NCBI RefSeq assembly: GCF_000375585.1
Contig: NZ_AQWP01000014.1
Location: forward strand, 62,001-126,000
DNA: 64,000 bases
Source of the DNA: Sinorhizobium meliloti 4H41
Lineage (GTDB): Bacteria; Pseudomonadota; Alphaproteobacteria; Rhizobiales; Rhizobiaceae
Direction: 5' to 3'
Shown in pieces: positions 1-64,000 of this stretch. Every line of letters starts with the position of its first letter. Position 1 is the first letter of the stretch. Both the position numbers and the translations under genes were made by a program. Under the pieces are notes generated by a model. The model was given only the letters and a program-made list of their open reading frames with translations. It was not told the DNA's origin and searched no databases.

Positions 1-680
1 CCGGCCTCCTGGATGTTGAAATGCCGCTTCTCGGCCCCGGCCCCGCTCTGGCCGTAGAGCGTCAGCTGATTGACCTCGCAGCCGAGCCCGACCATCAGCA
101 CGCCGCCGAAATTCGCGTGACGCGCATAGCCGGCGAGCGTCCGGTGCAGGTTCTTCATGCCGTCGCCCGTAGACGACATGCCGCATCCCTGGTCGTGGAC
201 GATCGGCACGAAACCGTCGATGCCTTCATATTTCGGCAGAATGCGCCTGTTCGCCTCGTCGGCGATCGCGCGACAGACCGTGGTGGAACAGTTCACGCTG
301 GCGACGATGCCGATATAGTTGCGCGTTGCGGCCCGGCCGTCCGCCCGTCGATAGCCGAGGAACGTGCGCGCTTTGTCCGCCTCGCTGGCAGCCTCCGGCG
401 GAACGGCGGCACCAATGGCGAGCCGACCCTGATCGAAGGCAAGGTTATGCGAATGAACGTGTTCGCCGGGCGCAATGGGAGACGTGGCGCGGCCGATCGC
501 CTGGCCGTATTTGACCACCGACTCACCGACGTCGATCCTGCGGATCGCGGCCTTGTGGCCCGGCTCGATGCGCGCGACCGCCGACACGCCGCCGGCCAGC
601 CGGTCGCCCGGCGCAATCGCAGCGGTGGCGACGACGACGTTATCGTCCGGCGAAAGAAGGATCGAAGACGGTGCGGGCAA
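1..680 (-). CDS. UxaA-family sugar-acid dehydratase (altronate/galactarate type), 3' end outside window
   Basis: The visible 226 residues show an N-terminal SAF-like domain (about residues 1-85), then the start of the UxaA domain with GYRRADGRAATRNYIGIVASVNCS, HDQGCGMSS and GLGCEVNQ. These Cys/His motifs are typical of Fe-dependent altronate (UxaA) and D-galactarate (GarD) dehydratases, normally about 500 residues, so roughly half is missing at the left edge. I chose the TTG at 680 because GGGAGGAG (694-687) sits 6 nt upstream; an in-frame ATG at 710 has no ribosome site. The gene diverges from the GntR regulator and lies near an HpcH-type aldolase and a semialdehyde dehydrogenase, which fits hexarate or hexonate breakdown. 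The substrate cannot be told from sequence. Confidence 0.85.
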   Translation of the reverse strand, partial: MPAPSSILLSPDDNVVVATAAIAPGDRLAGGVSAVARIEPGHKAAIRRIDVGESVVKYGQAIGRATSPIAPGEHVHSHNLAFDQGRLAIGAAVPPEAASEADKARTFLGYRRADGRAATRNYIGIVASVNCSTTVCRAIADEANRRILPKYEGIDGFVPIVHDQGCGMSSTGDGMKNLHRTLAGYARHANFGGVLMVGLGCEVNQLTLYGQSGAGAEKRHFNIQEA

Positions 681-724
681 ATCAAGCTCCTCCCGAACGG
701 TTCCCCACATGTGAAAACACTGGT

Positions 725-760
725 TCTGTCTTTTATCTACAATAGACAGATGTTCGTCAA
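725..760 (-). promoter_or_regulatory. Promoter of the UxaA-family gene overlapped by an inverted-repeat operator
   Basis: On the minus strand TTGACG (760-755) and GATAAA (737-732) are 17 bp apart, giving a plausible -35/-10 pair. A perfect 7-bp inverted repeat, TCTGTCT (725-731) and AGACAGA (744-750), with an inner TCTA-caa-TAGA, covers the -10 and spacer. A second inverted repeat, CAATGG (758-763) and CCATTG (775-780), lies between it and the regulator gene. The placement suggests repression by the adjacent GntR protein; binding itself is inference. Confidence 0.5.
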
Positions 761-847
761 TGGCTATTATGGGCCCATTGCGGCCGTCGCGGAACGGGAG
801 CCTCGACGTGCCGACACGAGAAACCCGAACCGGGCCGGATCCTCGCC

Positions 848-1726
848 ATGGCGAAGCAGAACACCGTTTTCAAGGATGCCTTCAACCGCTGCCTGGAGCT
901 GTTCGCGGAGACTTCCACGCTTCCCTCCGAACCGGAGCTCGGGCAGGCGCTCGGCGTCAGCCGCACGACCGTGCGCGCCATCCTGACGCGCTGCGAGGAA
1001 CTGAGCCTCATCGCCTGGGACAAGCGCAGCAAGACGGTGTTGAGACGACCTGAGCCCTCGGACTACTTCCCGACCGCGGAGACTGATTCGCTTGCCGAAA
1101 GGATCGAGCGGAGCTTCATGCGCCGGATTCTCGCTGGCGGCGCCGAGCCCGGCATGCAGATCAACGAGCTCGAGCTTGCCCGCGAGATCGGTGCCGGAAC
1201 GACCAGCGTGCGCGAATTCCTGATCCGCTTCAGCCGTTTCGGGCTAATCGAAAAACGGCCGAACAGCCATTGGGTCCTCAAGGGGTTCACGCGCGAGTTC
1301 GCACTCGAACTGACGGAAGTGAGGGAGATGTTCGAGCTGCGCTCGGCCGCTCGCTTCGTCTCCCTTCCCGATCAGGACCCGGCCTGGGAGGAACTGAAGA
1401 AGATCGAGGCGGTGCATCGGGAAATTCTCGCCGACATCGACAGGCGCTACAGCGAATTTTCCGAACTCGACGAGCGCCTCCACCTGCTGGTGCACAAATC
1501 GTCGAGCAACCGCTTCATCATCGACTTCTACGATGTCATCGCCATCGTCTTTCACTATCACTACCAGTGGAACAAGGCGAATGCGCGGGAGCGCAACGCC
1601 CGGGCGCTGGAGGAGCATCTCGACTATATCGCCGCGCTGCAATCGCGCGATCCCACGCTCGCCGAACAGGCCTGCCGGCGACACCTGAAATCGGCGCGGG
1701 AGACGCTGCTCCAGTCGATTCCGTAG
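848..1726 (+). CDS. GntR-family regulator with two winged-helix domains and an FCD domain
   Basis: This 292-residue protein has two GntR-type winged-helix segments. The first, at about residues 10-70, contains LPSEPELGQALGVSRTTVRAI. The second, at about 80-150, contains LELAREIGAGTTSVREFL followed by LIEKR. A helical FCD effector domain follows (about 155-290) with the expected spaced acidic and His residues (DERLHLLVH, EEHLDYIAAL, CRRHLKSA). Usual FCD regulators are 220-250 residues with one winged helix, so the extra N-terminal domain is unusual. It diverges from the UxaA-family gene and probably controls it; the ligand is likely a sugar acid. The ATG at 848 has no clear Shine-Dalgarno sequence. 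Confidence 0.88.
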   Translation: MAKQNTVFKDAFNRCLELFAETSTLPSEPELGQALGVSRTTVRAILTRCEELSLIAWDKRSKTVLRRPEPSDYFPTAETDSLAERIERSFMRRILAGGAEPGMQINELELAREIGAGTTSVREFLIRFSRFGLIEKRPNSHWVLKGFTREFALELTEVREMFELRSAARFVSLPDQDPAWEELKKIEAVHREILADIDRRYSEFSELDERLHLLVHKSSSNRFIIDFYDVIAIVFHYHYQWNKANARERNARALEEHLDYIAALQSRDPTLAEQACRRHLKSARETLLQSIP

Positions 1727-1784
1727 GTCACGATGACTGGAGCATTTCCATGAAATGTGTGTGTTCGCCGCTTGATCGCCTCAC

Positions 1785-1832
1785 CCCTGTGACGAGCACG
1801 ATGAGGAGAGGAGGGATGGCAGTCCTCCGAAA
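1785..1832. repeat. Degenerate copy of a dispersed hairpin repeat
   Basis: The segment around CCCCTGTGACGAGCAC, followed by GATGAGGAG, matches the repeat at 42205-42245 (CCCTGTGACGAGCACAGGG, then ATGAGGATGAGGAG) but has lost part of one stem arm. It sits between the convergent GntR-regulator and aldolase genes, where it could act as a weak terminator. Confidence 0.5.
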
Positions 1833-1840
1833 ACTTTCGA

Positions 1841-2641
1841 TCAATAGCCGGATTCCGTCCGTATCGGTTCGCTCTCTCCAAGAAATTCCCGGCGCAGCCG
1901 CTCCGTTGCGCTGACGAGCAAGGTGACGTCGGTGCCGATCGCCATGAAATCGGCACCGAGCTCGCGATAGTCGCGCGCCTGGGCGGGATCGAGGGTCATG
2001 ATCCCGCGTGCCTTGCCGGCTCGCTCGATCCGCGCGAAGGCCTCGATTATGGCTGTCCGCACCTCCGGATGACCCGGATTGCCGAGGTGCCCCATGTCCG
2101 CGGCAAGATCCGCCGGACCGACGAACAGACCGTCGACGCCGTCCAGCGCAGCGATGGCGTCGATCGCCTCGAGCCCTGCCCGGCTCTCGATTTGCAGCAG
2201 CAGACAGATCTCGTCGTTGGCGTTTTCGAGGTAGTCGCCGATGCGGCTGAAGTTCGTTGCCCGGCCGAGAGCGGCACCGACACCGCGCACGCCATGCGGC
2301 GGATAACGCACGGCGCGCACGAGCTGCCGCGCCTGCTCGACATTATCGACCATCGGGATCAACAGCGTCTGCACGCCGGCATCGAGGATCTGCTTGATCA
2401 TGACCGCGTCGCCCACCGGCAGGCGGACGATCGGATGACTGCCTCCGCCGGCGACGGCGCGATACTGCGCCGCCAGCATGGGAATATCGTTCGGCGCATG
2501 CTCGCCATCGATCAGCAGCCAGTCATAACCGCTGCCGGCCACCACTTCCGCCGCATAGGGACTGGCGAGCGCCACCCAGAGACCGAGCTGAAAGCGGTTT
2601 TCGCGGATCGCCGCTTTGAAGGTGTTGTTCGGGGCGGGCAT
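1841..2641 (-). CDS. HpcH/HpaI-family class II aldolase
   Basis: A 266-residue TIM-barrel aldolase of the HpcH/HpaI/GarL group, metal-dependent enzymes that cleave 2-keto-4-hydroxy acids to pyruvate and an aldehyde. Seen are LLIDGEHAPND near residue 45, the metal-ligand segment LQIESRAGLEAIDAI and GLFVGPADLAADMG. I start at the ATG at 2641 (MPAPNN), 6 nt after AGGAGAG; the longer reading from 2680 has no such site. With the UxaA-type dehydratase it could form a galactarate/glucarate-like route (dehydration, then aldol cleavage), but 4-hydroxy-2-oxoheptanedioate aldolase is equally possible. It follows gabD on the same strand after a strong terminator, so it is probably transcribed separately. 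Confidence 0.88.
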   Translation of the reverse strand: MPAPNNTFKAAIRENRFQLGLWVALASPYAAEVVAGSGYDWLLIDGEHAPNDIPMLAAQYRAVAGGGSHPIVRLPVGDAVMIKQILDAGVQTLLIPMVDNVEQARQLVRAVRYPPHGVRGVGAALGRATNFSRIGDYLENANDEICLLLQIESRAGLEAIDAIAALDGVDGLFVGPADLAADMGHLGNPGHPEVRTAIIEAFARIERAGKARGIMTLDPAQARDYRELGADFMAIGTDVTLLVSATERLRREFLGESEPIRTESGY

Positions 2642-2723
2642 CGATTGCTCTCCTTCTGCGTCCGAGTGTGTCTGCCGCAATCTGCCGGCGGCGACCGAGT
2701 GCTTCCCAGCCTCTTACCGGCAA

Positions 2724-2756
2724 AAGAAAAAACCGGCCAGAACTTTCCGGCCGGTT
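2724..2756 (-). terminator. Rho-independent terminator after gabD
   Basis: An inverted repeat, AACCGGCC (2731-2738) and GGCCGGTT (2749-2756), is followed in the minus direction by a T-rich run (the A-rich run 2724-2730 on the plus strand). It lies 19 bp beyond the gabD stop. Confidence 0.85.
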
Positions 2757-2774
2757 CTTCGAGAGAGCGCCGCC

Positions 2775-4229
2775 TCAGGCGATGCCGCCGAGGCAGACAT
2801 ATTTGATCTCCATGAATTCCTCGATGCCGTATTTCGAGCCCTCGCGGCCGAGGCCCGAGAGTTTGACGCCACCAAAGGGTGCCTCCGCCGTGGAGATCAG
2901 GCCGGTATTGACACCGACCATGCCATATTCCAGCGCTTCCGCCACGCGGAAGACGCGGGCGAGGTCCTTGGCATAGAAATAGGAGGCAAGGCCGAATTCG
3001 GTGTCGTTCGCCTGTGCGATCACATCCGACTCGTCCTTGAAGCGGAAGAGCGGCGCCACCGGGCCGAATGTCTCTTCCCGCGCGACCGCCATCGACTGGG
3101 TCACGTCGGCCAGCACCGTCGCTTCGTAGAAGGTGCCGCCGAGCGAATGGCGACGGCCGCCCTGCACCACGCGCGCGCCTTTCGCAAGCGCATCCGCCAC
3201 GTGCTCCTCGACCTTCTTCAGCGCCGGCTGGTCGATCAGCGGTCCGAGGATGACGCCGTCCTCCATCCCGTTGCCCGTCTTGAGCTTGGCGACGGCCTGG
3301 GCGAGTTTCTCCGAAAACGCCTCGTAGACGCCGTCCTGCACATAGATGCGGTTGGCGCAGACGCAGGTCTGGCCATTGTTGCGGAACTTGGCGATCAGCG
3401 CGCCTTCGACCGCCGCATCGAGATCGGCATCATCGAAAACGATGAACGGGGCGTTGCCGCCGAGTTCCAGGCCAAGCTTCTTGATCGTGGCCGCGCTCTG
3501 GCGATAGAGCTCCGCGCCGACCTCGGTCGAGCCGGTAAAGGTAAGCTTGCGGACGGTCGGGTTCGAAGTCATCTCGGCGCCGATCTCGCGCGCTGAGCCG
3601 GTGATGACGCTGAAGAGGCCTTTCGGCATGCCCGCGCGCTCGGCGAGCACGGCGATGGCGATCGCCGAAAACGGCGTCTGCGCGGCCGGCTTCAAGACCA
3701 TGGCGCAACCGGCGGCAAAGGCCGGCCCGGCCTTGCGGGTGATCATCGCGTTCGGGAAGTTCCACGGCGTGATCGCGGCGACGACGCCGATCGGCTGCTT
3801 CATCACCAGAATGCGCTTGTCCTTCTGATGGCCGGGGACCAGGTCGCCATAGACACGCCGCGCCTCTTCCGCGAACCATTCGATGAAGCTCGCTCCGTAG
3901 ACGATCTCGCCGGTCGCCTCCGCGAGCGGCTTGCCCTGCTCCATCGTCAGAATCCGGCCGAGATCGTCCTTGTTTTCGATCATCAGCTCGAACCAGCGGC
4001 GCAGCACCGCCGAGCGCTCCTTGGCGGTCCGCGCCGCCCATTCCTTCTGCACCCGCGCCGCGGCCTCGATCGCCGTTCTGGTCTCGGCGGCGCCGAGCTT
4101 CGGAACGCGGCCGATGATTTCGCCGGTCGCCGGATTGTTCACCTCGATCGCATTCTTGGGGTCGGCTTCGATCCAGGTATCGCCCACGAGAGCAGCCTGG
4201 CGAAACAGCGACGGGTCTTTCAGATTCAT
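2775..4229 (-). CDS. gabD: NAD(P)-dependent succinate-semialdehyde dehydrogenase family protein
   Basis: A 484-residue aldehyde dehydrogenase, close to GabD length. It has the substrate/NAD motif TPWNFP, the catalytic Glu in ELGGNAPFIVFDDADLD and the catalytic Cys in NNGQTCVCANR. GabD oxidises succinate semialdehyde to succinate in GABA and related catabolism; in a sugar-acid context a 2,5-dioxovalerate dehydrogenase role is also possible. The start is the ATG at 4229 (MNLKDPS), preceded by GAGGAAGGA at good spacing; the longer frame to 4289 would begin inside the promoter. Its own promoter and terminator make it a single-gene unit. Confidence 0.88.
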   Translation of the reverse strand: MNLKDPSLFRQAALVGDTWIEADPKNAIEVNNPATGEIIGRVPKLGAAETRTAIEAAARVQKEWAARTAKERSAVLRRWFELMIENKDDLGRILTMEQGKPLAEATGEIVYGASFIEWFAEEARRVYGDLVPGHQKDKRILVMKQPIGVVAAITPWNFPNAMITRKAGPAFAAGCAMVLKPAAQTPFSAIAIAVLAERAGMPKGLFSVITGSAREIGAEMTSNPTVRKLTFTGSTEVGAELYRQSAATIKKLGLELGGNAPFIVFDDADLDAAVEGALIAKFRNNGQTCVCANRIYVQDGVYEAFSEKLAQAVAKLKTGNGMEDGVILGPLIDQPALKKVEEHVADALAKGARVVQGGRRHSLGGTFYEATVLADVTQSMAVAREETFGPVAPLFRFKDESDVIAQANDTEFGLASYFYAKDLARVFRVAEALEYGMVGVNTGLISTAEAPFGGVKLSGLGREGSKYGIEEFMEIKYVCLGGIA

Positions 4230-4260
4230 GTCGAGTCCTTCCTCAAAAAATCTACAGAAC

Positions 4261-4289
4261 TTATACAACTTTTTTCGCCGGTTCGACAA
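4261..4289 (-). promoter_or_regulatory. Candidate gabD promoter
   Basis: Minus-strand TTGTCG (4289-4284) and GTATAA (4266-4261) are separated by 17 bp and lie about 30 bp upstream of the gabD start. The match to an alphaproteobacterial sigma-70 promoter is moderate. Confidence 0.45.
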
Positions 4290-4394
4290 TCACATGATTG
4301 CGGTTTACGGATCCTCCGCGCCTACTGAGCTGACGCGCAGGAATGGCGATGCGTCGGACGGGTGCGTATCTGCAAGAAATAAGGATGTTCGTTC

Positions 4395-4991
4395 GTGACA
4401 GAAATCAACCATAGAAGAGCCGATCACCCCATCCACTCGATCTTTCTGGAGCGCTGGTCGCCGCGCGCCTTCACCGGCGAGGAGATCGGGGAAAAGGATC
4501 TGCTCGCCCTCTTCGAAGCCGCTCGCTGGGCGCCCTCGGCCAGCAATCTACAGCACTGGCGCTTCGTCTACGCCCGCCACGGCACCGAGCATTTCGCTCG
4601 CCTGCTGTCGACGCTCGACGAAGGCAATCAGCGCTGGGCGAAAAACGCCTCTGCCCTGGTGATCATCCTTTCGAAGACCCACAGGGTCACATCGACCGGC
4701 GAGCTGAGGCCGGCCTATACGCACGCCTTCGACACGGGGGCGTCCTGGTTCGCGCTCGCGCTGCAGGCGCAGCTCGCCGGATGGCATGCCCATGCGATGG
4801 CGGGGGTCGACAGGGAGAAGGCCATGCAGGTGCTCGGTGTTCCGGAGCACTACCGGGTCGAGGCAGCCGTCGCGATCGGCAGGATTGCAGATCCTTCCAC
4901 CCTGCCGGACGATCTGCGGGAACGCGAAAAACCAAGCCAGCGCAAGCCCGTCAGCGAATTCGTCTTCGAAGGACGTTTCACGGGCGAATGA
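4395..4991 (+). CDS. Nitroreductase family protein
   Basis: A 198-residue FMN-dependent nitroreductase-fold protein. FLERWSPRAFTGEEI near the N-terminus and RWAPSASNLQHWRFVYA (about 46-62) form the usual FMN-binding start of the family; the C-terminal part carries AVAIGRI. Substrates of this family (nitroaromatics, quinones, flavins) cannot be deduced. It starts with GTG at 4395, with AAGGA about 9 nt upstream. It runs toward gyrB, and a strong hairpin separates the two convergent genes. Confidence 0.85.
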   Translation: MTEINHRRADHPIHSIFLERWSPRAFTGEEIGEKDLLALFEAARWAPSASNLQHWRFVYARHGTEHFARLLSTLDEGNQRWAKNASALVIILSKTHRVTSTGELRPAYTHAFDTGASWFALALQAQLAGWHAHAMAGVDREKAMQVLGVPEHYRVEAAVAIGRIADPSTLPDDLREREKPSQRKPVSEFVFEGRFTGE

Positions 4992-5016
4992 TACGCGAGC
5001 GATCGAGCTTCCGTAA

Positions 5017-5052
5017 GACGAGAGCAGGGCGGAGGACCGCCCTGCTCTCGTC
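5017..5052. terminator. Strong hairpin between convergent nitroreductase and gyrB genes
   Basis: A perfect 16-bp stem (5017-5032 with 5037-5052) closes a 4-nt AGGA loop. Neither side has a T-run, so it is either a factor-assisted terminator or a 3'-end stabilising hairpin for both transcripts. Confidence 0.7.
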
Positions 5053-5088
5053 GGAACCATATCAAAGTGCCGCGGCTATATTTGCGCG

Positions 5089-7530
<2,442 letters not shown>

Positions 7531-7558
7531 TCAGATCTTTCCAGGTTTTCGGACGTCG

Positions 7559-7625
7559 CGATTCATTGCGAATCACAGCGCGAGATGCCTCGCGGACTAT
7601 AGAAAATTTGTCCAATTGTTCCAAA
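7559..7625 (-). promoter_or_regulatory. gyrB promoter and structured 5' leader
   Basis: Minus-strand TTTGGA (7625-7620) and CTATAG (7602-7597) are 17 bp apart. Between the predicted start point and the gyrB ATG are two perfect hairpins: CGCGAG-atgc-CTCGCG (7579-7594) and GATTC-attgc-GAATC (7559-7573). Whether these affect translation or mRNA stability is unknown. Confidence 0.5.
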
Positions 7626-7658
7626 TCCCGACGCGAAGATCGCGGCCGGGATGGGCTT

Positions 7659-8036
7659 TCATCCCCTGTCCTTATCAGGAAATGTGGCTTTTTCCAAAAC
7701 ATCTTCCAGTGCCCGAATCGTCTCCGCCGACAGTCCGCGAATCTCCATGCTCAAACGGTTGGCGAAGGCAGTGTGACCGGGCGGAAGGCCGGACGTGTCG
7801 AGCACGACTTTCGGATCTGAAAGATGTGCTATCCGGAAGAGTTCGTCGGCCTCGTCCCAGATCACGTTGAAATAGCCGGCAACGCGCTGGAGAAAGTCGA
7901 AGCTCGGCGCTCCCCGCTTGCCGTGTTCGAGAGCCGAGAGGTAGGCGGGCGAAACCCCTATTGCAGCCGCCATCTCTTTCTGAGACACGCCCTTGCGCCG
8001 GCGAAGTTCGCGCACTGCCTCGCCGAAGGGAGTCAT
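7659..8036 (-). CDS. XRE-family helix-turn-helix transcriptional regulator
   Basis: A 125-residue protein with a Cro/C1-type HTH in its first 65 residues: FGEAVRELRRRKGVSQKEMAAAIGVSPAYLSALEHGKRGAPSF in essence. The rest is helical with no recognised domain. Its start codon overlaps the end of the Smr-domain gene by 4 bp (ATGA), so the two are translationally coupled. It is the last gene of the Tim44-mltA-smr-xre run, upstream of the gyrB promoter. Targets are unknown. Confidence 0.85.
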   Translation of the reverse strand: MTPFGEAVRELRRRKGVSQKEMAAAIGVSPAYLSALEHGKRGAPSFDFLQRVAGYFNVIWDEADELFRIAHLSDPKVVLDTSGLPPGHTAFANRLSMEIRGLSAETIRALEDVLEKATFPDKDRG

Positions 8037-8599
8037 GATGCGCCCCCCTTCGCCCGCGCCAGCCGCACATAGAGCGCGCCTTCGCCGCCGTGATTGCGGG
8101 CTGCCGGTTCGTAGGACGATATCAAGGGCCGGAACTCGGGAAGCGAGAACCAGAGCGGCACGGCTCGCTTCAGGGCGCCGTCGCTGCCGAGCGACGTCCC
8201 CTTGCCGGTGATGACGAGGACATGCCTCAAGCCGCGGTCGCGCGCCCTCAGGAGAAACTGCAGCAGCAGTCCGTGCGCCTCGCTCTGGATCATGCCGTGC
8301 AGGTCGATCCTCGCCTCGAGCGTCAGCCTGCCCTTCGCCAGTTTGCGTTTGACCGGCCGCTCCAGCGGATGATGAGGGGGGTGTTCTGCCTTGTCGCGGC
8401 TGAGTGAAAAGCCTTTGCCGGCCTTTTCGGGCGCGCTCGAGGGAGGCGTCGCCTCCGGGCCGGGTACAGCCTTGATTTCCGCGGTCCCGCCCAGCAGCTC
8501 CTCGAGAGCGTCCAACCGCCCGGGCATGGGCCGCGCCGAACGCGCGACCTTCCCCCAGAGAATGCGGTCCTCGGTGGAAAGCTTCCTGTCCTTAGCCAT
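8033..8599 (-). CDS. Smr/MutS2-domain protein
   Basis: A 188-residue protein with a low-complexity, charged N-terminal half and a C-terminal Smr domain (about 95-185). It shows the signature RIDLHGM and, after a spacer, VLVITGKG. Smr domains are nuclease-like folds acting on branched DNA or stalled-ribosome mRNA; stand-alone bacterial versions are mostly uncharacterised. It overlaps mltA upstream by 8 bp and the XRE gene downstream by 4 bp, so it belongs to one operon. Confidence 0.87.
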   Translation of the reverse strand: MAKDRKLSTEDRILWGKVARSARPMPGRLDALEELLGGTAEIKAVPGPEATPPSSAPEKAGKGFSLSRDKAEHPPHHPLERPVKRKLAKGRLTLEARIDLHGMIQSEAHGLLLQFLLRARDRGLRHVLVITGKGTSLGSDGALKRAVPLWFSLPEFRPLISSYEPAARNHGGEGALYVRLARAKGGAS

Positions 8600-9710
8600 G
8601 GCTGGACTGCGGGAGATATCGGACCGCGGCCGCGCGAGGCACGAAAATGAAGAAGTCTGCGTCGTTGCGCACCGAACCCGCGAGTTTCCCCGCCCGGTCG
8701 CCGGAGCCCGTGAAGATATCGCCGCGCGCCGGGCCGACGATGGCCGAACCGGTGTCCAGCGCGAGCATCAGGCGCCCGAAGGGATGTCCGCCGTCGAGAT
8801 GGAGCAGGGTTTCGCTCGCGACGTAGAAAGGAACGCCGAATGTGTGGATGAGGCGGTCGACAGCAAGCGAGCGTCCCGGCTCCAGCGGCACCTTGGCAGC
8901 CGCCACGGGGCCGAGCCCCTCTTCCTCGACCGGCGCCTCGCGGAAAAAGATGAAGGACCGGTTGTGCCACAGAACCTCGTCCGCCTTGTCGGCATGGGCC
9001 GCCAGCCAGTCGCGAATGCTCGCCATCGACACGGTGGCGGCGTCGATCTCGCCGCGATCGATCAACAGCTTCCCGACGGCGGAAAAGCGATGCCCGGTTT
9101 TGGCGGCATAGGTGATGCGGCGGCGGGATCCGTCCGGATAGATCAGCCGCGCGGCGCCCTGCACATGGACGAAGAACACGTCGACCTTGTCGCGGGCATA
9201 GGCGATTTCCAGACCGCGGCCGGCGAGAAATCCTTCTTCGATCGCGCGGCGGTCCGGATATTCCTCGATCCTGCCGTCGCGACAGCGGCCGAAGGCGAAA
9301 TATGGGTCCATTCCTGCCGGCCGGTTTATGTCGTCGACCTCGACGAGGTCCGAGGGACGCCGGTAGAAGGGAAATCGGAACTCCGCATCCGGCTCAGTCC
9401 GTACCTCGACCTCGGGTTCGTAGAAAGCGGTGACGAAGCCGGTCCTTTTCTCTTCCGGGCGGATTCGGAAGGGAACGAACTGCGCCTCGAAAAATCCGCG
9501 TGCGGCGGCCGCATCGGAGAAATCGCTGCCTGCCGCGTCGAAGGCGGGCAGGAGGTCGGCGACCGAAATACCGAGCGAGCCGGTCTTGTACGGCTTCACC
9601 TGCGTTACATGCCGGTGACAGCGCCGAAGCGAAGCGATCACCGGCGCCGGGTCGTCCGCAGACCAGCCGGGCAGCTCCGAATAGGAGACCGGCTCGAGAT
9701 GAAAAGTCAT
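8592..9710 (-). CDS. mltA: Membrane-bound lytic murein transglycosylase A family protein
   Basis: A 372-residue MltA-family protein. It shows the MltA barrel segment (GFVTAFYEPEVEVR, about 105-120) and the C-terminal 3D domain with its Asp triad (TGSAIVGPARGDIFTGSG). The enzyme cleaves the MurNAc-GlcNAc bond to 1,6-anhydro products. I start at the ATG at 9710 (MTFHLEP); the longer frame to 9800 would run into the Tim44-like gene. No signal peptide or lipobox is visible at this start, unlike E. coli MltA, so localisation is open. It follows the Tim44-like gene by 17 bp. Confidence 0.88.
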   Translation of the reverse strand: MTFHLEPVSYSELPGWSADDPAPVIASLRRCHRHVTQVKPYKTGSLGISVADLLPAFDAAGSDFSDAAAARGFFEAQFVPFRIRPEEKRTGFVTAFYEPEVEVRTEPDAEFRFPFYRRPSDLVEVDDINRPAGMDPYFAFGRCRDGRIEEYPDRRAIEEGFLAGRGLEIAYARDKVDVFFVHVQGAARLIYPDGSRRRITYAAKTGHRFSAVGKLLIDRGEIDAATVSMASIRDWLAAHADKADEVLWHNRSFIFFREAPVEEEGLGPVAAAKVPLEPGRSLAVDRLIHTFGVPFYVASETLLHLDGGHPFGRLMLALDTGSAIVGPARGDIFTGSGDRAGKLAGSVRNDADFFIFVPRAAAVRYLPQSSHG

Positions 9711-9727
9711 GGCCGCCCGCTTCCCGG

Positions 9728-10435
9728 TCAGTTTTCCGATTCGGTGGCGATCAGCTTCCAGTTCGGGTCGCGTGAACGGATATCGCGCGCAAACGTCCAC
9801 AGGTCGTTCACTTCGGCAACCGAATCGGCGTCTCCGTCGACCAGTTTGCCCTGCTTGTCGTAGGTCGCGGAAATAAGCTGGCTGATGATCCTGACCGTTA
9901 TGTTTTCCTCGGCGTCCTTGATCTCCGCGTGCACGATATCGGCTTTGTCGATGCCGACGAAGGTCGACTTGACAACTTCGCCCTTGGCCTCGCGTTCCGC
10001 AATCGCGGCCTCGAAACCCTCATAGACTTCGCGGGACAGCAAACCCTTGAGAGTTTTACGATCGCCATCGGCAAAGGCCATGACGATCATCTCGTAGGCC
10101 ATCTTCGCACCGTTGAGGAATTCGGTGGGATTGAAGTTGGGATCCGCGTCGGTCATCGCCCGGAGTTGGGCGTTCAGCGGAGTCCCGGCCTTGGCGACGG
10201 TCTCGATCGCGGCATAGCGCGACTCGTCTTCCGCCGTCTCGCGACGGGGAAGCTGAACGACCTTGCCGTTATCCTTGGCTTCCGGCCCTTGGGCGATATC
10301 CCGTGGAGAGTAGGGATCGAAAGGAGGCCGCTCGCTGCCGGTCCTGCGACCTAGAACGCTACGCAATTGCAGGAAGATGACCACGGCAGCGATCAGGAAA
10401 AAAAATGTGATGAAATCAAAAGAGCCCATTTCCAC
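9728..10435 (-). CDS. Tim44-like domain membrane protein
   Basis: A 235-residue protein with one N-terminal membrane segment (about residues 7-23, FITFFFLIAAVVIFLQL), a polar linker, and a C-terminal Tim44-like domain (about 85-232) ending in DLWTFARDIRSRDPNWKLIATESEN. Bacterial Tim44 relatives are inner-membrane proteins with a cytoplasmic or periplasmic domain, some tied to respiratory complexes; the exact role is unknown. It is first in the leftward Tim44-mltA-smr-xre run and diverges from the fxsA gene. A second in-frame ATG lies two codons in. Confidence 0.85.
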   Translation of the reverse strand: MEMGSFDFITFFFLIAAVVIFLQLRSVLGRRTGSERPPFDPYSPRDIAQGPEAKDNGKVVQLPRRETAEDESRYAAIETVAKAGTPLNAQLRAMTDADPNFNPTEFLNGAKMAYEMIVMAFADGDRKTLKGLLSREVYEGFEAAIAEREAKGEVVKSTFVGIDKADIVHAEIKDAEENITVRIISQLISATYDKQGKLVDGDADSVAEVNDLWTFARDIRSRDPNWKLIATESEN

Positions 10436-10548
10436 CCGGAACCGCTGTTAGAATTTCTCGTACTGTTCCATATAGTCCGGAAGGATAGACCATTCAAACG
10501 ACGATGTCGCACCCATAAACCGGAGACCGGACAATTGCACTCACCTTC

Positions 10549-11127
10549 TTGCGAGCACGGGCGATGCGTTTCCTGATCCCGCTCGTCATTCTCGGGCTGC
10601 CGCTTGCGGAAATCGCTGGCTTCGTCGCCGTCGGGCGCGAGATCGGCGTGGCGATGACGCTTCTTCTCGTTTTCGCAAGTGCCGTCGCCGGCATCATGCT
10701 CCTGCGCATCCAGGGTTTCGGCGTGCTCCGGCGCGTGCAGGAGGCGGCACGGACGGGCAACGATCCGGGGCTGGACGTTCTCGGCGGTGTGCTGATCTTC
10801 ATCGCCGCTATCCTCCTGATCGTGCCCGGTTTCATCAGCGACCTCGCCGGCCTTCTGATCTTTCTGCCCCCGGTCCGGCGCGCCATAGCCGACTTCCTGC
10901 GCAGCCGGATGACGATTTTGAGCAGCGCAACCGGCTTCTATCGTGCCTCGAGGCCCCAATCCTCCGGTTCCCGGTCCTCTGGCCCTCAATCCGCAGGGCC
11001 CCGGTCGGCTGGCACCCCTCGCGAGGAGCGCCGCGGGCCGCTGACGATCGATCTCGACGAGGACGAATTTTCGCGCAAGAAAAAGGACGAAGACGACCCG
11101 CCGCCGCCGGATCGTCTGCCTCATTGA
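10549..11127 (+). CDS. fxsA: FxsA family membrane protein
   Basis: FxsA proteins are small inner-membrane proteins; the E. coli one affects F-exclusion of phage T7, and the normal role is unclear. Three hydrophobic stretches occupy about residues 6-120 (LIPLVILGLPLAEIAGFVAVG; ATLLLVFASAVAGIMLL-like; LIFIAAILLIVPGFISDLAGLLI), followed by a Ser/Gly/Pro-rich and acidic cytoplasmic tail. The TTG at 10549 is used here; an in-frame ATG at 10564 (MRFLIP) is at least as likely, since neither has a strong ribosome site. The gene precedes secB. Confidence 0.82.
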   Translation: MRARAMRFLIPLVILGLPLAEIAGFVAVGREIGVAMTLLLVFASAVAGIMLLRIQGFGVLRRVQEAARTGNDPGLDVLGGVLIFIAAILLIVPGFISDLAGLLIFLPPVRRAIADFLRSRMTILSSATGFYRASRPQSSGSRSSGPQSAGPRSAGTPREERRGPLTIDLDEDEFSRKKKDEDDPPPPDRLPH

Positions 11128-11293
11128 TCCGAGCTTCACTTTTTCTGATCCCGGCTCCAATCGGGTCTATAATCCGGTTTCCAAAGAAGGGCCGGATGTG
11201 CTCTTGCGTCGGGCCGGGCCGGGCCACGAGGGTTGTAAGCCCAAGCCCTAAATGTTAGATGGCCTCACCATTTCGAAGTCCGAGGAAACTCTT

Positions 11294-11803
11294 ATGACGA
11301 CTGATACCGCATCCAACGGCAACGGCAGTGCCCAGCAGCAGCAGAGCCCGTCGCTCAATATCCTGGCCCAGTACGTCAAGGACCTCTCCTTCGAGAACCC
11401 CGGCGCACCGCGTTCGCTGCAGGCTCGCGACCGCTCCCCGTCGATCAACATCAATGTCAACGTCAATGCCAATCCGCTGGCGGAGAATGATTTCGACGTT
11501 GTCCTGTCGTTGAGCGCCCAGGCCAAGGACGGCGACAAGATGCTCTTCAACGTCGAACTCGCCTATGGCGGCGTCTTCCGCGTCGCCGGCTTCCCGCAGG
11601 AGCACATGCTGCCGCTGCTCTTCATCGAGTGCCCGCGCCTCTTGTTCCCCTTCGCGCGCCAGATCGTAGCCGACGCCACCCGCAACGGCGGCTTCCCGCC
11701 GCTGATGATCGATCCCATCGATTTCGCGCAGATGTTTGCCCAGCGCATGGCTGAGGAAAAGGTCCGCGCGCAGGTGGCCAATACCAACGACACGGCCAAC
11801 TGA
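11294..11803 (+). CDS. secB: Protein-export chaperone SecB
   Basis: A 169-residue SecB, the tetrameric cytoplasmic chaperone that keeps preproteins unfolded and passes them to SecA. Motifs include [30 protein letters not shown] and the C-terminal half [33 protein letters not shown]. The ATG at 11294 follows GAGGAAA; the upstream in-frame ATG at 11252 has no site. A TATAAT-like -10 at 11168-11173 could serve as promoter. A clear terminator follows the gene. Confidence 0.97.
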
Positions 11804-11824
11804 TCGGTCCGAACGACTGGTAGA

Positions 11825-11849
11825 CCCGGCTCACCGAGCCGGGTTTTTT
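11825..11849 (+). terminator. secB rho-independent terminator
   Basis: Stem CCCGGCTC (11825-11832) and GAGCCGGG (11836-11843) with a 3-nt loop, followed by six T residues, 22 bp after the secB stop. Confidence 0.93.
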
Positions 11850-11907
11850 ATGCCCGGCCTGCGCGATTCGCTTGAGAGACCCGCGGGCGCCGCGATACGG
11901 ACAGGCC

Positions 11908-11973
11908 TAGAGCATTTGATCCCACGCACTTGCGGACGGATAACCGTTAGACACTTTTCCTGGAAGTGCTCTA
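11908..11973. repeat. Dispersed 66-bp intergenic repeat, copy 1
   Basis: The element has inverted ends (TAGAGCATTT at 11908 and AAGTGCTCTA ending at 11973) and an inner palindromic part. It matches copies at 32462-32505 and 42034-42081. Read on the minus strand its terminal TAG is the stop codon of dnaQ. Confidence 0.85.
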
Positions 11974-12699
11974 AACGGCTTCCGATCTGAGGGCATAGTC
12001 GGATTCGCTGTATTTCTCCCAGATCGCATTCGCGCCGATCTTCGCGACGAGCGCCGCATGGGCAGCGATTTCTGCCTCCGTCAATCGTGGCCGCAAAGGC
12101 CGCTCCCTTTTGATGACGACGACCGGTCCGTCGTCGGCCTCCATCGACCGGCCATCCGTCTCCGTCATCACGAGACCAAGCGCGGCCTGGCGGCCGCCGA
12201 TCATCTCGATATAGACCTCGGCCAGCAGCTCGGAGTCGAGCAGGGCCCCGTGCCTGGTTCGATGGGAGTTGTCTATACCGTAGCGACGGCAGAGCGCATC
12301 GAGCGAATTCGGTCCCATCGGGTGCTTGCGGCGGGCAAGAGCCAGAGTGTCGATAACCCGGTCGCTGCCGATCGGCGGCAGGCCGAGCCGCTCGAACTCC
12401 GCATTGATGAAGCCGATATCGAAGGTGGCGTTGTGGGCGACCCAACGGGCATCGCCGAAGAAATCGACGATTTCCCGGGCGACATCGGCAAAGGGCGGCT
12501 TGTCTTTCAGAAACTCGTCGGTGATGCCGTGGACGGCCAGAGCTTCCGGGTGAACCTTGCGCTCCCCCGGATTGATATAGATATGGATCGTGCGCCCCGT
12601 CGGAAACTGGTTCTCGAGCTCGATTCCGCCGATCTCGATCACCCGGTCCTCGCGATTGTCGAGGCCGGTCGTTTCCGTATCGAAGATGATTTCACGCAT
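11971..12699 (-). CDS. dnaQ: DNA polymerase III epsilon subunit (3'-5' proofreading exonuclease)
   Basis: A 242-residue DEDDh exonuclease with Exo I FDTETTGLDNREDRVIEIG (about 5-23), Exo II HNATFDIGFINAEF, and Exo III H...D in RTRHGALLDSELLAEVY. The C-terminus would bind the polymerase alpha subunit. It proofreads within the replicative core. Its stop codon TAG is supplied by the end of a dispersed repeat. The start at 12699 gives the canonical MREIIFDTETTG. Confidence 0.95.
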   Translation of the reverse strand: MREIIFDTETTGLDNREDRVIEIGGIELENQFPTGRTIHIYINPGERKVHPEALAVHGITDEFLKDKPPFADVAREIVDFFGDARWVAHNATFDIGFINAEFERLGLPPIGSDRVIDTLALARRKHPMGPNSLDALCRRYGIDNSHRTRHGALLDSELLAEVYIEMIGGRQAALGLVMTETDGRSMEADDGPVVVIKRERPLRPRLTEAEIAAHAALVAKIGANAIWEKYSESDYALRSEAV

Positions 12700-12790
12700 G
12701 CGGGAGCCCTGTGGACGATGTTTCGGGACGAATCACCCGAAGCTGACCTCCATTCTTAATGTCATTTGCTGCGCAATTGAAGGCCATCGC

Positions 12791-12903
12791 CGCCCTCATC
12801 CGGCCTGCCGGCCACCTTCTCCCGGAAAGCGGGGCGAAGGAAACTCGCGGCAGCGTCGTACTCGTTCCCTCTCCCCGCATTCGGGAGACGGCTAGGGTCA
12901 GGG
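12791..12903. repeat. RIME-like palindromic intergenic repeat
   Basis: The sequence CACCTTCTCCCGGAAAGCGG, followed by GGCGAAGG and later CCCTCTCCCCGCATTCGGGAG, has the inverted-repeat pattern of Rhizobium intergenic mosaic elements. Similar blocks lie at 35526-35590, 50692-50758 and 59719-59875. It fills the gap between dnaQ and coaE. Confidence 0.7.
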
Positions 12904-12916
12904 ACGTTTGCGAAGG

Positions 12917-13501
12917 TTAAGCCGCCCGCAAATCATCGACGATCGCACGGATCTGCTGCCGTGTGACGTCGAAGCTGTCGCTGGTGTCGACGATATAGTC
13001 GGCGCGGGCGCGCTTCTCGCTGTCGGGCACCTGCCGCTCGAGGATCATCGCAAATTTCTCGGCGGTCATTCCCGGGCGCTTCATGACGCGTTCCCTCTGC
13101 ATCTCCGGATCGCAGGTCACGACGACGATGCGGTCGAGGCGCGCTTCCGCCTTGGTCTCGAAGAGGAGCGGAATATCGAGCAGCACGAAAGGCGCACCGT
13201 CCGCTCTGTGCCGCGCAATGAACTCCTGCTCCTTGGCGCGCACCAGCGGATGGACGATCCGTTCCAGCTCGGCGAGCCGCTCGGGCGCCGCAACAAGCCG
13301 AAGCGAAAGCTCGGCCCGGTCGATGACGCCGCCCCTGGCAACGCCCGGAAAGGCCGCTTCGACCGGAGCCACCGCTTCACCGCTATAGAGCATATGCACC
13401 ACTTCGTCGGCATCGTTCACCGGCACGCCGAGTTCCCGGAACATGCCCGCAGCGGTCGATTTTCCCATTCCGATGGAGCCGGTAAGCCCGACGATGATCA
13501 T
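12917..13501 (-). CDS. coaE: Dephospho-CoA kinase
   Basis: A 194-residue CoaE performing the last step of CoA synthesis, ATP-dependent phosphorylation of dephospho-CoA. The P-loop is [12 protein letters not shown] (about 5-16), with DADEVVH after it and [13 protein letters not shown] in the middle. I start at the ATG at 13501 (MIIVGLTGS), which overlaps the aroE stop by 4 bp (ATGA), showing translational coupling; the longer open frame above it is aroE in another frame. Confidence 0.95.
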
Positions 13502-14358
13502 GCGTGCCTGTCCATATCGCTGATGATGATCTGTCTTAGCGTTTCGTCGACGACCGGCCTCAGACCGAACCATTTCTCGAATCCGGGCACTGCCTGATGG
13601 AGAAGCATGCCGAGTCCGTCGACGGTGCGGAAGCCCTGCTCTTCCGCCTGCCGCAACAGCGGCGTTGTCAACGGCACGTAGACGATGTCGGTGACGACGG
13701 CCTCTGGCGCCAGGCCCGAAAAGTCGATCGCCGGCGCCGGCTCGCCGTTCATGCCGAGCGAGGTCGTGTTGACGAAGAGGCCGGCACCGGAAACGACCTC
13801 GGGAAGCGCCGCCATCGAATGTGCGTGCACCGCCGTGCCGAAGCGATCGGCCAGTTCCCTCGCCCTCTCGGGGGTGCGGTTCACCACATGGATCGTCTTG
13901 ACCCCTCGGTCCCGGATCGCCTGGATCACCGCCCGGCTGGCGCCGCCGGCACCGAGAATCACTGCGGCCGAGATGCGGTCCCATCCTTTGGCGTTCTCGT
14001 CCAGATTGGCGACGAAGCCACGCCCGTCGGTGTTCGTCGCGCGGATTTCTCCATTTTCGAGCCAGAGGGTGTTGGCCGCTCCGAGTTCGGCGCTGAGCTC
14101 GTCCGGCCGATCGGCCAGCCGGAAGGCGGTCTCCTTATGCGGAATCGTGACATTTCCGCCGCAGAAATCGGTTCTTCCTTCCTTGATCTGCCGCATGAAA
14201 TCGGGGAAGGCCTCGGGCGTGACCTCGTGGGCCCGGTAGCTTCCCCGAATTCCGAACTGCTTCAGCCAATGGCCATGAATGAGCGGCGATCGCGAATGCT
14301 TCACCGGATAGCCGGTTACAAAGGCATGGTTAACAAATGTTTCACGTGAATCATGCAT
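13498..14358 (-). CDS. aroE: Shikimate dehydrogenase
   Basis: A 286-residue AroE, the NADPH enzyme that reduces 3-dehydroshikimate in aromatic amino acid synthesis. It shows the substrate motif [17 protein letters not shown] (about 15-31), catalytic Lys in NVTIPHKE, and the nucleotide-binding [12 protein letters not shown] start at the ATG at 14358 (MHDSRETF), overlapping the maf end by 8 bp. A parS-like site (14338-14353) covers the first codons, so the codons GAT TCA CGT GAA double as part of that site. It is coupled to coaE downstream. Confidence 0.95.
14338..14353. promoter_or_regulatory. parS-like ParB-binding site 1
   Basis: TGTTTCACGTGAATCA differs at one position from the parS consensus TGTTTCACGTGAAACA. 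It spans the maf stop and the first aroE codons, about 2 kb left of the probable origin. Confidence 0.75.
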
Positions 14359-14950
14359 CGATCGCACCCAGTTCGCGGAGCTTGGAGAGAAGCGGCAGCA
14401 TCGGCAGGCCGAGTATGGTGAAGTAGTCGCCCTCGATGGTCTCAAAGAGCTGGATGCCCTCGCCTTCGAGCTGATAGGCGCCGACGCTTGTCAGCGCCTT
14501 CTCGCCCACCCTTGCAAGATGTCGATCTATGAAGCCGTCGCTCAATGGCCGCACGGTCATCTTCGCAGTCGAGACGTGCCGCCAAACGACCTCGTCGTCG
14601 CGCACGAGAACGATCGCACTGTTGAGACTGTGCGTCCTGCCCGAGAGCGACCGGAGATGCTCGGCGGCTTCCGTCTTGTCGCGGGGCTTGTGATAGACGC
14701 GGGTTCCAAGCGACATCGTCTGATCCGAACCGATGACAAGGGCGTTCGGAAAATACCGTGCGACATCCTTCCCCTTGGCCTCGGCAAGCGCCAGGGCGAC
14801 ATCGGCCGGCGAAGCACCAGACGCTTCCAGCGGCTGCTCGAGCGCACGCTCGTCGATCGCGGCGGCCCGGGCCTCGAAGGCCAATCCTGCATTGGCAAGC
14901 AGAGTGCGACGAAAAGGACTGGCCGAGGCCAATACGAGCAAGGATTTCAT
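14351..14950 (-). CDS. maf: Maf-family nucleotide pyrophosphatase
   Basis: A 199-residue Maf protein. It shows [17 protein letters not shown] at residues 7-23, [11 protein letters not shown] in the middle and a [31 protein letters not shown] block. Maf proteins hydrolyse dTTP/UTP or modified NTPs and limit their misincorporation or affect division. The motif set (a Q rather than a second acidic residue in SDQT) fits the YceF-like, m7GTP-acting subgroup better than the dTTP group, but this is tentative. It is the first of the coupled maf-aroE-coaE genes. Confidence 0.9.
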
Positions 14951-14998
14951 TTTTCCGGTTCCGTGTTCGCGGTCTGCAAGCTGTTCTTGCGGCTCGCT

Positions 14999-15820
14999 CT
15001 ATCTAAGCCGCGGCCGCAGGGCAACAATTGCGGCGGCAGTCTCCTCTATCGAGCGCCGCGTCACGTCGATCAGCGGCCAGTTGTTGCGCGCGCAAAGCGA
15101 GCGGGCATATTTCAGCTCCTCGGCGATCGCCGCCCGGTCGGTATAGTCTTCCCCGTGGAAGCTCTGCGTCGTTCCGAGCACGCGATGCTGGCGCACCTGG
15201 GAGAGGCGCTCGGCCGAAGCGATGAGCCCGACGATGAGCGGTTTCGTCGCCTTCAGGAGCGCATCGGGCAGGGACACGCCGGGCACGATCGGAATGTTCG
15301 CCGTCTTTATACCGCGATTGGCGAGATAGATGCTCGTCGGTGTTTTCGACGTGCGGCTCACACCCACAAGGACCACATCCGCCTCGTTGAAATCGGAGGG
15401 AATCTGACCGTCGTCATGATCCATCGTGAAGTTCAACGCCTCGATACGGGCGAAGTATTCGGCATCCATGACATGCTGCGCGCCCGAGCGGCGGCGCGAG
15501 GGCGAGCCGAGATAGGATTGGAAAAGTTCGATGATCGGGTCGAGGACCGAGACGCAGGGCACGCCGATCTCGCGGCACCGCTGATCGATGAGGCCGGCAA
15601 GTTCCCGGTCGACGATCGTGTAGAGGACGATTCCCGGTGCCCCGTCGACCGCGTCCATGACCTGCATCAGCTGCTTCCGGTTGCGGATCAGCGGATAGAC
15701 GTGTTCCAGCGCATGGGAGGTCTGGAATTGCGCTGCAGCGGCTCGACCGGCGGCGATCAGAGTTTCGCCGGTCGAATCGGAGATCAGATGCAGATGGAAG
15801 TAGTTTTTGCGGTTCTCCAC
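14999..15820 (-). CDS. ppsR: Pyruvate,phosphate dikinase/PEP synthase regulatory kinase-phosphorylase
   Basis: A 273-residue DUF299 protein. It starts [14 protein letters not shown] and has a P-loop-like [18 protein letters not shown] near residue 154. The family reversibly phosphorylates PPDK or PEP synthase with ADP as donor, controlling the pyruvate-PEP branch. The GTG at 15820 has GGAG 8 nt upstream. It is the gene immediately left of the predicted origin, transcribed away from it; in Caulobacter and rhizobia the origin lies between this side and hemE. Confidence 0.92.
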
Positions 15821-16225
15821 GCAATTCTCCGCGGTCTGTTGATAAGGCGGGACAAAAACAGCTAACGGCGGCGCCTGGCTTCAGGCAAGTGGAAAAGCGG
15901 CGACTTGTTCACATCTGACACCGAACCGGAAATCTCTTGCCGGGGCATGTGGACAAGACTCATGGCCACGACAAATTGTCACGCGGATCGACTCCTCATC
16001 CACAGGAACCGCAAACTCCCGACCGCCGGCAAAGGACTGACTCTGCAGTGTTTTCCCGGGTTTCCCCGCTCAACGCGCAAATTGGCCGGAATCCCTCCCG
16101 CCTTTTTGCGGGAGATTGAGGCGGACTGGATAGGATGAGGATCGATTTTAATCCTTGATACCCACCGACTCTAAGAAATAGAAACCTTATAAATTCAGTT
16201 TTATTTTTAGATTAGGAAGCGGCAA
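15821..16225. other. oriC: Probable chromosomal replication origin (oriC)
   Basis: This 405-bp gap separates divergent ppsR and hemE and holds no credible gene. DnaA-box-like 9-mers (consensus TTATCCACA) are TTATCAACA (minus, 15837-15845), TTGTCCACA (minus, 15948-15956) and TCATCCACA (15996-16004), each with one mismatch, plus TTGTTCACA at 15906-15914 with two. Four GANTC methylation sites, all GACTC, lie at 15957, 15990, 16039 and 16167. An AT-rich segment (16141-16215) just before hemE could be the unwinding element. In Caulobacter crescentus and S. meliloti the origin is known to lie beside hemE. Gene orientation reverses here, and parAB is 7 kb away. Confidence 0.8.
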
Positions 16226-17257
16226 GTGAGCGGAACGCATCGCAAAGTGCTGGAGGTTTTGAGCGGCAAAACGCTCACCCCTCCCCCCATCTGGCTGATG
16301 CGACAGGCAGGACGCTATCTCCCCGAATACAGGGCGGTGCGTGCGAAGGCCGGAAGCTTTCTCGACCTCTGTTACACGCCGGATCTCGCGGTCGAAGTGA
16401 CCTTACAGCCGATCCGCCGCTACGGCTTCGACGCCGCGATCCTTTTCTCCGATATTCTCGTGGTGCCCGATGGGCTCAAGCGCAATGTCCGCTTCGAAGA
16501 GGGACAGGGTCCACGAATGGATCCGATCGACGAGGACGGGATTGGCCGGCTGAGCCCCGATGGCGTCATCGCTCACCTGGCTCCGGTTTTCGAGACGGTC
16601 GCCCGGCTGAGACGCGAACTGCCGACGGAGACCACGCTCCTCGGTTTCTGCGGGGCGCCCTGGACGGTGGCGACCTATATGATCGCCGGCCGCGGGACGC
16701 CGGATCAGGCGCCTGCGCGTCTTTTCGCCTACCGTCATCCCAAGGCTTTCGAGCGCCTTCTGACGCTGCTCGCCGATATTTCCGCCGACTATCTGGTAGA
16801 GCAGATCGATGCCGGCGCCGATGCGGTGCAAATCTTCGATTCCTGGGCCGGTGTGCTTGGTGAGGAGGAGTTTCAGCGTTTCGCGATCGAGCCCGTCCGG
16901 CGGATGATCGCATCCGTCCGCGCGCGCCGCCCCTCTGCGAAAATCATCGCTTTCGCGAAGGGTGCGGGCCTTCTGCTGAAGAATTATCGGCAGGCGACCG
17001 GTGCGGATGCGATCGGCCTCGACTGGTCGGTGCCGCTCTCCTTCGCCGCCGAATTGCAGAAGGACGGTCCCGTTCAGGGCAATCTCGATCCGGTACGGGT
17101 CGTGGCAGGTGGCGCGGCGCTGGAGCATGGAACCGATCGCATCCTGGACGTCCTCGGCCAGGGGCCGCTGATCTTCAATCTCGGCCACGGCATAACGCCG
17201 GACGCCGATCCGGATCACGTTGCCGCACTCGTCGCCCGCGTTCGGGGATCGCGATGA
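16226..17257 (+). CDS. hemE: Uroporphyrinogen decarboxylase
   Basis: A 343-residue HemE that decarboxylates the four acetates of uroporphyrinogen III to give coproporphyrinogen III. It has the family signature [20 protein letters not shown] near residue 21, the second signature [16 protein letters not shown], and [13 protein letters not shown]. It starts with GTG at 16226, with GGAAG upstream; an AT-rich part of oriC is the upstream sequence, so its promoter lies in the origin, as in Caulobacter. hemJ follows after 10 bp in the same transcript. Confidence 0.96.
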
Positions 17258-17267
17258 AAGGGCAGCT

Positions 17268-17810
17268 ATGAGAGGGGAACGCCAAACCGACAGCGTTCCG
17301 GGTAAACGGGCGCGCCTTCGTGCGGCGATCGCGGTCGCGGCCTTTGCGGCTTTGCTGATCGGCCTCTTCGCCGGGCAGCCGGACGACCTCTATCTGTGGA
17401 TCAAGGCGCTCCACATCATCGCGGTGATCTCCTGGATGGCGGCGCTGCTCTACATGCCGCGTCTGTTCATCTATCACACCGATGCAGCGCCCGGATCGGA
17501 ACAGTCCGAGACCTTCAAGATGATGGAACAGCGACTGCTCAAGGTCATCATGAATCCGGCCATGATGATCTCTTGGGTGCTCGGACTTTACCTCGCCTGG
17601 AGCGTCTACGGCTTTATGGGCGGCTGGCTGCATGCGAAGATTCTCTGCGTTTTTCTGCTGACGCTGGTGCATGTGCATTTCAGCCGCGCGGTGAAAGCCT
17701 TCCAGCGGGACGAGAATCGCCGCGACGCGCGCTATTGGCGGCTGATGAACGAGGCGCCAACCCTGCTTATGATCGCCATCGTCATCCTCGTCGTGGTGAA
17801 ACCATTTTGA
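17268..17810 (+). CDS. hemJ: Protoporphyrinogen IX oxidase HemJ
   Basis: A 180-residue integral membrane protein of the UPF0093/HemJ family, which oxidises protoporphyrinogen IX in bacteria lacking HemG/HemY. Four hydrophobic helices are visible; LWIKALHIIAVISWMAALLYMPRLFIYH carries conserved His and Arg residues, and HVHFSRAVKAF follows the third helix. The ATG at 17268 lies 10 bp after hemE, and the pairing of two heme genes supports the call. The upstream open frame inside hemE is not used. Confidence 0.9.
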   Translation: MRGERQTDSVPGKRARLRAAIAVAAFAALLIGLFAGQPDDLYLWIKALHIIAVISWMAALLYMPRLFIYHTDAAPGSEQSETFKMMEQRLLKVIMNPAMMISWVLGLYLAWSVYGFMGGWLHAKILCVFLLTLVHVHFSRAVKAFQRDENRRDARYWRLMNEAPTLLMIAIVILVVVKPF

Positions 17811-17866
17811 ATTCAATCGATTCGCAGTTGCAATAGTTGCTGCTAATTTGCCGCGACCCCTTGCGG

Positions 17867-17882
17867 CGCTTCACGTGAATCG
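17867..17882. promoter_or_regulatory. parS-like site 2 (degenerate flanks)
   Basis: The site contains the perfect core TTCACGTGAA (17870-17879) but four flank mismatches to the 16-bp consensus. It lies in the hemJ-rho gap, 1.6 kb right of the origin. Confidence 0.5.
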
Positions 17883-18006
17883 CTATTTTCCCTCATCTCC
17901 TTCTTCCTGTGGCCTGTGACGAAGTTTTAGAGCCTGCCTCTTCCCCCCTCGCAGCTCCCTGACAAATCGCGCCGGCTCCCAATCCCCTATCAAGCACGGA
18001 CCCTTC

Positions 18007-19272
<1,266 letters not shown>

Positions 19273-19295
19273 GATCGAGACTCTCTTTCTCAGCC

Positions 19296-19327
19296 GAGAG
19301 GCCGGCGCCGCCCAGCGCCGGCCTCTC
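19296..19327 (+). terminator. Hairpin after rho
   Basis: A 13-bp perfect stem, GAGAGGCCGGCGC (19296-19308) with its complement (19315-19327), closes a 6-nt loop 24 bp after the rho stop. There is no T-run, so termination may be rho-assisted. The rest of the 339-bp rho-mnmE gap holds parS-like site 3 and no gene. Confidence 0.75.
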
Positions 19328-19396
19328 GCGTATCCGGGATGGAGCACTTCCTTCTGCCGCCATTTTCCCCCATCGACCGTGATCCCGGGACGGGAG

Positions 19397-19412
19397 TGAT
19401 TCACGTGAAACG
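19397..19412. promoter_or_regulatory. parS-like site 3
   Basis: TGATTCACGTGAAACG matches the parS consensus at 14 of 16 positions and lies in the intergenic DNA between rho and mnmE. Confidence 0.7.
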
Positions 19413-19611
19413 CCGGGGTGGATATGCGCCCAAACAGAGCGACACTTGATTTCGAGCGCGGCTCGGTGCATAAGGCGGCTTCGCAATAGCCGGACGAGTG
19501 TCGCACCAATTGCGCTTCCGAGGCTCTGCCCGATCCCCAATGTTCAATATGCCGAAATGGCGGGTATGGCCGGCGCCAAACCTGCTCGTCGTTGCGTAAA
19601 CCGGTAAGCCG

Positions 19612-20931
19612 ATGCCATCCACCGATACGATCTACGCTCTTTCGAGCGGCTCGCTGCCTGCAGGCGTTGCCATTATACGTGTGAGCGGTCCGGCGACCGC
19701 TGATGCGCTGGTGCGACTTTGCGGAGCTCTGCCTGCGCCACGCATCGCGGCGCTCAGAACGATTCGGACTCGAAACGGTGAGACGCTGGACAGCGGCCTG
19801 GTGCTCTATTTCCCGGCGCCGGCGTCTTTCACCGGTGAAGATTGCTGCGAATTGCAGGTTCACGGCGGACGAGCCGTGGTAAGCGCCATCCTCGAGGAGC
19901 TCGCCGCAACTGAGGGGCTACGGCATGCGGAGGCCGGAGAGTTCGCAAGGCGGGCGTTTCAGAACGGCAAACTGGACTTGGTGGAGGTGGAGGGGCTGGC
20001 CGACCTGATTGCTGCAGAGACGGAAATGCAGCGTCGTCTCGCCATAGAGCATTCGGGCGGCGGACAATCCGCACTCTATGCCGGTTGGGCCCGACGGCTG
20101 ACCCATTCGCGGGCAATGATCGAGGCAGAGCTCGACTTTGCGGATGAAGACGATGTGCCGGGTTCCGTCAGCGCCGCGATCTGGGAGGATATCGGCAGGC
20201 TCCGCCAGGAAATCGATGAACATATCGCGCGCGCCGGCCTGGCCGAAATCATCCGGGACGGGCTCAAGATCGTCATTGCCGGTGAGCCGAACGCAGGCAA
20301 GTCGAGCTTGCTGAATGCACTGGCCCGAAGGGACATCGCGATCGTGACGGAGGTCGCGGGAACTACACGCGACGTTCTGTCCGTAGACCTTTCCTTAGCC
20401 GGATTCTCAGTTAAACTCTTCGATACGGCGGGACTTCGTGAAACGGATGAGCTTGTGGAGCGGGAGGGTATTCGGAGAGCCCGGCAGGTTATCGCCGATG
20501 CCGATCTTGTCCTTCTGCTATCGGAAAAACCGGGATCATTCCGGCTTGATGAGGCTCTTCCGGAAAAGGTCCCCGTCATTCGGGTCGCAACCAAGGTCGA
20601 CCGCCCCTCACCAAGTTGGGCTCCATCGGATGCGGACATTTTTCTTTCCACGAGGACCGGTGAGGGCATGGCCGATCTATTGACGGCACTGCAGTCGCAT
20701 CTCCTCGATCTGGCCGGTAAGACAGCCCTAGCGATGCCGTCCCGGAAGCGCCACGTCGATTGTCTGCGACAGGCCAGTTCGGCGCTGGAGCGGAGCCTGA
20801 GTTCTTCCGAACTCGAACTGCGTGCTGAGCAGCTTCGGCAAGCAGGAGATGCCCTGGGTAAGATTACCGGGCGGGTCGATGTGGAGAACCTTTTGGACGT
20901 GATATTCTCCGAGTTCTGTATCGGAAAATAA
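19612..20931 (+). CDS. mnmE: tRNA uridine-5-carboxymethylaminomethyl modification GTPase
   Basis: A 439-residue MnmE (TrmE/ThdF) that works with MnmG to build cmnm5U34 on certain tRNAs. The N-terminal formyl-THF domain begins [22 protein letters not shown]. The inserted G domain has [14 protein letters not shown] (about 224-237), DTAGLRE and a reduced TKVD motif. The C-terminus ends with the invariant FCIGK, whose Cys is catalytic. It starts the mnmE-mnmG-rsmG-parA-parB series. Confidence 0.96.
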
Positions 20932-20962
20932 CGCGATGGATACAACGCAGGCGAGTCGCCTC

Positions 20963-20984
20963 GGGCGTTTCACGTGAAACGCCC
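20963..20984. promoter_or_regulatory. parS-like site 4, a 22-bp perfect palindrome
   Basis: The 16-bp centre CGTTTCACGTGAAACG (20966-20981) is extended by GGG/CCC to a 22-bp perfect palindrome. It lies in the short mnmE-mnmG gap and is the most symmetric of the series. It could also form a hairpin in the read-through transcript. Confidence 0.8.
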
Positions 20985-21043
20985 TTGACTCGACGGCATG
21001 AACTGACAATCAAGGCGGAAGCTGAGCAAAGCTAGGCTGGAGC

Positions 21044-22921
21044 ATGTCTGAGATGGACTATGATGTCATTGTGATCGGTGGAGGCCACGCAGGCTGCGAG
21101 GCTGCCTCTGCTTCCGCGCGGCTCGGCGCCCGTACAGTTCTCATCACACATAAAAGGAATACGATCGGGGTAATGTCCTGCAACCCCGCGATCGGCGGGT
21201 TGGGCAAGGGCCACCTCGTTCGGGAGATCGATGCGCTCGACGGCCTCATGGGACGTGTGGCCGATGCCGCGGGTATTCAGTTCCGGCTTCTCAACCGGCG
21301 TAAGGGGCCTGCAGTGCGCGGTCCCCGCACCCAGGCAGACCGCAAGCTGTATCGCGAGGCGATGCAGCGGGAGATCGACGGGATCGAGCACCTCTCGGTG
21401 ATCGAAGGGGATGCCTTCGACCTGTTGACCGAAGACGGTGTGGTTCGTGGCGTGATTATGAAGGACGGCCGAGTCTTTCGCGCATCAGCCGTCGTTCTCA
21501 CGACCGGCACGTTTCTAAAGGGCCTCATTCATATCGGCCAGCGCAAGATACCGGCCGGTCGCGCGGGCGAGGAACCGTCCTTGGGTCTCTCTGAGACACT
21601 GCGGCGCTTCGGCCTGCAGCTTGGTCGATTGAAGACCGGCACGCCGGCGCGCCTGGACGGACGCACGGTCGAGTGGGACCGCGTCGGGCGTCAAGGCCCG
21701 GACGAAAATCCGGTCCCGTTCTCCTTCATGACCGATGCGATCATCAATCGCCAGATTGATTGCGGCGTGACGCGGACCACGGATGCGACGCATAAGATTA
21801 TCGCCGATAACATCCACCAGTCCGCGATGTATTCGGGACAGATCGGAGGCGTTGGCCCACGCTACTGCCCCTCTATCGAGGACAAGATCGTCCGCTTCGG
21901 CGAGAGAGATGGACACCAGATCTTTCTGGAGCCGGAGGGACTAGACGATGACACCGTCTATCCGAACGGGATTTCGACCTCCCTTCCCGAGGATGTGCAG
22001 GACGCCTTCATTCGTACGATTCCCGGTCTGGAGCAGGTCAAGATTCTCCAGCCGGGTTACGCGATCGAGTACGATCATGTCGATCCGCGGGAGCTGGAAC
22101 TTTCCCTGGGCGTGCGCAAAATGCCCGGACTGTATCTTGCGGGTCAGATAAACGGCACGACGGGATATGAAGAAGCCGGAGCTCAGGGCCTCGTTGCCGG
22201 TTTGAATGCCGCGCTTCGCGCGAGCGGACGAGCTCCCTATGTCTTCAGCCGCACGGACTCCTATATCGGCGTGATGATCGATGACCTGACCTCGCGGGGA
22301 ATAAGCGAACCCTATCGCATGTTTACCTCGCGGGCGGAATACAGGCTGTCGTTGCGCGCAGATAATGCCGATATGCGGCTGACGCCAGCGGGCATTGCGC
22401 TCGGATGTGTCGGCGACGCGCGCCGTCAACGCTTCGAGGCATGGAAGCATTCCTTCGAGACGGGACGCAGGCTCCTGCAGTCACTTTCGGTTACGCCAAG
22501 CGAGGGCAAGCGTTTCGGCCTGAAGCTCAATCAGGACGGCCAGCGTCGTACCGCTTTCGATATCCTCTCTTATCCGGATCAGTCGATCGCTGCTTTGAAA
22601 CCGGTTTGGTCCGAACTTCAAAACATTCCGGCCGGGGTGGTCGAGGCGCTGGAGATCGATGCGGCCTATGCTGTCTATATGGATCGCCAGGCCACTGACA
22701 TTGCCGGTGTAAGGCGTGACGAGAATACGATCATACCGGATGATTTCGATTACGACGTGCTTCCCGGGCTTTCGAACGAGCTGAAGCAAAAGTTGGCACA
22801 ACACAAGCCGCGGAACCTCGCCCAGGCTATGAAGGTCGATGGCGTGACGCCCGCGGCGATATCTCTCATTCTGTCCTGGCTACGAAGGCAGGATCGCCAG
22901 GCACAACGTGTGGGTGGATAG
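21044..22921 (+). CDS. mnmG: tRNA modification enzyme MnmG (GidA)
   Basis: A 625-residue FAD protein and partner of MnmE in cmnm5U34 formation. The dinucleotide motif [14 protein letters not shown] is at about residues 7-20; later [16 protein letters not shown]-like sequence (here [25 protein letters not shown]), GTFLKG and [20 protein letters not shown]-type blocks are present. The GGAG at 21039 is too close to the ATG at 21044 and fits the in-frame ATG at 21053 (MDYDVIV) better, so the true product may be three residues shorter. rsmG follows after 8 bp. Confidence 0.97.
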
Positions 22922-22929
22922 GGTATACA

Positions 22930-23571
22930 ATGCAAGCGAGTCTAGTTCCGGCACTGAACGGATTGCGTGTTTCACGTGAAACGGTCGAAAAGCTCGAGCA
23001 TTTTGCCTCCCTCTTCCAGAAATGGGCGCGATCGATCAATCTCGTCGCCCCCTCGACGCTGGGGGATCTATGGCAGCGCCATATCCTAGATAGCATCCAG
23101 CTTTATCAACTCTCCCCTGCCCCGAAGACCTGGGTCGATCTCGGAAGCGGCGGAGGATTTCCTGGGGTCATTACGGCCATTTGTCTTTCCGAGGCAGAGA
23201 ACGGATGGGTTCACCTGGTCGAGAGCAATAACAAGAAGGCTGCCTTTTTACGCGTCGCGCTCAGGGAAACCGGTGCCAGGGGTTCCGTTCATCCGATTCG
23301 AATCGAAGCGGCACCCGCTGAAATCCCGAATTGCGACGCGATTTCGGCGCGTGCGCTCGCCGATCTGAGCCAACTGCTCGATCTTTGTGCGCCATGGATG
23401 CTCATGGAAGGCTCCAAAACGGTGGCATTCTTTCACAAAGGGCGGGATTATCAGCAGGAAGTCGACAAAGCCGTTAGCCGCTTTCAATTCGATCTGTTAA
23501 AACATGCAAGTGTCGTCGAGCCGGATTCGGTTGTGCTCGAGATTGCAAATCTTTCACGTCGGACGAAGTGA
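22930..23571 (+). CDS. rsmG: 16S rRNA (guanine527-N7)-methyltransferase
   Basis: A 213-residue GidB/RsmG that methylates G527 of 16S rRNA with SAM. It shows [19 protein letters not shown] (about 37-55), the SAM motif [14 protein letters not shown] and [12 protein letters not shown]. Loss of this enzyme commonly gives low-level streptomycin resistance. A parS-like site lies within its first codons (22968-22983), encoding RVSRETVE, so the protein sequence there is constrained by two functions. parA begins 14 bp after its stop. Confidence 0.95.
22968..22983. promoter_or_regulatory. parS-like site 5, inside rsmG
   Basis: TGTTTCACGTGAAACG matches the parS consensus at 15 of 16 positions. It is within the 5' coding part of rsmG, about 600 bp before parA. 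Confidence 0.8.
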
Positions 23572-23585
23572 TAGGCGAGCGAAAC

Positions 23586-24380
23586 ATGTTTGGCCCAAAG
23601 AATCGGATCATCACTATTGCCAATCAGAAGGGCGGCGTCGGCAAAACGACGACGGCCATCAATCTTGCTACGGCGCTGGCCGCCATCGGTGAAAGGGTGC
23701 TGATCGTCGATCTCGATCCGCAAGGCAATGCGAGCACCGGGCTGGGTATCCAGCGTCGTGCCCGGCATCTGTCTTCCTACGAGCTGATGATGGGGACCCA
23801 TTCGATCGGCCAGATTGCCCAGGATACGGCGGTGCCAAATCTGGCCATCGTGCCTTCGACCATGGATCTGCTCGGCGTCGAGATGGAGATTTCCAAGGAA
23901 TCGGATCGAGTTTTCAGGCTGCGTAAGGCTTTGGCTTCGGTGGACGCTCTTGCCTATTCCTATGTGCTGGTCGACTGCCCGCCATCGTTCAATCTTTTGA
24001 CGATGAACGCAATGGCAGCCGCGCATTCGGTTCTCGTACCATTGCAGTGTGAGTTTTTTGCGCTAGAAGGCTTGAGCCAGCTGCTGGAGACGGTCGATCA
24101 GGTGCGGCAGACGGTGAATCCGGGCCTCGATATTCAGGGCATCGTGCTGACCATGTTCGATTCCCGGAACAATCTCGCCCAGCAAGTTGTCAGCGACGTT
24201 CGCTTGCATTTGGGAGATAAAGTTTATCATACCCTCATTCCCCGCAATGTGCGGGTGTCCGAGGCCCCTTCCTATGGCAAGCCGGCCATTCTTTATGATC
24301 TCAAATGCGCCGGAAGTCAGGCCTATCTCCAACTGGCTTCGGAAGTCATTCAGCGCGAGAGGCAGCGGAAGGCCGCTTAA
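23586..24380 (+). CDS. parA: Chromosome-partitioning ATPase ParA
   Basis: A 264-residue ParA/Soj ATPase. The deviant Walker A KGGVGKTTTAINLA is near residues 14-27, switch I/II DLDPQGNASTGLG follows, and DCPPSFNLLTMNAM is the Walker B region. ParA-ATP binds DNA non-specifically and moves ParB-parS complexes to segregate the origin region. I start at the ATG at 23586 (MFGPKNR), preceded by AGGCGAGCG; an upstream GTG frame overlaps rsmG. parB follows, 32 bp downstream. Confidence 0.97.
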   Translation: MFGPKNRIITIANQKGGVGKTTTAINLATALAAIGERVLIVDLDPQGNASTGLGIQRRARHLSSYELMMGTHSIGQIAQDTAVPNLAIVPSTMDLLGVEMEISKESDRVFRLRKALASVDALAYSYVLVDCPPSFNLLTMNAMAAAHSVLVPLQCEFFALEGLSQLLETVDQVRQTVNPGLDIQGIVLTMFDSRNNLAQQVVSDVRLHLGDKVYHTLIPRNVRVSEAPSYGKPAILYDLKCAGSQAYLQLASEVIQRERQRKAA

Positions 24381-24412
24381 TCGTTTCGGTAGCGTAACTA
24401 ATCAGGTGTCAG

Positions 24413-25303
24413 ATGAACGATGACAGCTCCAAGAGGCGTCTGGGTCGCGGCCTTGCCGCGTTGATCGGCGAAATGGACCAGCCGCTGAACGCCGGCGCGG
24501 CTCCGGCCGCCGCCATCAGCGCCGATCGGCGGATCCCGATCGAGTTCGTTTCCCGCAACCCTCGCAACCCCCGCCGGCAGTTCGACGAGGCTGAGCTGCA
24601 GGACCTTGCAAGCTCGATCCGCCAGCACGGCATCGTTCAGCCGGTCGTCGTGCGCACCGTCGGTCACGACCGCTATGAGATCATTGCCGGTGAAAGGCGC
24701 TGGCGCGCGGCGCAACTTGCGGGCTTCACCGAAATACCGGTCATCGTGCGCGATGTCGACGACAGGACAGCGCTCGAGATCGCCATTGTCGAGAACGTTC
24801 AGCGCTCCGACCTCAATCCCCTCGAAGAAGCCCTGGGCTACGAGCAACTGATCGCGGAACACGGCTACACGCAGAACGATCTCGGCGACATCATCGGCAA
24901 GAGCCGGAGCCATGTTGCGAACAGCCTTCGCCTTCTGAAGCTGCCGGAGCCCGTGCGCGACATGCTTTCCGATGGCAGCCTTTCCGCGGGCCATGCCCGC
25001 GCCCTTATACCCACATCGGACCCAGTGGCCTTGGCGCGTGCGGTCGTCTCGAAAGGTCTTTCGGTCCGCGAGGCCGAACGGCTGGCGCAGAATGACATCA
25101 AGTCGCAGAACGATCCCAACTACGCAAAGGGCCGCCAGCGCGAGGAGAAGGACGCCGATACGCTGGCGCTGGAGCGCACCCTGTCCGATAGCCTCGGCCT
25201 GGAAGTGAGTGTCAACCACAAGGCCAGTGGCGGGCACCTCAAGATTACATATAAGACGCTCGACCAGTTGGAAGAGATTTGCCGGCTGCTCGAGCGGCGT
25301 TGA
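24413..25303 (+). CDS. parB: Chromosome-partitioning protein ParB
   Basis: A 296-residue ParB. The N-terminal region has the short basic ParA-interacting stretch RRLGRGLAALIGEMD. The CTPase/ParB core has IVQPVVVRTV, the nucleotide-contact GERRWRAAQLAG and ENVQRSDLNPLEEALGY. The HTH lies at about residues 152-175 (TQNDLGDIIGKSRSHVANSLRLL), and the C-terminal dimer domain ends VNHKASGGHLKITYKTLDQLEEICRLLERR. It binds parS; eight parS-like sites are present in this window. The last codons form one arm of a hairpin shared with the holA end. Confidence 0.97.
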   Translation: MNDDSSKRRLGRGLAALIGEMDQPLNAGAAPAAAISADRRIPIEFVSRNPRNPRRQFDEAELQDLASSIRQHGIVQPVVVRTVGHDRYEIIAGERRWRAAQLAGFTEIPVIVRDVDDRTALEIAIVENVQRSDLNPLEEALGYEQLIAEHGYTQNDLGDIIGKSRSHVANSLRLLKLPEPVRDMLSDGSLSAGHARALIPTSDPVALARAVVSKGLSVREAERLAQNDIKSQNDPNYAKGRQREEKDADTLALERTLSDSLGLEVSVNHKASGGHLKITYKTLDQLEEICRLLERR

Positions 25304-25322
25304 CGCATAACCTCAACGCCGC
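25294..25322. terminator. Hairpin at the convergent parB/holA ends, containing both stop codons
   Basis: A perfect 10-bp stem, GCGGCGTTGA (25294-25303) with TCAACGCCGC (25313-25322), and a 9-nt loop. The left arm carries the parB TGA, and the right arm carries the holA TGA on the other strand. No T-run. Confidence 0.75.
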
Positions 25323-26344
25323 GCAGACTGGATCGTGATCGCCAGGAGATTCTGGATCACCAGGCTCTCCTCGAGGCTCTGGCGGTTGCGGCTTTGATAG
25401 ATGGTCGCCTGCAGGCGGCCCAATTCGCGCCGGATCGCCGGAGCGGTCCAGTGTTTCAGCGCCGCTTCGACAACCGGCTTGCGGCGGAAGTGGAGGCCGC
25501 GGCCAAGGCTTGCGACGACCTGACCCGCGGACTGGCGGCCCGCATCCATTTCGGCACGCATCACGTCGAGCTGCTGGAATTGCCTCAGACAGGCCTGAAG
25601 CACCAGGAAAGGCGGCGTCTTGGATGTTGTGATCTTCTTCATTGCATGCAGCAGCGCGTCGGCGTCGCCCTTCAATACCGCATCGACCGCATCATCGACC
25701 GAAATGGCGCTGGCGTCGCCGACGATGCCGAGAACGTCGTCCTCGTCGACCAAATCCTTGCCGCGGCAATAGAGGGCGAGTTTCCGGAGCTCGTTGCGCG
25801 AAGCCATACGGTCGCCCCCGAGCGCCTCCACCAGGCGTTCGCGCGCGGCGGGACCTATGCGCAGGCCCGCTTCCGAAAGTTCCTTGTCGACAAGTGCTTG
25901 CAGGCCCCTGATATCGTCGCTGTAGCAGGCGATCGAAGCGACGGAGCGGGAAGTTTCGCCCACTTTCCTGAGCGCCGCCCCCTTCTTGAGGTCGCCCGCT
26001 TCTATGATGAGCCGGGCGCCGGCGGGCGGGTCGGTCGCGAGAATCTGCAGCGCTTCGGTGAGCGCCTTCTCAGCGGATGCACCGCGCACCCAGACCAGCT
26101 TATCGCCGCCAAAGAGGCCGATGGCATTGACTTCGTCAAGCACGCTTCCCGCGCCCTGCAATGACCCGGCATCAAGCTTGACGACGGCGAAAGGATCATC
26201 GAGAGGAAGGCCGAAGCTGCCGGCGAGCTCGGACGCGCGTTCCGAGACGAGGCCGCGATCGGGACCGTAGAGCAGGAAAAGCCGGTAGATCGCCGCAGAT
26301 CGCTGCAGGAAATTATCGAATTCGTGCGACTTGACCTCGCTCAT
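25313..26344 (-). CDS. holA: DNA polymerase III subunit delta
   Basis: A 343-residue HolA, the clamp-loader subunit that opens the beta sliding clamp. Recognisable features are the N-terminal RLFLLYGPDRGLVSERASELA, a central segment with LIIEAGDLKKGAALRK, and a helical C-terminal third (LVIQNLLAITIQSARR). It is the last gene of the leuS-lptE-holA unit, starting 12 bp after lptE. Its 3' end is convergent with parB. Confidence 0.92.
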   Translation of the reverse strand: MSEVKSHEFDNFLQRSAAIYRLFLLYGPDRGLVSERASELAGSFGLPLDDPFAVVKLDAGSLQGAGSVLDEVNAIGLFGGDKLVWVRGASAEKALTEALQILATDPPAGARLIIEAGDLKKGAALRKVGETSRSVASIACYSDDIRGLQALVDKELSEAGLRIGPAARERLVEALGGDRMASRNELRKLALYCRGKDLVDEDDVLGIVGDASAISVDDAVDAVLKGDADALLHAMKKITTSKTPPFLVLQACLRQFQQLDVMRAEMDAGRQSAGQVVASLGRGLHFRRKPVVEAALKHWTAPAIRRELGRLQATIYQSRNRQSLEESLVIQNLLAITIQSARR

Positions 26345-26356
26345 CTGACGAACGGA

Positions 26357-26902
26357 TCAGCGGCCGAGAGCGGCTGCGAGGTCGGCCCCGATGATCTCCG
26401 CCAGTTCCTTGGCGGCGCGATTCTCGCCATCGCGCACGGCGCGTATCTTCGCGAATTCCTGCTGGGGGAAGTCGACCAAAGCGACGGCCGTCCGGTTCCC
26501 TGACTTCACGGTCTCGCCGGTGGCGGTCTTGGTCAGGTTGTAGTCCGCTTTCACGACGATGCGGCCGGCTCCGGCGTCGTCGTCGTCATTGTCGAGATCC
26601 GTGCTCTCATAGAGCACGCCCATCGTCCGGTGCGAGACGCTGAGCGCCAGATGATATTGCGGATTGACCGGTTCGCCCTGACCACGCGACGTCAGGAAGA
26701 CGAGGGCATTTCGGACTTCCTGCTCGACGCGATCGTTGGCTTCCGAAATCTCGATCGCGGCAAGCGCGACAGAGGTCGAACCGGTAGGACCGTCGGAATA
26801 AAGGGGCCTGACCTGGCAGCCGCCAAGTGCCGCGAGCGACAATGCGCCGGCTACGAAGCCCAAGGACCGAAGACGGAAGCCAGCTATATCAGACAACGAC
26901 AT
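26357..26902 (-). CDS. lptE: LPS-assembly lipoprotein LptE
   Basis: A 181-residue lipoprotein with a signal peptide and lipobox LAALGGC, the lipidated Cys being residue 29. The mature part has the LptE-like pattern with [11 protein letters not shown] at the start. LptE plugs the outer-membrane LptD barrel in lipopolysaccharide export. The call rests on length, lipobox and the conserved leuS-lptE-holA order as much as on sequence, which is poorly conserved in this family. It overlaps the leuS 3' end by 14 bp. Confidence 0.87.
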
Positions 26903-29519
26903 TGACGATCCTCTGAGGCACGACGATGATCTTCTTCGGGCTGCCGCCGTTGAGCGCGGCTTTTACGGCGTCGAGAGCGAGCACGGCGCTTTCGATCGCA
27001 CTCTGATCTGCGTCGCGCGCGATTGTCAAATCGGCGCGCTTTTTCCCGTTGACCTGGACCGGCAGCGTGATCTCGTTCTCGACGATGAGCGCAGCATCGA
27101 ATTTCGGCCAGGCCTTCTCGGCGATCAGACCTTTGCCGCCGATCTCGCGCCAGCATTCTTCCGCAAGATGCGGCATCATCGGCGCGATCAGGTTGATCAG
27201 GATCGTGGCGGCGTCCTTTACCGCAGCAGTCAGAGCGTTGTCCGCCTTGCCGCTCGCGACCTGCGTCAGCGGGGCGGCCATGGCGTTCACCAGTTCGTAA
27301 ATGCGAGCGACCGCCTTGTTGAAGGCGAGCTTGTCATAGTCGGCCTCTACCGCCTTGAGAGTGCGATGCGCGGCCTGGGACACGGCCAGCCCCTCGCCTC
27401 CGCTTGCCGGTGCGGCATCGACGGCACGCAGCTTCTCCGCGGCCTCGGTCAGAAGACGCCAGACGCGCTGCACGAAGCGATGGGCGCCTTCGACGCCTGC
27501 TTCGGACCAGATAACGTCGCGATCCGGCGGCGAATCGGAGAGCACGAAGAAACGTGCAGTGTCGGCGCCGTAGGAGCCGATGATGTCATCCGGGTCGACG
27601 ACGTTCTTCTTCGACTTCGACATCTTCTCGATCGATCCGATGGCGATTTCCTCGCCGGTCTCGATGTGGACCGCGCGCCGCTGTCCGTCTGTTTCCTCGA
27701 CGCGGATTTCGGCGGGCGTGATCCATTCCCGCTGCGCGCCTTCGCCGCGGCTATAGGTCTCGTGGACGACCATGCCCTGGGTGAACAGCCCCTTGAAAGG
27801 CTCGTCCAGCGCCACGTGGCCGGTCGCCTTCATCGCGCGGGTGAAGAAGCGCGAATAGAGCAGATGCAGGATCGCATGCTCGATGCCGCCGATATACTGG
27901 TCGACCGGCAGCCAGTGATTGGCCGCTTTCGGATCCGTCGGGTTGTCCTCCCAGGGCGCCGTGAAGCGGGTGAAGTACCAGGAGGAATCGACGAAGGTAT
28001 CCATCGTGTCGGTTTCCCGGCGCGCGTCCTTGCCGCACTGGGGGCAGGCGACGTGACGCCAGGTCGGGTGACGGTCGAGCGGATTGCCGGGCTTGTCGAA
28101 GGTCACGTCCGGCGGCAGCGTCACGGGCAGGTCTGCCTTCGGCACCGGAACGACGCCGCAGTCGTCGCAATGGATGACCGGGATCGGGCAACCCCAGTAG
28201 CGCTGGCGGGAAATGCCCCAGTCGCGCAGGCGGAAATTGACTTTGCGCTCGCCGCGCGGCGTGCCGTTCAGCAGATCGTTTTCGAGTCTGGAGGCGACGG
28301 TCTCGAACGCCTCTTGCGCCGAGAGCCCGTCGAGGAAGCGCGAATTGATCATCACGCCGTCGCCGTCATAGGCCTCGTCGCCGATCGTGAAGGTCTGCGG
28401 ATCGGCATCCTTCGGCATCACCACCGGAACGACCGGCAGATCGTATTTGCGGGCGAAGTCCAGGTCGCGCTGGTCGCCCGAAGGGCAGCCGAAGATGGCG
28501 CCGGTGCCGTAGTCCATCAGCACGAAATTGGCGACGTAGACCGGCAGCTCCCAGTTCGGATCGAAGGGGTGCCGCGCGCGGATGCCGGTGTCGATGCCCT
28601 TTTTCTCTGCCGTCTCCAATGCGGCGAGCGACGTGCCCGCGCGCCGGCATTCCTCGCAGAATGCTTCGATCTCGGCGTTCTTGGCTGCGGCATCCCTGGC
28701 GAGCGGATGATCGGCGGAGATCGCCAGGAAGGAGGCGCCGAACAGCGTGTCGGGCCGCGTCGTATAGACGGTGACTTCCTTCTCCTCGCCGGGGACTGTC
28801 GCCGGATCGAGCTCCCACCGCACCGACAGCCCTTCCGAACGGCCGATCCAGTTTTTCTGCATCAGCCGCACTTTTTCGGGCCACTCGTCGAGCGTGTCGA
28901 GCGCGTCGAGCAGATCCTGGCTGAAGTCGGTGATGCGGAAGAACCATTGCGTCAGCTCGCGCTGTTCAACGAGCGCGCCGGAGCGCCAGCCGCGGCCTTC
29001 GATCACCTGCTCGTTGGCGAGCACGGTATTGTCGACCGGGTCCCAGTTGACCTTCGATTGCTTTCGGTAGACCAGGCCTTTTTCCAGGAAATCGAGGAAA
29101 AGATGCTGCTGGCGCTGGTAATATTCGGGATCGCAGGTCGCAAACTCCCGGCTCCAGTCGAGCGAAAGCCCCATGACCTTGAGCTGCGCCTTCATCGAGG
29201 CGATGTTCTGGTAGGTCCAGCTCGCCGGATGAACGCCGCGCTCCATGGCAGCGTTTTCCGCCGGCATGCCGAAGGCGTCCCAGCCCATCGGGTGCAGCAC
29301 GTTGAAGCCGCGGGCGCGCTTGTAGCGGGCGACCACGTCGCCCATCGTGTAATTGCGCACGTGACCCATGTGGATCCGCCCGGACGGATAGGGGAACATC
29401 TCCAGGACGTAATATTTGTCGCGCGGATCGTCGTTCTTGGTCTCGAAGACCTTGCCCGCTTCCCATTGGTGCTGCCAGCGCGGTTCGGCATCGCGCGGAT
29501 TATATCGTTCGGTAGCCAT
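26889..29519 (-). CDS. leuS: Leucyl-tRNA synthetase
   Basis: An 876-residue class I synthetase. The HIGH-type motif is [15 protein letters not shown] near residue 45, the CP1 editing domain has [15 protein letters not shown], a zinc-binding stretch (CDDCG, CPQCG) is present, and the KMSKS motif [17 protein letters not shown] is near residue 630. The length is standard. It charges tRNA-Leu and edits misactivated amino acids. It is first in the leftward leuS-lptE-holA unit, with the lptE start inside its last codons. The 266-bp gap to the next gene holds no further feature I can support. Confidence 0.98.
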
Positions 29520-29785
29520 GTCTTTGTCGATGTTCCGGAAATTCTGCCGGGCGCGAGCGCCCGCGCGTGATAGCTGGCGTGACCTTCACCACGAAACGCC
29601 CCAAGCGTCAAGTTTTGAAGGATTCGCCGGGTGATCCCTTCGATTTGGCATTTCAAGCACGGGAAGGATAACGCCGCGGCCAAAGCGAACCCGCCCGCTC
29701 CGGCTTGCGCTGGACTTGGCAAGCGTTGCAAGTTTCAATAAGCCACAAGCGAAGATGTTTAGACGATCTTGAACGGGAGCGTGGA

Positions 29786-30445
29786 ATGGAAGTCGAGGAA
29801 CGGCTGAACGAAGTGCTGAGCCGGATTCACGCAAGCGAGAAGTCGGCGAAGCGTTCGGAAAATGCCGTCAGTCTGGTGGCCGTGTCGAAAACCTTCGACG
29901 CCGAGACGATCCGGCCGGTCATCGAGGCTGGCCAGCGCGTCTTCGGCGAGAACCGCGTGCAGGAGGCGCAAGCCAAATGGCCCGCGCTCAAGCGTGAGAC
30001 CCCGGACATCGAGCTGCACCTGATCGGTCCGCTGCAATCCAACAAGGCTGCAGACGCCGTTGCGCTCTTCGACGTCATCGAGACGATCGACAGGGAGAAG
30101 ATCGCGCGCGCGGTCGCCGCCGAAATGCAGCGCCAGGGGCGCAATGTCCGCCTCTATGTTCAGGTGAACACGGGTCTCGAGCCGCAGAAAGCTGGCATCG
30201 CGCCGGAAGACGCGGCCGCCTTCGTCAGGCTCTGCCGTGACGAGTTGGCTCTGAACATCGAAGGACTGATGTGCATTCCCCCGCTGGACGAAAATCCGGG
30301 ACCGCACTTCGCCCTGCTCGCCAAGCTTGCCGATCAGTGCGGCCTTTCCAGGCTCTCCATGGGCATGTCGGGCGATTTCGAAACGGCAATCGCCTTCGGC
30401 GCCACCGGCGTGCGGGTAGGCTCCGCCATTTTCGGAGCACGCTGA
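29786..30445 (+). CDS. yggS: YggS-family pyridoxal-phosphate homeostasis protein
   Basis: A 219-residue PLPBP. It has the PLP-lysine region VSLVAVSKTFDAETI, the GENRVQEAQAKW stretch, HLIGPLQSNKAADAV, and the phosphate-binding end LSMGMSGDFETAIAFGATGVRVGSAIFG. Members hold PLP without known catalysis and buffer cellular B6. I start at the ATG at 29786 (MEVEERLN), 6 nt after GGGAG; the longer frame to 29705 lacks one. Not in an operon with its neighbours; prpE follows 111 bp later. Confidence 0.93.
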   Translation: MEVEERLNEVLSRIHASEKSAKRSENAVSLVAVSKTFDAETIRPVIEAGQRVFGENRVQEAQAKWPALKRETPDIELHLIGPLQSNKAADAVALFDVIETIDREKIARAVAAEMQRQGRNVRLYVQVNTGLEPQKAGIAPEDAAAFVRLCRDELALNIEGLMCIPPLDENPGPHFALLAKLADQCGLSRLSMGMSGDFETAIAFGATGVRVGSAIFGAR

Positions 30446-30556
30446 GTTCCAATTCCATTACCCTTTCGTCGGGGTTCCCGTTTACCTCGGTTCGCCTATC
30501 TTGCGAAGTGGAGGAACCGGGCTTCTCGTCCGGAGAGCGAGTGGGAGGAAACGGAT

Positions 30557-32464
30557 ATGGCGAGCCGCTATTCCGAAGTGTATGCCGCGTGGAAGGCCGA
30601 TCCGCACGGCTTCTGGGCAGATGCCGCATCGGCGATTGACTGGTTCGAGCGGCCTGCGCGCATTTTCGAGCCTGCCGGCGGCACCTATGGCCACTGGTTT
30701 CCGGACGGCGTCACCAATACCTGCCACAACTGCCTCGACCGGCATGTCGAGGCCGGCCGAGGCGAGCAGCCGGCCTTTATCTATGACAGCCCCGTCACCG
30801 GCCGGATCGAGAGGATCTCCTATGCGGACCTGCTCGCCGATGTGAAGGCGATGGCTGCAATCTACCGCAAGCTGGGCGTCGACAAGGGCGATCGCATCAT
30901 CATCTACATGCCGATGATTCCGCAGGCGGCGATCGCCATGCTCGCGGCAGCGCGGATCGGCGCGGTGCATTCTGTCGTTTTCGGCGGCTTTGCCGCCAAC
31001 GAACTTGCCATGCGCATCGATGATTGCCAGGCGAAGCTCGTCGTCTCGGCAAGCTGCGGGCTGGAGCCCGGTCGGACCGTCGCCTACAAGCCTCTGCTCG
31101 ATCAGGCGATCGAAACGGCCGGCCACAAGCCGGCCCATTGCCTGATCTATCAGCGCGATATGCTCGCCGCCTCGATGGTTCGCGGCCGCGACATCGATTT
31201 CGCCGAGGCGCTTGCGCAGGCCAGAGACGCCGGTGAGGAAGCCTCTTGCACGCCGGTCGCCTCCACCGATCCGCTTTATGTCCTCTATACGTCCGGGACG
31301 ACCGGCCAGCCGAAAGGCGTCGTGCGGGACAATGGCGGCCATATGGTCGCGCTCAAATGGTCGATGGAGAACTTCTTCGGCGTCAATGCCGGCGACGTGT
31401 TCTGGGCGGCTTCCGACATCGGTTGGGTGGTCGGTCATTCCTACATCGTCTACGGGCCGCTCCTTACCGGCTGCACGTCGATCCTCTTCGAAGGAAAACC
31501 GGTCGGGACGCCCGACCCCGGAACCTATTGGCGCGTGATTTCCGAACACGGCGTCGCCGTCATGTTCACTGCGCCGACGGCGCTGCGAGCGATCCGGAAA
31601 GAGGATCCGGAAGCTGTCTATGCAGGCCGTTACGACCTGTCGCGGTTCCGGGCGCTCTATCTTGCGGGCGAGCGGGCCGACCCGGACACGATCCGCTGGG
31701 CGGAACGGGCGCTGAAGGTTCCGGTCATCGATCACTGGTGGCAGACGGAAACAGGATGGCCCGTCGCCGGCAATCCATTGGGTCTCGGCCTCCTGCCGGT
31801 AAAATACGGTTCCCCGGCCGTTCCCCTCCCCGGCTACGACGTGCAGGTCGTCGACGACGCGGGGCACCCGGTGGAAACCGGCACGCTCGGCAATGTCGTG
31901 ATCAAGCTGCCTTTGCCGCCCGGCTGCCTGCCGACGCTTTGGAATGCCGATCACCGCTTCCATGCGGCCTATCTCGAGGAATATCCCGGCTTCTACAAAA
32001 CGGCGGATGCCGGCTATCTCGACGAGGACGGCTATATCTTCATCATGGCGCGGACCGACGACATCATCAACGTTGCGGGACACCGGCTGTCGACGGGGGC
32101 CATGGAAGAGGTTTGCGCCAGCCATCCGGATGTCGCCGAATGCGCCGTGATCGGCATCGCCGATCCCCTCAAGGGGCAGGTGCCGGCGGGCTTCCTGGTC
32201 ATCAACGCCAATGTTTCCCGTGAAACAGAAGAAATCGAGAAGGAGGTCATCGGTCTCGTGCGCGAGCGCATCGGGCCGGTCGCCGCCTTCAGGACGGCGG
32301 TCTGCGTCAAGCGGCTGCCAAAGACGCGATCCGGCAAGATCCTGCGCTCTACGATCCAGAAGATCATCGACCGCCAGCCCTGGACGATGCCGGCGACGAT
32401 CGACGATCCGGCGATCCTCGACGAGATTACCGAACTGTTGCGGTCAAAGGGGATTGGCGCTTAG
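30557..32464 (+). CDS. prpE: Propionyl-CoA synthetase
   Basis: A 635-residue acyl-CoA synthetase of the PrpE group. The AMP-binding motif YTSGTTGQPKGVVRDNGGH is near residue 243, WWQTETGWPVAGNP follows, and the C-terminal catalytic Lys lies in [13 protein letters not shown] near 592. The VVRDNGGH variant and DNA-length match PrpE rather than Acs. It activates propionate, probably also acetate or other short acids. The ATG at 30557 is preceded by GGGAGGAAA. A parS variant lies within it (32212-32227), and its TAG stop is part of a dispersed repeat. Confidence 0.9.
   Translation: MASRYSEVYAAWKADPHGFWADAASAIDWFERPARIFEPAGGTYGHWFPDGVTNTCHNCLDRHVEAGRGEQPAFIYDSPVTGRIERISYADLLADVKAMAAIYRKLGVDKGDRIIIYMPMIPQAAIAMLAAARIGAVHSVVFGGFAANELAMRIDDCQAKLVVSASCGLEPGRTVAYKPLLDQAIETAGHKPAHCLIYQRDMLAASMVRGRDIDFAEALAQARDAGEEASCTPVASTDPLYVLYTSGTTGQPKGVVRDNGGHMVALKWSMENFFGVNAGDVFWAASDIGWVVGHSYIVYGPLLTGCTSILFEGKPVGTPDPGTYWRVISEHGVAVMFTAPTALRAIRKEDPEAVYAGRYDLSRFRALYLAGERADPDTIRWAERALKVPVIDHWWQTETGWPVAGNPLGLGLLPVKYGSPAVPLPGYDVQVVDDAGHPVETGTLGNVVIKLPLPPGCLPTLWNADHRFHAAYLEEYPGFYKTADAGYLDEDGYIFIMARTDDIINVAGHRLSTGAMEEVCASHPDVAECAVIGIADPLKGQVPAGFLVINANVSRETEEIEKEVIGLVRERIGPVAAFRTAVCVKRLPKTRSGKILRSTIQKIIDRQPWTMPATIDDPAILDEITELLRSKGIGA
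32212..32227. promoter_or_regulatory. Variant parS-like site 6, inside prpE
   Basis: TGTTTCCCGTGAAACA matches the consensus at 15 of 16 positions, but the mismatch falls in the central CACGTG. It may bind ParB weakly or be a chance relic. Confidence 0.4.
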
Positions 32465-32505
32465 AGCACTTCCAGGAAAGCGTGTAACTGTTTTCCGTCA
32501 GCGAC
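32462..32505. repeat. Dispersed intergenic repeat, copy 2 (partial)
   Basis: TAGAGCACTTCCAGGAAAG followed by CGTGTAACTGTTTTCCGTCAGCG matches the inner end of the element at 11908-11973 (reverse strand). Its TAG is the prpE stop codon, the same arrangement as dnaQ. Confidence 0.8.
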
Positions 32506-32511
32506 GGTCAA

Positions 32512-32543
32512 TAAAAAACCCGGATGTTGCGATCCGGGTTTTC
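32512..32543. terminator. Bidirectional rho-independent terminator between prpE and trcR
   Basis: Stem AACCCGGAT (32517-32525) and ATCCGGGTT (32532-32540), with an A-run on the left and a T-run on the right, between convergent genes. Confidence 0.9.
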
Positions 32544-32566
32544 TCATCTCGCAGATGGCGAAGCGA

Positions 32567-33265
32567 TCAGTAGTCGTCTTCCTCGTCGTCCTTGCGGTCC
32601 GACTTCAGCGACTTCAGCTTGGCGAAGACGGCATCGGCGTCGATTTCCTTCTCCTCTTCGCGATCGTGGCCGTAGTCGAGCTTCTCGGTCTCCTGCGCGG
32701 ATTCGAGCGTCGCGCCAGTCTCGGCTGCGGAAGGAAGCGGGCGCCCCTTGGAGGCGCGCTCGACCTCCAGGTCCAGGTCGATCTGCGAGCAGAGGCCGAG
32801 AGTCACCGGGTCCATCGGCGTCAGGTTGGCGGAGTTCCAGTGGGTGCGCTCGCGAATCTGCTCGATCGTCGCCTTCGTCGTGCCGACAAGACGCGAGATC
32901 TGTGCGTCCTTCAGCTCCGGATGGTTGCGGACCAGCCACAGAATGGCGTTCGGGCGGTCCTGACGCTTGGAGACCGGCGTGTAGCGCGGGCCCTTGCGCT
33001 TGGAGTCCGGGACGCGGACCTTCGGCTCCGAAAGCTTGAGCTTGTGATTCGGATTTCCTTCGGCGCGTGCGATCTCGTCGCGCGAAAGCTGGCCGGTAGC
33101 GATCGGATCGAGGCCCTTGATACCCTGCGCCGATTCACCGTCGGCAATCGCCTTGACCTCGAGCGGGTGCAGCTTGCAGAACTGCGCGATCTGGTCGAAC
33201 GAGAGTGCGGTGTTGTCAACCAGCCAGACGGCTGTTGCCTTGGGCATAAGCAGTTGCTGAGCCAT
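32567..33265 (-). CDS. trcR: Cell-cycle transcriptional regulator TrcR (DUF1013)
   Basis: A 232-residue DUF1013 protein. It begins MAQQLLMPKATAVWLVDNTALSFDQIAQFCKLHPLEV and has two HTH-like helical parts, the second being PELKDAQISRLVGTTKATIEQIRERTHWN (about 115-140); the tail is very acidic (DRKDDEEDDY). The family is nearly restricted to alphaproteobacteria, and TrcR of Caulobacter/Rhodobacter is reported as a transcription-associated cell-cycle factor. The gene stands alone and is convergent with prpE. Function here is by homology. Confidence 0.88.
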   Translation of the reverse strand: MAQQLLMPKATAVWLVDNTALSFDQIAQFCKLHPLEVKAIADGESAQGIKGLDPIATGQLSRDEIARAEGNPNHKLKLSEPKVRVPDSKRKGPRYTPVSKRQDRPNAILWLVRNHPELKDAQISRLVGTTKATIEQIRERTHWNSANLTPMDPVTLGLCSQIDLDLEVERASKGRPLPSAAETGATLESAQETEKLDYGHDREEEKEIDADAVFAKLKSLKSDRKDDEEDDY

Positions 33266-33541
33266 GGATATAGTCCTTTTGTCCGTCCGCGCCGGTGTCG
33301 CGGGCCGTGGAGTCTACCACTCATTTCCGGGAATTGGGGGTTCTATACCGTTCTTGTCTCGAAATTGCAATTCTTCACTTTCAAATGTGCTTTTGTCTAA
33401 TTGCGGACCGGAAGCGACCTGCTTATGAATTGTCGCAAAGGACCGGTGGGAGCCGATCCAGGGCGGAATGAGGAACTCTGTGCGCAGTTTTCCGCCGGCA
33501 TCCGCCCATGATCTGACCAGAAATGCGCAGGGAGGAAAATT

Positions 33542-35491
33542 ATGGACGTCAAGACCTACCCGGTCCTCGAAGCGGCCAGGAACCGCACGCTGCTCGACAA
33601 TGCGACCTATCTCGAATGGTATCGCGAGAGCGTTGCCGATCCGGAGAAGTTTTGGGGCGAGCACGGCAAGCGGATCGAATGGTTCGAGCCCTATACCAAG
33701 GTCAAGAATACCTCCTTCGAGGGCGATGTCTCGATCAAGTGGTTCGAAGACGGACTGACCAATGTGTCCTACAATTGCATCGACCGCCATCTGAAGACGC
33801 ACGGCGAAAAGACGGCGATCATCTGGGAGGGAGACAATCCCTATCTCGACAAGAACATCACCTATAACGAGCTGTACGACAAGGTCTGCCGGCTTTCCAA
33901 CGTCATGAAGAAGCACGGCGTCAAGAAGGGCGACCGGGTCACCATCTACATGCCGATGATCCCCGAAGCGGCCTATGCGATGCTCGCCTGCGCGCGCGTA
34001 GGCGCGATCCATTCGGTCGTTTTCGGCGGCTTTTCGCCCGAGGCGCTGGCCGGCCGAATCGTCGATTGCGAGTCCACCTTCGTGATCACCTGCGACGAGG
34101 GCCTGCGCGGCGGCAAGCCGATTCCGCTCAAGGAGAATACCGATACGGCGGTCGATATCGCTGCCAGGCAGCACGTAATGGTCAGCAAGGTCCTGGTCGT
34201 GCGCCGCACCGGCGGCAAAGTCGGCTGGGCTCCGGGCCGCGATCTCTGGTATCATCAGGAGACCGCGACGGTGGAGCCGCATTGCCCGCCGGAAAAGATG
34301 AACGCGGAGGACCCGCTCTTCATCCTCTATACGTCCGGCTCTACCGGCAAGCCGAAGGGCGTGCTGCACACGACCGGCGGCTATCTCGTCTACGCTTCGA
34401 TGACACATCAATACGTGTTCGACTACCGGGACGGCGACATCTACTGGTGCACGGCCGATGTCGGCTGGGTCACCGGCCACTCCTACATCGTCTACGGGCC
34501 GCTCGCCAATGCGGCGACGACGTTGATGTTCGAGGGCGTGCCGAACTTCCCCGACGCGGGACGATTCTGGGAAGTGGTCGACAAGCACAAGGTCAACATC
34601 TTCTACACCGCGCCGACCGCGATCCGCTCGCTGATGGGAGCGGGCGACGATTTCGTCAAGCGCTCCTCACGCTCTTCGCTGCGCCTGCTCGGAACGGTCG
34701 GCGAACCGATCAATCCGGAAGCCTGGGAGTGGTACTATCACGTTGTCGGCGACGAGCGTTGCCCTATCGTCGATACCTGGTGGCAGACTGAAACCGGCGG
34801 CATACTGATCACGCCGCTGCCGGGGGCCACCGATCTCAAACCCGGTTCGGCGACGCGGCCCTTCTTCGGCGTCCAGCCGCAGATCGTAGACAGCGACGGC
34901 AAGGTCGTAGAGGGCGCGGCCGACGGCAACCTCTGCATCACCGACAGCTGGCCCGGGCAGATGCGGACGGTCTATGGCGACCACGAACGCTTCATCCAGA
35001 CCTACTTCTCCACCTACAAGGGCAAGTATTTCACGGGCGACGGCTGCCGCCGCGACGAGGACGGCTACTATTGGATCACCGGCCGTGTCGACGACGTGCT
35101 GAACGTCTCCGGCCACCGGCTGGGAACCGCGGAAGTGGAATCGGCGCTCGTCTCGCACAACCTCGTTTCCGAGGCGGCGGTCGTCGGCTATCCGCATCCG
35201 ATCAAGGGTCAGGGCATCTACTGCTACGTTTCGCTGATGGCCGGCGAGGTCGGAGACGACGAACTGCGCCAGGCGCTCGTCAAGCACGTGCGTTCGGAGA
35301 TCGGGCCGATCGCGACGCCGGACAAGATTCAGTTCGCGCCCGGCCTGCCGAAAACACGCTCGGGCAAGATCATGCGCCGGATCCTCCGCAAGATCGCCGA
35401 GGACGATTTCGGTTCGCTCGGCGACACGTCGACGCTCGCCGATCCAGGTGTCGTCGACGACCTGATCGCCAATCGTCAGAACCGCGCGTGA
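33542..35491 (+). CDS. acsA: Acetyl-CoA synthetase
   Basis: A 649-residue AMP-forming Acs. It has the N-terminal [23 protein letters not shown], the AMP motif [15 protein letters not shown] near residue 262, [18 protein letters not shown], and the acetylatable Lys in [17 protein letters not shown] near 606. It activates acetate to acetyl-CoA. The ATG at 33542 follows GGGAGGAAAATT. The 276-bp gap upstream holds the trcR/acsA divergent promoters, but I see no clear motif. It is a paralogue of prpE 1.1 kb away. Confidence 0.96.
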
Positions 35492-35525
35492 TGTGAGCTG
35501 GGTGGCGAGAGCCACTGATCCCGCT

Positions 35526-35590
35526 GCCGCACCTTCTCCCCGCAAGCGGGGCGAAGGTGCATTGCGGGGAGAAGGTTAGGATGAGGGGCT
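35526..35590. repeat. RIME-like palindromic repeat
   Basis: ACCTTCTCCCCGCAAGCGGG and GCGAAGGTGCATTGCGGGGA, then GAAGGTTAGGATGAGGGG, contain nested inverted repeats as in the other RIME-like blocks in this window. It lies downstream of acsA. Confidence 0.75.
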
Positions 35591-35661
35591 CAACCCCGCC
35601 CTCTACCAGCCGCGAACGCAGCGCTCGATTCGCTACCGAAACGAAATTGAAACGACCTGCC

Positions 35662-35862
35662 TCAGAAATCGATCGCGCGGCCCTTGATCTCCCAATCGCC
35701 GAAGCGAGCCGGGTCGAGGCCGCCGCGCCCGCCTAGTTCCGCCGGCATATCCTTCGGCGCTTCGGCACGTCGCCTCTCTTCGGCCTCCTTCAGAGCACGC
35801 AGCGCTGCCGGGGAAAGCGGACGTTTGGGTCGGTCGGGAGAATTGTCGTTGTCGTTCTGCAT
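35662..35862 (-). CDS. Succinate dehydrogenase assembly factor 4 homologue (DUF1674)
   Basis: A 66-residue protein whose C-terminal half has GGRGGLDPARFGDWEIKGRAIDF, the DUF1674/SdhAF4 signature; the N-terminal part is charged and low-complexity (NDNDNSPDRPKRPLSP). The family binds flavinylated SdhA during complex II assembly. I start at the ATG at 35862 (MQNDNDN); the longer frame to 35916 has no ribosome site and would add an atypical N-terminus. It is convergent with acsA and divergent from htpX. Confidence 0.85.
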   Translation of the reverse strand: MQNDNDNSPDRPKRPLSPAALRALKEAEERRRAEAPKDMPAELGGRGGLDPARFGDWEIKGRAIDF

Positions 35863-35945
35863 ACAGATCGCGGTTTCCGTAACGATATTGAAGAGCTGGC
35901 CGTCTATACCCATCATATAGGCACTTCCGTGTGAACGGAAAAGCT

Positions 35946-35961
35946 TGATTCACGTGAAACC
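35946..35961. promoter_or_regulatory. parS-like site 7
   Basis: TGATTCACGTGAAACC matches the parS consensus at 14 of 16 positions. It lies in the promoter region between sdhAF4 and htpX, 19.7 kb right of the origin. Confidence 0.65.
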
Positions 35962-36046
35962 TTTGCGCGTACCGAATGGAACGAAGCGGCTGCAAGCGGC
36001 TTTCCAGGAGGCGCGGAAAGGACACCGATATGGTTGGAGCTCATTC

Positions 36047-37006
36047 ATGAACCTCATGCGCACGGCAATGCTGCTTGCCTTCATGACCGTCCTCTTCATG
36101 GCCGTCGGCTATGTCATCGGCGGCCGCGGTGGCATGATGATCGCCCTCGTCATCGCCGCGGGCATGAACTTCTTCTCCTACTGGAATTCCGACCGGATGG
36201 TCCTGCGGATGTACCGGGCGCAGGAGGTGGACGAGCGCAGCGCGCCGGAATATTACGGCATCGTCCGCGATCTGGCGAAGAATGCCGGCCTGCCGATGCC
36301 GCGCGTCTACGTCATCGACAGCCCCCAGCCGAATGCCTTCGCCACCGGCCGCAATCCCGAGAACGCTGCGGTCGCCGCTTCGACGGGACTGCTGCATTCG
36401 CTTTCCTACGAAGAGGTTGCCGGGGTGATGGCGCATGAGCTCGCTCATATCCAGTATCGCGACACTTTGACGATGACGCTGACGGCGACGCTCGCCGGTG
36501 CGATTTCCATGCTTGGCAATTTCGCCTTCTTCTTCGGTGGCAACCGCGAGAACAACAATCCGCTCGGCTTCATCGGCGTGCTGATCGCGATGATCGTCGC
36601 CCCGCTCGCGGCCATGCTTGTACAGATGGCGATCAGCCGTACACGCGAATATTCCGCCGACCGCCGCGGGGCGGAGATCTGCGGCAATCCACTCTGGCTT
36701 TCCTCGGCGCTTCGCAAGATCGCCGGTGCCGCGCAGGTCATCCATAACAATGACGCCGAGCGCAATCCGGCGACGGCGCATATGTTCATCATCAATCCCC
36801 TCTCGGGCGAGCGGATGGACAATCTGTTCTCGACCCATCCGAACACGGAGAACCGGGTGGCGGCTCTGGAGAGAATGGCCCGCGAGACGTCCGCGGGCTC
36901 GACGGCGCCGGTCCGCCCTGATAATGCAGGGCGCAAATCGCGCTCTGTCCCGAGAACCGGCTGGGGTCGCGGTGGTTCCGAACCGCCGAAAGGCCCTTGG
37001 TCCTGA
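36047..37006 (+). CDS. htpX: Membrane zinc metalloprotease HtpX
   Basis: A 319-residue M48 peptidase. Two N-terminal membrane helices (about 5-25 and 28-45), the zinc motif [10 protein letters not shown] near residue 129, two more hydrophobic helices (145-165, 180-205) and the third ligand region [15 protein letters not shown]. It degrades misfolded inner-membrane proteins. I start at the ATG at 36047 (MNLMRTAM) with GGAG upstream. The C-terminus has a Gly/Pro/Arg-rich extension. Its stop overlaps the rsmB start (TGATG). Confidence 0.95.
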
Positions 37007-38418
37007 TGCCCGAAAACCGCAAGAACGATTCACGTCCGAAACGATCCCGCGAGCACAATCGCTCAAGAGCGGGAGGAGCCCGGCCCGGCGCGGATGCCGC
37101 GGCCAAACCGGGCCTGAAGAGCCGCCAGGCGGCTGCCAAGATCCTGGCGGCGGTGGTGGACCGCAAGACGCCGCTCGACGGAATGCTCGATCCGGAGCGC
37201 GGGAACCCGGCCTATCGCGAGTTGAGCGAAGCAGATCGCGCGCTGGTGCGCGCCATTCTCAACTCGGCACTCCGCCATCTGCCGCGCATTCGCGCGGCCA
37301 TCGACTCGCTTCTGCAAACGCCTCTGCCCGAGGGTGCGCGGGCTCTCGAACACGTGCTGACCGTTGCCGCCGCGCAAATTCTCTATCTCGACGTTCCGAA
37401 TCATTCGGCAGTCGATCTCGCAGTGGAACAGGCCCAGTCCGACCCGCGCAACCGCCGTTTCGCAAGCCTCGTCAACGCCGTATTGCGGCGGCTTTCGCGT
37501 GAAAAGGACGAAATTCTCGAAAAGCTGCAGCAAGTGCCGGCGATGCCCGGCTGGTTCTTCGACAGGCTCGTCGCCTGTTACGGTCCCGACCAGGCCGAGC
37601 GCATCTCCGAGGCGCAGCTCGTACCCGCCGCCATCGACGTGACCGTGAAATCCGATGCGGCGTCCTGGGCGGAACGGCTCGCTGGCACCGTGTTGCCGAC
37701 CGGCTCCGTTCGTCTTCAGGACTTCTCCGGTTCGATCCCGTCGCTTTCAGGCTTTTCGGAAGGCGCCTGGTGGGTCCAGGACGCGGCCGCTTCCATTCCG
37801 GCCCGCCTTTTCGGCGATGTCCACGGGAAAAAGGTGGTCGATCTCTGTGCTGCGCCCGGCGGCAAGACGGCGCAGCTCGTCCTCGCGGGGGCGGAGGTGA
37901 CCGCGCTCGATCAGTCGTCAAGCCGGTTGCGGCGGCTCAAGGCGAACCTCGAGCGGCTGGGCTTCGAGGCCCGGACCAAGGAGAGCGACATGGCCGAGTT
38001 CCGGCCGGAAGAGCTCTTTGACGCGGCCCTTCTCGACGCCCCCTGCTCCTCGACGGGCACCACCCGGCGGCATCCCGACGTGCTCTGGACGAAAGGCCCG
38101 CCGGACGTCGAGAAGCTTGCCAGGCTGCAGGAACGGCTGCTGCGGCATGCGCTTACCCTGGTAAAGCCCGGCGGCCTCATCGTCTTTTCCAATTGCTCGC
38201 TCGACCCTCTGGAGGGCGAGGAGGTCGTCGCCCGCGTCGTCGCCGACGGCGGATGCGAACGGGTGCCGATCGACGCAGCCGATTGGCCGGGGCTCGAAAA
38301 GGCGATCACCGCGCTTGGAGAGTTCCGCACGACACCTGCGATGCTTCCACTGGAACCGCCCTTCGCCGGTGGCCTCGATGGCTTTTATGCCGCCGTGCTG
38401 CGCCGTGCGGGAGCCTGA
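37006..38418 (+). CDS. rsmB: 16S rRNA (cytosine967-C5)-methyltransferase RsmB-like
   Basis: A 470-residue NOP2/Sun protein. A basic N-terminal tail (about 1-40) precedes a NusB-like helical domain (42-180) and the SAM methyltransferase core: DLCAAPGGKTAQL, then DAPCSSTGTTRRHPDVLW with one conserved Cys near 346, and FSNCSLDPLEGEEVV with the second near 397. The usual TCS is NCS here, but the nucleophilic Cys is kept. The ATG at 37006 overlaps the htpX stop by one base, so translation is coupled. Confidence 0.92.
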   Translation: MPENRKNDSRPKRSREHNRSRAGGARPGADAAAKPGLKSRQAAAKILAAVVDRKTPLDGMLDPERGNPAYRELSEADRALVRAILNSALRHLPRIRAAIDSLLQTPLPEGARALEHVLTVAAAQILYLDVPNHSAVDLAVEQAQSDPRNRRFASLVNAVLRRLSREKDEILEKLQQVPAMPGWFFDRLVACYGPDQAERISEAQLVPAAIDVTVKSDAASWAERLAGTVLPTGSVRLQDFSGSIPSLSGFSEGAWWVQDAAASIPARLFGDVHGKKVVDLCAAPGGKTAQLVLAGAEVTALDQSSSRLRRLKANLERLGFEARTKESDMAEFRPEELFDAALLDAPCSSTGTTRRHPDVLWTKGPPDVEKLARLQERLLRHALTLVKPGGLIVFSNCSLDPLEGEEVVARVVADGGCERVPIDAADWPGLEKAITALGEFRTTPAMLPLEPPFAGGLDGFYAAVLRRAGA

Positions 38419-38585
38419 GGGCGCTCATCAACAGACTGTTTTGCTGTGACAATTGACGCCCTCGGACGGCCCGCCTATCAATGGCGACAGGGTTGATAAA
38501 TATTTAATGATCTTTCCCGCACGATTCCGATCTTCTGCATGATCCTCGAATCGGCTCCGGTTGAAGAGGAAACCCACGGGCGCCG

Positions 38586-40271
38586 ATGCCGTTTTCCAGT
38601 AAAACCAGGCTCCTATATTTGTATTTGCGCGAAGGCCAACGCCGATTGGCGCGCCTGCTTTCGCGCGGGAAGACGGCGGCGCTGCGCGTTGCGGGCTCCA
38701 CGCCCGCCCGTCTGATCGTCGCACCCACGGATCTTCGGGCCATCGATCCCTTCGCCGCCGAAGAGATTCTCGCGGGTCGCTTTCCGCTCGCCGGCCGCGT
38801 TCTGGATACCGAAGGCGAGTCGCCTTTCGAAATCGACCTGCCGTCGCACGAGTTCGCGGTTCGCCTTCATTCCTTCGGCTGGCTGCGGCACATGCGGGCG
38901 ATTCAGGACGAAGCAGGCTCTATCAGGCTGCGCCAGATCATGGACGACTGGATCGGCTGCCATGGCCGAAGCATCGGCGAAATCTCGTGGGAAGCGGATG
39001 TGGTTGCGCAGCGCGTCATCGCCTGGCTGTCCCATTCGCCGGTGGTGCTGCGTAATGCCGAGCACGGTTTCTATCGCCGCTTCCTGAGAAGCCTTGCCCT
39101 TCAGGTCCGCTACCTCCGGAATGTCGCCGACACCGTGACCGACGGAGAGGCGCGCCTGAGGGTTCGCCTGGCACTCGCCATGGCCTCCGTTTCGATGCCG
39201 GCTACGGCTTCGGCTATCCGCAAGGCGTCGCGCAATCTGGATCTGGAGCTGGAGCGGCAGCTTCTGCCTGACGGGGCGCATTTCTCCCGAAACCCCCGGG
39301 CCGGGCTCGAGCTGCTGCTCGATCTGCTGCCGCTGCGCCAGACCTATGTCAATCTCGGCCACGACGTGCCCTCGAGGCTCATTCCCTGCATCGACCGCAT
39401 GTATCCGGCGCTCCGCTTCTTCCGCCACCAGAGCGGGGAGCTCGCCCTCTTCAACGGCGCGACATCGGTTCTCGCCCATGAGCTCGCCTCGGTGCTCAGA
39501 TATGACGAGACGTCCGGCGAGCCGTTCCGGTCGTTGCCGCACGCCCATTACGAACGCCTGTCAATGGGCGATACCGTCATCATCATGGACACGGGGCGTC
39601 CGCTTTCGGTCGACCTGTCGCGAACCGCCCATGCCGGCTGCCTCTCCTTCGAGATGTCCTCCGGCAGGAATCGCTTCGTCGTCAACTCCGGCGCGCCGAA
39701 ATTCGCCGGCGAACGATTCAGGCAGATGGCGCGCACGACCGCCGCGCATTCCACCGTCACCGTCGACGACACCTCTTCCTGCCGCTTTTCGCAGTCGCGG
39801 TTTCTGGGCCCGATCATGATCAGCGGCCCCTCGCGCGTCGCGGTCGAGAGAAAGGACGAGCCGGGAAGCATCGAGCAGGTCAAAGCGAGTCACGACGGCT
39901 ACCTTGCGCCCTTCGGCCTGATCCACGAGCGCGACATCGGAATTCTCAATGGCGGGCGGTTGATCCGCGGCCGCGACCGCCTGCTGCTGGAGGATGGCAG
40001 CGATCCGGCAAATGACGACGACGCGGCCGCGGTCGCCCGTTTCCACATCCACCCGGCAATCGGCATGCGCCGGCACAGCGAGAGCGAGATATATCTGACG
40101 GCGCCCGACGGAGAGACATGGCTCTTCGCCTGCCGCGACGGTGCGCTCGCGATCGAGGAGGATATCTTCTTCGCCGATCCCTCCGGCGTTCGCGCCTCGT
40201 CGCAGATAAGCGTGACCTTCTCCGCCGCCTCGCAGCCGGAGATCCAGTGGACTTTCACGCGGGAGGGATGA
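38586..40271 (+). CDS. Heparinase II/III-family protein
   Basis: A 561-residue protein with an all-helical N-terminal part and a beta-rich C-terminal heparinase II/III-like domain (about 330-550), seen in LSMGDTVIIMDTGRP, HAGCLSFEMSSGRNRFVVNSG and ARTTAAHSTVTVDDTSSCRF. Known members are polysaccharide lyases acting on glycosaminoglycan-like substrates. No signal peptide is visible; the N-terminus is basic (MPFSSKTRLLYLYLREGQRRLARLLSRGK). It lies between rsmB and purH on the same strand; substrate and compartment are unknown. Confidence 0.85.
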   Translation: MPFSSKTRLLYLYLREGQRRLARLLSRGKTAALRVAGSTPARLIVAPTDLRAIDPFAAEEILAGRFPLAGRVLDTEGESPFEIDLPSHEFAVRLHSFGWLRHMRAIQDEAGSIRLRQIMDDWIGCHGRSIGEISWEADVVAQRVIAWLSHSPVVLRNAEHGFYRRFLRSLALQVRYLRNVADTVTDGEARLRVRLALAMASVSMPATASAIRKASRNLDLELERQLLPDGAHFSRNPRAGLELLLDLLPLRQTYVNLGHDVPSRLIPCIDRMYPALRFFRHQSGELALFNGATSVLAHELASVLRYDETSGEPFRSLPHAHYERLSMGDTVIIMDTGRPLSVDLSRTAHAGCLSFEMSSGRNRFVVNSGAPKFAGERFRQMARTTAAHSTVTVDDTSSCRFSQSRFLGPIMISGPSRVAVERKDEPGSIEQVKASHDGYLAPFGLIHERDIGILNGGRLIRGRDRLLLEDGSDPANDDDAAAVARFHIHPAIGMRRHSESEIYLTAPDGETWLFACRDGALAIEEDIFFADPSGVRASSQISVTFSAASQPEIQWTFTREG

Positions 40272-40412
40272 CGTCGAAACTGCGCCGGGCCTATTTTCCG
40301 GTTGTTGCGGCGCCGAAGGTTCCTTCCGGCAACAAGCTATGCTAACGGGCAGCCATCCCAATCGCCGGAACCTCTTGCCCACGCGTCCGGCGCTGCCAAA
40401 GGAGCAAGGTCG

Positions 40413-42023
40413 ATGGCTGTCGCCTCCAAGAAAATCCCCGCCCCGGACGAGGTCCGGATCAAAACCGCCCTCCTTTCGGTCTCCGACAAGACGGGCATCG
40501 TCGAACTCGCCCGCGCCCTCAACGACAAGGGCATACGGCTGGTATCGACCGGCGGTACGCACAAGGCGCTTGCCGATGCCGGCCTTCCCGTCAGCGACGT
40601 CTCGGAGCTGACCGGCTTTCCGGAAATCATGGACGGGCGCGTCAAGACGCTTCACCCCGGCGTCCATGGAGGTCTTCTCGCGATCCGCGACGACGCGGAG
40701 CATGCGGACGCCATGAGCGCGCACGGCATCACCGCGATCGATCTCGCCGTCATCAATCTCTATCCCTTCGAAGACGTCCGCGCCAAAGGCGGCGACTATC
40801 CGACGACGGTCGAGAATATCGATATCGGCGGCCCCGCAATGATCCGGGCATCGGCCAAGAACCATGCCTATGTGACGATCGTCACCGACCCGGCGGACTA
40901 TTCGCCGCTGCTGGAGGAAATCGCAGACGGGACGACGCGCTACGCCTTCCGCCAGAAGATGGCGGCCAAGGCCTATGCCCGCACGGCCGCCTATGATGCG
41001 GCGATCTCCAACTGGTTTGCCGAGGTGCTCGACACGCCCATGCCGCGCCACCGCGTTCTCGGCGGCGTGCTCAGGGAGGAGATGCGCTACGGCGAAAACC
41101 CGCACCAGAAAGCCGGATTCTACGTGACCGGCGAGCAACGGCCGGGAGTGGCTACGGCGGCGCTGCTGCAGGGCAAGCAGCTCTCCTACAACAACATCAA
41201 CGATACCGATGCCGCCTTCGAACTGGTGGCGGAATTCCTGCCGGAAAAGGCACCGGCTTGCGCCATCATCAAGCATGCCAATCCCTGCGGCGTTGCGACC
41301 GCGTCCTCGCTCGCGGAAGCCTATCGCCGGGCGCTCGCCTGCGATTCGACCTCGGCATTCGGCGGCATCATCGCGCTCAACCAGGAACTGGACGCCGAGA
41401 CTGCGGAAGAGATTGTCAAACTCTTCACCGAGGTCATCATCGCGCCGTCGGTCAGCGACGAGGCGAAAGCCGTCATCGCCCGCAAACCGAACCTGCGGCT
41501 GCTTGCGACCGGCGGCCTGCCGGATCCGCGCACGCCCGGCCTGACGGCGAAGACGGTCGCCGGCGGTGTGCTCGTCCAGACGCGCGACAACGGTATGGTA
41601 GAGGACCTGACGCTCAAGGTGGTCACCAGGCGCGCGCCGACGGCGCAGGAGCTCGAAGACATGAAGTTCGCCTTCAAGGTGGCGAAGCACGTCAAGTCCA
41701 ACGCCATCGTCTATGCCAAGGACGGCCAGACGGCGGGCATTGGCGCCGGCCAGATGAGCCGCGTCGATTCCGCGCGCATCGCTGCCATAAAGGCGGAAGA
41801 AGCAGCCAAGGCGCTCGGCCTCGCCGAGCCGCTGACGCGCGGTTCGGCCGTCGCCTCGGAAGCCTTCCTCCCCTTCGCCGACGGTCTTCTGTCAGCCATC
41901 GCGGCCGGCGCAACCGCCGTCATCCAGCCGGGTGGTTCGATGCGCGACGAAGAAGTGATCGCGGCGGCGGACGAACACAATGTCGCGATGGTCTTCACAG
42001 GCATGCGGCATTTCCGGCACTAG
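40413..42023 (+). CDS. purH: Bifunctional AICAR formyltransferase/IMP cyclohydrolase
   Basis: A 536-residue PurH for the last two steps of IMP synthesis. The N-terminal MGS-like cyclohydrolase domain has [17 protein letters not shown] and [14 protein letters not shown]; the C-terminal transformylase domain has the Lys-His pair in [11 protein letters not shown] and ends FPFADG-type sequence ([34 protein letters not shown]). I start at the ATG at 40413, 8 nt after AAGGAG. The 141-bp upstream gap shows no clear riboswitch. Confidence 0.97.
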
Positions 42024-42033
42024 AGGCCTTTTG

Positions 42034-42081
42034 TCTAATGCACTTCCGGGCGGAAAACCGTGACACCTGGAAGTGCTCTAA
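42034..42081. repeat. Dispersed intergenic repeat, copy 3
   Basis: TCTAATGCACTTCCGGGCGG followed by AAAACCGTGACACCTGGAAGTGCTCTA has the same ends as copies 1 and 2. It begins 11 bp after the purH stop. Confidence 0.8.
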
Positions 42082-42118
42082 GGCCCTAAGATACCGCCGC
42101 GGCTTATTTGATTTCCTC

Positions 42119-42262
42119 ATTCCTGTGCCCGTCACAGGAATCCAGCCAGACCAAGTCCTTGGGCTGAAAGAACGCTTCCCGCGCCGCAGACGCGGCGCTG
42201 CTCTCATCCCTGTGACGAGCACAGGGATGAGGATGAGGAGAGATTGCAACCCTCCTTAGGCC
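42119..42262. repeat. Double-hairpin intergenic repeat after purH
   Basis: Two perfect hairpins: ATTCCTGTG-cccgt-CACAGGAAT (42119-42141) and CATCCCTGTG-acgag-CACAGGGATG (42205-42229). Their stems are related, and a degenerate copy of the second lies at 1785-1832. With repeat copy 3 this fills most of the 335-bp purH/transporter gap, which contains no gene. Confidence 0.75.
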
Positions 42263-42358
42263 GTTTCGACCTGAAACATGAACGCGATCGATTCCAAGCC
42301 GTTAAGACGCCGGATGCGGAGGAAACCGCATCCCGCTCCGGCCTCCTGCTCGACATTC

Positions 42359-43729
42359 CTATCGCGGCCGGTGCGCCGGATAGGGAGTCCGCAGGAGGAT
42401 CACGAGACCGACGGCGAAAAAGGCCACCAGCGCCATCATGCCGATCCGGGCCGAACCGGTCATAAGCGTGATCGTCGCGACCGAGGCGGGCGCCAGGAAC
42501 GAGGTGGCGCGGCCGGAAAGGGCGTAAAGACCGAAATAGCGCCCGGCTTCGTCGGGCGAAACACTGCGCGCGAGGTAGGATCGGGACGAGGCCTGGACCG
42601 GCCCGAAGGCGACGCCGACGAGCAGGCCGTAAAGAATATAGGCCTTTTCGGCGGCGGTGCCGAAGAGGCCGCCCGAGTCCGTCGAGCCAAGCGGGACAAG
42701 CCCGAAGAGCGTGAAACCGGGCCCCGTGGAGACGATGCCGAGCGTGGCGATCGTCAGTGAGACGAGGCTTGCGATGACGATCGTCTTGGAGCCGAGCCGT
42801 GCATCGAGCCTGCTCGCATAAAGGCAGCCGAAAATCGCCACGACATTCAGGATGATGCCGTAGAGCCCGAGTTCCATCGTTTGCCATCCGAACATCCCGG
42901 CCGCGAAGGTGCCGCCGAGCGCGAGCAGTCCGTTGACGCCGTCCTGGAAGATCATCCGGGCAATCAGGAACCGCAAGATGCCGGCCCTCTCCTTGAGTTC
43001 GGCAAGCGTGCCCTTCAGTTCCTCGAAGCCCCGAGCGGTTGCTTTCGCCATCGACATCGTTGCCCTGGTCGCGTCCGGCGTGAAGAGGAACATCGGCAGG
43101 ATGAAAACCATGTACCAGGCGGCGGAAATGGGGCCGGTGATGCGGGCGTCTTCGCCCTTTGCCGGATCGAGCCCGAACAGAGGTTCGAGTCCGATCGCCG
43201 TCTTGCCGGTCTGCGGGCTTCCGGCAATCAGCGCGACCACGGCGATCAGCACGATCATGCCGCCGAGATAGCCGAGGCCCCAGGCGATGTTGGAGATGCG
43301 CCCCACTTCCTTTTCGCTCACGAGCCGCGTCATCATCGAATCGTTGAAGACGATGGAAAATTCGGCGGCCACCGTCGCCAGCGCAAGAAAGACCGCCGTA
43401 TAGATCAGGGACGAGCCCGGCGCCGCGTTCCAGAGCAGGGCGAGCGAGATGATCTTCACGGCGGCGAAAAAGGCGATCCACGGCTTTCGCGGGCCGGCCG
43501 CATCGGCAATGGCGCCGAGGACCGGCGAAAGCAGAGCGATCACGATCCCCGCAATGGTCAGCGTATAGCCCCAGACCGCCTGCCCTTGGGCGGGATCGGC
43601 CGTTAGCCGGGAAACGAAATAGGGCGCGAAGATGAAGGTGGTGATCACGGTGAAGAAGGGTTGCGCGGCCCAGTCGAACAGCATCCAGCCGGCAATGCCG
43701 AGACGGGAAGTCCGAGGCCGCTCCTCCAT
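42359..43729 (-). CDS. UMF1-family MFS transporter
   Basis: A 456-residue, about 12-helix MFS protein of the UMF1/Atg22-like group. It starts GIAGWMLFDWAAQPFFTVITTFIFAPYFVSRL, a family hallmark, and continues with GADAAGPRKPW-like and NDSMMTRLVSEKEVGRISNIAWGLGYLGG segments. Bacterial members have no assigned substrate; Atg22 exports amino acids from vacuoles. I start at the ATG at 43729 (MEERPRTS) because the longer frame to 43819 adds an unlikely polar N-terminus; no ribosome site is strong. It runs convergent with purH. Confidence 0.87.
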   Translation of the reverse strand: MEERPRTSRLGIAGWMLFDWAAQPFFTVITTFIFAPYFVSRLTADPAQGQAVWGYTLTIAGIVIALLSPVLGAIADAAGPRKPWIAFFAAVKIISLALLWNAAPGSSLIYTAVFLALATVAAEFSIVFNDSMMTRLVSEKEVGRISNIAWGLGYLGGMIVLIAVVALIAGSPQTGKTAIGLEPLFGLDPAKGEDARITGPISAAWYMVFILPMFLFTPDATRATMSMAKATARGFEELKGTLAELKERAGILRFLIARMIFQDGVNGLLALGGTFAAGMFGWQTMELGLYGIILNVVAIFGCLYASRLDARLGSKTIVIASLVSLTIATLGIVSTGPGFTLFGLVPLGSTDSGGLFGTAAEKAYILYGLLVGVAFGPVQASSRSYLARSVSPDEAGRYFGLYALSGRATSFLAPASVATITLMTGSARIGMMALVAFFAVGLVILLRTPYPAHRPR

Positions 43730-43875
43730 TCGCCCAGCCGCGATATCCACTTCATCCCTCCCCGGCACTTGCGCAAGCGCGCCGCGTTCGGGGGCGGCGG
43801 GCAGGGCAATGAAGAACAACCTTCGACCGGAGCGGAATTGGTTCCTCCGGCCGAGTTATGGCCGGAGGGACTGTG

Positions 43876-46800
43876 TCATTTCGTCCAGCCGCGTGCAAGA
43901 TCGCTGAGGAGACCGGCTGCGACAGTGACCTTGGCGAGCGTCGTTTCGCCCTTTTCGGTCAGGAGCCTCAGCTGGTCGCCGACAGTGGCGACGCGTTGGC
44001 GATCGCGATCCTGCCAGGCGAGAACGGGGTTTCGCTCGCCCTTATGCTCGACCAGGGCGGCGATGGTGATATCGCGGCGTGCGGTGCCGATATCGCCGAC
44101 CGCCCGCGAGAGCGCCATCGACTCGAACTGCTCGGTGGCGGGCACGCGGTCGGCGGCCGCCAGCAGGCGGTTGATCCTCAGGCTTTCGGTGACGGTGAAA
44201 TAGGCCTGGGCGGTGCGGCTCAGCGGCTCGCCGGTTACCGTGGCGATCTGCATGATCTCAGGGACCAGGGTCATGAGCGACAGTTCGGCGACTTCCTCGG
44301 CAAGCTTTGCCGGCACGCCGTTTTCGATGAAGCCGGCGGCCCTCAGGCGAGCTTCCTCGGCACCCTCCCTGGATATCGCCGCCCGCATGGTGCCGCGCAG
44401 CTTCTGCAGCCCGTCGCGAAGCCGGGCAACCGCTTCGGCCACGGAGCCCTCAGAGGCGCGGGTGCGCAGCGCCCGTTCGGCGACGAGCGCAAAGATACGC
44501 CCCACCTCGTGATAGAGCCGGTTCTGGATCACGCCGCTGATCCTGTTGTCGAGCGCGTCGATCTCGCCGTAGATGCGCGGCAGATCGAAGCCATCCAGGG
44601 CCAGCACCGCTGCCTTCACGACATCGGCGGAGAGGAAGCCGGTGGCATCCGTCAGCGTCGAAACGAAAGCGGGGCCGCCGCGGTTTATCGTTTCGTTGGC
44701 GAGTACGGTCGCGATGATTTCGCGGCGCAGCCGGTGCCCGTGAATGTCGCCGGCATAGGCCTTGCGCATCTTTGCGGGGAAGTAGCGCTCCAGGGTCGCC
44801 GTGAAATAGGGGTCGTCCGGAAGCTCGCTGACGAGCAGCTCGTCGAAGAGCACCAGTTTCGCATAGGAGAGCAGCACGCCGATCTCCGGGCGCGTGAGCG
44901 GCCGGCCCGCCTGGTAGCGCTCGCTCATCGCCTGGTCGGTCGGCAGGGTCTCGACCTTGCGGTTGAGGTGGCCGTCGGCCTCCAGCCGCGCCATCAGCCG
45001 CGCCAGCGGGGTGCGGTTGGCGAGGCCCTGCATCTCGGTGAGCGAGATCGCCAGCGACTGCTGGTAGTTGTTGCGCAGCACGAGATGTCCCACCTCGTCC
45101 GTCATCGATGCCAGAAGCGTGTTGCGCTTGGGCCGGGTCAGGCGGCCTTCGCGCATGGCGGAGGCAAGCGCGATCTTGATGTTGACCTCGACGTCGGAGG
45201 AATTGACGCCGGCCGAGTTGTCGATGGCATCGGAGTTGCAACGCCCGCCATTGAGCGAGAAGCCGATCCGGCCTTTCTGGGTGACGCCGAGATTGGCCCC
45301 CTCGCCGATCACGCGCGCCCGCACGTCCTCGGCGGAGACGCGGATCGCGTCGTTGGCACGGTCGCCAACCTCGGCATCCGTCTCGTTGGTGCCGCGCACA
45401 TAGGTGCCGATGCCGCCGAACCAGAGCAGGTCGACCGGGCTCTTCAGGATTGCGCTCATGATCTCGAAGGGCGTCGCCTTCGGCTTGTCGATGCCGATCG
45501 CCGCCATCGCTTCGGGGGTGAGTGTCACCAGTTTTTCCGAACGCGAAATGATCATCGCGCCGGGCGAGAGCGCCTTACGGTCATAATCCTGCCAGCTGGA
45601 GCGCGAAAGCGCGAACATTCGCTTGCGCTCGGCAAAGGAGAGATCGATATCCGGCTCGGGATCGATGAAGATGTCGCGGTGGTCGAAGGCGGCGATCAGC
45701 CGGATCTTTTCCGAAAGCAGCATGCCGTTGCCGAAGACGTCGCCCGACATGTCGCCGACGCCGGCGACGGTGAAGGGCGTCGTCTGGATGTCGACGTCCA
45801 TTTCGCGGAAGTGCCGCTTGACGGCCTCCCACGCGCCGCGCGCGGTGATTCCCATCTTCTTGTGGTCGTAGCCGGCGGAGCCGCCTGAGGCGAAGGCGTC
45901 GTCCAGCCAGAAGTCCGCTTCCTGGGCGAGCGCATTCGCCGTGTCGGAGAAGGTTGCCGTTCCCTTGTCGGCGGCAACGACGAAATAGGGGTCGTCGCCG
46001 TCGAGCCGCAGCGTGTCCTCCGGGGGAACGACGTCCTGGCCGACGATATTGTCGGTGACGGAGAGCAGCGTGCGGATATAGGTCTTGTACGCCTCCGTTC
46101 CCGCCTTGAAGACCTCGTCGCGGCTGCCGCCGACGGGCAGCTGCTTCGGATAGAAGCCGCCTTTGGCGCCGACCGGAACGATGACGGCGTTCTTCACCTG
46201 CTGCGCCTTGACGAGGCCGAGCACCTCGGTCCGGTAATCCTGCGCCCGGTCGGACCAGCGAAGGCCGCCGCGCGCCACCTTGCCGAAGCGCAGATGGACG
46301 CCTTCCACTTCCGTGCCGTAGACGAAAATCTCTCGGAAAGGCCGCGGTTCCGGCAGGCCTTCGAGCTGTTTCGGATCGAGCTTGAAGGCAAGAACCGCGC
46401 GCGGCCTGCCTTCGGCGTCCTTTTGGAAATAGTTCGTCCGGAGCGTCGACTGGACCGCATTGACGTAGCGGCGCAGGATCCGGTCTTCGTCGAGGCTGGG
46501 CACGGCCGACAGAGCCTCCTCGATGCCCGACAGCAAGGCGTTGCACTTCTTGGTGCGCGCTTTCCCCTCCGTCGTCGGATCCATGCGCGTGGAGAAGAGG
46601 CGGAAGATGTCGGCGGCGATCGTCGGATACTTGTTCAGAGTATCGGCGATATAGCCTTGGGAATAGGTGATGCCGGCCTGGCGCAGGTAGCGCGCATAGG
46701 CGCGCAGCACCGTGATTTCGCGGGCGGTGAGCCCGGCAAGCAGGACCAGCCGGTTGAAGTTGTCGTCCTCCGTCGTGCCGTTCCAGGCCGCCAGGAAGGC

Positions 46801-48663
46801 CTCCTCCAGGGCCGGGCCGATCCTGGCGAGATTGAGCGTGTGCCCGTCGCGATGGATCAGCTCCATGTCGTGAAGGACGACCTCGCGGGGCTCGTCCCCA
46901 TGGACGTGCACGCCGATGTCGTAGGTCTGCTCGCTGATGACACGGAAGCCGAGATTTTCGAGAAGCGGCACGCGGCGCGACAGCGAAACGGGCGTGTCGG
47001 CATGGAAGATCTTCAGTTCCAGCGTATCCGGCCGCTCCTGGTGCCGGTGGTAGAAGGAGATGCGGATCGGGTCGCCGGCCGTGCAGGCGGCGATGTCTCC
47101 GAGGTCGGCATAGGCTTCCGCGGGCGTGAAGGCCGCCTGATAGGCTTCACCAACCGATATCTCCGTGCCCTCCTTGCGGGCGAGCAGATTGAACCGATCG
47201 ATCCAGCGGGTGACGATGGCGCGGACCGCCTCTTCGAGCTTCGCCTGGGGAACCCGTGGCGTCTTGCCGCCCGAGCGGCCGATGATGAAATGGACGCGTG
47301 CAAGCCCGCCTTCGGGAAAGGCCGGGTAATAGGCCGAGACCCGGCCGTCATAGACCGTTTTCAGATAGTCGCCGATCTTTTCGCGGACGTCGGAATCGTA
47401 TTGTTCGCGCGGCACGAACACGATGACCGAGACGAAGCGGTCGAAGTGGTCGATGCGCGGCAGCACCCGCACCCGGGGCCGGTCGCCGAGCTCGTTGATC
47501 TGCTCGCAGAAGGCGGCGAGCAGCCCGATATCGATCTGGAAAAGATCGTCGCGCGGATAGGCCTCCAGCGTGTTGGCCAGCGTCTTGCCGGAATGGCTCT
47601 GCGGATCATAGCCGAAATGATCGACGATCTTCTCGATCTTGTGCCTGAGCAGCGGGATCTCCGACGCCTGGCGCGTGTAGGCCGTCGAGGTGAACAGACC
47701 GACGATGCGCAGTTCGCCGACGACGTTGCCGGAGGCGTCGAAACGCTTGATGCCGATATAGTCCATGTGGGCACGCCGGTGGACGACCGACTTCACATTG
47801 GCCTTGGTGACGATCAGGAAGTCGGGCCCCTCGAGGAAGGCGAGGATTTCCGGGGTGGTCAGCACCGCATCCTTGCCCTGGCGCAGGACCCGCACGTCCG
47901 GATTGGACAGGATGCCGAGGCCCCTGCCCTTGCCGCGCTCGACCGTCGCCCGTTCGCCCTTGCCGGAATAGGTATATTCCCGCATTCCGAGAAAGGTGAA
48001 GTTGCTATCCCTTAGCCAGCGAAGGAACGCCAGCGCCTCGTCGCGGTCGCTCTTCTTGCGGGAAGCGTTGTATTCCTCGAGCTCCCGCATTGCCTGGTCG
48101 AGCAGAGCGGTCATTGCCGGCCAGTCGTGTACGGCTTGATGAACCTGCTCCAGCACATCCGAGATGCGCTTGCTCAATGAGCGTGCCTCCAGCGGAGTCA
48201 GCCTGCTCAAGTGGATTTGAATGTGGCTGACGCGGTGCTCGGGCGCGCTTTCCTCGTCCGGATCGAACAGCTTCACGGGTTTGCCGGGCTCCATCACCAG
48301 AATTGGATGGATCGCCAGGTGGATGTCGCGGTGGGTGCTCGTCACCTCTCCCATCACCGAATCGTAAAGGAAGGGCATGTTGCGTTCGGTGATCGCGATG
48401 ATCGAAACCTCGATACCGCCCGGTGCGACCCCTGCCACCGTCTCCACCGAGACCTGCGGCTTGCCGCCGTCCCAGCGTGCGAGTTCGCTGCGTGCGTGGG
48501 CAGCGGTGAGCGCCAGCATCTCAGGCGTGTAACGGTCGAGGTCGTCGTTGCTCGCTCCGCCGAAGAGGATTTCCGGTGGCAGTGTCTCGGCCCCGAATCT
48601 GGACCCTGCCGCCCGGGCCGCATCGATGTGCCGGTCCCGCTTCGGATTATGCTTCACGCCCAT
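43876..48663 (-). CDS. gdhB: NAD-specific glutamate dehydrogenase, large type
   Basis: A 1595-residue NAD-GDH of the 180-kDa class. Long N-terminal ACT-like domains (about 1-600) precede the catalytic part, seen in ARGGLRWSDRAQDYRTEVLGLVKAQQVKNAVIVPVGAKGGFYPK near residue 830, and a helical C-terminal domain. It deaminates glutamate to 2-oxoglutarate, mainly for catabolism. I start at the ATG at 48663 (MGVKHNPK), 7 nt after GGAGAG; the alternative GTG at 48678 has no site. The 283-bp upstream gap is A-rich and shared with pdxY. Confidence 0.94.
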   Translation of the reverse strand: MGVKHNPKRDRHIDAARAAGSRFGAETLPPEILFGGASNDDLDRYTPEMLALTAAHARSELARWDGGKPQVSVETVAGVAPGGIEVSIIAITERNMPFLYDSVMGEVTSTHRDIHLAIHPILVMEPGKPVKLFDPDEESAPEHRVSHIQIHLSRLTPLEARSLSKRISDVLEQVHQAVHDWPAMTALLDQAMRELEEYNASRKKSDRDEALAFLRWLRDSNFTFLGMREYTYSGKGERATVERGKGRGLGILSNPDVRVLRQGKDAVLTTPEILAFLEGPDFLIVTKANVKSVVHRRAHMDYIGIKRFDASGNVVGELRIVGLFTSTAYTRQASEIPLLRHKIEKIVDHFGYDPQSHSGKTLANTLEAYPRDDLFQIDIGLLAAFCEQINELGDRPRVRVLPRIDHFDRFVSVIVFVPREQYDSDVREKIGDYLKTVYDGRVSAYYPAFPEGGLARVHFIIGRSGGKTPRVPQAKLEEAVRAIVTRWIDRFNLLARKEGTEISVGEAYQAAFTPAEAYADLGDIAACTAGDPIRISFYHRHQERPDTLELKIFHADTPVSLSRRVPLLENLGFRVISEQTYDIGVHVHGDEPREVVLHDMELIHRDGHTLNLARIGPALEEAFLAAWNGTTEDDNFNRLVLLAGLTAREITVLRAYARYLRQAGITYSQGYIADTLNKYPTIAADIFRLFSTRMDPTTEGKARTKKCNALLSGIEEALSAVPSLDEDRILRRYVNAVQSTLRTNYFQKDAEGRPRAVLAFKLDPKQLEGLPEPRPFREIFVYGTEVEGVHLRFGKVARGGLRWSDRAQDYRTEVLGLVKAQQVKNAVIVPVGAKGGFYPKQLPVGGSRDEVFKAGTEAYKTYIRTLLSVTDNIVGQDVVPPEDTLRLDGDDPYFVVAADKGTATFSDTANALAQEADFWLDDAFASGGSAGYDHKKMGITARGAWEAVKRHFREMDVDIQTTPFTVAGVGDMSGDVFGNGMLLSEKIRLIAAFDHRDIFIDPEPDIDLSFAERKRMFALSRSSWQDYDRKALSPGAMIISRSEKLVTLTPEAMAAIGIDKPKATPFEIMSAILKSPVDLLWFGGIGTYVRGTNETDAEVGDRANDAIRVSAEDVRARVIGEGANLGVTQKGRIGFSLNGGRCNSDAIDNSAGVNSSDVEVNIKIALASAMREGRLTRPKRNTLLASMTDEVGHLVLRNNYQQSLAISLTEMQGLANRTPLARLMARLEADGHLNRKVETLPTDQAMSERYQAGRPLTRPEIGVLLSYAKLVLFDELLVSELPDDPYFTATLERYFPAKMRKAYAGDIHGHRLRREIIATVLANETINRGGPAFVSTLTDATGFLSADVVKAAVLALDGFDLPRIYGEIDALDNRISGVIQNRLYHEVGRIFALVAERALRTRASEGSVAEAVARLRDGLQKLRGTMRAAISREGAEEARLRAAGFIENGVPAKLAEEVAELSLMTLVPEIMQIATVTGEPLSRTAQAYFTVTESLRINRLLAAADRVPATEQFESMALSRAVGDIGTARRDITIAALVEHKGERNPVLAWQDRDRQRVATVGDQLRLLTEKGETTLAKVTVAAGLLSDLARGWTK

Positions 48664-48946
48664 GAAATCGCTCTCCACTCATGATGGTTGAACCTAGCAG
48701 AACCATGCCCAATGGCGACCGTTTTTATGATGGATTTCGGCAAAATCGAGCCGGATTTTGGAGAAAATCACGTAGATTCGACCTAAATCCATTTAAATCG
48801 AAGCCAATTTTGCAAAAATTTCCCGAAAAACCGCAAAAACGAACGAAAACGCCGAAGTTTCTGTCACGTGGGTCTGCACGAGCGGCAGTTGACAGTCCGT
48901 GAGGGGCGGGCGATCACACTTCGAAAGCGAATAACGGGGTCTCCCA

Positions 48947-49828
48947 ATGTCCGACACGCCTGCCGCGCCCGGTGCCGTCATCGTCATTTCGAGTCATGTG
49001 GTGCGCGGCGCGGTGGGCAACCGGGCTGCCGTCTTCGCGCTGGAAATGCTCGGCCACCGGGTCTGGGCCTTGCCGACGGTCGTGCTTCCCTGGCATCCGG
49101 GACACGGTCGGTCGACGCGGGTGACCATGCCGGACGAGGACTTCCGCTCGATCATCGACGATCTCGTCGCTGCGCCCTGGATCGGTGAGGTGCGCGCGGT
49201 GCTGTCCGGCTATCTGGGTTCCCCCGAACAGGCGGCGGTCGTTGCTGGCCTCGTGAAGGCGCTGCGCCAGCGCAATCCCGCGCTCTTCTATGCCTGCGAT
49301 CCGATTCTTGGCGATGCGGGCGGCCTCTACGTCCCGGTGGAGATCGCCAGCGCCATCCGCGACCTGCTGCTGCCGCTTGCGACGCTGGCCACGCCCAACC
49401 GGTTCGAGCTTTCCTGGTTGGCAGGTGCTTCGCTCGAGACGAATGCGGCCATTCTCGACGCGGCGGTCGACCTCGGGCCGTCACGCGTGCTGGTGACATC
49501 GGCGATACCGATGATGAGCGGCGGCACGGGCAATCTTTACCTGTCCGGACGCCATGCGCTGCTTGCCGAGCACCGCCTGATCGACAATCCTCCGAACGGC
49601 ACCGGCGATCTGCTCTCGGCCGTATTCCTGGCGCGCCTGCTGGAAGGGCTTCCGGAGGAACGCGCGCTGCAGATGGCGACCGCCAGCGTCTACGAGATCA
49701 TTGCGAGAAGCCGTAAGCGCGATTCCGACGAGCTGACGCTCGAACAGGATGCATCGAGCCTGGCGACGCCGATGGCAATGGTGCAGATGCGCCGCCTCAT
49801 GCATCCGAGCCAGGCGCGGAAGAAATAG
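48947..49828 (+). CDS. pdxY: Pyridoxal kinase
   Basis: A 293-residue PfkB/ribokinase-like B6 kinase. It begins VIVISSHVVRGAVGNRAAVFALEMLGHRVWALPTV, a pyridoxal-kinase pattern. DPILGDAGGLYVP and the catalytic-loop NGTGDLLSAVFLARLL (the usual GTGD motif with catalytic Asp) are intact. It phosphorylates pyridoxal, and with yggS it is the second B6-related gene in the window. It diverges from gdhB. No further feature is supported in the 159 bp after it. Confidence 0.92.
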   Translation: MSDTPAAPGAVIVISSHVVRGAVGNRAAVFALEMLGHRVWALPTVVLPWHPGHGRSTRVTMPDEDFRSIIDDLVAAPWIGEVRAVLSGYLGSPEQAAVVAGLVKALRQRNPALFYACDPILGDAGGLYVPVEIASAIRDLLLPLATLATPNRFELSWLAGASLETNAAILDAAVDLGPSRVLVTSAIPMMSGGTGNLYLSGRHALLAEHRLIDNPPNGTGDLLSAVFLARLLEGLPEERALQMATASVYEIIARSRKRDSDELTLEQDASSLATPMAMVQMRRLMHPSQARKK

Positions 49829-49987
49829 CGCCAGATATGGAAGAATTGCCTCATAGACGCATTTCGCCCTTTCGGATGGCGGGAGCACGCTGTAACAGTT
49901 CGACGCTTCATGGTTCCCGGTGCGTCTTTCAGACACGCTACCCGCATGTTTCCTTGAATCCCGATCAAAGACAGGAGCACCAGGACG

Positions 49988-50671
49988 ATGCAGCAGGAAC
50001 GAGTGGATGAAACGGGGTTACCGATGGATATACAGGGCTTTCCGGAACATCTTCTGACCGGCTACCGCAATTTCATGAGCGGGCGCTTCACCGAACAGCA
50101 GCAGCGCTACAAAACCCTCGCCGAGAGCGGTCAGAAACCGAGGACGATGGTCATCGCCTGTTGCGACTCCCGCGCCGCGCCCGAAACGATCTTCGATGCC
50201 GGCCCGGGAGAACTCTTCGTCGTGCGCAACGTCGCCAACATGATGCCGCCCTATGAACCGGACGGACATTATCATTCGACCTCGGCCGCGCTCGAATTCG
50301 CGGTCCAGTCGCTGCGGGTCACCAACATCGTGGTCATGGGCCACGGGCGCTGCGGCGGCATCAAGGCGGCACTCGACCCGGACGCCGAGCCCCTCTCCCC
50401 GGGCGATTTCATCGGCCGCTGGATGAACCTCCTGAAGCCGGCCGCCGAGCAGATCCAGAGCAATGACGTGATGACGCCGGCGGAACGACAGCGTGCGCTC
50501 GAGCGGGTCTCGATCCGCAATTCGATCGCCAATCTGAGGACGTTCCCCTGCGTGAACGTTCTGGAGTCGAAGGGAAAGCTTCGTCTCCACGGCGCATGGT
50601 TCGACATCTCGACCGGCGAGCTCTGGGTGATGGACGCGAAGACCGGCGATTTTTCCCGACCGGGAACGTAA
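49988..50671 (+). CDS. Beta-class carbonic anhydrase
   Basis: A 227-residue beta-carbonic anhydrase. The first zinc Cys with its Asp-Arg dyad is CCDSRAAPETIFDAGPGELFVVRNVANMMPP (from about residue 57), and the His/Cys ligands are in MGHGRCGGIKAAL near 117. It interconverts CO2 and bicarbonate. The ATG at 49988 follows CAGGAGCACCAGGACG; an internal ATG (MDIQGFPEHL) at residue 13 is an alternative. It stands alone; a RIME-like repeat follows it. Confidence 0.94.
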   Translation: MQQERVDETGLPMDIQGFPEHLLTGYRNFMSGRFTEQQQRYKTLAESGQKPRTMVIACCDSRAAPETIFDAGPGELFVVRNVANMMPPYEPDGHYHSTSAALEFAVQSLRVTNIVVMGHGRCGGIKAALDPDAEPLSPGDFIGRWMNLLKPAAEQIQSNDVMTPAERQRALERVSIRNSIANLRTFPCVNVLESKGKLRLHGAWFDISTGELWVMDAKTGDFSRPGT

Positions 50672-50691
50672 CGGTCGCCGTTCAAGGCCGC

Positions 50692-50758
50692 TCATCCGCC
50701 CGCCTGTCCCTTCTCCCCCGCTAGCGGGAGAGAAGTCGCGGCAGCGGGCTGAGGGGCA
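50692..50758. repeat. RIME-like palindromic repeat
   Basis: TCCCTTCTCCCCCGCTAGCG and GGAGAGAAGTCGCGGCAGCGG form an inverted repeat around CTAG, like the other RIME-like blocks, between the convergent carbonic anhydrase and transglycosylase genes. It may serve as their terminator. Confidence 0.7.
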
Positions 50759-50767
50759 AACGCACTG

Positions 50768-51589
50768 TCACCTGCCGTCGATTTCGGCGCCGATGATGGC
50801 GATCGCCTGCTGATAGACGCTGGCGGCATTCCAGCCCTGGATGGCGGCGAAGTTGACCTCGCCCGGCTGATAGCCGCCACCCGGCTGCCAACCATGGCCG
50901 CGCAGGAAATTTGCGGTTGAGGCAAGCGCATCCGCTTTGGAGCGGACCATGTCGACATGGCCGTTGCCGTCCCCGTCCACGCCGTATTTCAGCACGTTCA
51001 CCGGGAGGAATTGCGTCTGCCCGATCTCGCCGTGCGCCGCCCCGCGGGCGGCCGGGCTGAGGTCGCCGCGCTCGACGAGCTGGAGGGCGGCGTAGAGCTG
51101 ATTGGTGAAATAGTCGGAGCGGCGACAATCATAGGCGAGCGTCGAGACGGCGGAAAGCGTGTGTTCCTTGCCCAGGAACGAGCCGAAGCCGGTCTCCATG
51201 CCCCAGATGGCGATCAGTGGGCCGGCGGGAACGCCGTAGCGCTGCTCGATGCTCTGGAAGAGCTTGGCGTTCTGCGCCCGCAGCTTCTTGCCGCGCGAAA
51301 TGATCACCTGACCGCCGCGCTTCTGCATGAACTGGTCGAGCGACAGCTTGAAGCTCTTCTGGCCGCGATCGGCGCGGATCGTCGCCCTGCTATAGGAGAC
51401 GTTGGCGAGTGCCTGGTCGATCACCGAAGGGCTGATGCCGTTCCCGGCGGCTTCGCGCTTGAATTCCGACAGCCAGGCGGAGAAGCCGCTGCCGTCATTG
51501 CCGCACTGCGCCGCAGAGGCGTCCGCCGGAAGAATTACGGTTGAGATCAGGGCCGCCAGGCCCGCTGCTGCGCTCTTCACCCTATGCAT
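50768..51589 (-). CDS. Lytic murein transglycosylase, MltB/SLT70-3 type
   Basis: A 273-residue secreted protein. The signal peptide (about 1-27, VKSAAAGLAALISTVILPADASA) ends at an AXA site. The catalytic Glu is in IWGMETGFGSFLGKEHTLSAVSTLAYDCRR near residue 130, and AAHGEIGQTQFLP and ANFLRGHGWQPGGGYQPGEV follow, the MltB pattern. It cleaves peptidoglycan to anhydro-muropeptides. It lacks the C-terminal peptidoglycan-binding domain of some relatives. It is the second transglycosylase in the window, besides mltA. Confidence 0.92.
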   Translation of the reverse strand: MHRVKSAAAGLAALISTVILPADASAAQCGNDGSGFSAWLSEFKREAAGNGISPSVIDQALANVSYSRATIRADRGQKSFKLSLDQFMQKRGGQVIISRGKKLRAQNAKLFQSIEQRYGVPAGPLIAIWGMETGFGSFLGKEHTLSAVSTLAYDCRRSDYFTNQLYAALQLVERGDLSPAARGAAHGEIGQTQFLPVNVLKYGVDGDGNGHVDMVRSKADALASTANFLRGHGWQPGGGYQPGEVNFAAIQGWNAASVYQQAIAIIGAEIDGR

Positions 51590-51662
51590 GGATTACCCCG
51601 TCGATTGCCCGAATTTGTTGCCTTCGAAATGCCGCTTCGTCATCCGCTCGCCGCCGGCACGA

Positions 51663-51678
51663 TGGTTTCACGTGAATC
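51663..51678. promoter_or_regulatory. parS-like site 8
   Basis: GGTTTCACGTGAATCC has the perfect TTCACGTGAA core and matches 13 of 16 consensus positions. It is the most distant site, 35 kb right of the origin, between asd and the transglycosylase gene. Confidence 0.5.
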
Positions 51679-51701
51679 CATTGCCCGCCGACGAACTGCG
51701 A

Positions 51702-51733
51702 ACCCCGCCTGTCGCCGTAACGAGGCAGGCGGG
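51702..51733 (-). terminator. Hairpin after asd
   Basis: A 9-bp stem, CCCCGCCTG (51702-51710) and CAGGCGGGG (51725-51733), with a 14-nt loop and no long T-run on the minus strand, 28 bp after the asd stop. Confidence 0.6.
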
Positions 51734-51761
51734 GCTTAACGTTTTGCCCGGCCGAGGCCGA

Positions 51762-52796
51762 TCAAGCCGCCTGCTTGCGCGGCTTGATCAGGCCGCGGTT
51801 GATCAGCAGCTCTGCGATCTGCACCGCGTTGAGCGCCGCGCCCTTGCGCAGGTTGTCCGAGACGATCCACATGTTGAGGCCGTTTTCGACCGTCGCATCC
51901 TCGCGGATGCGCGAGATGTAGGTCGCGTCCTCGCCGGCGCATTCGTAAGGCGTCACATAGCCGCCGTTCTCATGCTTGTCGACGACCAGGCAGCCCGGCG
52001 CTTCACGCAGGATCTCGCGCGCCTCGTCGGCGGTGATCTCGTTTTCGAATTCGATGTTGACCGATTCCGAATGACCGATGAAGACCGGAACGCGCACGGC
52101 CGTGCAGGTCACCTTGATCTTCGGGTCGAGCATCTTCTTGGTTTCGGCCAGTACCTTCCACTCTTCCTTGGTGTAGCCGTCCTCCATGAAGACGTCGATG
52201 TGCGGAATGACGTTGAAGGCGATGCGCTTGGTGAACTTCTTGCTCTCGATCGGATCGGCGACGAAGACAGCGCGGGTCTGGTTGAAGAGCTCGTCCATGC
52301 CGTCCTTGCCGGCGCCGGACACCGACTGATAGGTGGAAACGACGATGCGCTTGATCTTGGCGTGGTCGTGCAGCGGCTTCAGCGCCACCACGAGCTGCGC
52401 CGTCGAGCAATTCGGATTGGCGATGATGTTTTTCTTGGAGAACTGCGCGATCGCGTCCGCGTTCACTTCCGGTACGATCAGCGGAACATCGGCGTCGTAG
52501 CGCCAAGCCGAGGAATTGTCGATGACGACGCAACCCTCCCGGCCGATCTTCGGCGAGTATTTCTGCGAGACGGCGCCGCCGGCCGACATCAGGCAGATGT
52601 CGGTGTCGGAGAAATCATAGGTGTCGAGGTTCGTCACCTTCAGCGTCTTGTCGCCGTAGGAGACCTCGGTGCCGACCGAGCGCGAGGAGGCGAGCGCCAC
52701 CACTTCGTCGGCCGGAAAGCCGCGCTCGGAAAGAATGTTCAGCATCTCCCGGCCGACATTGCCGGTGGCGCCTGCGACAGCAATTTTGAAACCCAT
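51762..52796 (-). CDS. asd: Aspartate-semialdehyde dehydrogenase
   Basis: A 344-residue Asd that reduces aspartyl phosphate to the semialdehyde, the branch point to Lys/DAP, Thr, Met and Ile. It starts FKIAVAGATGNVGREMLNILSERGFPADEVVALAS with the NADP loop. The catalytic Cys is in NPNCSTAQLVVALKPLHD near residue 128, and YQSVSGAGKDGMDEL is present. It is preceded by a 39-codon Thr/Lys-rich ORF and hairpins (52846-52887) that may form an attenuator. Confidence 0.96.
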   Translation of the reverse strand: MGFKIAVAGATGNVGREMLNILSERGFPADEVVALASSRSVGTEVSYGDKTLKVTNLDTYDFSDTDICLMSAGGAVSQKYSPKIGREGCVVIDNSSAWRYDADVPLIVPEVNADAIAQFSKKNIIANPNCSTAQLVVALKPLHDHAKIKRIVVSTYQSVSGAGKDGMDELFNQTRAVFVADPIESKKFTKRIAFNVIPHIDVFMEDGYTKEEWKVLAETKKMLDPKIKVTCTAVRVPVFIGHSESVNIEFENEITADEAREILREAPGCLVVDKHENGGYVTPYECAGEDATYISRIREDATVENGLNMWIVSDNLRKGAALNAVQIAELLINRGLIKPRKQAA

Positions 52797-52845
52797 GGTC
52801 TAAGCTCTCTTTCTGTCTCTCCTCGTCTGGTGGAGGGGGAAACTG

Positions 52846-52887
52846 CGCGGTGCGACCGCGAAGTTCCTGTCCCCGGCCTTACCGGGG
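52846..52887 (-). promoter_or_regulatory. Paired hairpins in the asd leader, possible attenuator
   Basis: On the minus strand, CCCCGG-taagg-CCGGGG (52887-52871) is followed by CGCGGT-cgc-ACCGCG (52860, ending 52846) and then CAGTTTCCCCC. They lie between the leader ORF stop and asd. The T-run is short, so a terminator role is uncertain; a RIME fragment is an alternative reading. Confidence 0.4.
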
Positions 52888-52908
52888 AGAGAGCGGAGGC
52901 CAGAGACG

Positions 52909-53028
52909 TCAGACGGTTTTCGTCGTCGTTTTGGCCGTGGTTTTGCGCGCGAGCGAGAAATGGCTGATCCGCCCGGCGGTATGGGCCGGCAAATTCAGCG
53001 CAGCGATGGACGAACCCTTCGGTCCCAT
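52909..53028 (-). CDS. Candidate 39-residue leader peptide upstream of asd
   Basis: This short ORF begins MGPKGSSIAALNLPA and ends ARKTTAKTTTKTV: six Thr and four Lys in the last 12 codons. GAGGAAA lies 6 nt before its ATG, and a CTTGAC-N17-TAAGAG promoter is 24 bp upstream. asd, a gene for Thr, Lys, Met and Ile synthesis, starts 112 bp after its stop. The composition recalls the E. coli thr leader. It may instead be a small basic protein of unknown function. The remainder of the 556-bp gap (52797-53352) holds no other gene I can support. Confidence 0.5.
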   Translation of the reverse strand: MGPKGSSIAALNLPAHTAGRISHFSLARKTTAKTTTKTV

Positions 53029-53051
53029 GGCGGTTTCCTCGTTCGCCGCTG

Positions 53052-53080
53052 CTCTTACCGGCTTTTCGGCAAGAGTCAAG
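53052..53080 (-). promoter_or_regulatory. Candidate promoter of the asd leader transcript
   Basis: Minus-strand CTTGAC (53080-53075), a perfect alphaproteobacterial -35, is 17 bp from TAAGAG (53057-53052). Transcription would start about 15 bp before the leader ORF. Confidence 0.55.
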
Positions 53081-53352
53081 CCGCGGAGCCTCCCTAGTGG
53101 TCGTCACGGAAGGCAGCGCTGGCGGCCGCACGAGGGAAGACTTCATGATGTGCGGGGCGCGAGCGTGGTGATCCCGGCATTAGACGAAAGTCATAAGCCC
53201 AAAGCATCCCTGCCTCACGTGCCACTTTTCTGACATCTTGTTGCGAGGCGCACCACGCCCGGATGTCAAAGGGGACCCGACGTTCAGGGAGGAATGTCCG
53301 GACCGGGGAATGGGCGCTCCAATAGACCGATTTTGGAGTGGAGGATATCAAA

Positions 53353-55242
53353 ATGGCAAACGTCGTGACAGCGGGCGGCACAAAAGCCGGCCCGATGACC
53401 GGCGAGGAGAAGAAGGTCATCTTCGCCTCGTCGCTCGGTACCGTCTTCGAATGGTATGATTTCTATCTTTACGGTTCGCTTGCCGTTTATATCGGTGCAA
53501 CCTTCTTCAGCCAGTATCCCGAGACCACGCGCAACATCTTTGCGCTTCTCGCCTTCGCCGCCGGCTTCCTTGTCCGGCCGTTCGGCGCGCTGGTTTTCGG
53601 CCGCCTGGGCGACCTCGTCGGCCGCAAATACACATTCCTCGTCACCATTCTGATCATGGGCCTGTCGACCTTCCTCGTCGGCGTCCTGCCCGGTGCCGCC
53701 TCGATCGGCATTGCGGCTCCGATCATCCTGATCGTGCTCCGCCTCCTGCAGGGTCTTGCGCTCGGCGGTGAATACGGAGGCGCCGCGACCTATGTGGCAG
53801 AGCATGCGCCGCACGGCCGCCGCGGCTATTTCACCTCGTGGATCCAGACGACGGCGACCCTTGGTCTCTTCCTCTCGCTGGTGGTCATCCTTCTGGTCCA
53901 GTACATGCTGGGCAAGGAAGCTTTTGCCGAGTGGGGCTGGCGCATACCCTTCCTGCTCTCTTTCGTGCTGCTCGGCGTCTCCGTCTGGATCCGCCTGAAG
54001 ATGAACGAGTCTCCTGCCTTCAAGAAAATGAAGGAAGAGGGCAAGGGTTCGAAGGCGCCGCTGACGGAAGCTTTCGGCCAGTGGCGCAACGCCAAGATCG
54101 CCCTTCTGGCGCTCTTCGGCGCGGTCGTCGGCCAGGCTGTGGTCTGGTATTCCGGCCAGTTCTACGCGCTGTTCTTCCTGCAGAGCATTCTGAAGATCGA
54201 CGGCCAGTCGGCAAACCTGATGGTTGCCGCCTCGCTCCTTCTCGGCACAGGCTTTTTCGTCTTCTTCGGCTGGCTGTCGGACAAGATCGGCCGCAAGCCG
54301 ATCATCATGGCGGGCCTCCTGCTTGCCATGCTCACCTACTTCCCGCTGTTCAAGGCGATGACCTGGGCCGGCAACCCCGCGCTTGCGGAAGCGCAGCAGA
54401 ACGTTCGCGCCACCGTCACCGCGGCTCCGGGCGACTGCAAGTTCCAGTTCAACCCGACGGGCACGGCGAAGTTCACCACCTCCTGCGACATCGCCACCGC
54501 CTTCCTGACCAAGAACTCGGTTCCCTATGACGTCGTGACCACGGCGGCTGCGGGTACGCCGGCGACGGTGAAGATCGGCGAAACGACGATCACCAGCTTC
54601 GACGCCATTGCGGCCGGCGACAGGGCCAAGGCCGAGGAAGCGGCTTTCGGCAAGCAGATCAACATGGCGCTGCAGGCCGCGGGCTATCCGCTGGTGCGCG
54701 GTGTTGCCAAGGTTCCGGAATCGAAGCTCGACGCCTTCGTCGCTGCCAATCCGGAACTTGCCCTCGACGCCGCTGCCGTGCGCGCCGGGGAAAAGGCCAT
54801 GGTGCCGGCCGACAAGCTCGTCGCCGACAAGCTGCTCACCCAGGAAGAAGTCGGCAGCGCCACCGAAATGGCGGTCTACAGCATAGACAAGGGCGGCGCC
54901 TTCACGATGGTGGCCGACGCGGCCCGCGTCAACTGGACGGTGATCATTGCCGTACTGACCGTGCTCGTCATCTATGTGACGATGGTCTACGGCCCGATTG
55001 CGGCGCTGCTCGTCGAACTCTTCCCGACCCGCATCCGCTATACCGGCATGTCGCTGCCCTACCATATCGGCAATGGTTGGTTCGGCGGGCTGCTCCCGGC
55101 AACGGCCTTCGCGATGAGCGCGGCAAAGGGCGATATCTACTACGGCCTCTGGTACCCGATCGTTTTCGCGGGCATCACGCTGGTGATCGGTCTTCTGTTC
55201 CTGCCCGAGACGAAGGACCGGGATATCCACACGATGGAGTGA
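53353..55242 (+). CDS. MHS-family MFS transporter with a large extra periplasmic loop
   Basis: A 629-residue protein against about 430-550 for the family. It starts VIFASSLGTVFEWYDFYLYGSLAVYI and has RPFGALVFGRLGDLVGRK and LQGLALGGEYGGAATYVAEHAP, all marks of the metabolite:H+ symporter group. Twelve helices can be drawn; between the ninth (about 315-335) and tenth (about 525-550) is a soluble insertion of about 180 residues with two Cys (APGDCKFQF, FTTSCDIAT). The start is the ATG at 53353 after GGAGG. Substrate unknown, perhaps a carboxylate or betaine. Confidence 0.85.
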   Translation: MANVVTAGGTKAGPMTGEEKKVIFASSLGTVFEWYDFYLYGSLAVYIGATFFSQYPETTRNIFALLAFAAGFLVRPFGALVFGRLGDLVGRKYTFLVTILIMGLSTFLVGVLPGAASIGIAAPIILIVLRLLQGLALGGEYGGAATYVAEHAPHGRRGYFTSWIQTTATLGLFLSLVVILLVQYMLGKEAFAEWGWRIPFLLSFVLLGVSVWIRLKMNESPAFKKMKEEGKGSKAPLTEAFGQWRNAKIALLALFGAVVGQAVVWYSGQFYALFFLQSILKIDGQSANLMVAASLLLGTGFFVFFGWLSDKIGRKPIIMAGLLLAMLTYFPLFKAMTWAGNPALAEAQQNVRATVTAAPGDCKFQFNPTGTAKFTTSCDIATAFLTKNSVPYDVVTTAAAGTPATVKIGETTITSFDAIAAGDRAKAEEAAFGKQINMALQAAGYPLVRGVAKVPESKLDAFVAANPELALDAAAVRAGEKAMVPADKLVADKLLTQEEVGSATEMAVYSIDKGGAFTMVADAARVNWTVIIAVLTVLVIYVTMVYGPIAALLVELFPTRIRYTGMSLPYHIGNGWFGGLLPATAFAMSAAKGDIYYGLWYPIVFAGITLVIGLLFLPETKDRDIHTME

Positions 55243-55307
55243 GCCGGCTTACGGGAGCGGGATGGGAGCGTGTTTCCCATTCCGCCATCTCAACAGCTCT
55301 CCTGACT

Positions 55308-55335
55308 CCGGCGCGGCTTCCGCGCCGGCTTTTTT
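55308..55335 (+). terminator. Rho-independent terminator after the MHS transporter
   Basis: Stem CCGGCGCGG (55308-55316) and CCGCGCCGG (55320-55328) with a 3-nt loop, then C and six T residues. Confidence 0.93.
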
Positions 55336-55339
55336 CGAT

Positions 55340-56047
55340 CTACTCGGCTCCCCTTTCCTCGGCCCTGTGCTCCACATGCCTCAGCACAGGCCAGCCGGCC
55401 GCACCGCGCTTGAACAGCCAGCCCTGCCGGGCAAAGAGGAAAGCCATCATCAGCGCGACCCAGAGCCCAAGCAGCAGGCCGGCGGCGACATCGCTCGGAT
55501 AATGCGCGCCGACCACGACGCGCGAGATGCCGACGAGCAGGGCCAGCAGCAGAAACAGCGGCCGAAGCTGCGGCATCACCATCGCGAAGGCGCCGAAGAA
55601 GGCGCCGGCCGCCGTGGAATGTCCCGACGGGAAGCTTTCGAACAGCGTGTCGCCGGTAAACGGCGTGAGGCTGTAGGGGCCGTAATCTGCAAGGAGCTCG
55701 GGACGGGCGCGGCCGATCAGGAATTTCAGGCCGTGCACCAGCGCGCTCGCCGTGCCGATCGTCAGCAGGAAATAGGCGGACAGATTGCGCGCCGCGCGCG
55801 CCCTCTGCCGCAAGGTGTCGCGCGCGGAGGATCGGCGGACGACGAAGGCGATCAGCAGCAGCAGGGCCGAGCTGTAGATCATCCAGGCGAAGGTGCCGAT
55901 ATCGGTGATGGCGCGGTTGAAGCCGACGATCTCCTTCGGCAGACCTTGCGCCCATTCGGAAAGATGCGGGTCGAAAGGGGTGAAGGCGACGACGAGGACG
56001 ACCGTCATCAGCCAGATCCAGACGGTCAGTGAAAGCGCTCGGTTCAT
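55340..56047 (-). CDS. PAP2-family membrane phosphatase
   Basis: A 235-residue membrane protein with about five or six helices and the three PAP2 motifs: KFLIGRARP, PSGHST, and SRVVVGAHYPSDVAAG. These form the catalytic site for phosphate-ester hydrolysis. Candidate substrates are undecaprenyl diphosphate, phosphatidic acid or lipid A phosphate; the sequence does not decide. It lies 130 bp beyond leuB on the same strand, behind a leuB hairpin. Confidence 0.88.
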   Translation of the reverse strand: MNRALSLTVWIWLMTVVLVVAFTPFDPHLSEWAQGLPKEIVGFNRAITDIGTFAWMIYSSALLLLIAFVVRRSSARDTLRQRARAARNLSAYFLLTIGTASALVHGLKFLIGRARPELLADYGPYSLTPFTGDTLFESFPSGHSTAAGAFFGAFAMVMPQLRPLFLLLALLVGISRVVVGAHYPSDVAAGLLLGLWVALMMAFLFARQGWLFKRGAAGWPVLRHVEHRAEERGAE

Positions 56048-56115
56048 TTTGCTCCTTCCTTCGCCTTATGGATGTGAAGGCTCGGCCGGCAAAATCAAGA
56101 CCCCGTAAACGCGAA

Positions 56116-56140
56116 GCACCCCCGGCAAGGCCGGAGGTGC
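56116..56140 (-). terminator. Hairpin after leuB
   Basis: GCACC-c-CCGG-caagg-CCGG-a-GGTGC forms a stem with a single mismatch 38 bp after the leuB stop; there is no strong T-run. Confidence 0.6.
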
Positions 56141-56177
56141 GGTTTCGACTATTCGGGCGCGAGCGAATGCGCAGTCG

Positions 56178-57290
56178 TCAGGCCGAAAGGCTCTTGAACT
56201 CGGCGAGGATCGCGTCGCCCATCTCGGCCGTACCGACTTTCCGGCAGCCTTCCGCCATGATGTCGCCGGTGCGGATGCCCTGATCGAGCACGTTGGCGAT
56301 CGCCTTCTCCAGGCCGTCGGCTTCCTTCACGAGGTTGAAGGAGTAGCGCAGGCACATGGCGAAGGAAGCGATCATGGCGATCGGATTGGCGACACCCTTG
56401 CCGGCGATGTCCGGCGCCGAGCCGTGCACCGGCTCGTAAAGCGCCTTGCGCTTGCCGGTCTTGCCATCCGGTGCGCCGAGCGAGGCGGAGGGCAGCATGC
56501 CGAGCGAGCCTGTCAGCATGGCGGCGACGTCGGACAGCATGTCGCCGAAAAGGTTGTCGGTGACGATCACGTCGAACTGCTTCGGCTGCCGCACGAGCTG
56601 CATGCCGCCGGCATCCGCCAGCATGTGCTCGAGCTGGACGTCGGAATACTTCGCCTTGTGCGTCTCGGTCACGACCTGGTTCCAGAGCACGCCCGACTTC
56701 ATCACGTTGCGCTTTTCCATCGAGCAGACGCGATTGTTGCGGGTGCGGGCGAGCTCGAAGGCGACCCCGGCGATGCGCTCGATCTCGTAGGTGTCGTAGA
56801 CCTGCGTGTCGATGCCGCGCTTCTGGCCGTTGCCGAGATCGATGATCTCCTTGGGCTCGCCGAAATAGACGCCGCCCGTCAGCTCGCGCACGATGAGGAT
56901 GTCGAGGCCCTCGACCAGCTCGGGCTTCAGCGACGATGCGTTGGCAAGCGCCGGGTAGCAGATGGCGGGGCGAAGGTTGGCGAAAAGCTCGAGGTCCCTG
57001 CGCAGGCGCAGGAGCCCGGCTTCCGGCCGCACCTCATAGGGCACCGCATCCCATTTCGGTCCGCCGACGGCGCCGAAGAGCACCGCATCGGCGGCAAGCG
57101 CCTTCGCCATATCCCCTTCGGAGATCGCCGCGCCATGGGCGTCATAGGCCGAGCCACCCACAAGCCCCTCGTCCGTCACGAAGCCGGCATCTCGCTCGGC
57201 ATTCATGTAAGCGATGATCTTGCGGACTTCCGCCATGGCTTCCGGGCCGATGCCGTCGCCGGGCAGAAGGAAGAGATTGCGCACAGTCAT
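56178..57290 (-). CDS. leuB: 3-isopropylmalate dehydrogenase
   Basis: A 370-residue LeuB, the NAD-dependent oxidative decarboxylase of leucine synthesis. It shows [20 protein letters not shown] at the N-terminus, LFAVGGPKW-like [11 protein letters not shown], and the signature [11 protein letters not shown]-type [32 protein letters not shown] near residue 250. The length is normal. It diverges from the M3 peptidase; the 333-bp gap shows no leader peptide and only weak promoter-like sequences. Confidence 0.97.
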
Positions 57291-57623
57291 GGATAGTCCT
57301 TCTCGCGTGAAAACTCGGCCGGGTTCTTAGCGCAACTTCGTATCAAGGGAAATTGCGTCTGCGAAAGAATTGTGCGTGCTCCGGTGTCACCGCTACCCTG
57401 TTTCCGCTTGACGGAATCGCGCGCCGGCGCTCGAATGGCTGAACTCAACCGGGGATTTCACCATGTCGGAAACGCTTCTTTTCGGTGCCTTTCCGCAGGC
57501 GGTCTGGCACGCAGCGCCCGGCCTTTTCGCCCTGCGCAAACCTTGACGGTCCGGCGCCGATCGACCACTTCAAGCACCTGCTTTGCGGTTTTCGCCGCGC
57601 TCCCGCATTCGAAAGGAATCCTG

Positions 57624-59687
57624 ATGACCGACAGCGCTTCGCTCAATCCCGCCCTCGTCAACTGGACCGGACACGAGGGCCTGCCCCGGTTCGAGGCGAT
57701 CATGGACGAGGATTTCGCGCCTGCCTTCGATGCGGCATTGGCGCGTCACGAGGCGGAGATCGAGGCCATTGCCGACAATCCGGAGGAGCCCACCTTCGAC
57801 AACACCGTCGCCGCGCTGGAAATCGCCGGCGATGAACTTTCGCGCGTCTCCGCTCTCTTCTGGAGCAAGGCGGGCGCCCATACGAACGAGGTGATTCAGG
57901 CGCTGGAGCGCGAGATCGCACCGAAAATGTCGCGCCATTATTCGAAGATCGGCACCAACCCGGCACTCTTCGGCCGCATCGACGCACTCTGGGAGAAAAG
58001 GGAAGAGCTCGGCCTCGGTGTCGAAGCCATGCGCGTTCTGGAACGGCACTGGAAGAGCTTCGTGAAGGCGGGCGCCAAGCTTGACAAGCCCGAGCAGGAG
58101 CGTCTCGCGGCGATCAACGAGAAGCTCGCCGGCCTCGGCGCCAGGTTCGGGCAGAACGTTCTCGCCGACGAGAAGGGCTGGGCGCTCATCCTGTCGAGCG
58201 AAGAGGACCTGGCGGGGATTCCGGATTTCCTCAGAGATGCGATGGCGGCGGCTGCGCGCGAGCGCGGCGAGGAAGATAAATATGCGGTCACGCTGTCGCG
58301 TTCGATCATCGAGCCGTTCCTGACCTTCTCCGAAAGGCGGGAACTGCGCGAACAGGCTTTCAGGGCCTGGACGGCGCGCGGCGAAAATGGCGGCGAGACC
58401 GACAATCGCGGCATCATCGCCGAAACGCTGGCTCTCCGGGCGGAGAAGGCGAAACTGCTCGGCTATGAGAATTATGCGGCGCTGAAGCTCGACAATACCA
58501 TGGCGAAGACGCCTGATGCCGTGAACGGCCTGCTGATGCAGGTATGGGAAAAGGCGGTGGCGCGGGCCCGGGAAGAGGAGGCGGAACTCGCCACGCTCAT
58601 TGCCGAAGAGGGCCGCAACCACGAGGTCATGCCTTGGGACTGGCGACACTATGCGGAAAAATTCAGGGCCCGGAAATTCAGCTTTTCGGAAAGCGAACTG
58701 AAGCCCTATCTGCAGCTGGAGAAGATCATCGACGCCTGCTTCGCCGTCGCCGGTCGCCTCTTCGGCATCACCGCAACCGAGAAGAATGGCGTTCCCGCCT
58801 ATCACCCGGACGTCCGCGTCTTCGAGATACGCGACGCCTCAGGCAGACTTACGGCCCTTTTCCTCGGCGATTATTTCGCGCGCTCCTCGAAACGCTCCGG
58901 CGCATGGATGAGCTCCTTTCAGTCGCAGCACAGGCTGAAGCTCGGGAACGGCACAATTGGCGAAATCCCGATCGTGTACAATGTCTGCAACTTCGCCAAG
59001 CCCGCCGAGGGCAAGCCGGCGCTCCTCTCGATCGACGACGCGCGCACGCTCTTCCATGAATTCGGCCATGCGCTGCACGGCATGCTTTCCAATGTCACCT
59101 ATCCCTCGGTTTCGGGTACCGGTGTCGCGCGCGATTTCGTGGAGCTGCCCTCGCAGCTTTACGAGCATTGGCTGACGGTGCCGGACATTCTCAGGAAATA
59201 TGCGGTGCACTACAGGACCGGCGAGCCGATGCCGCAGGCGCTGCTCGACAAGGTCTTGGCGGCGCGGACGTTCAATTCCGGTTTCGCGACGGTCGAGTTT
59301 ACCGCCTCGGCGCTCGTCGACATGGCCTATCACACGGCGGAACAGGTCGGCGATCCGATGGCGCTCGAAGCGGCGACGCTCGAGAAGATCGGCCTGCCGC
59401 AGTCGATCGTCATGCGCCACCGCAGCCCGCATTTTCTTCACGTCTTCTCCGGCGACGGCTATTCGGCCGGCTACTACTCCTACATGTGGTCGGAGGTGCT
59501 CGACGCCGATGCATTCGCGGCCTTCGAGGAGACCGGCGATCCCTTCGACCCGGCGATGGCGGCCAGACTGAAGGACAATATCTACTCGGTCGGCGGCTCC
59601 GTCGATCCGGAAGACGCCTACAAGGCCTTCCGCGGCAAGCTGCCTAGCCCGGACGCGATGCTGGCGAAGAAGGGGCTGGCGGCTTAG
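57624..59687 (+). CDS. M3-family oligopeptidase (Dcp/OpdA type)
   Basis: A 687-residue zinc peptidase with the M3 motif LFHEFGHALHGML near residue 475, then GVARDFVELPSQLYEHW and HVFSGDGYSAGYYSYMWSEVLDADAF near the C-terminus, which match peptidyl-dipeptidase Dcp and oligopeptidase A. No signal peptide, so probably cytosolic peptide turnover. I start at the ATG at 57624 (MTDSASLN) with GAAAGGAATCC upstream; an in-frame extension to 57372 is open but unlike the family. A TTGAC-containing promoter-like stretch lies near 57408. Confidence 0.93.
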   Translation: MTDSASLNPALVNWTGHEGLPRFEAIMDEDFAPAFDAALARHEAEIEAIADNPEEPTFDNTVAALEIAGDELSRVSALFWSKAGAHTNEVIQALEREIAPKMSRHYSKIGTNPALFGRIDALWEKREELGLGVEAMRVLERHWKSFVKAGAKLDKPEQERLAAINEKLAGLGARFGQNVLADEKGWALILSSEEDLAGIPDFLRDAMAAAARERGEEDKYAVTLSRSIIEPFLTFSERRELREQAFRAWTARGENGGETDNRGIIAETLALRAEKAKLLGYENYAALKLDNTMAKTPDAVNGLLMQVWEKAVARAREEEAELATLIAEEGRNHEVMPWDWRHYAEKFRARKFSFSESELKPYLQLEKIIDACFAVAGRLFGITATEKNGVPAYHPDVRVFEIRDASGRLTALFLGDYFARSSKRSGAWMSSFQSQHRLKLGNGTIGEIPIVYNVCNFAKPAEGKPALLSIDDARTLFHEFGHALHGMLSNVTYPSVSGTGVARDFVELPSQLYEHWLTVPDILRKYAVHYRTGEPMPQALLDKVLAARTFNSGFATVEFTASALVDMAYHTAEQVGDPMALEAATLEKIGLPQSIVMRHRSPHFLHVFSGDGYSAGYYSYMWSEVLDADAFAAFEETGDPFDPAMAARLKDNIYSVGGSVDPEDAYKAFRGKLPSPDAMLAKKGLAA

Positions 59688-59718
59688 GCTCTTGTCTTTG
59701 AGAAAATAGGAGGTGATT

Positions 59719-59875
59719 GCCCCCGACCCTCTCCCCGCAAGCGGCGGGAGGGGACGTGAGCCGCACGGGCGATCTCATTGCGGCTACGCCTATGGTGTGG
59801 AGGGGGACCGCGCGCGCCGTCGCCCCTTCGCCCCGCTTGCGGGGAGAAGGTCGCGAAGGCGACGAGGGGGCACAA
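59719..59875. repeat. RIME-like palindromic repeat, two halves
   Basis: CCCTCTCCCCGCAAGCGGCG at 59727 and the inverted CCCCTTCGCCCCGCTTGCGG, then GGAGAAGG at 59822-59849, frame the element between the convergent M3 peptidase and DUF993 genes. It fills that gap, which contains no gene. Confidence 0.75.
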
Positions 59876-59900
59876 CCGGCCCGATGAAGACAGGTGAGAT

Positions 59901-61070
59901 CTATGCCTGCTCCACCCCCAGCACAGCCAGCAGATTGCGCATCCGCTCGGTAGCCAGCTCCGGCTTGTCGAGCACATTGGCCTGATCCGCCAGGCGGAAG
60001 ATATCGGCATAGTGGAGCAATCCGCGAGCCGATTGCAGGCCGGCCGGCAGGGTGAAATGCTGTTGGTGGCCGTTCAGCCAGGCCAGGAAGACGACGCCGG
60101 CCTTGTAATATTGCGTCGGCGCCTCGAAGATCTTGCGCGAGAGCGGCACGGTCGGCTCTATGACGCCGCGAAAGGTCGCAAGATCGCCTTCGGCGAGGGC
60201 CGCGAGCGCCTTCGAGGCCGACGGCGCGACGGCGTCGAAGATGCCGAGCAGTGCGTGGCTGTACGTGTTGCCGTCGCCCTCGATCAGTTCCGCATAGTTG
60301 AAATCGTCGCCGGTGAAGCAGAGCACGCCCTCGGGTAGCCGGCTGCGCAGCGCCAATTCCTTGGCGTTGTCGAGCAGCGAAATCTTGATTCCCTCTACCT
60401 TGGCGCTGTTCTCGCCGATAATGGCCAGCACGGTTTCGAGTGCCTGCCCGAAGTTTTCCGAGCCCCAATAGCCTTTGAGCTGCGGGTCGAACATGTCGCC
60501 CAGCCAGTGGAGTACGACCTTGTCCCTGGTCTGGGACAGGATGCGGCCGTAGACACGCCGGTAGGCGTCGGGGGAGCGCGCCACGCGCGCGAGCGCCCGG
60601 CTCGCCATCATGATCGCGCGGCCGCCCTCGGCTTCGACGAAGCCGACCTGCTCCTCGTAGGCCGCGATGACATCGTCAATCGAGCGCGCGTCGGCCGGCG
60701 AAAGGTGGTCGGTGCCGGCGCCGCAGGCGAGATCGGCGCCCGGGACGCTTCGCGCTTCAGCGAGCGAGCGACGGATCAGTTCCTGCGCCGCCGCCCATGT
60801 AAGTCCCATGCCGCGTTGCGCCGTATCCATCGCCTCGGCGATCCGGAAGCCGAGGCCCCACAGGTGATGGCGGAAGGCCATCGTCGCTTCCCAGTCGATT
60901 GCCGGATTGCCCCAGGGATCGCTATCGCGAAGCGGATCGGAAACGACATGCGCGGCCGCGTAGGCGATGCGGTTGAAGGTCGGGGCCGCTCCGGGTCGGG
61001 TGATCGGTTCGCCCCGAGGCCGGTACTCTTCGAGCGAACCGTCCTGGCGCGGCAGAAAAACGCTGGTCAT
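59901..61070 (-). CDS. DUF993 family protein (dihydrodipicolinate synthase-like)
   Basis: A 389-residue DUF993 protein predicted to be a TIM-barrel related to dihydrodipicolinate synthase/N-acetylneuraminate lyase aldolases. Visible features are TRPGAAPTFNRIAYAAAHVV, ACGAGTDHLSPADARSIDDVIAAYEEQVGFVE, VEGIKISLLDNAKELALRSRLP with a Lys in the Schiff-base position, and CFTGDDFNYAELIEGDG. Its natural reaction is not established. It diverges from the LacI gene, and a LacI-type operator lies in its promoter. It starts with ATG at 61070 after GAGGAGG. Confidence 0.82.
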   Translation of the reverse strand: MTSVFLPRQDGSLEEYRPRGEPITRPGAAPTFNRIAYAAAHVVSDPLRDSDPWGNPAIDWEATMAFRHHLWGLGFRIAEAMDTAQRGMGLTWAAAQELIRRSLAEARSVPGADLACGAGTDHLSPADARSIDDVIAAYEEQVGFVEAEGGRAIMMASRALARVARSPDAYRRVYGRILSQTRDKVVLHWLGDMFDPQLKGYWGSENFGQALETVLAIIGENSAKVEGIKISLLDNAKELALRSRLPEGVLCFTGDDFNYAELIEGDGNTYSHALLGIFDAVAPSASKALAALAEGDLATFRGVIEPTVPLSRKIFEAPTQYYKAGVVFLAWLNGHQQHFTLPAGLQSARGLLHYADIFRLADQANVLDKPELATERMRNLLAVLGVEQA

Positions 61071-61102
61071 CGGCTTTTTGTCCTCCTCTAACTCATCGCA
61101 TC

Positions 61103-61131
61103 GAATAATTTAGACCGTTCCAAATTTCAAG
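61103..61131 (-). promoter_or_regulatory. Promoter of the DUF993 gene with LacI-type operator in the spacer
   Basis: Minus-strand CTTGAA (61131-61126) and TTATTC (61108-61103) are 17 bp apart. The spacer and -10 edge carry an imperfect copy (61108-61125, 14 of 18 matches) of the perfect palindrome at 61302-61319. Confidence 0.6.
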
Positions 61132-61293
61132 ATGAAAATCAAACTTCGTCATCGCAACAGCGGCGCTTCCTCGGGGAATCCTTGTCTTTTTGAAATGAGG
61201 TAATCCTCTCGGGTTATTTATAACAGCTACTTAAGGGGGCACTGCGGGTCCACGCGTTGCCAGGGGCGCCGGCAAAAATGTGAACAGGAGCCT

Positions 61294-61323
61294 CTTGACG
61301 AAATTGGAACGTTCCAATTATTA
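61294..61323 (+). promoter_or_regulatory. lacI-type regulator promoter with an 18-bp operator
   Basis: CTTGAC (61294-61299) and ATTATT or TTATTA (from 61317) form the promoter. The perfect palindrome AATTGGAACGTTCCAATT (61302-61319), a LacI/GalR-type operator with a central CG, lies in the spacer, so bound repressor would block RNA polymerase. This predicts autorepression. Confidence 0.75.
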
Positions 61324-61358
61324 AGGAGGAGAGAGACGAAATTTCGGGGAGGATGTTC

Positions 61359-63399
<2,041 letters not shown>

Positions 63400-63400
<1 letters not shown>

Positions 63401-64000
63401 TGCGCATGACGGGCAAACATATTTCGCTTGCGGAAGCTGCCGGCTTGATTCCGGACGGCGCAATCGTTTCGGTCTCCTCCTCCAGCGGGCTTGGCTGCCC
63501 GGACCTGATGCTGAAGGCGATCGGCGAGCGCTTCGAGGCGACCGGACACCCGCGCGATCTGACGACGCTGCATCCGATCGCCGCCGGCGACATGAGCGGC
63601 ATCAAGGGTGTGGATCATATCGCCAGGAAGGGCCTCCTGAAAAAGATCATCGGCGGCTCCTATCCCTCAGGCCCGTCGAGCGCCGAACCGCCGCTGATCT
63701 GGCAGATGATCGGCGCGAACGAGGTGGCCGCCTATAATATTCCCTCGGGCATTCTCTTCGATATGCATCGCGAGGCGGCGGCCAAGCGCCCGGGCGTCAT
63801 GACCAAGGTGGGGCTCGACACCTTCGTAGACCCCTCGCGCGAAGGCTGCGCCATGAATGCGTCAGCCGCCGCCGAACCGGTGGTGAAGAAGATCTCCTTC
63901 GAGGGAGAGGACTGGCTTTATTTCAAGGCGATCGCGCCTCAGGTGGCGATCATCCGCGCGACGACCGCCGACGAACGCGGCAATCTCACCTATGAGCACG
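63400..64000 (+). CDS. Acyl-CoA transferase (YdiF/propionate CoA-transferase type), 3' end outside window
   Basis: The visible 200 residues begin MRMTGKHISLAEAAGLIPDGAIVSVSSSSGLGCPDLMLKAIGERF and continue with VGLDTFVDPSREGCAMNASA and DWLYFKAIAPQVAIIRATTADERGNLTYEH, the alpha-domain pattern of family I CoA-transferases. The catalytic Glu would be further downstream. They move CoA between short acids such as acetate and a 3-keto or 2-hydroxy acid. It starts with ATG at 63400 (TGATG overlap) or the in-frame ATG at 63406. It shares a transcript with the LacI and dehydrogenase genes, suggesting the pathway ends in a carboxylic acid activated to CoA. Confidence 0.85.

What the first reader, a model, noticed from the sequence alone, without database searches (positions are those of the whole stretch)
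14338..51678. Eight parS-like sites spread over 37 kb around parAB
Sites lie at 14338, 17867, 19397, 20966, 22968, 32212, 35946 and 51663, with matches of 15, 12, 14, 14, 15, 15, 14 and 13 of 16 to TGTTTCACGTGAAACA. Seven share the perfect TTCACGTGAA core. Five lie within 9 kb and straddle the origin and parAB, giving a centromere with a dense core and distant satellites. Flank variation suggests a ranking of ParB affinity.
Basis: partly seen in the sequence, partly recalled or inferred. Interest (0 to 1): 0.7.

Follow-up and report, generated by a model that had tools for sequence, protein, structure and literature searches.

The report
A conserved 97-kb bacterial centromere array
These short DNA sites are the centromere of a rhizobial chromosome: docking places, scattered around the replication origin, for the protein that helps pull newly copied chromosomes apart; the system is well known, but the array is larger than it looked and strikingly fixed in position and flavour in the related genomes that were compared.

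Summary
All eight sites exist (the last starts at 51664, not 51663) and chance gives almost none (7 exact TTCACGTGAA cores against 0.01 expected). They are best read as parS sites of a standard chromosomal ParABS system. In the whole genome 9 of 11 exact cores fall in one 97-kb stretch; the other two have non-parS flanks. The window shows only part of the array: two more sites lie 61 and 51 kb left of oriC, giving ten sites on both arms. Seven of the ten are present in 12 of 12 genus genomes mapped, the other three in 11, 11 and 9. One further match is more likely a hairpin. The five core sites straddle the origin but not parAB. An affinity ranking is plausible but untested. Less expected: the two sites flanking mnmG are symmetric here, while the other sites mostly have one intact half (GTTTCAC) and one fixed variant half; at 32212 none of 30 genus genomes has the canonical codons, although 29 are one synonymous change away. 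Verdict: a well-mapped member of a known kind, with an untested asymmetry rule.

The parts
14338..14353 (.). parS site TGTTTCACGTGAATCA, inside the first codons of aroE (minus strand, GAT TCA CGT GAA ACA); left half intact
   Evidence: 12 of 12 genus genomes; 5 of 5 scorable site codons invariant against 19 of 164 other codons
17867..17882 (.). parS site CGCTTCACGTGAATCG between hemJ and rho; neither 7-base half intact in this genome, left half intact in 10 of 12 genus genomes
   Evidence: (exact core in 11 of 12)
19397..19412 (.). parS site TGATTCACGTGAAACG between rho and mnmE (trmE); right half intact
   Evidence: 12 of 12
20966..20981 (.). symmetric parS site CGTTTCACGTGAAACG between mnmE and mnmG; a site in this interval is found across alphaproteobacteria
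   Evidence: 12 of 12; 66 of 75 named loci have a site upstream of mnmG
22968..22983 (.). symmetric parS site TGTTTCACGTGAAACG inside rsmG (CGT GTT TCA CGT GAA ACG); a site just after mnmG is found across alphaproteobacteria
   Evidence: 12 of 12; 74 of 75 named loci; 40 of 40 sites in this bin symmetric; 6 of 6 site codons invariant against 25 of 128
32212..32227 (.). off-consensus parS-like site TGTTTCCCGTGAAACA inside an acyl-CoA synthetase-like gene; right half intact, left half with C at the sixth base
   Evidence: (11 of 12 within 3 mismatches)
35946..35961 (.). parS site TGATTCACGTGAAACC upstream of an M48 peptidase gene (it touches the TTG start of the mechanical ORF); right half intact
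   Evidence: (12 of 12)
51664..51679 (.). parS site GGTTTCACGTGAATCC between an SLT_2 transglycosylase gene and a semialdehyde dehydrogenase gene; left half intact
   Evidence: (12 of 12)
15821..16225 (.). probable oriC, between the kinase-PPPase (PpsR-type) gene and hemE, with DnaA-box-like 9-mers
   Evidence: (9-mers within 2 mismatches of TTATCCACA at similar places in 12 of 12 genus genomes; no chance control computed); the hemE-linked alphaproteobacterial origin is recalled
23568..24380 (+). parA, Walker-type partition ATPase
   Evidence: Pfam AAA_31; no NCBIfam equivalog above its cut-off among those shown
24413..25303 (+). parB (ParB_N, HTH_ParB, ParB_C); R, S, K, G at the Caulobacter 173/179/184/201 positions
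21044..22921 (+). mnmG, between the two symmetric parS sites
22930..23571 (+). rsmG (gidB), carries the 22968 site
13498..14358 (-). aroE, carries the 14338 site in its first codons
30557..32464 (+). acyl-CoA synthetase-like gene (best models propionate--CoA ligase) that carries the 32212 site
   Evidence: best scores are below the curated cut-offs

Best explanation
The sites are the parS centromere of the primary chromosome of a Rhizobiaceae bacterium. ParB dimers load on the parS sites, close into CTP-bound clamps and slide onto flanking DNA; the ParB-coated origin region is then moved by ParA and probably receives SMC. Ten sites on both arms of oriC (about -61, -51, -1.7, +1.9, +3.4, +5, +7, +16, +20 and +36 kb) make one origin-centred ParB domain: the two symmetric sites flanking mnmG, at positions used across the class, form the strong core, and the other sites, most with one intact half, extend it. 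Shown here: the sequences, their uniqueness, conservation and gene context, and the ParA/ParB families. Inferred from the family: binding, clamp sliding, segregation and the strength order.
For: Chance excluded. 9 of 11 exact cores of the genome lie in 96.9 kb; the two others have 6 and 5 flank mismatches. In 12 genus genomes 7 of 10 sites have the exact core 12 of 12, 17867 in 11 of 12, the leftmost in 9 of 12, and 32212 is within 3 mismatches in 11 of 12. Intergenic sites are invariant where the surroundings diverge: the -34.8 kb site 16 of 16 columns against 12 of 52 and 28 of 60; 35946 15 of 16 against 26 of 59 and 3 of 48. Sites inside rsmG and aroE are frozen at synonymous positions (6 of 6 against 25 of 128; 5 of 5 against 19 of 164). 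A site lies upstream of mnmG in 66 of 75 and just after it in 74 of 75 named loci. parA and parB lie beside them. ParB aligns with Caulobacter ParB, PDB 6t1f, E 2.7e-68. A. tumefaciens ParB1 is enriched at parS1 sites, whose consensus is that of B. subtilis (passages of PMC9239152).
Against: No binding data for this organism. The 17867 site (4 mismatches) and the 32212 site (altered core) might bind weakly or not at all; in Caulobacter two of seven putative sites bound weakly and were judged perhaps unlikely to matter in vivo (PMC5815017 section 17). Synonymous constraint at 32212 is only moderate (10th lowest of 212 windows). The leftmost site is lost in 2 and altered in 1 of 12 genomes. Flank alignments failed for some genomes at 19397, 20966 and 51664 and say nothing there; at 17867 and 32212 the site columns (13 and 11 of 16) are not far above their surroundings (28-37 of 59-60).
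Confidence: 0.94

Rival explanations
1. Only the near-symmetric sites around mnmG and oriC are a working centromere; the distant ones are relics or weak sites with no role.
For: In Caulobacter weak sites 1 and 6 bind little (PMC5815017 section 17); in P. aeruginosa one parS of the four nearest oriC is necessary and sufficient (title of PMC4368675, seen in the listings). The leftmost site is lost or altered in 3 of 12 genus genomes.
Against: The -34.8 kb, 35946 and 51664 sites keep an exact core in 12 of 12 genus genomes, at the first two while the surrounding DNA diverged; relics would drift.
Confidence: 0.2
2. Some parS-like matches are other elements, such as hairpins.
For: Likely for C14:53114 (window-equivalent -8886): the centre of a TCCGG-CGTTTC-loop-GAAACG-CCGGA inverted repeat whose loop varies in the genus (ACAT, ATGT, ATAT, ACGT) while the arms are largely kept; the stretch of the own genome folds with z -3.5; it lies just past the stop of a minus-strand ORF.
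Against: The arms are not perfect in every genome (G000, G003 and G016 each differ), and no run of T follows the stem in the own genome, so it is not a textbook terminator. For the ten retained sites the centre is fixed and the outer bases vary, the opposite pattern.
Confidence: 0.08
3. The conserved motif inside the acyl-CoA synthetase-like gene (32212) reflects protein or codon constraint, not ParB.
For: It encodes NVSRET in most genus genomes, and codon constraint there is only moderate (8 parsimony changes over 5 codons, 10th lowest of 212 windows).
Against: Where the DNA motif is present the preceding residue differs (N, H or G) but its codon ends in T in 38 of 39 genes (one AAC). Of 29 genes outside the genus without the motif, 22 begin G-V and 14 read G-V-x-R-D, so the peptide changed with the DNA. 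One relative (L215) has the canonical core at the same codons.
Confidence: 0.25

Closest known systems
Caulobacter crescentus ParABS and its parS cluster (PMC5815017)
   Same: Same consensus, ParB family and near-origin clustering; sites of unequal strength; the authors note that one half (GTGAAA) is the conserved one
   Different: Caulobacter's five strongest sites lie within 5 kb, on the left arm; here ten sites span 97 kb on both arms. Caulobacter ParB has R-T-A-G specificity residues (PMC7383237), this one R-S-K-G
Agrobacterium tumefaciens chromosome 1 ParB1/parS1 (PMC9239152)
   Same: Probably the same family of bacteria and the same consensus; ParB1 is enriched at parS1 near ori1 (passages)
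   Different: Its site list was not available to me (the 2022 PNAS paper is not held)
Bacillus subtilis parS, nine sites (PMC9239152 passage)
   Same: Dispersed sites; the four strongest are about 5, 13 and 39 kb apart (PMC5815017)
   Different: Binding and SMC loading were not compared here
Pseudomonas aeruginosa parS and half-parS sites (PMC10419367, passages)
   Same: ParB there binds single GTTTCAC or GTTCCAC half-sites; here most sites keep at least one GTTTCAC half
   Different: Here the second half is present as a fixed variant, and the sites cluster at the origin instead of being scattered

Membership tests
chromosomal ParABS (Spo0J/ParB type) | ParB with ParB_N, HTH_ParB and dimerisation domain | tested here: met
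   PDB relatives
chromosomal ParABS (Spo0J/ParB type) | ParA-type Walker ATPase encoded next to parB | tested here: met
   NCBIfam gives no equivalog above cut-off among the 25 of 30 families shown
chromosomal ParABS (Spo0J/ParB type) | 16-bp parS palindromes, enriched and near oriC | tested here: met
   oriC itself is inferred
chromosomal ParABS (Spo0J/ParB type) | sites conserved as sequence beyond their surroundings | tested here: met
   for the best-aligned sites; moderate for 32212
chromosomal ParABS (Spo0J/ParB type) | ParB residues that read parS, not NBS (R173, G201 in Caulobacter numbering) | tested here: met
   R, S, K, G; numbering from PMC7383237
chromosomal ParABS (Spo0J/ParB type) | ParB binds these sites, hydrolyses CTP and spreads | not testable with these tools
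   needs ChIP-seq and purified protein
Noc/NBS nucleoid occlusion | Noc-type specificity residues Q173, K179, K184, R201 | tested here: not met
   R-S-K-G. The NCBIfam Noc model is the highest-scoring model for this ParB (231 bits) but is below its cut-off of 315
repABC plasmid partition | RepA/RepB equivalog models above cut-off | tested here: not met
   RepA 113.6 against 348.45, RepB 53.5 against 201.5

The most novel reading that the evidence does not exclude
Hyphomicrobiales centromeres use two functional classes of parS: symmetric sites (GTTTCAC + GTTTCAC) next to mnmG as strong loading sites, and selected asymmetric sites with one intact half and one fixed variant half (GATTCAC, GACTCAC or, in the acyl-CoA synthetase-like gene, GTTTCCC), kept weak by selection to spread ParB over about 100 kb; a permissive lysine at ParB position 184 lets the protein use the variant halves.
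Probability: 0.22. Interest if true: 0.65.

Novelty: new member of a known kind. Interest (0 to 1): 0.4.

Why it matters
The array is a natural graded series of parS sites (symmetric, one-half variant, core variant) at fixed positions in the genus genomes examined, inside and outside genes. That makes directly testable how many parS sites a chromosome needs, whether weak sites are selected as weak, and how far apart ParB loading sites may lie, questions usually approached with engineered sites in model species.

Tried and rejected
Rejected: (1) chance clustering. (2) The -8886 match (C14:53114) as another parS: variable centre, largely kept CCGG-extended arms, next to a stop codon; it lacks a T run, so 'terminator' is not shown. 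(3) The two exact cores on C2 and C9 as distant parS: flanks do not match. (4) repABC or Noc identity. (5) A simple claim that lysine 184 caused the relaxed sites: one-half variants occur in 66 of 75 loci with K or R at 184 and 0 of 41 without, but parsimony on the MnmG tree needs only 4 changes of the residue and 8 of the site type, and three K184 loci outside the main clade (L059, L064, L068) have none, so shared descent can explain it. (6) 'The 32212 position is never canonical': false outside the genus, since L215 has the canonical core. (7) No Rfam family in the window at gathering scores. (8) A published parS map of this genus was not found in the held open library: searches were 25 of 433 papers listed; 16 of 16; 15 of 89; 12 of 100; 14 of 14; 19 of 19. 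Livny 2007 and the 2022 PNAS Agrobacterium paper are not held, so a published list may exist.

Rows dropped: 5 of 80 named loci without a ParB residue call (L050, L056, L067, L098, L103), 4 of 120 (L050, L067, L098, L103). In one search one named locus (L043) was dropped because its alignment stopped before the site; named loci without a match to the synthetase do not appear. One search matched 92 of 121 family genomes, but loci were given for only 30, two of them already held. The first synthetase script skipped the minus-strand loci; one search repeated it in full.
Full report
Observation. Seven carry the exact TTCACGTGAA core (7 found, 0.01 expected), and 32212 carries TTCCCGTGAA. Match counts are as stated. 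Five sites lie between 14338 and 22983. They straddle the probable oriC (between the kinase-PPPase gene and hemE, with 9-mers within 2 mismatches of a DnaA box at similar places in 12 of 12 genus genomes, no chance control computed) but all lie left of parA (23568) and parB (24413); the first site right of parAB is 32212.

Uniqueness. The window is C14:62001-126000 of a 6.79-Mb genome in 46 contigs. The genome has 11 exact cores: 9 on C14 between 16770 and 113676, one on C2 and one on C9 (reversed-pattern control 1). The C2 and C9 cores read ACGTTCACGTGAATTT and AGGTTCACGTGAACGG, 6 and 5 mismatches to the consensus, so they are poor parS candidates. Allowing 3 mismatches gives 15 places, 10 on C14 and 5 elsewhere, against a control of 3.

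The array is larger than the window. Two more sites lie at C14:16767 and C14:27215, 45 and 35 kb left of the window's start; the first is between two minus-strand ORFs that I read as a cytochrome P450 and the ORF before hslU, the second beside an ORF that I read as pckA (translations; names are my reading and were not scanned). With oriC near window position 16000, the ten sites stand at about -61, -51, -1.7, +1.9, +3.4, +5, +7, +16, +20 and +36 kb.

Conservation in the genus. I mapped 12 genus genomes (own plus 11). Seven sites (-34785, 14338, 19397, 20966, 22968, 35946, 51664) have the exact core in 12 of 12; 17867 in 11 of 12; 32212 is within 3 mismatches in 11 of 12; -45233 has the exact core in 9 of 12 (lost in G003 and G012, altered in G015). 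Sites keep their own flanks, for example TGTTTCACGTGAATCA at 14338 and TGTTTCACGTGAAACG at 22968 in 12 of 12. For the best-aligned intergenic sites the flanking DNA has diverged; flank alignments in that call failed for some genomes at 19397, 20966 and 51664 and are not used, and at 17867 and 32212 the contrast with the surroundings is small. In a core-only search of 40 genomes all 40 had a match: the 24 genus members (own included) had 8 to 12 copies (control 0 to 2), the 16 order-level relatives 1 to 13 (control 0 to 3), so in some of the latter the count is at control level.

Sites inside genes. 14338 lies in aroE codons 2-7, 22968 in rsmG codons 13-18, 32212 in the acyl-CoA synthetase-like gene. 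All three use the same reading frame, NNT then GTT or GAT, TCN, CGN, GAR, ACN. In 12 genomes the scorable site codons of rsmG are invariant 6 of 6 (other amino-acid-invariant codons 25 of 128) and those of aroE 5 of 5 (19 of 164). This points to DNA-level selection on top of protein coding.

One further match is probably not parS. At C14:53114, about 25 kb left of oriC, the centre varies (CACATG, CATGTG, CATATG, CACGTG) while the CCGG-extended arms are largely kept, with mismatches in G000, G003 and G016. The own-genome stretch folds well (z -3.5) and sits just past a stop codon of a minus-strand ORF, but no T run follows it. Real sites here show the reverse pattern (fixed centre, variable ends). 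I read it as a hairpin; a role in termination is a guess.

Symmetric and asymmetric sites. Among 75 named loci scored, 66 have a site upstream of mnmG and 74 just after it; this spans alphaproteobacteria. In 40 further loci, one per genus of the same family, 152 sites were listed, 138 with the exact core. Third and fourteenth bases: T/A (symmetric) 72, A/A 38, T/T 28, both variant 0; random pairing of halves gives a mean of 7.8 and never 0 in 20,000 shuffles. Because homologous sites recur, that shuffle overstates significance. By distance from parB: the 40 sites in the rsmG bin are all symmetric; the 16 in the -9.0 to -10.2 kb bin (the aroE position in the window; gene identity not checked in each) are all right-variant; the mnmE-mnmG bin holds 35 left-variant, 32 symmetric and 12 core-variant sites. 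Exceptions to 'at least one intact half': TGACTCACGTGAATCA in one family locus, 8 of the 9 exact-core copies of the leftmost genus site, and 17867 in this genome.

The 32212 site. In 30 genus genomes whose gene was fetched (of 33 searched), the codons are TCC CGT in 27, TCA CGG in 2 and TCC CGA in 1; none has TCA CGT, which would be synonymous and canonical; GTT is fixed in 30 of 30. Three of the 30 have CCG in place of ACN in the right flank and three have GAG for GAA. A pattern search of 33 genus genomes agrees: 28 have a match there, 26 TCC CGT and 2 TCA CGG. Outside the genus 9 of 38 genes examined carry the motif: seven CCCGTG, one CACGGG, one canonical CACGTG (L215). So the position is canonical in at least one relative, and one altered half is the usual state elsewhere. 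Synonymous constraint is moderate: 8 parsimony changes over 5 codons, 10th lowest of 212 overlapping windows.

ParB. It has all three ParB domains and aligns with Caulobacter ParB. At the Caulobacter positions 173, 179, 184 and 201 it has R, S, K, G. In the systematic study of PMC7383237 (passages and section 11 read) a lysine at 179 or 184 is permissive and the R-T-K-G variant of Caulobacter ParB is promiscuous; cytosine at half-site position 6 is the NBS base. So tolerance of the 32212 half is plausible, not shown. That study varied positions 1 and 6, not the base that differs in GATTCAC. The association of K/R184 with one-half variant sites (66 of 75 loci against 0 of 41) is confounded by descent. 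Flank mismatches are also higher with K/R184 (mean 1.03 against 0.32 per site), with the same caveat.

Mechanism. By family knowledge (recalled; starts of the abstracts of PMC8494293, PMC8367383 and PMC7053999 seen in the listings): ParB loads at parS, closes with CTP, slides, and the coated origin is moved by ParA. In S. meliloti, fluorescent ParB marks oriC at the poles (passages of PMC7822825). Caulobacter ParB spreads at most about 2 kb around one site in E. coli (PMC5815017 passages); if that held here, the distant sites would make separate ParB islands that could be joined only by bridging or clustering. That is inference.

Organism. The family is probably Rhizobiaceae by its nearest named relatives (Pararhizobium polonicum MnmG 78%; that search may leave out the nearest records). 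The genus is probably Sinorhizobium/Ensifer; this is recalled from genome size and gene order and was not established.

Verdict. The additions here are the two-armed extent, the fixity in the genus genomes mapped, the setting aside of one likely false site, and an asymmetry pattern that is testable but unproven.

Noticed in passing
C14:53110-53135, about 25 kb left of oriC and outside the window (window-equivalent -8886), locus L109: Hairpin TCCGG-CGTTTC-loop-GAAACG-CCGGA that mimics parS; its loop varies and its arms are largely kept in the genus.
   Followed up: yes
window 43876-48678 minus strand: 1600-residue ORF is a bacterial NAD-glutamate dehydrogenase; the long plus-strand ORFs 43858-45888 and 46294-48015 opposite it have no Pfam match and are probably antisense shadows.
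   Followed up: partly
window 30557-32464 and 33542-35491: Two nearby acetyl/propionyl-CoA synthetase-like genes with the same domain order.
   Followed up: no
G028:C3:12349-63501: An order-level relative has 11 exact parS cores within 51 kb on one contig, three of them within 205 bases, so dispersed arrays also exist outside the family.
   Followed up: no
L030:14353 and L032:14439: Two Rhizobium loci carry the CCCGTG hybrid form at another place, close downstream of parB.
   Followed up: no
L059:9947 and 11897: A proteobacterial MAG has CATGTG and CACATG in place of CACGTG at the two mnmG-flanking parS positions, with K184 in ParB.
   Followed up: no
C14:26707-27231, locus L108: The mechanical ORF beside the C14:27215 site starts inside the parS sequence itself; the true start is probably further in.
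   Followed up: no
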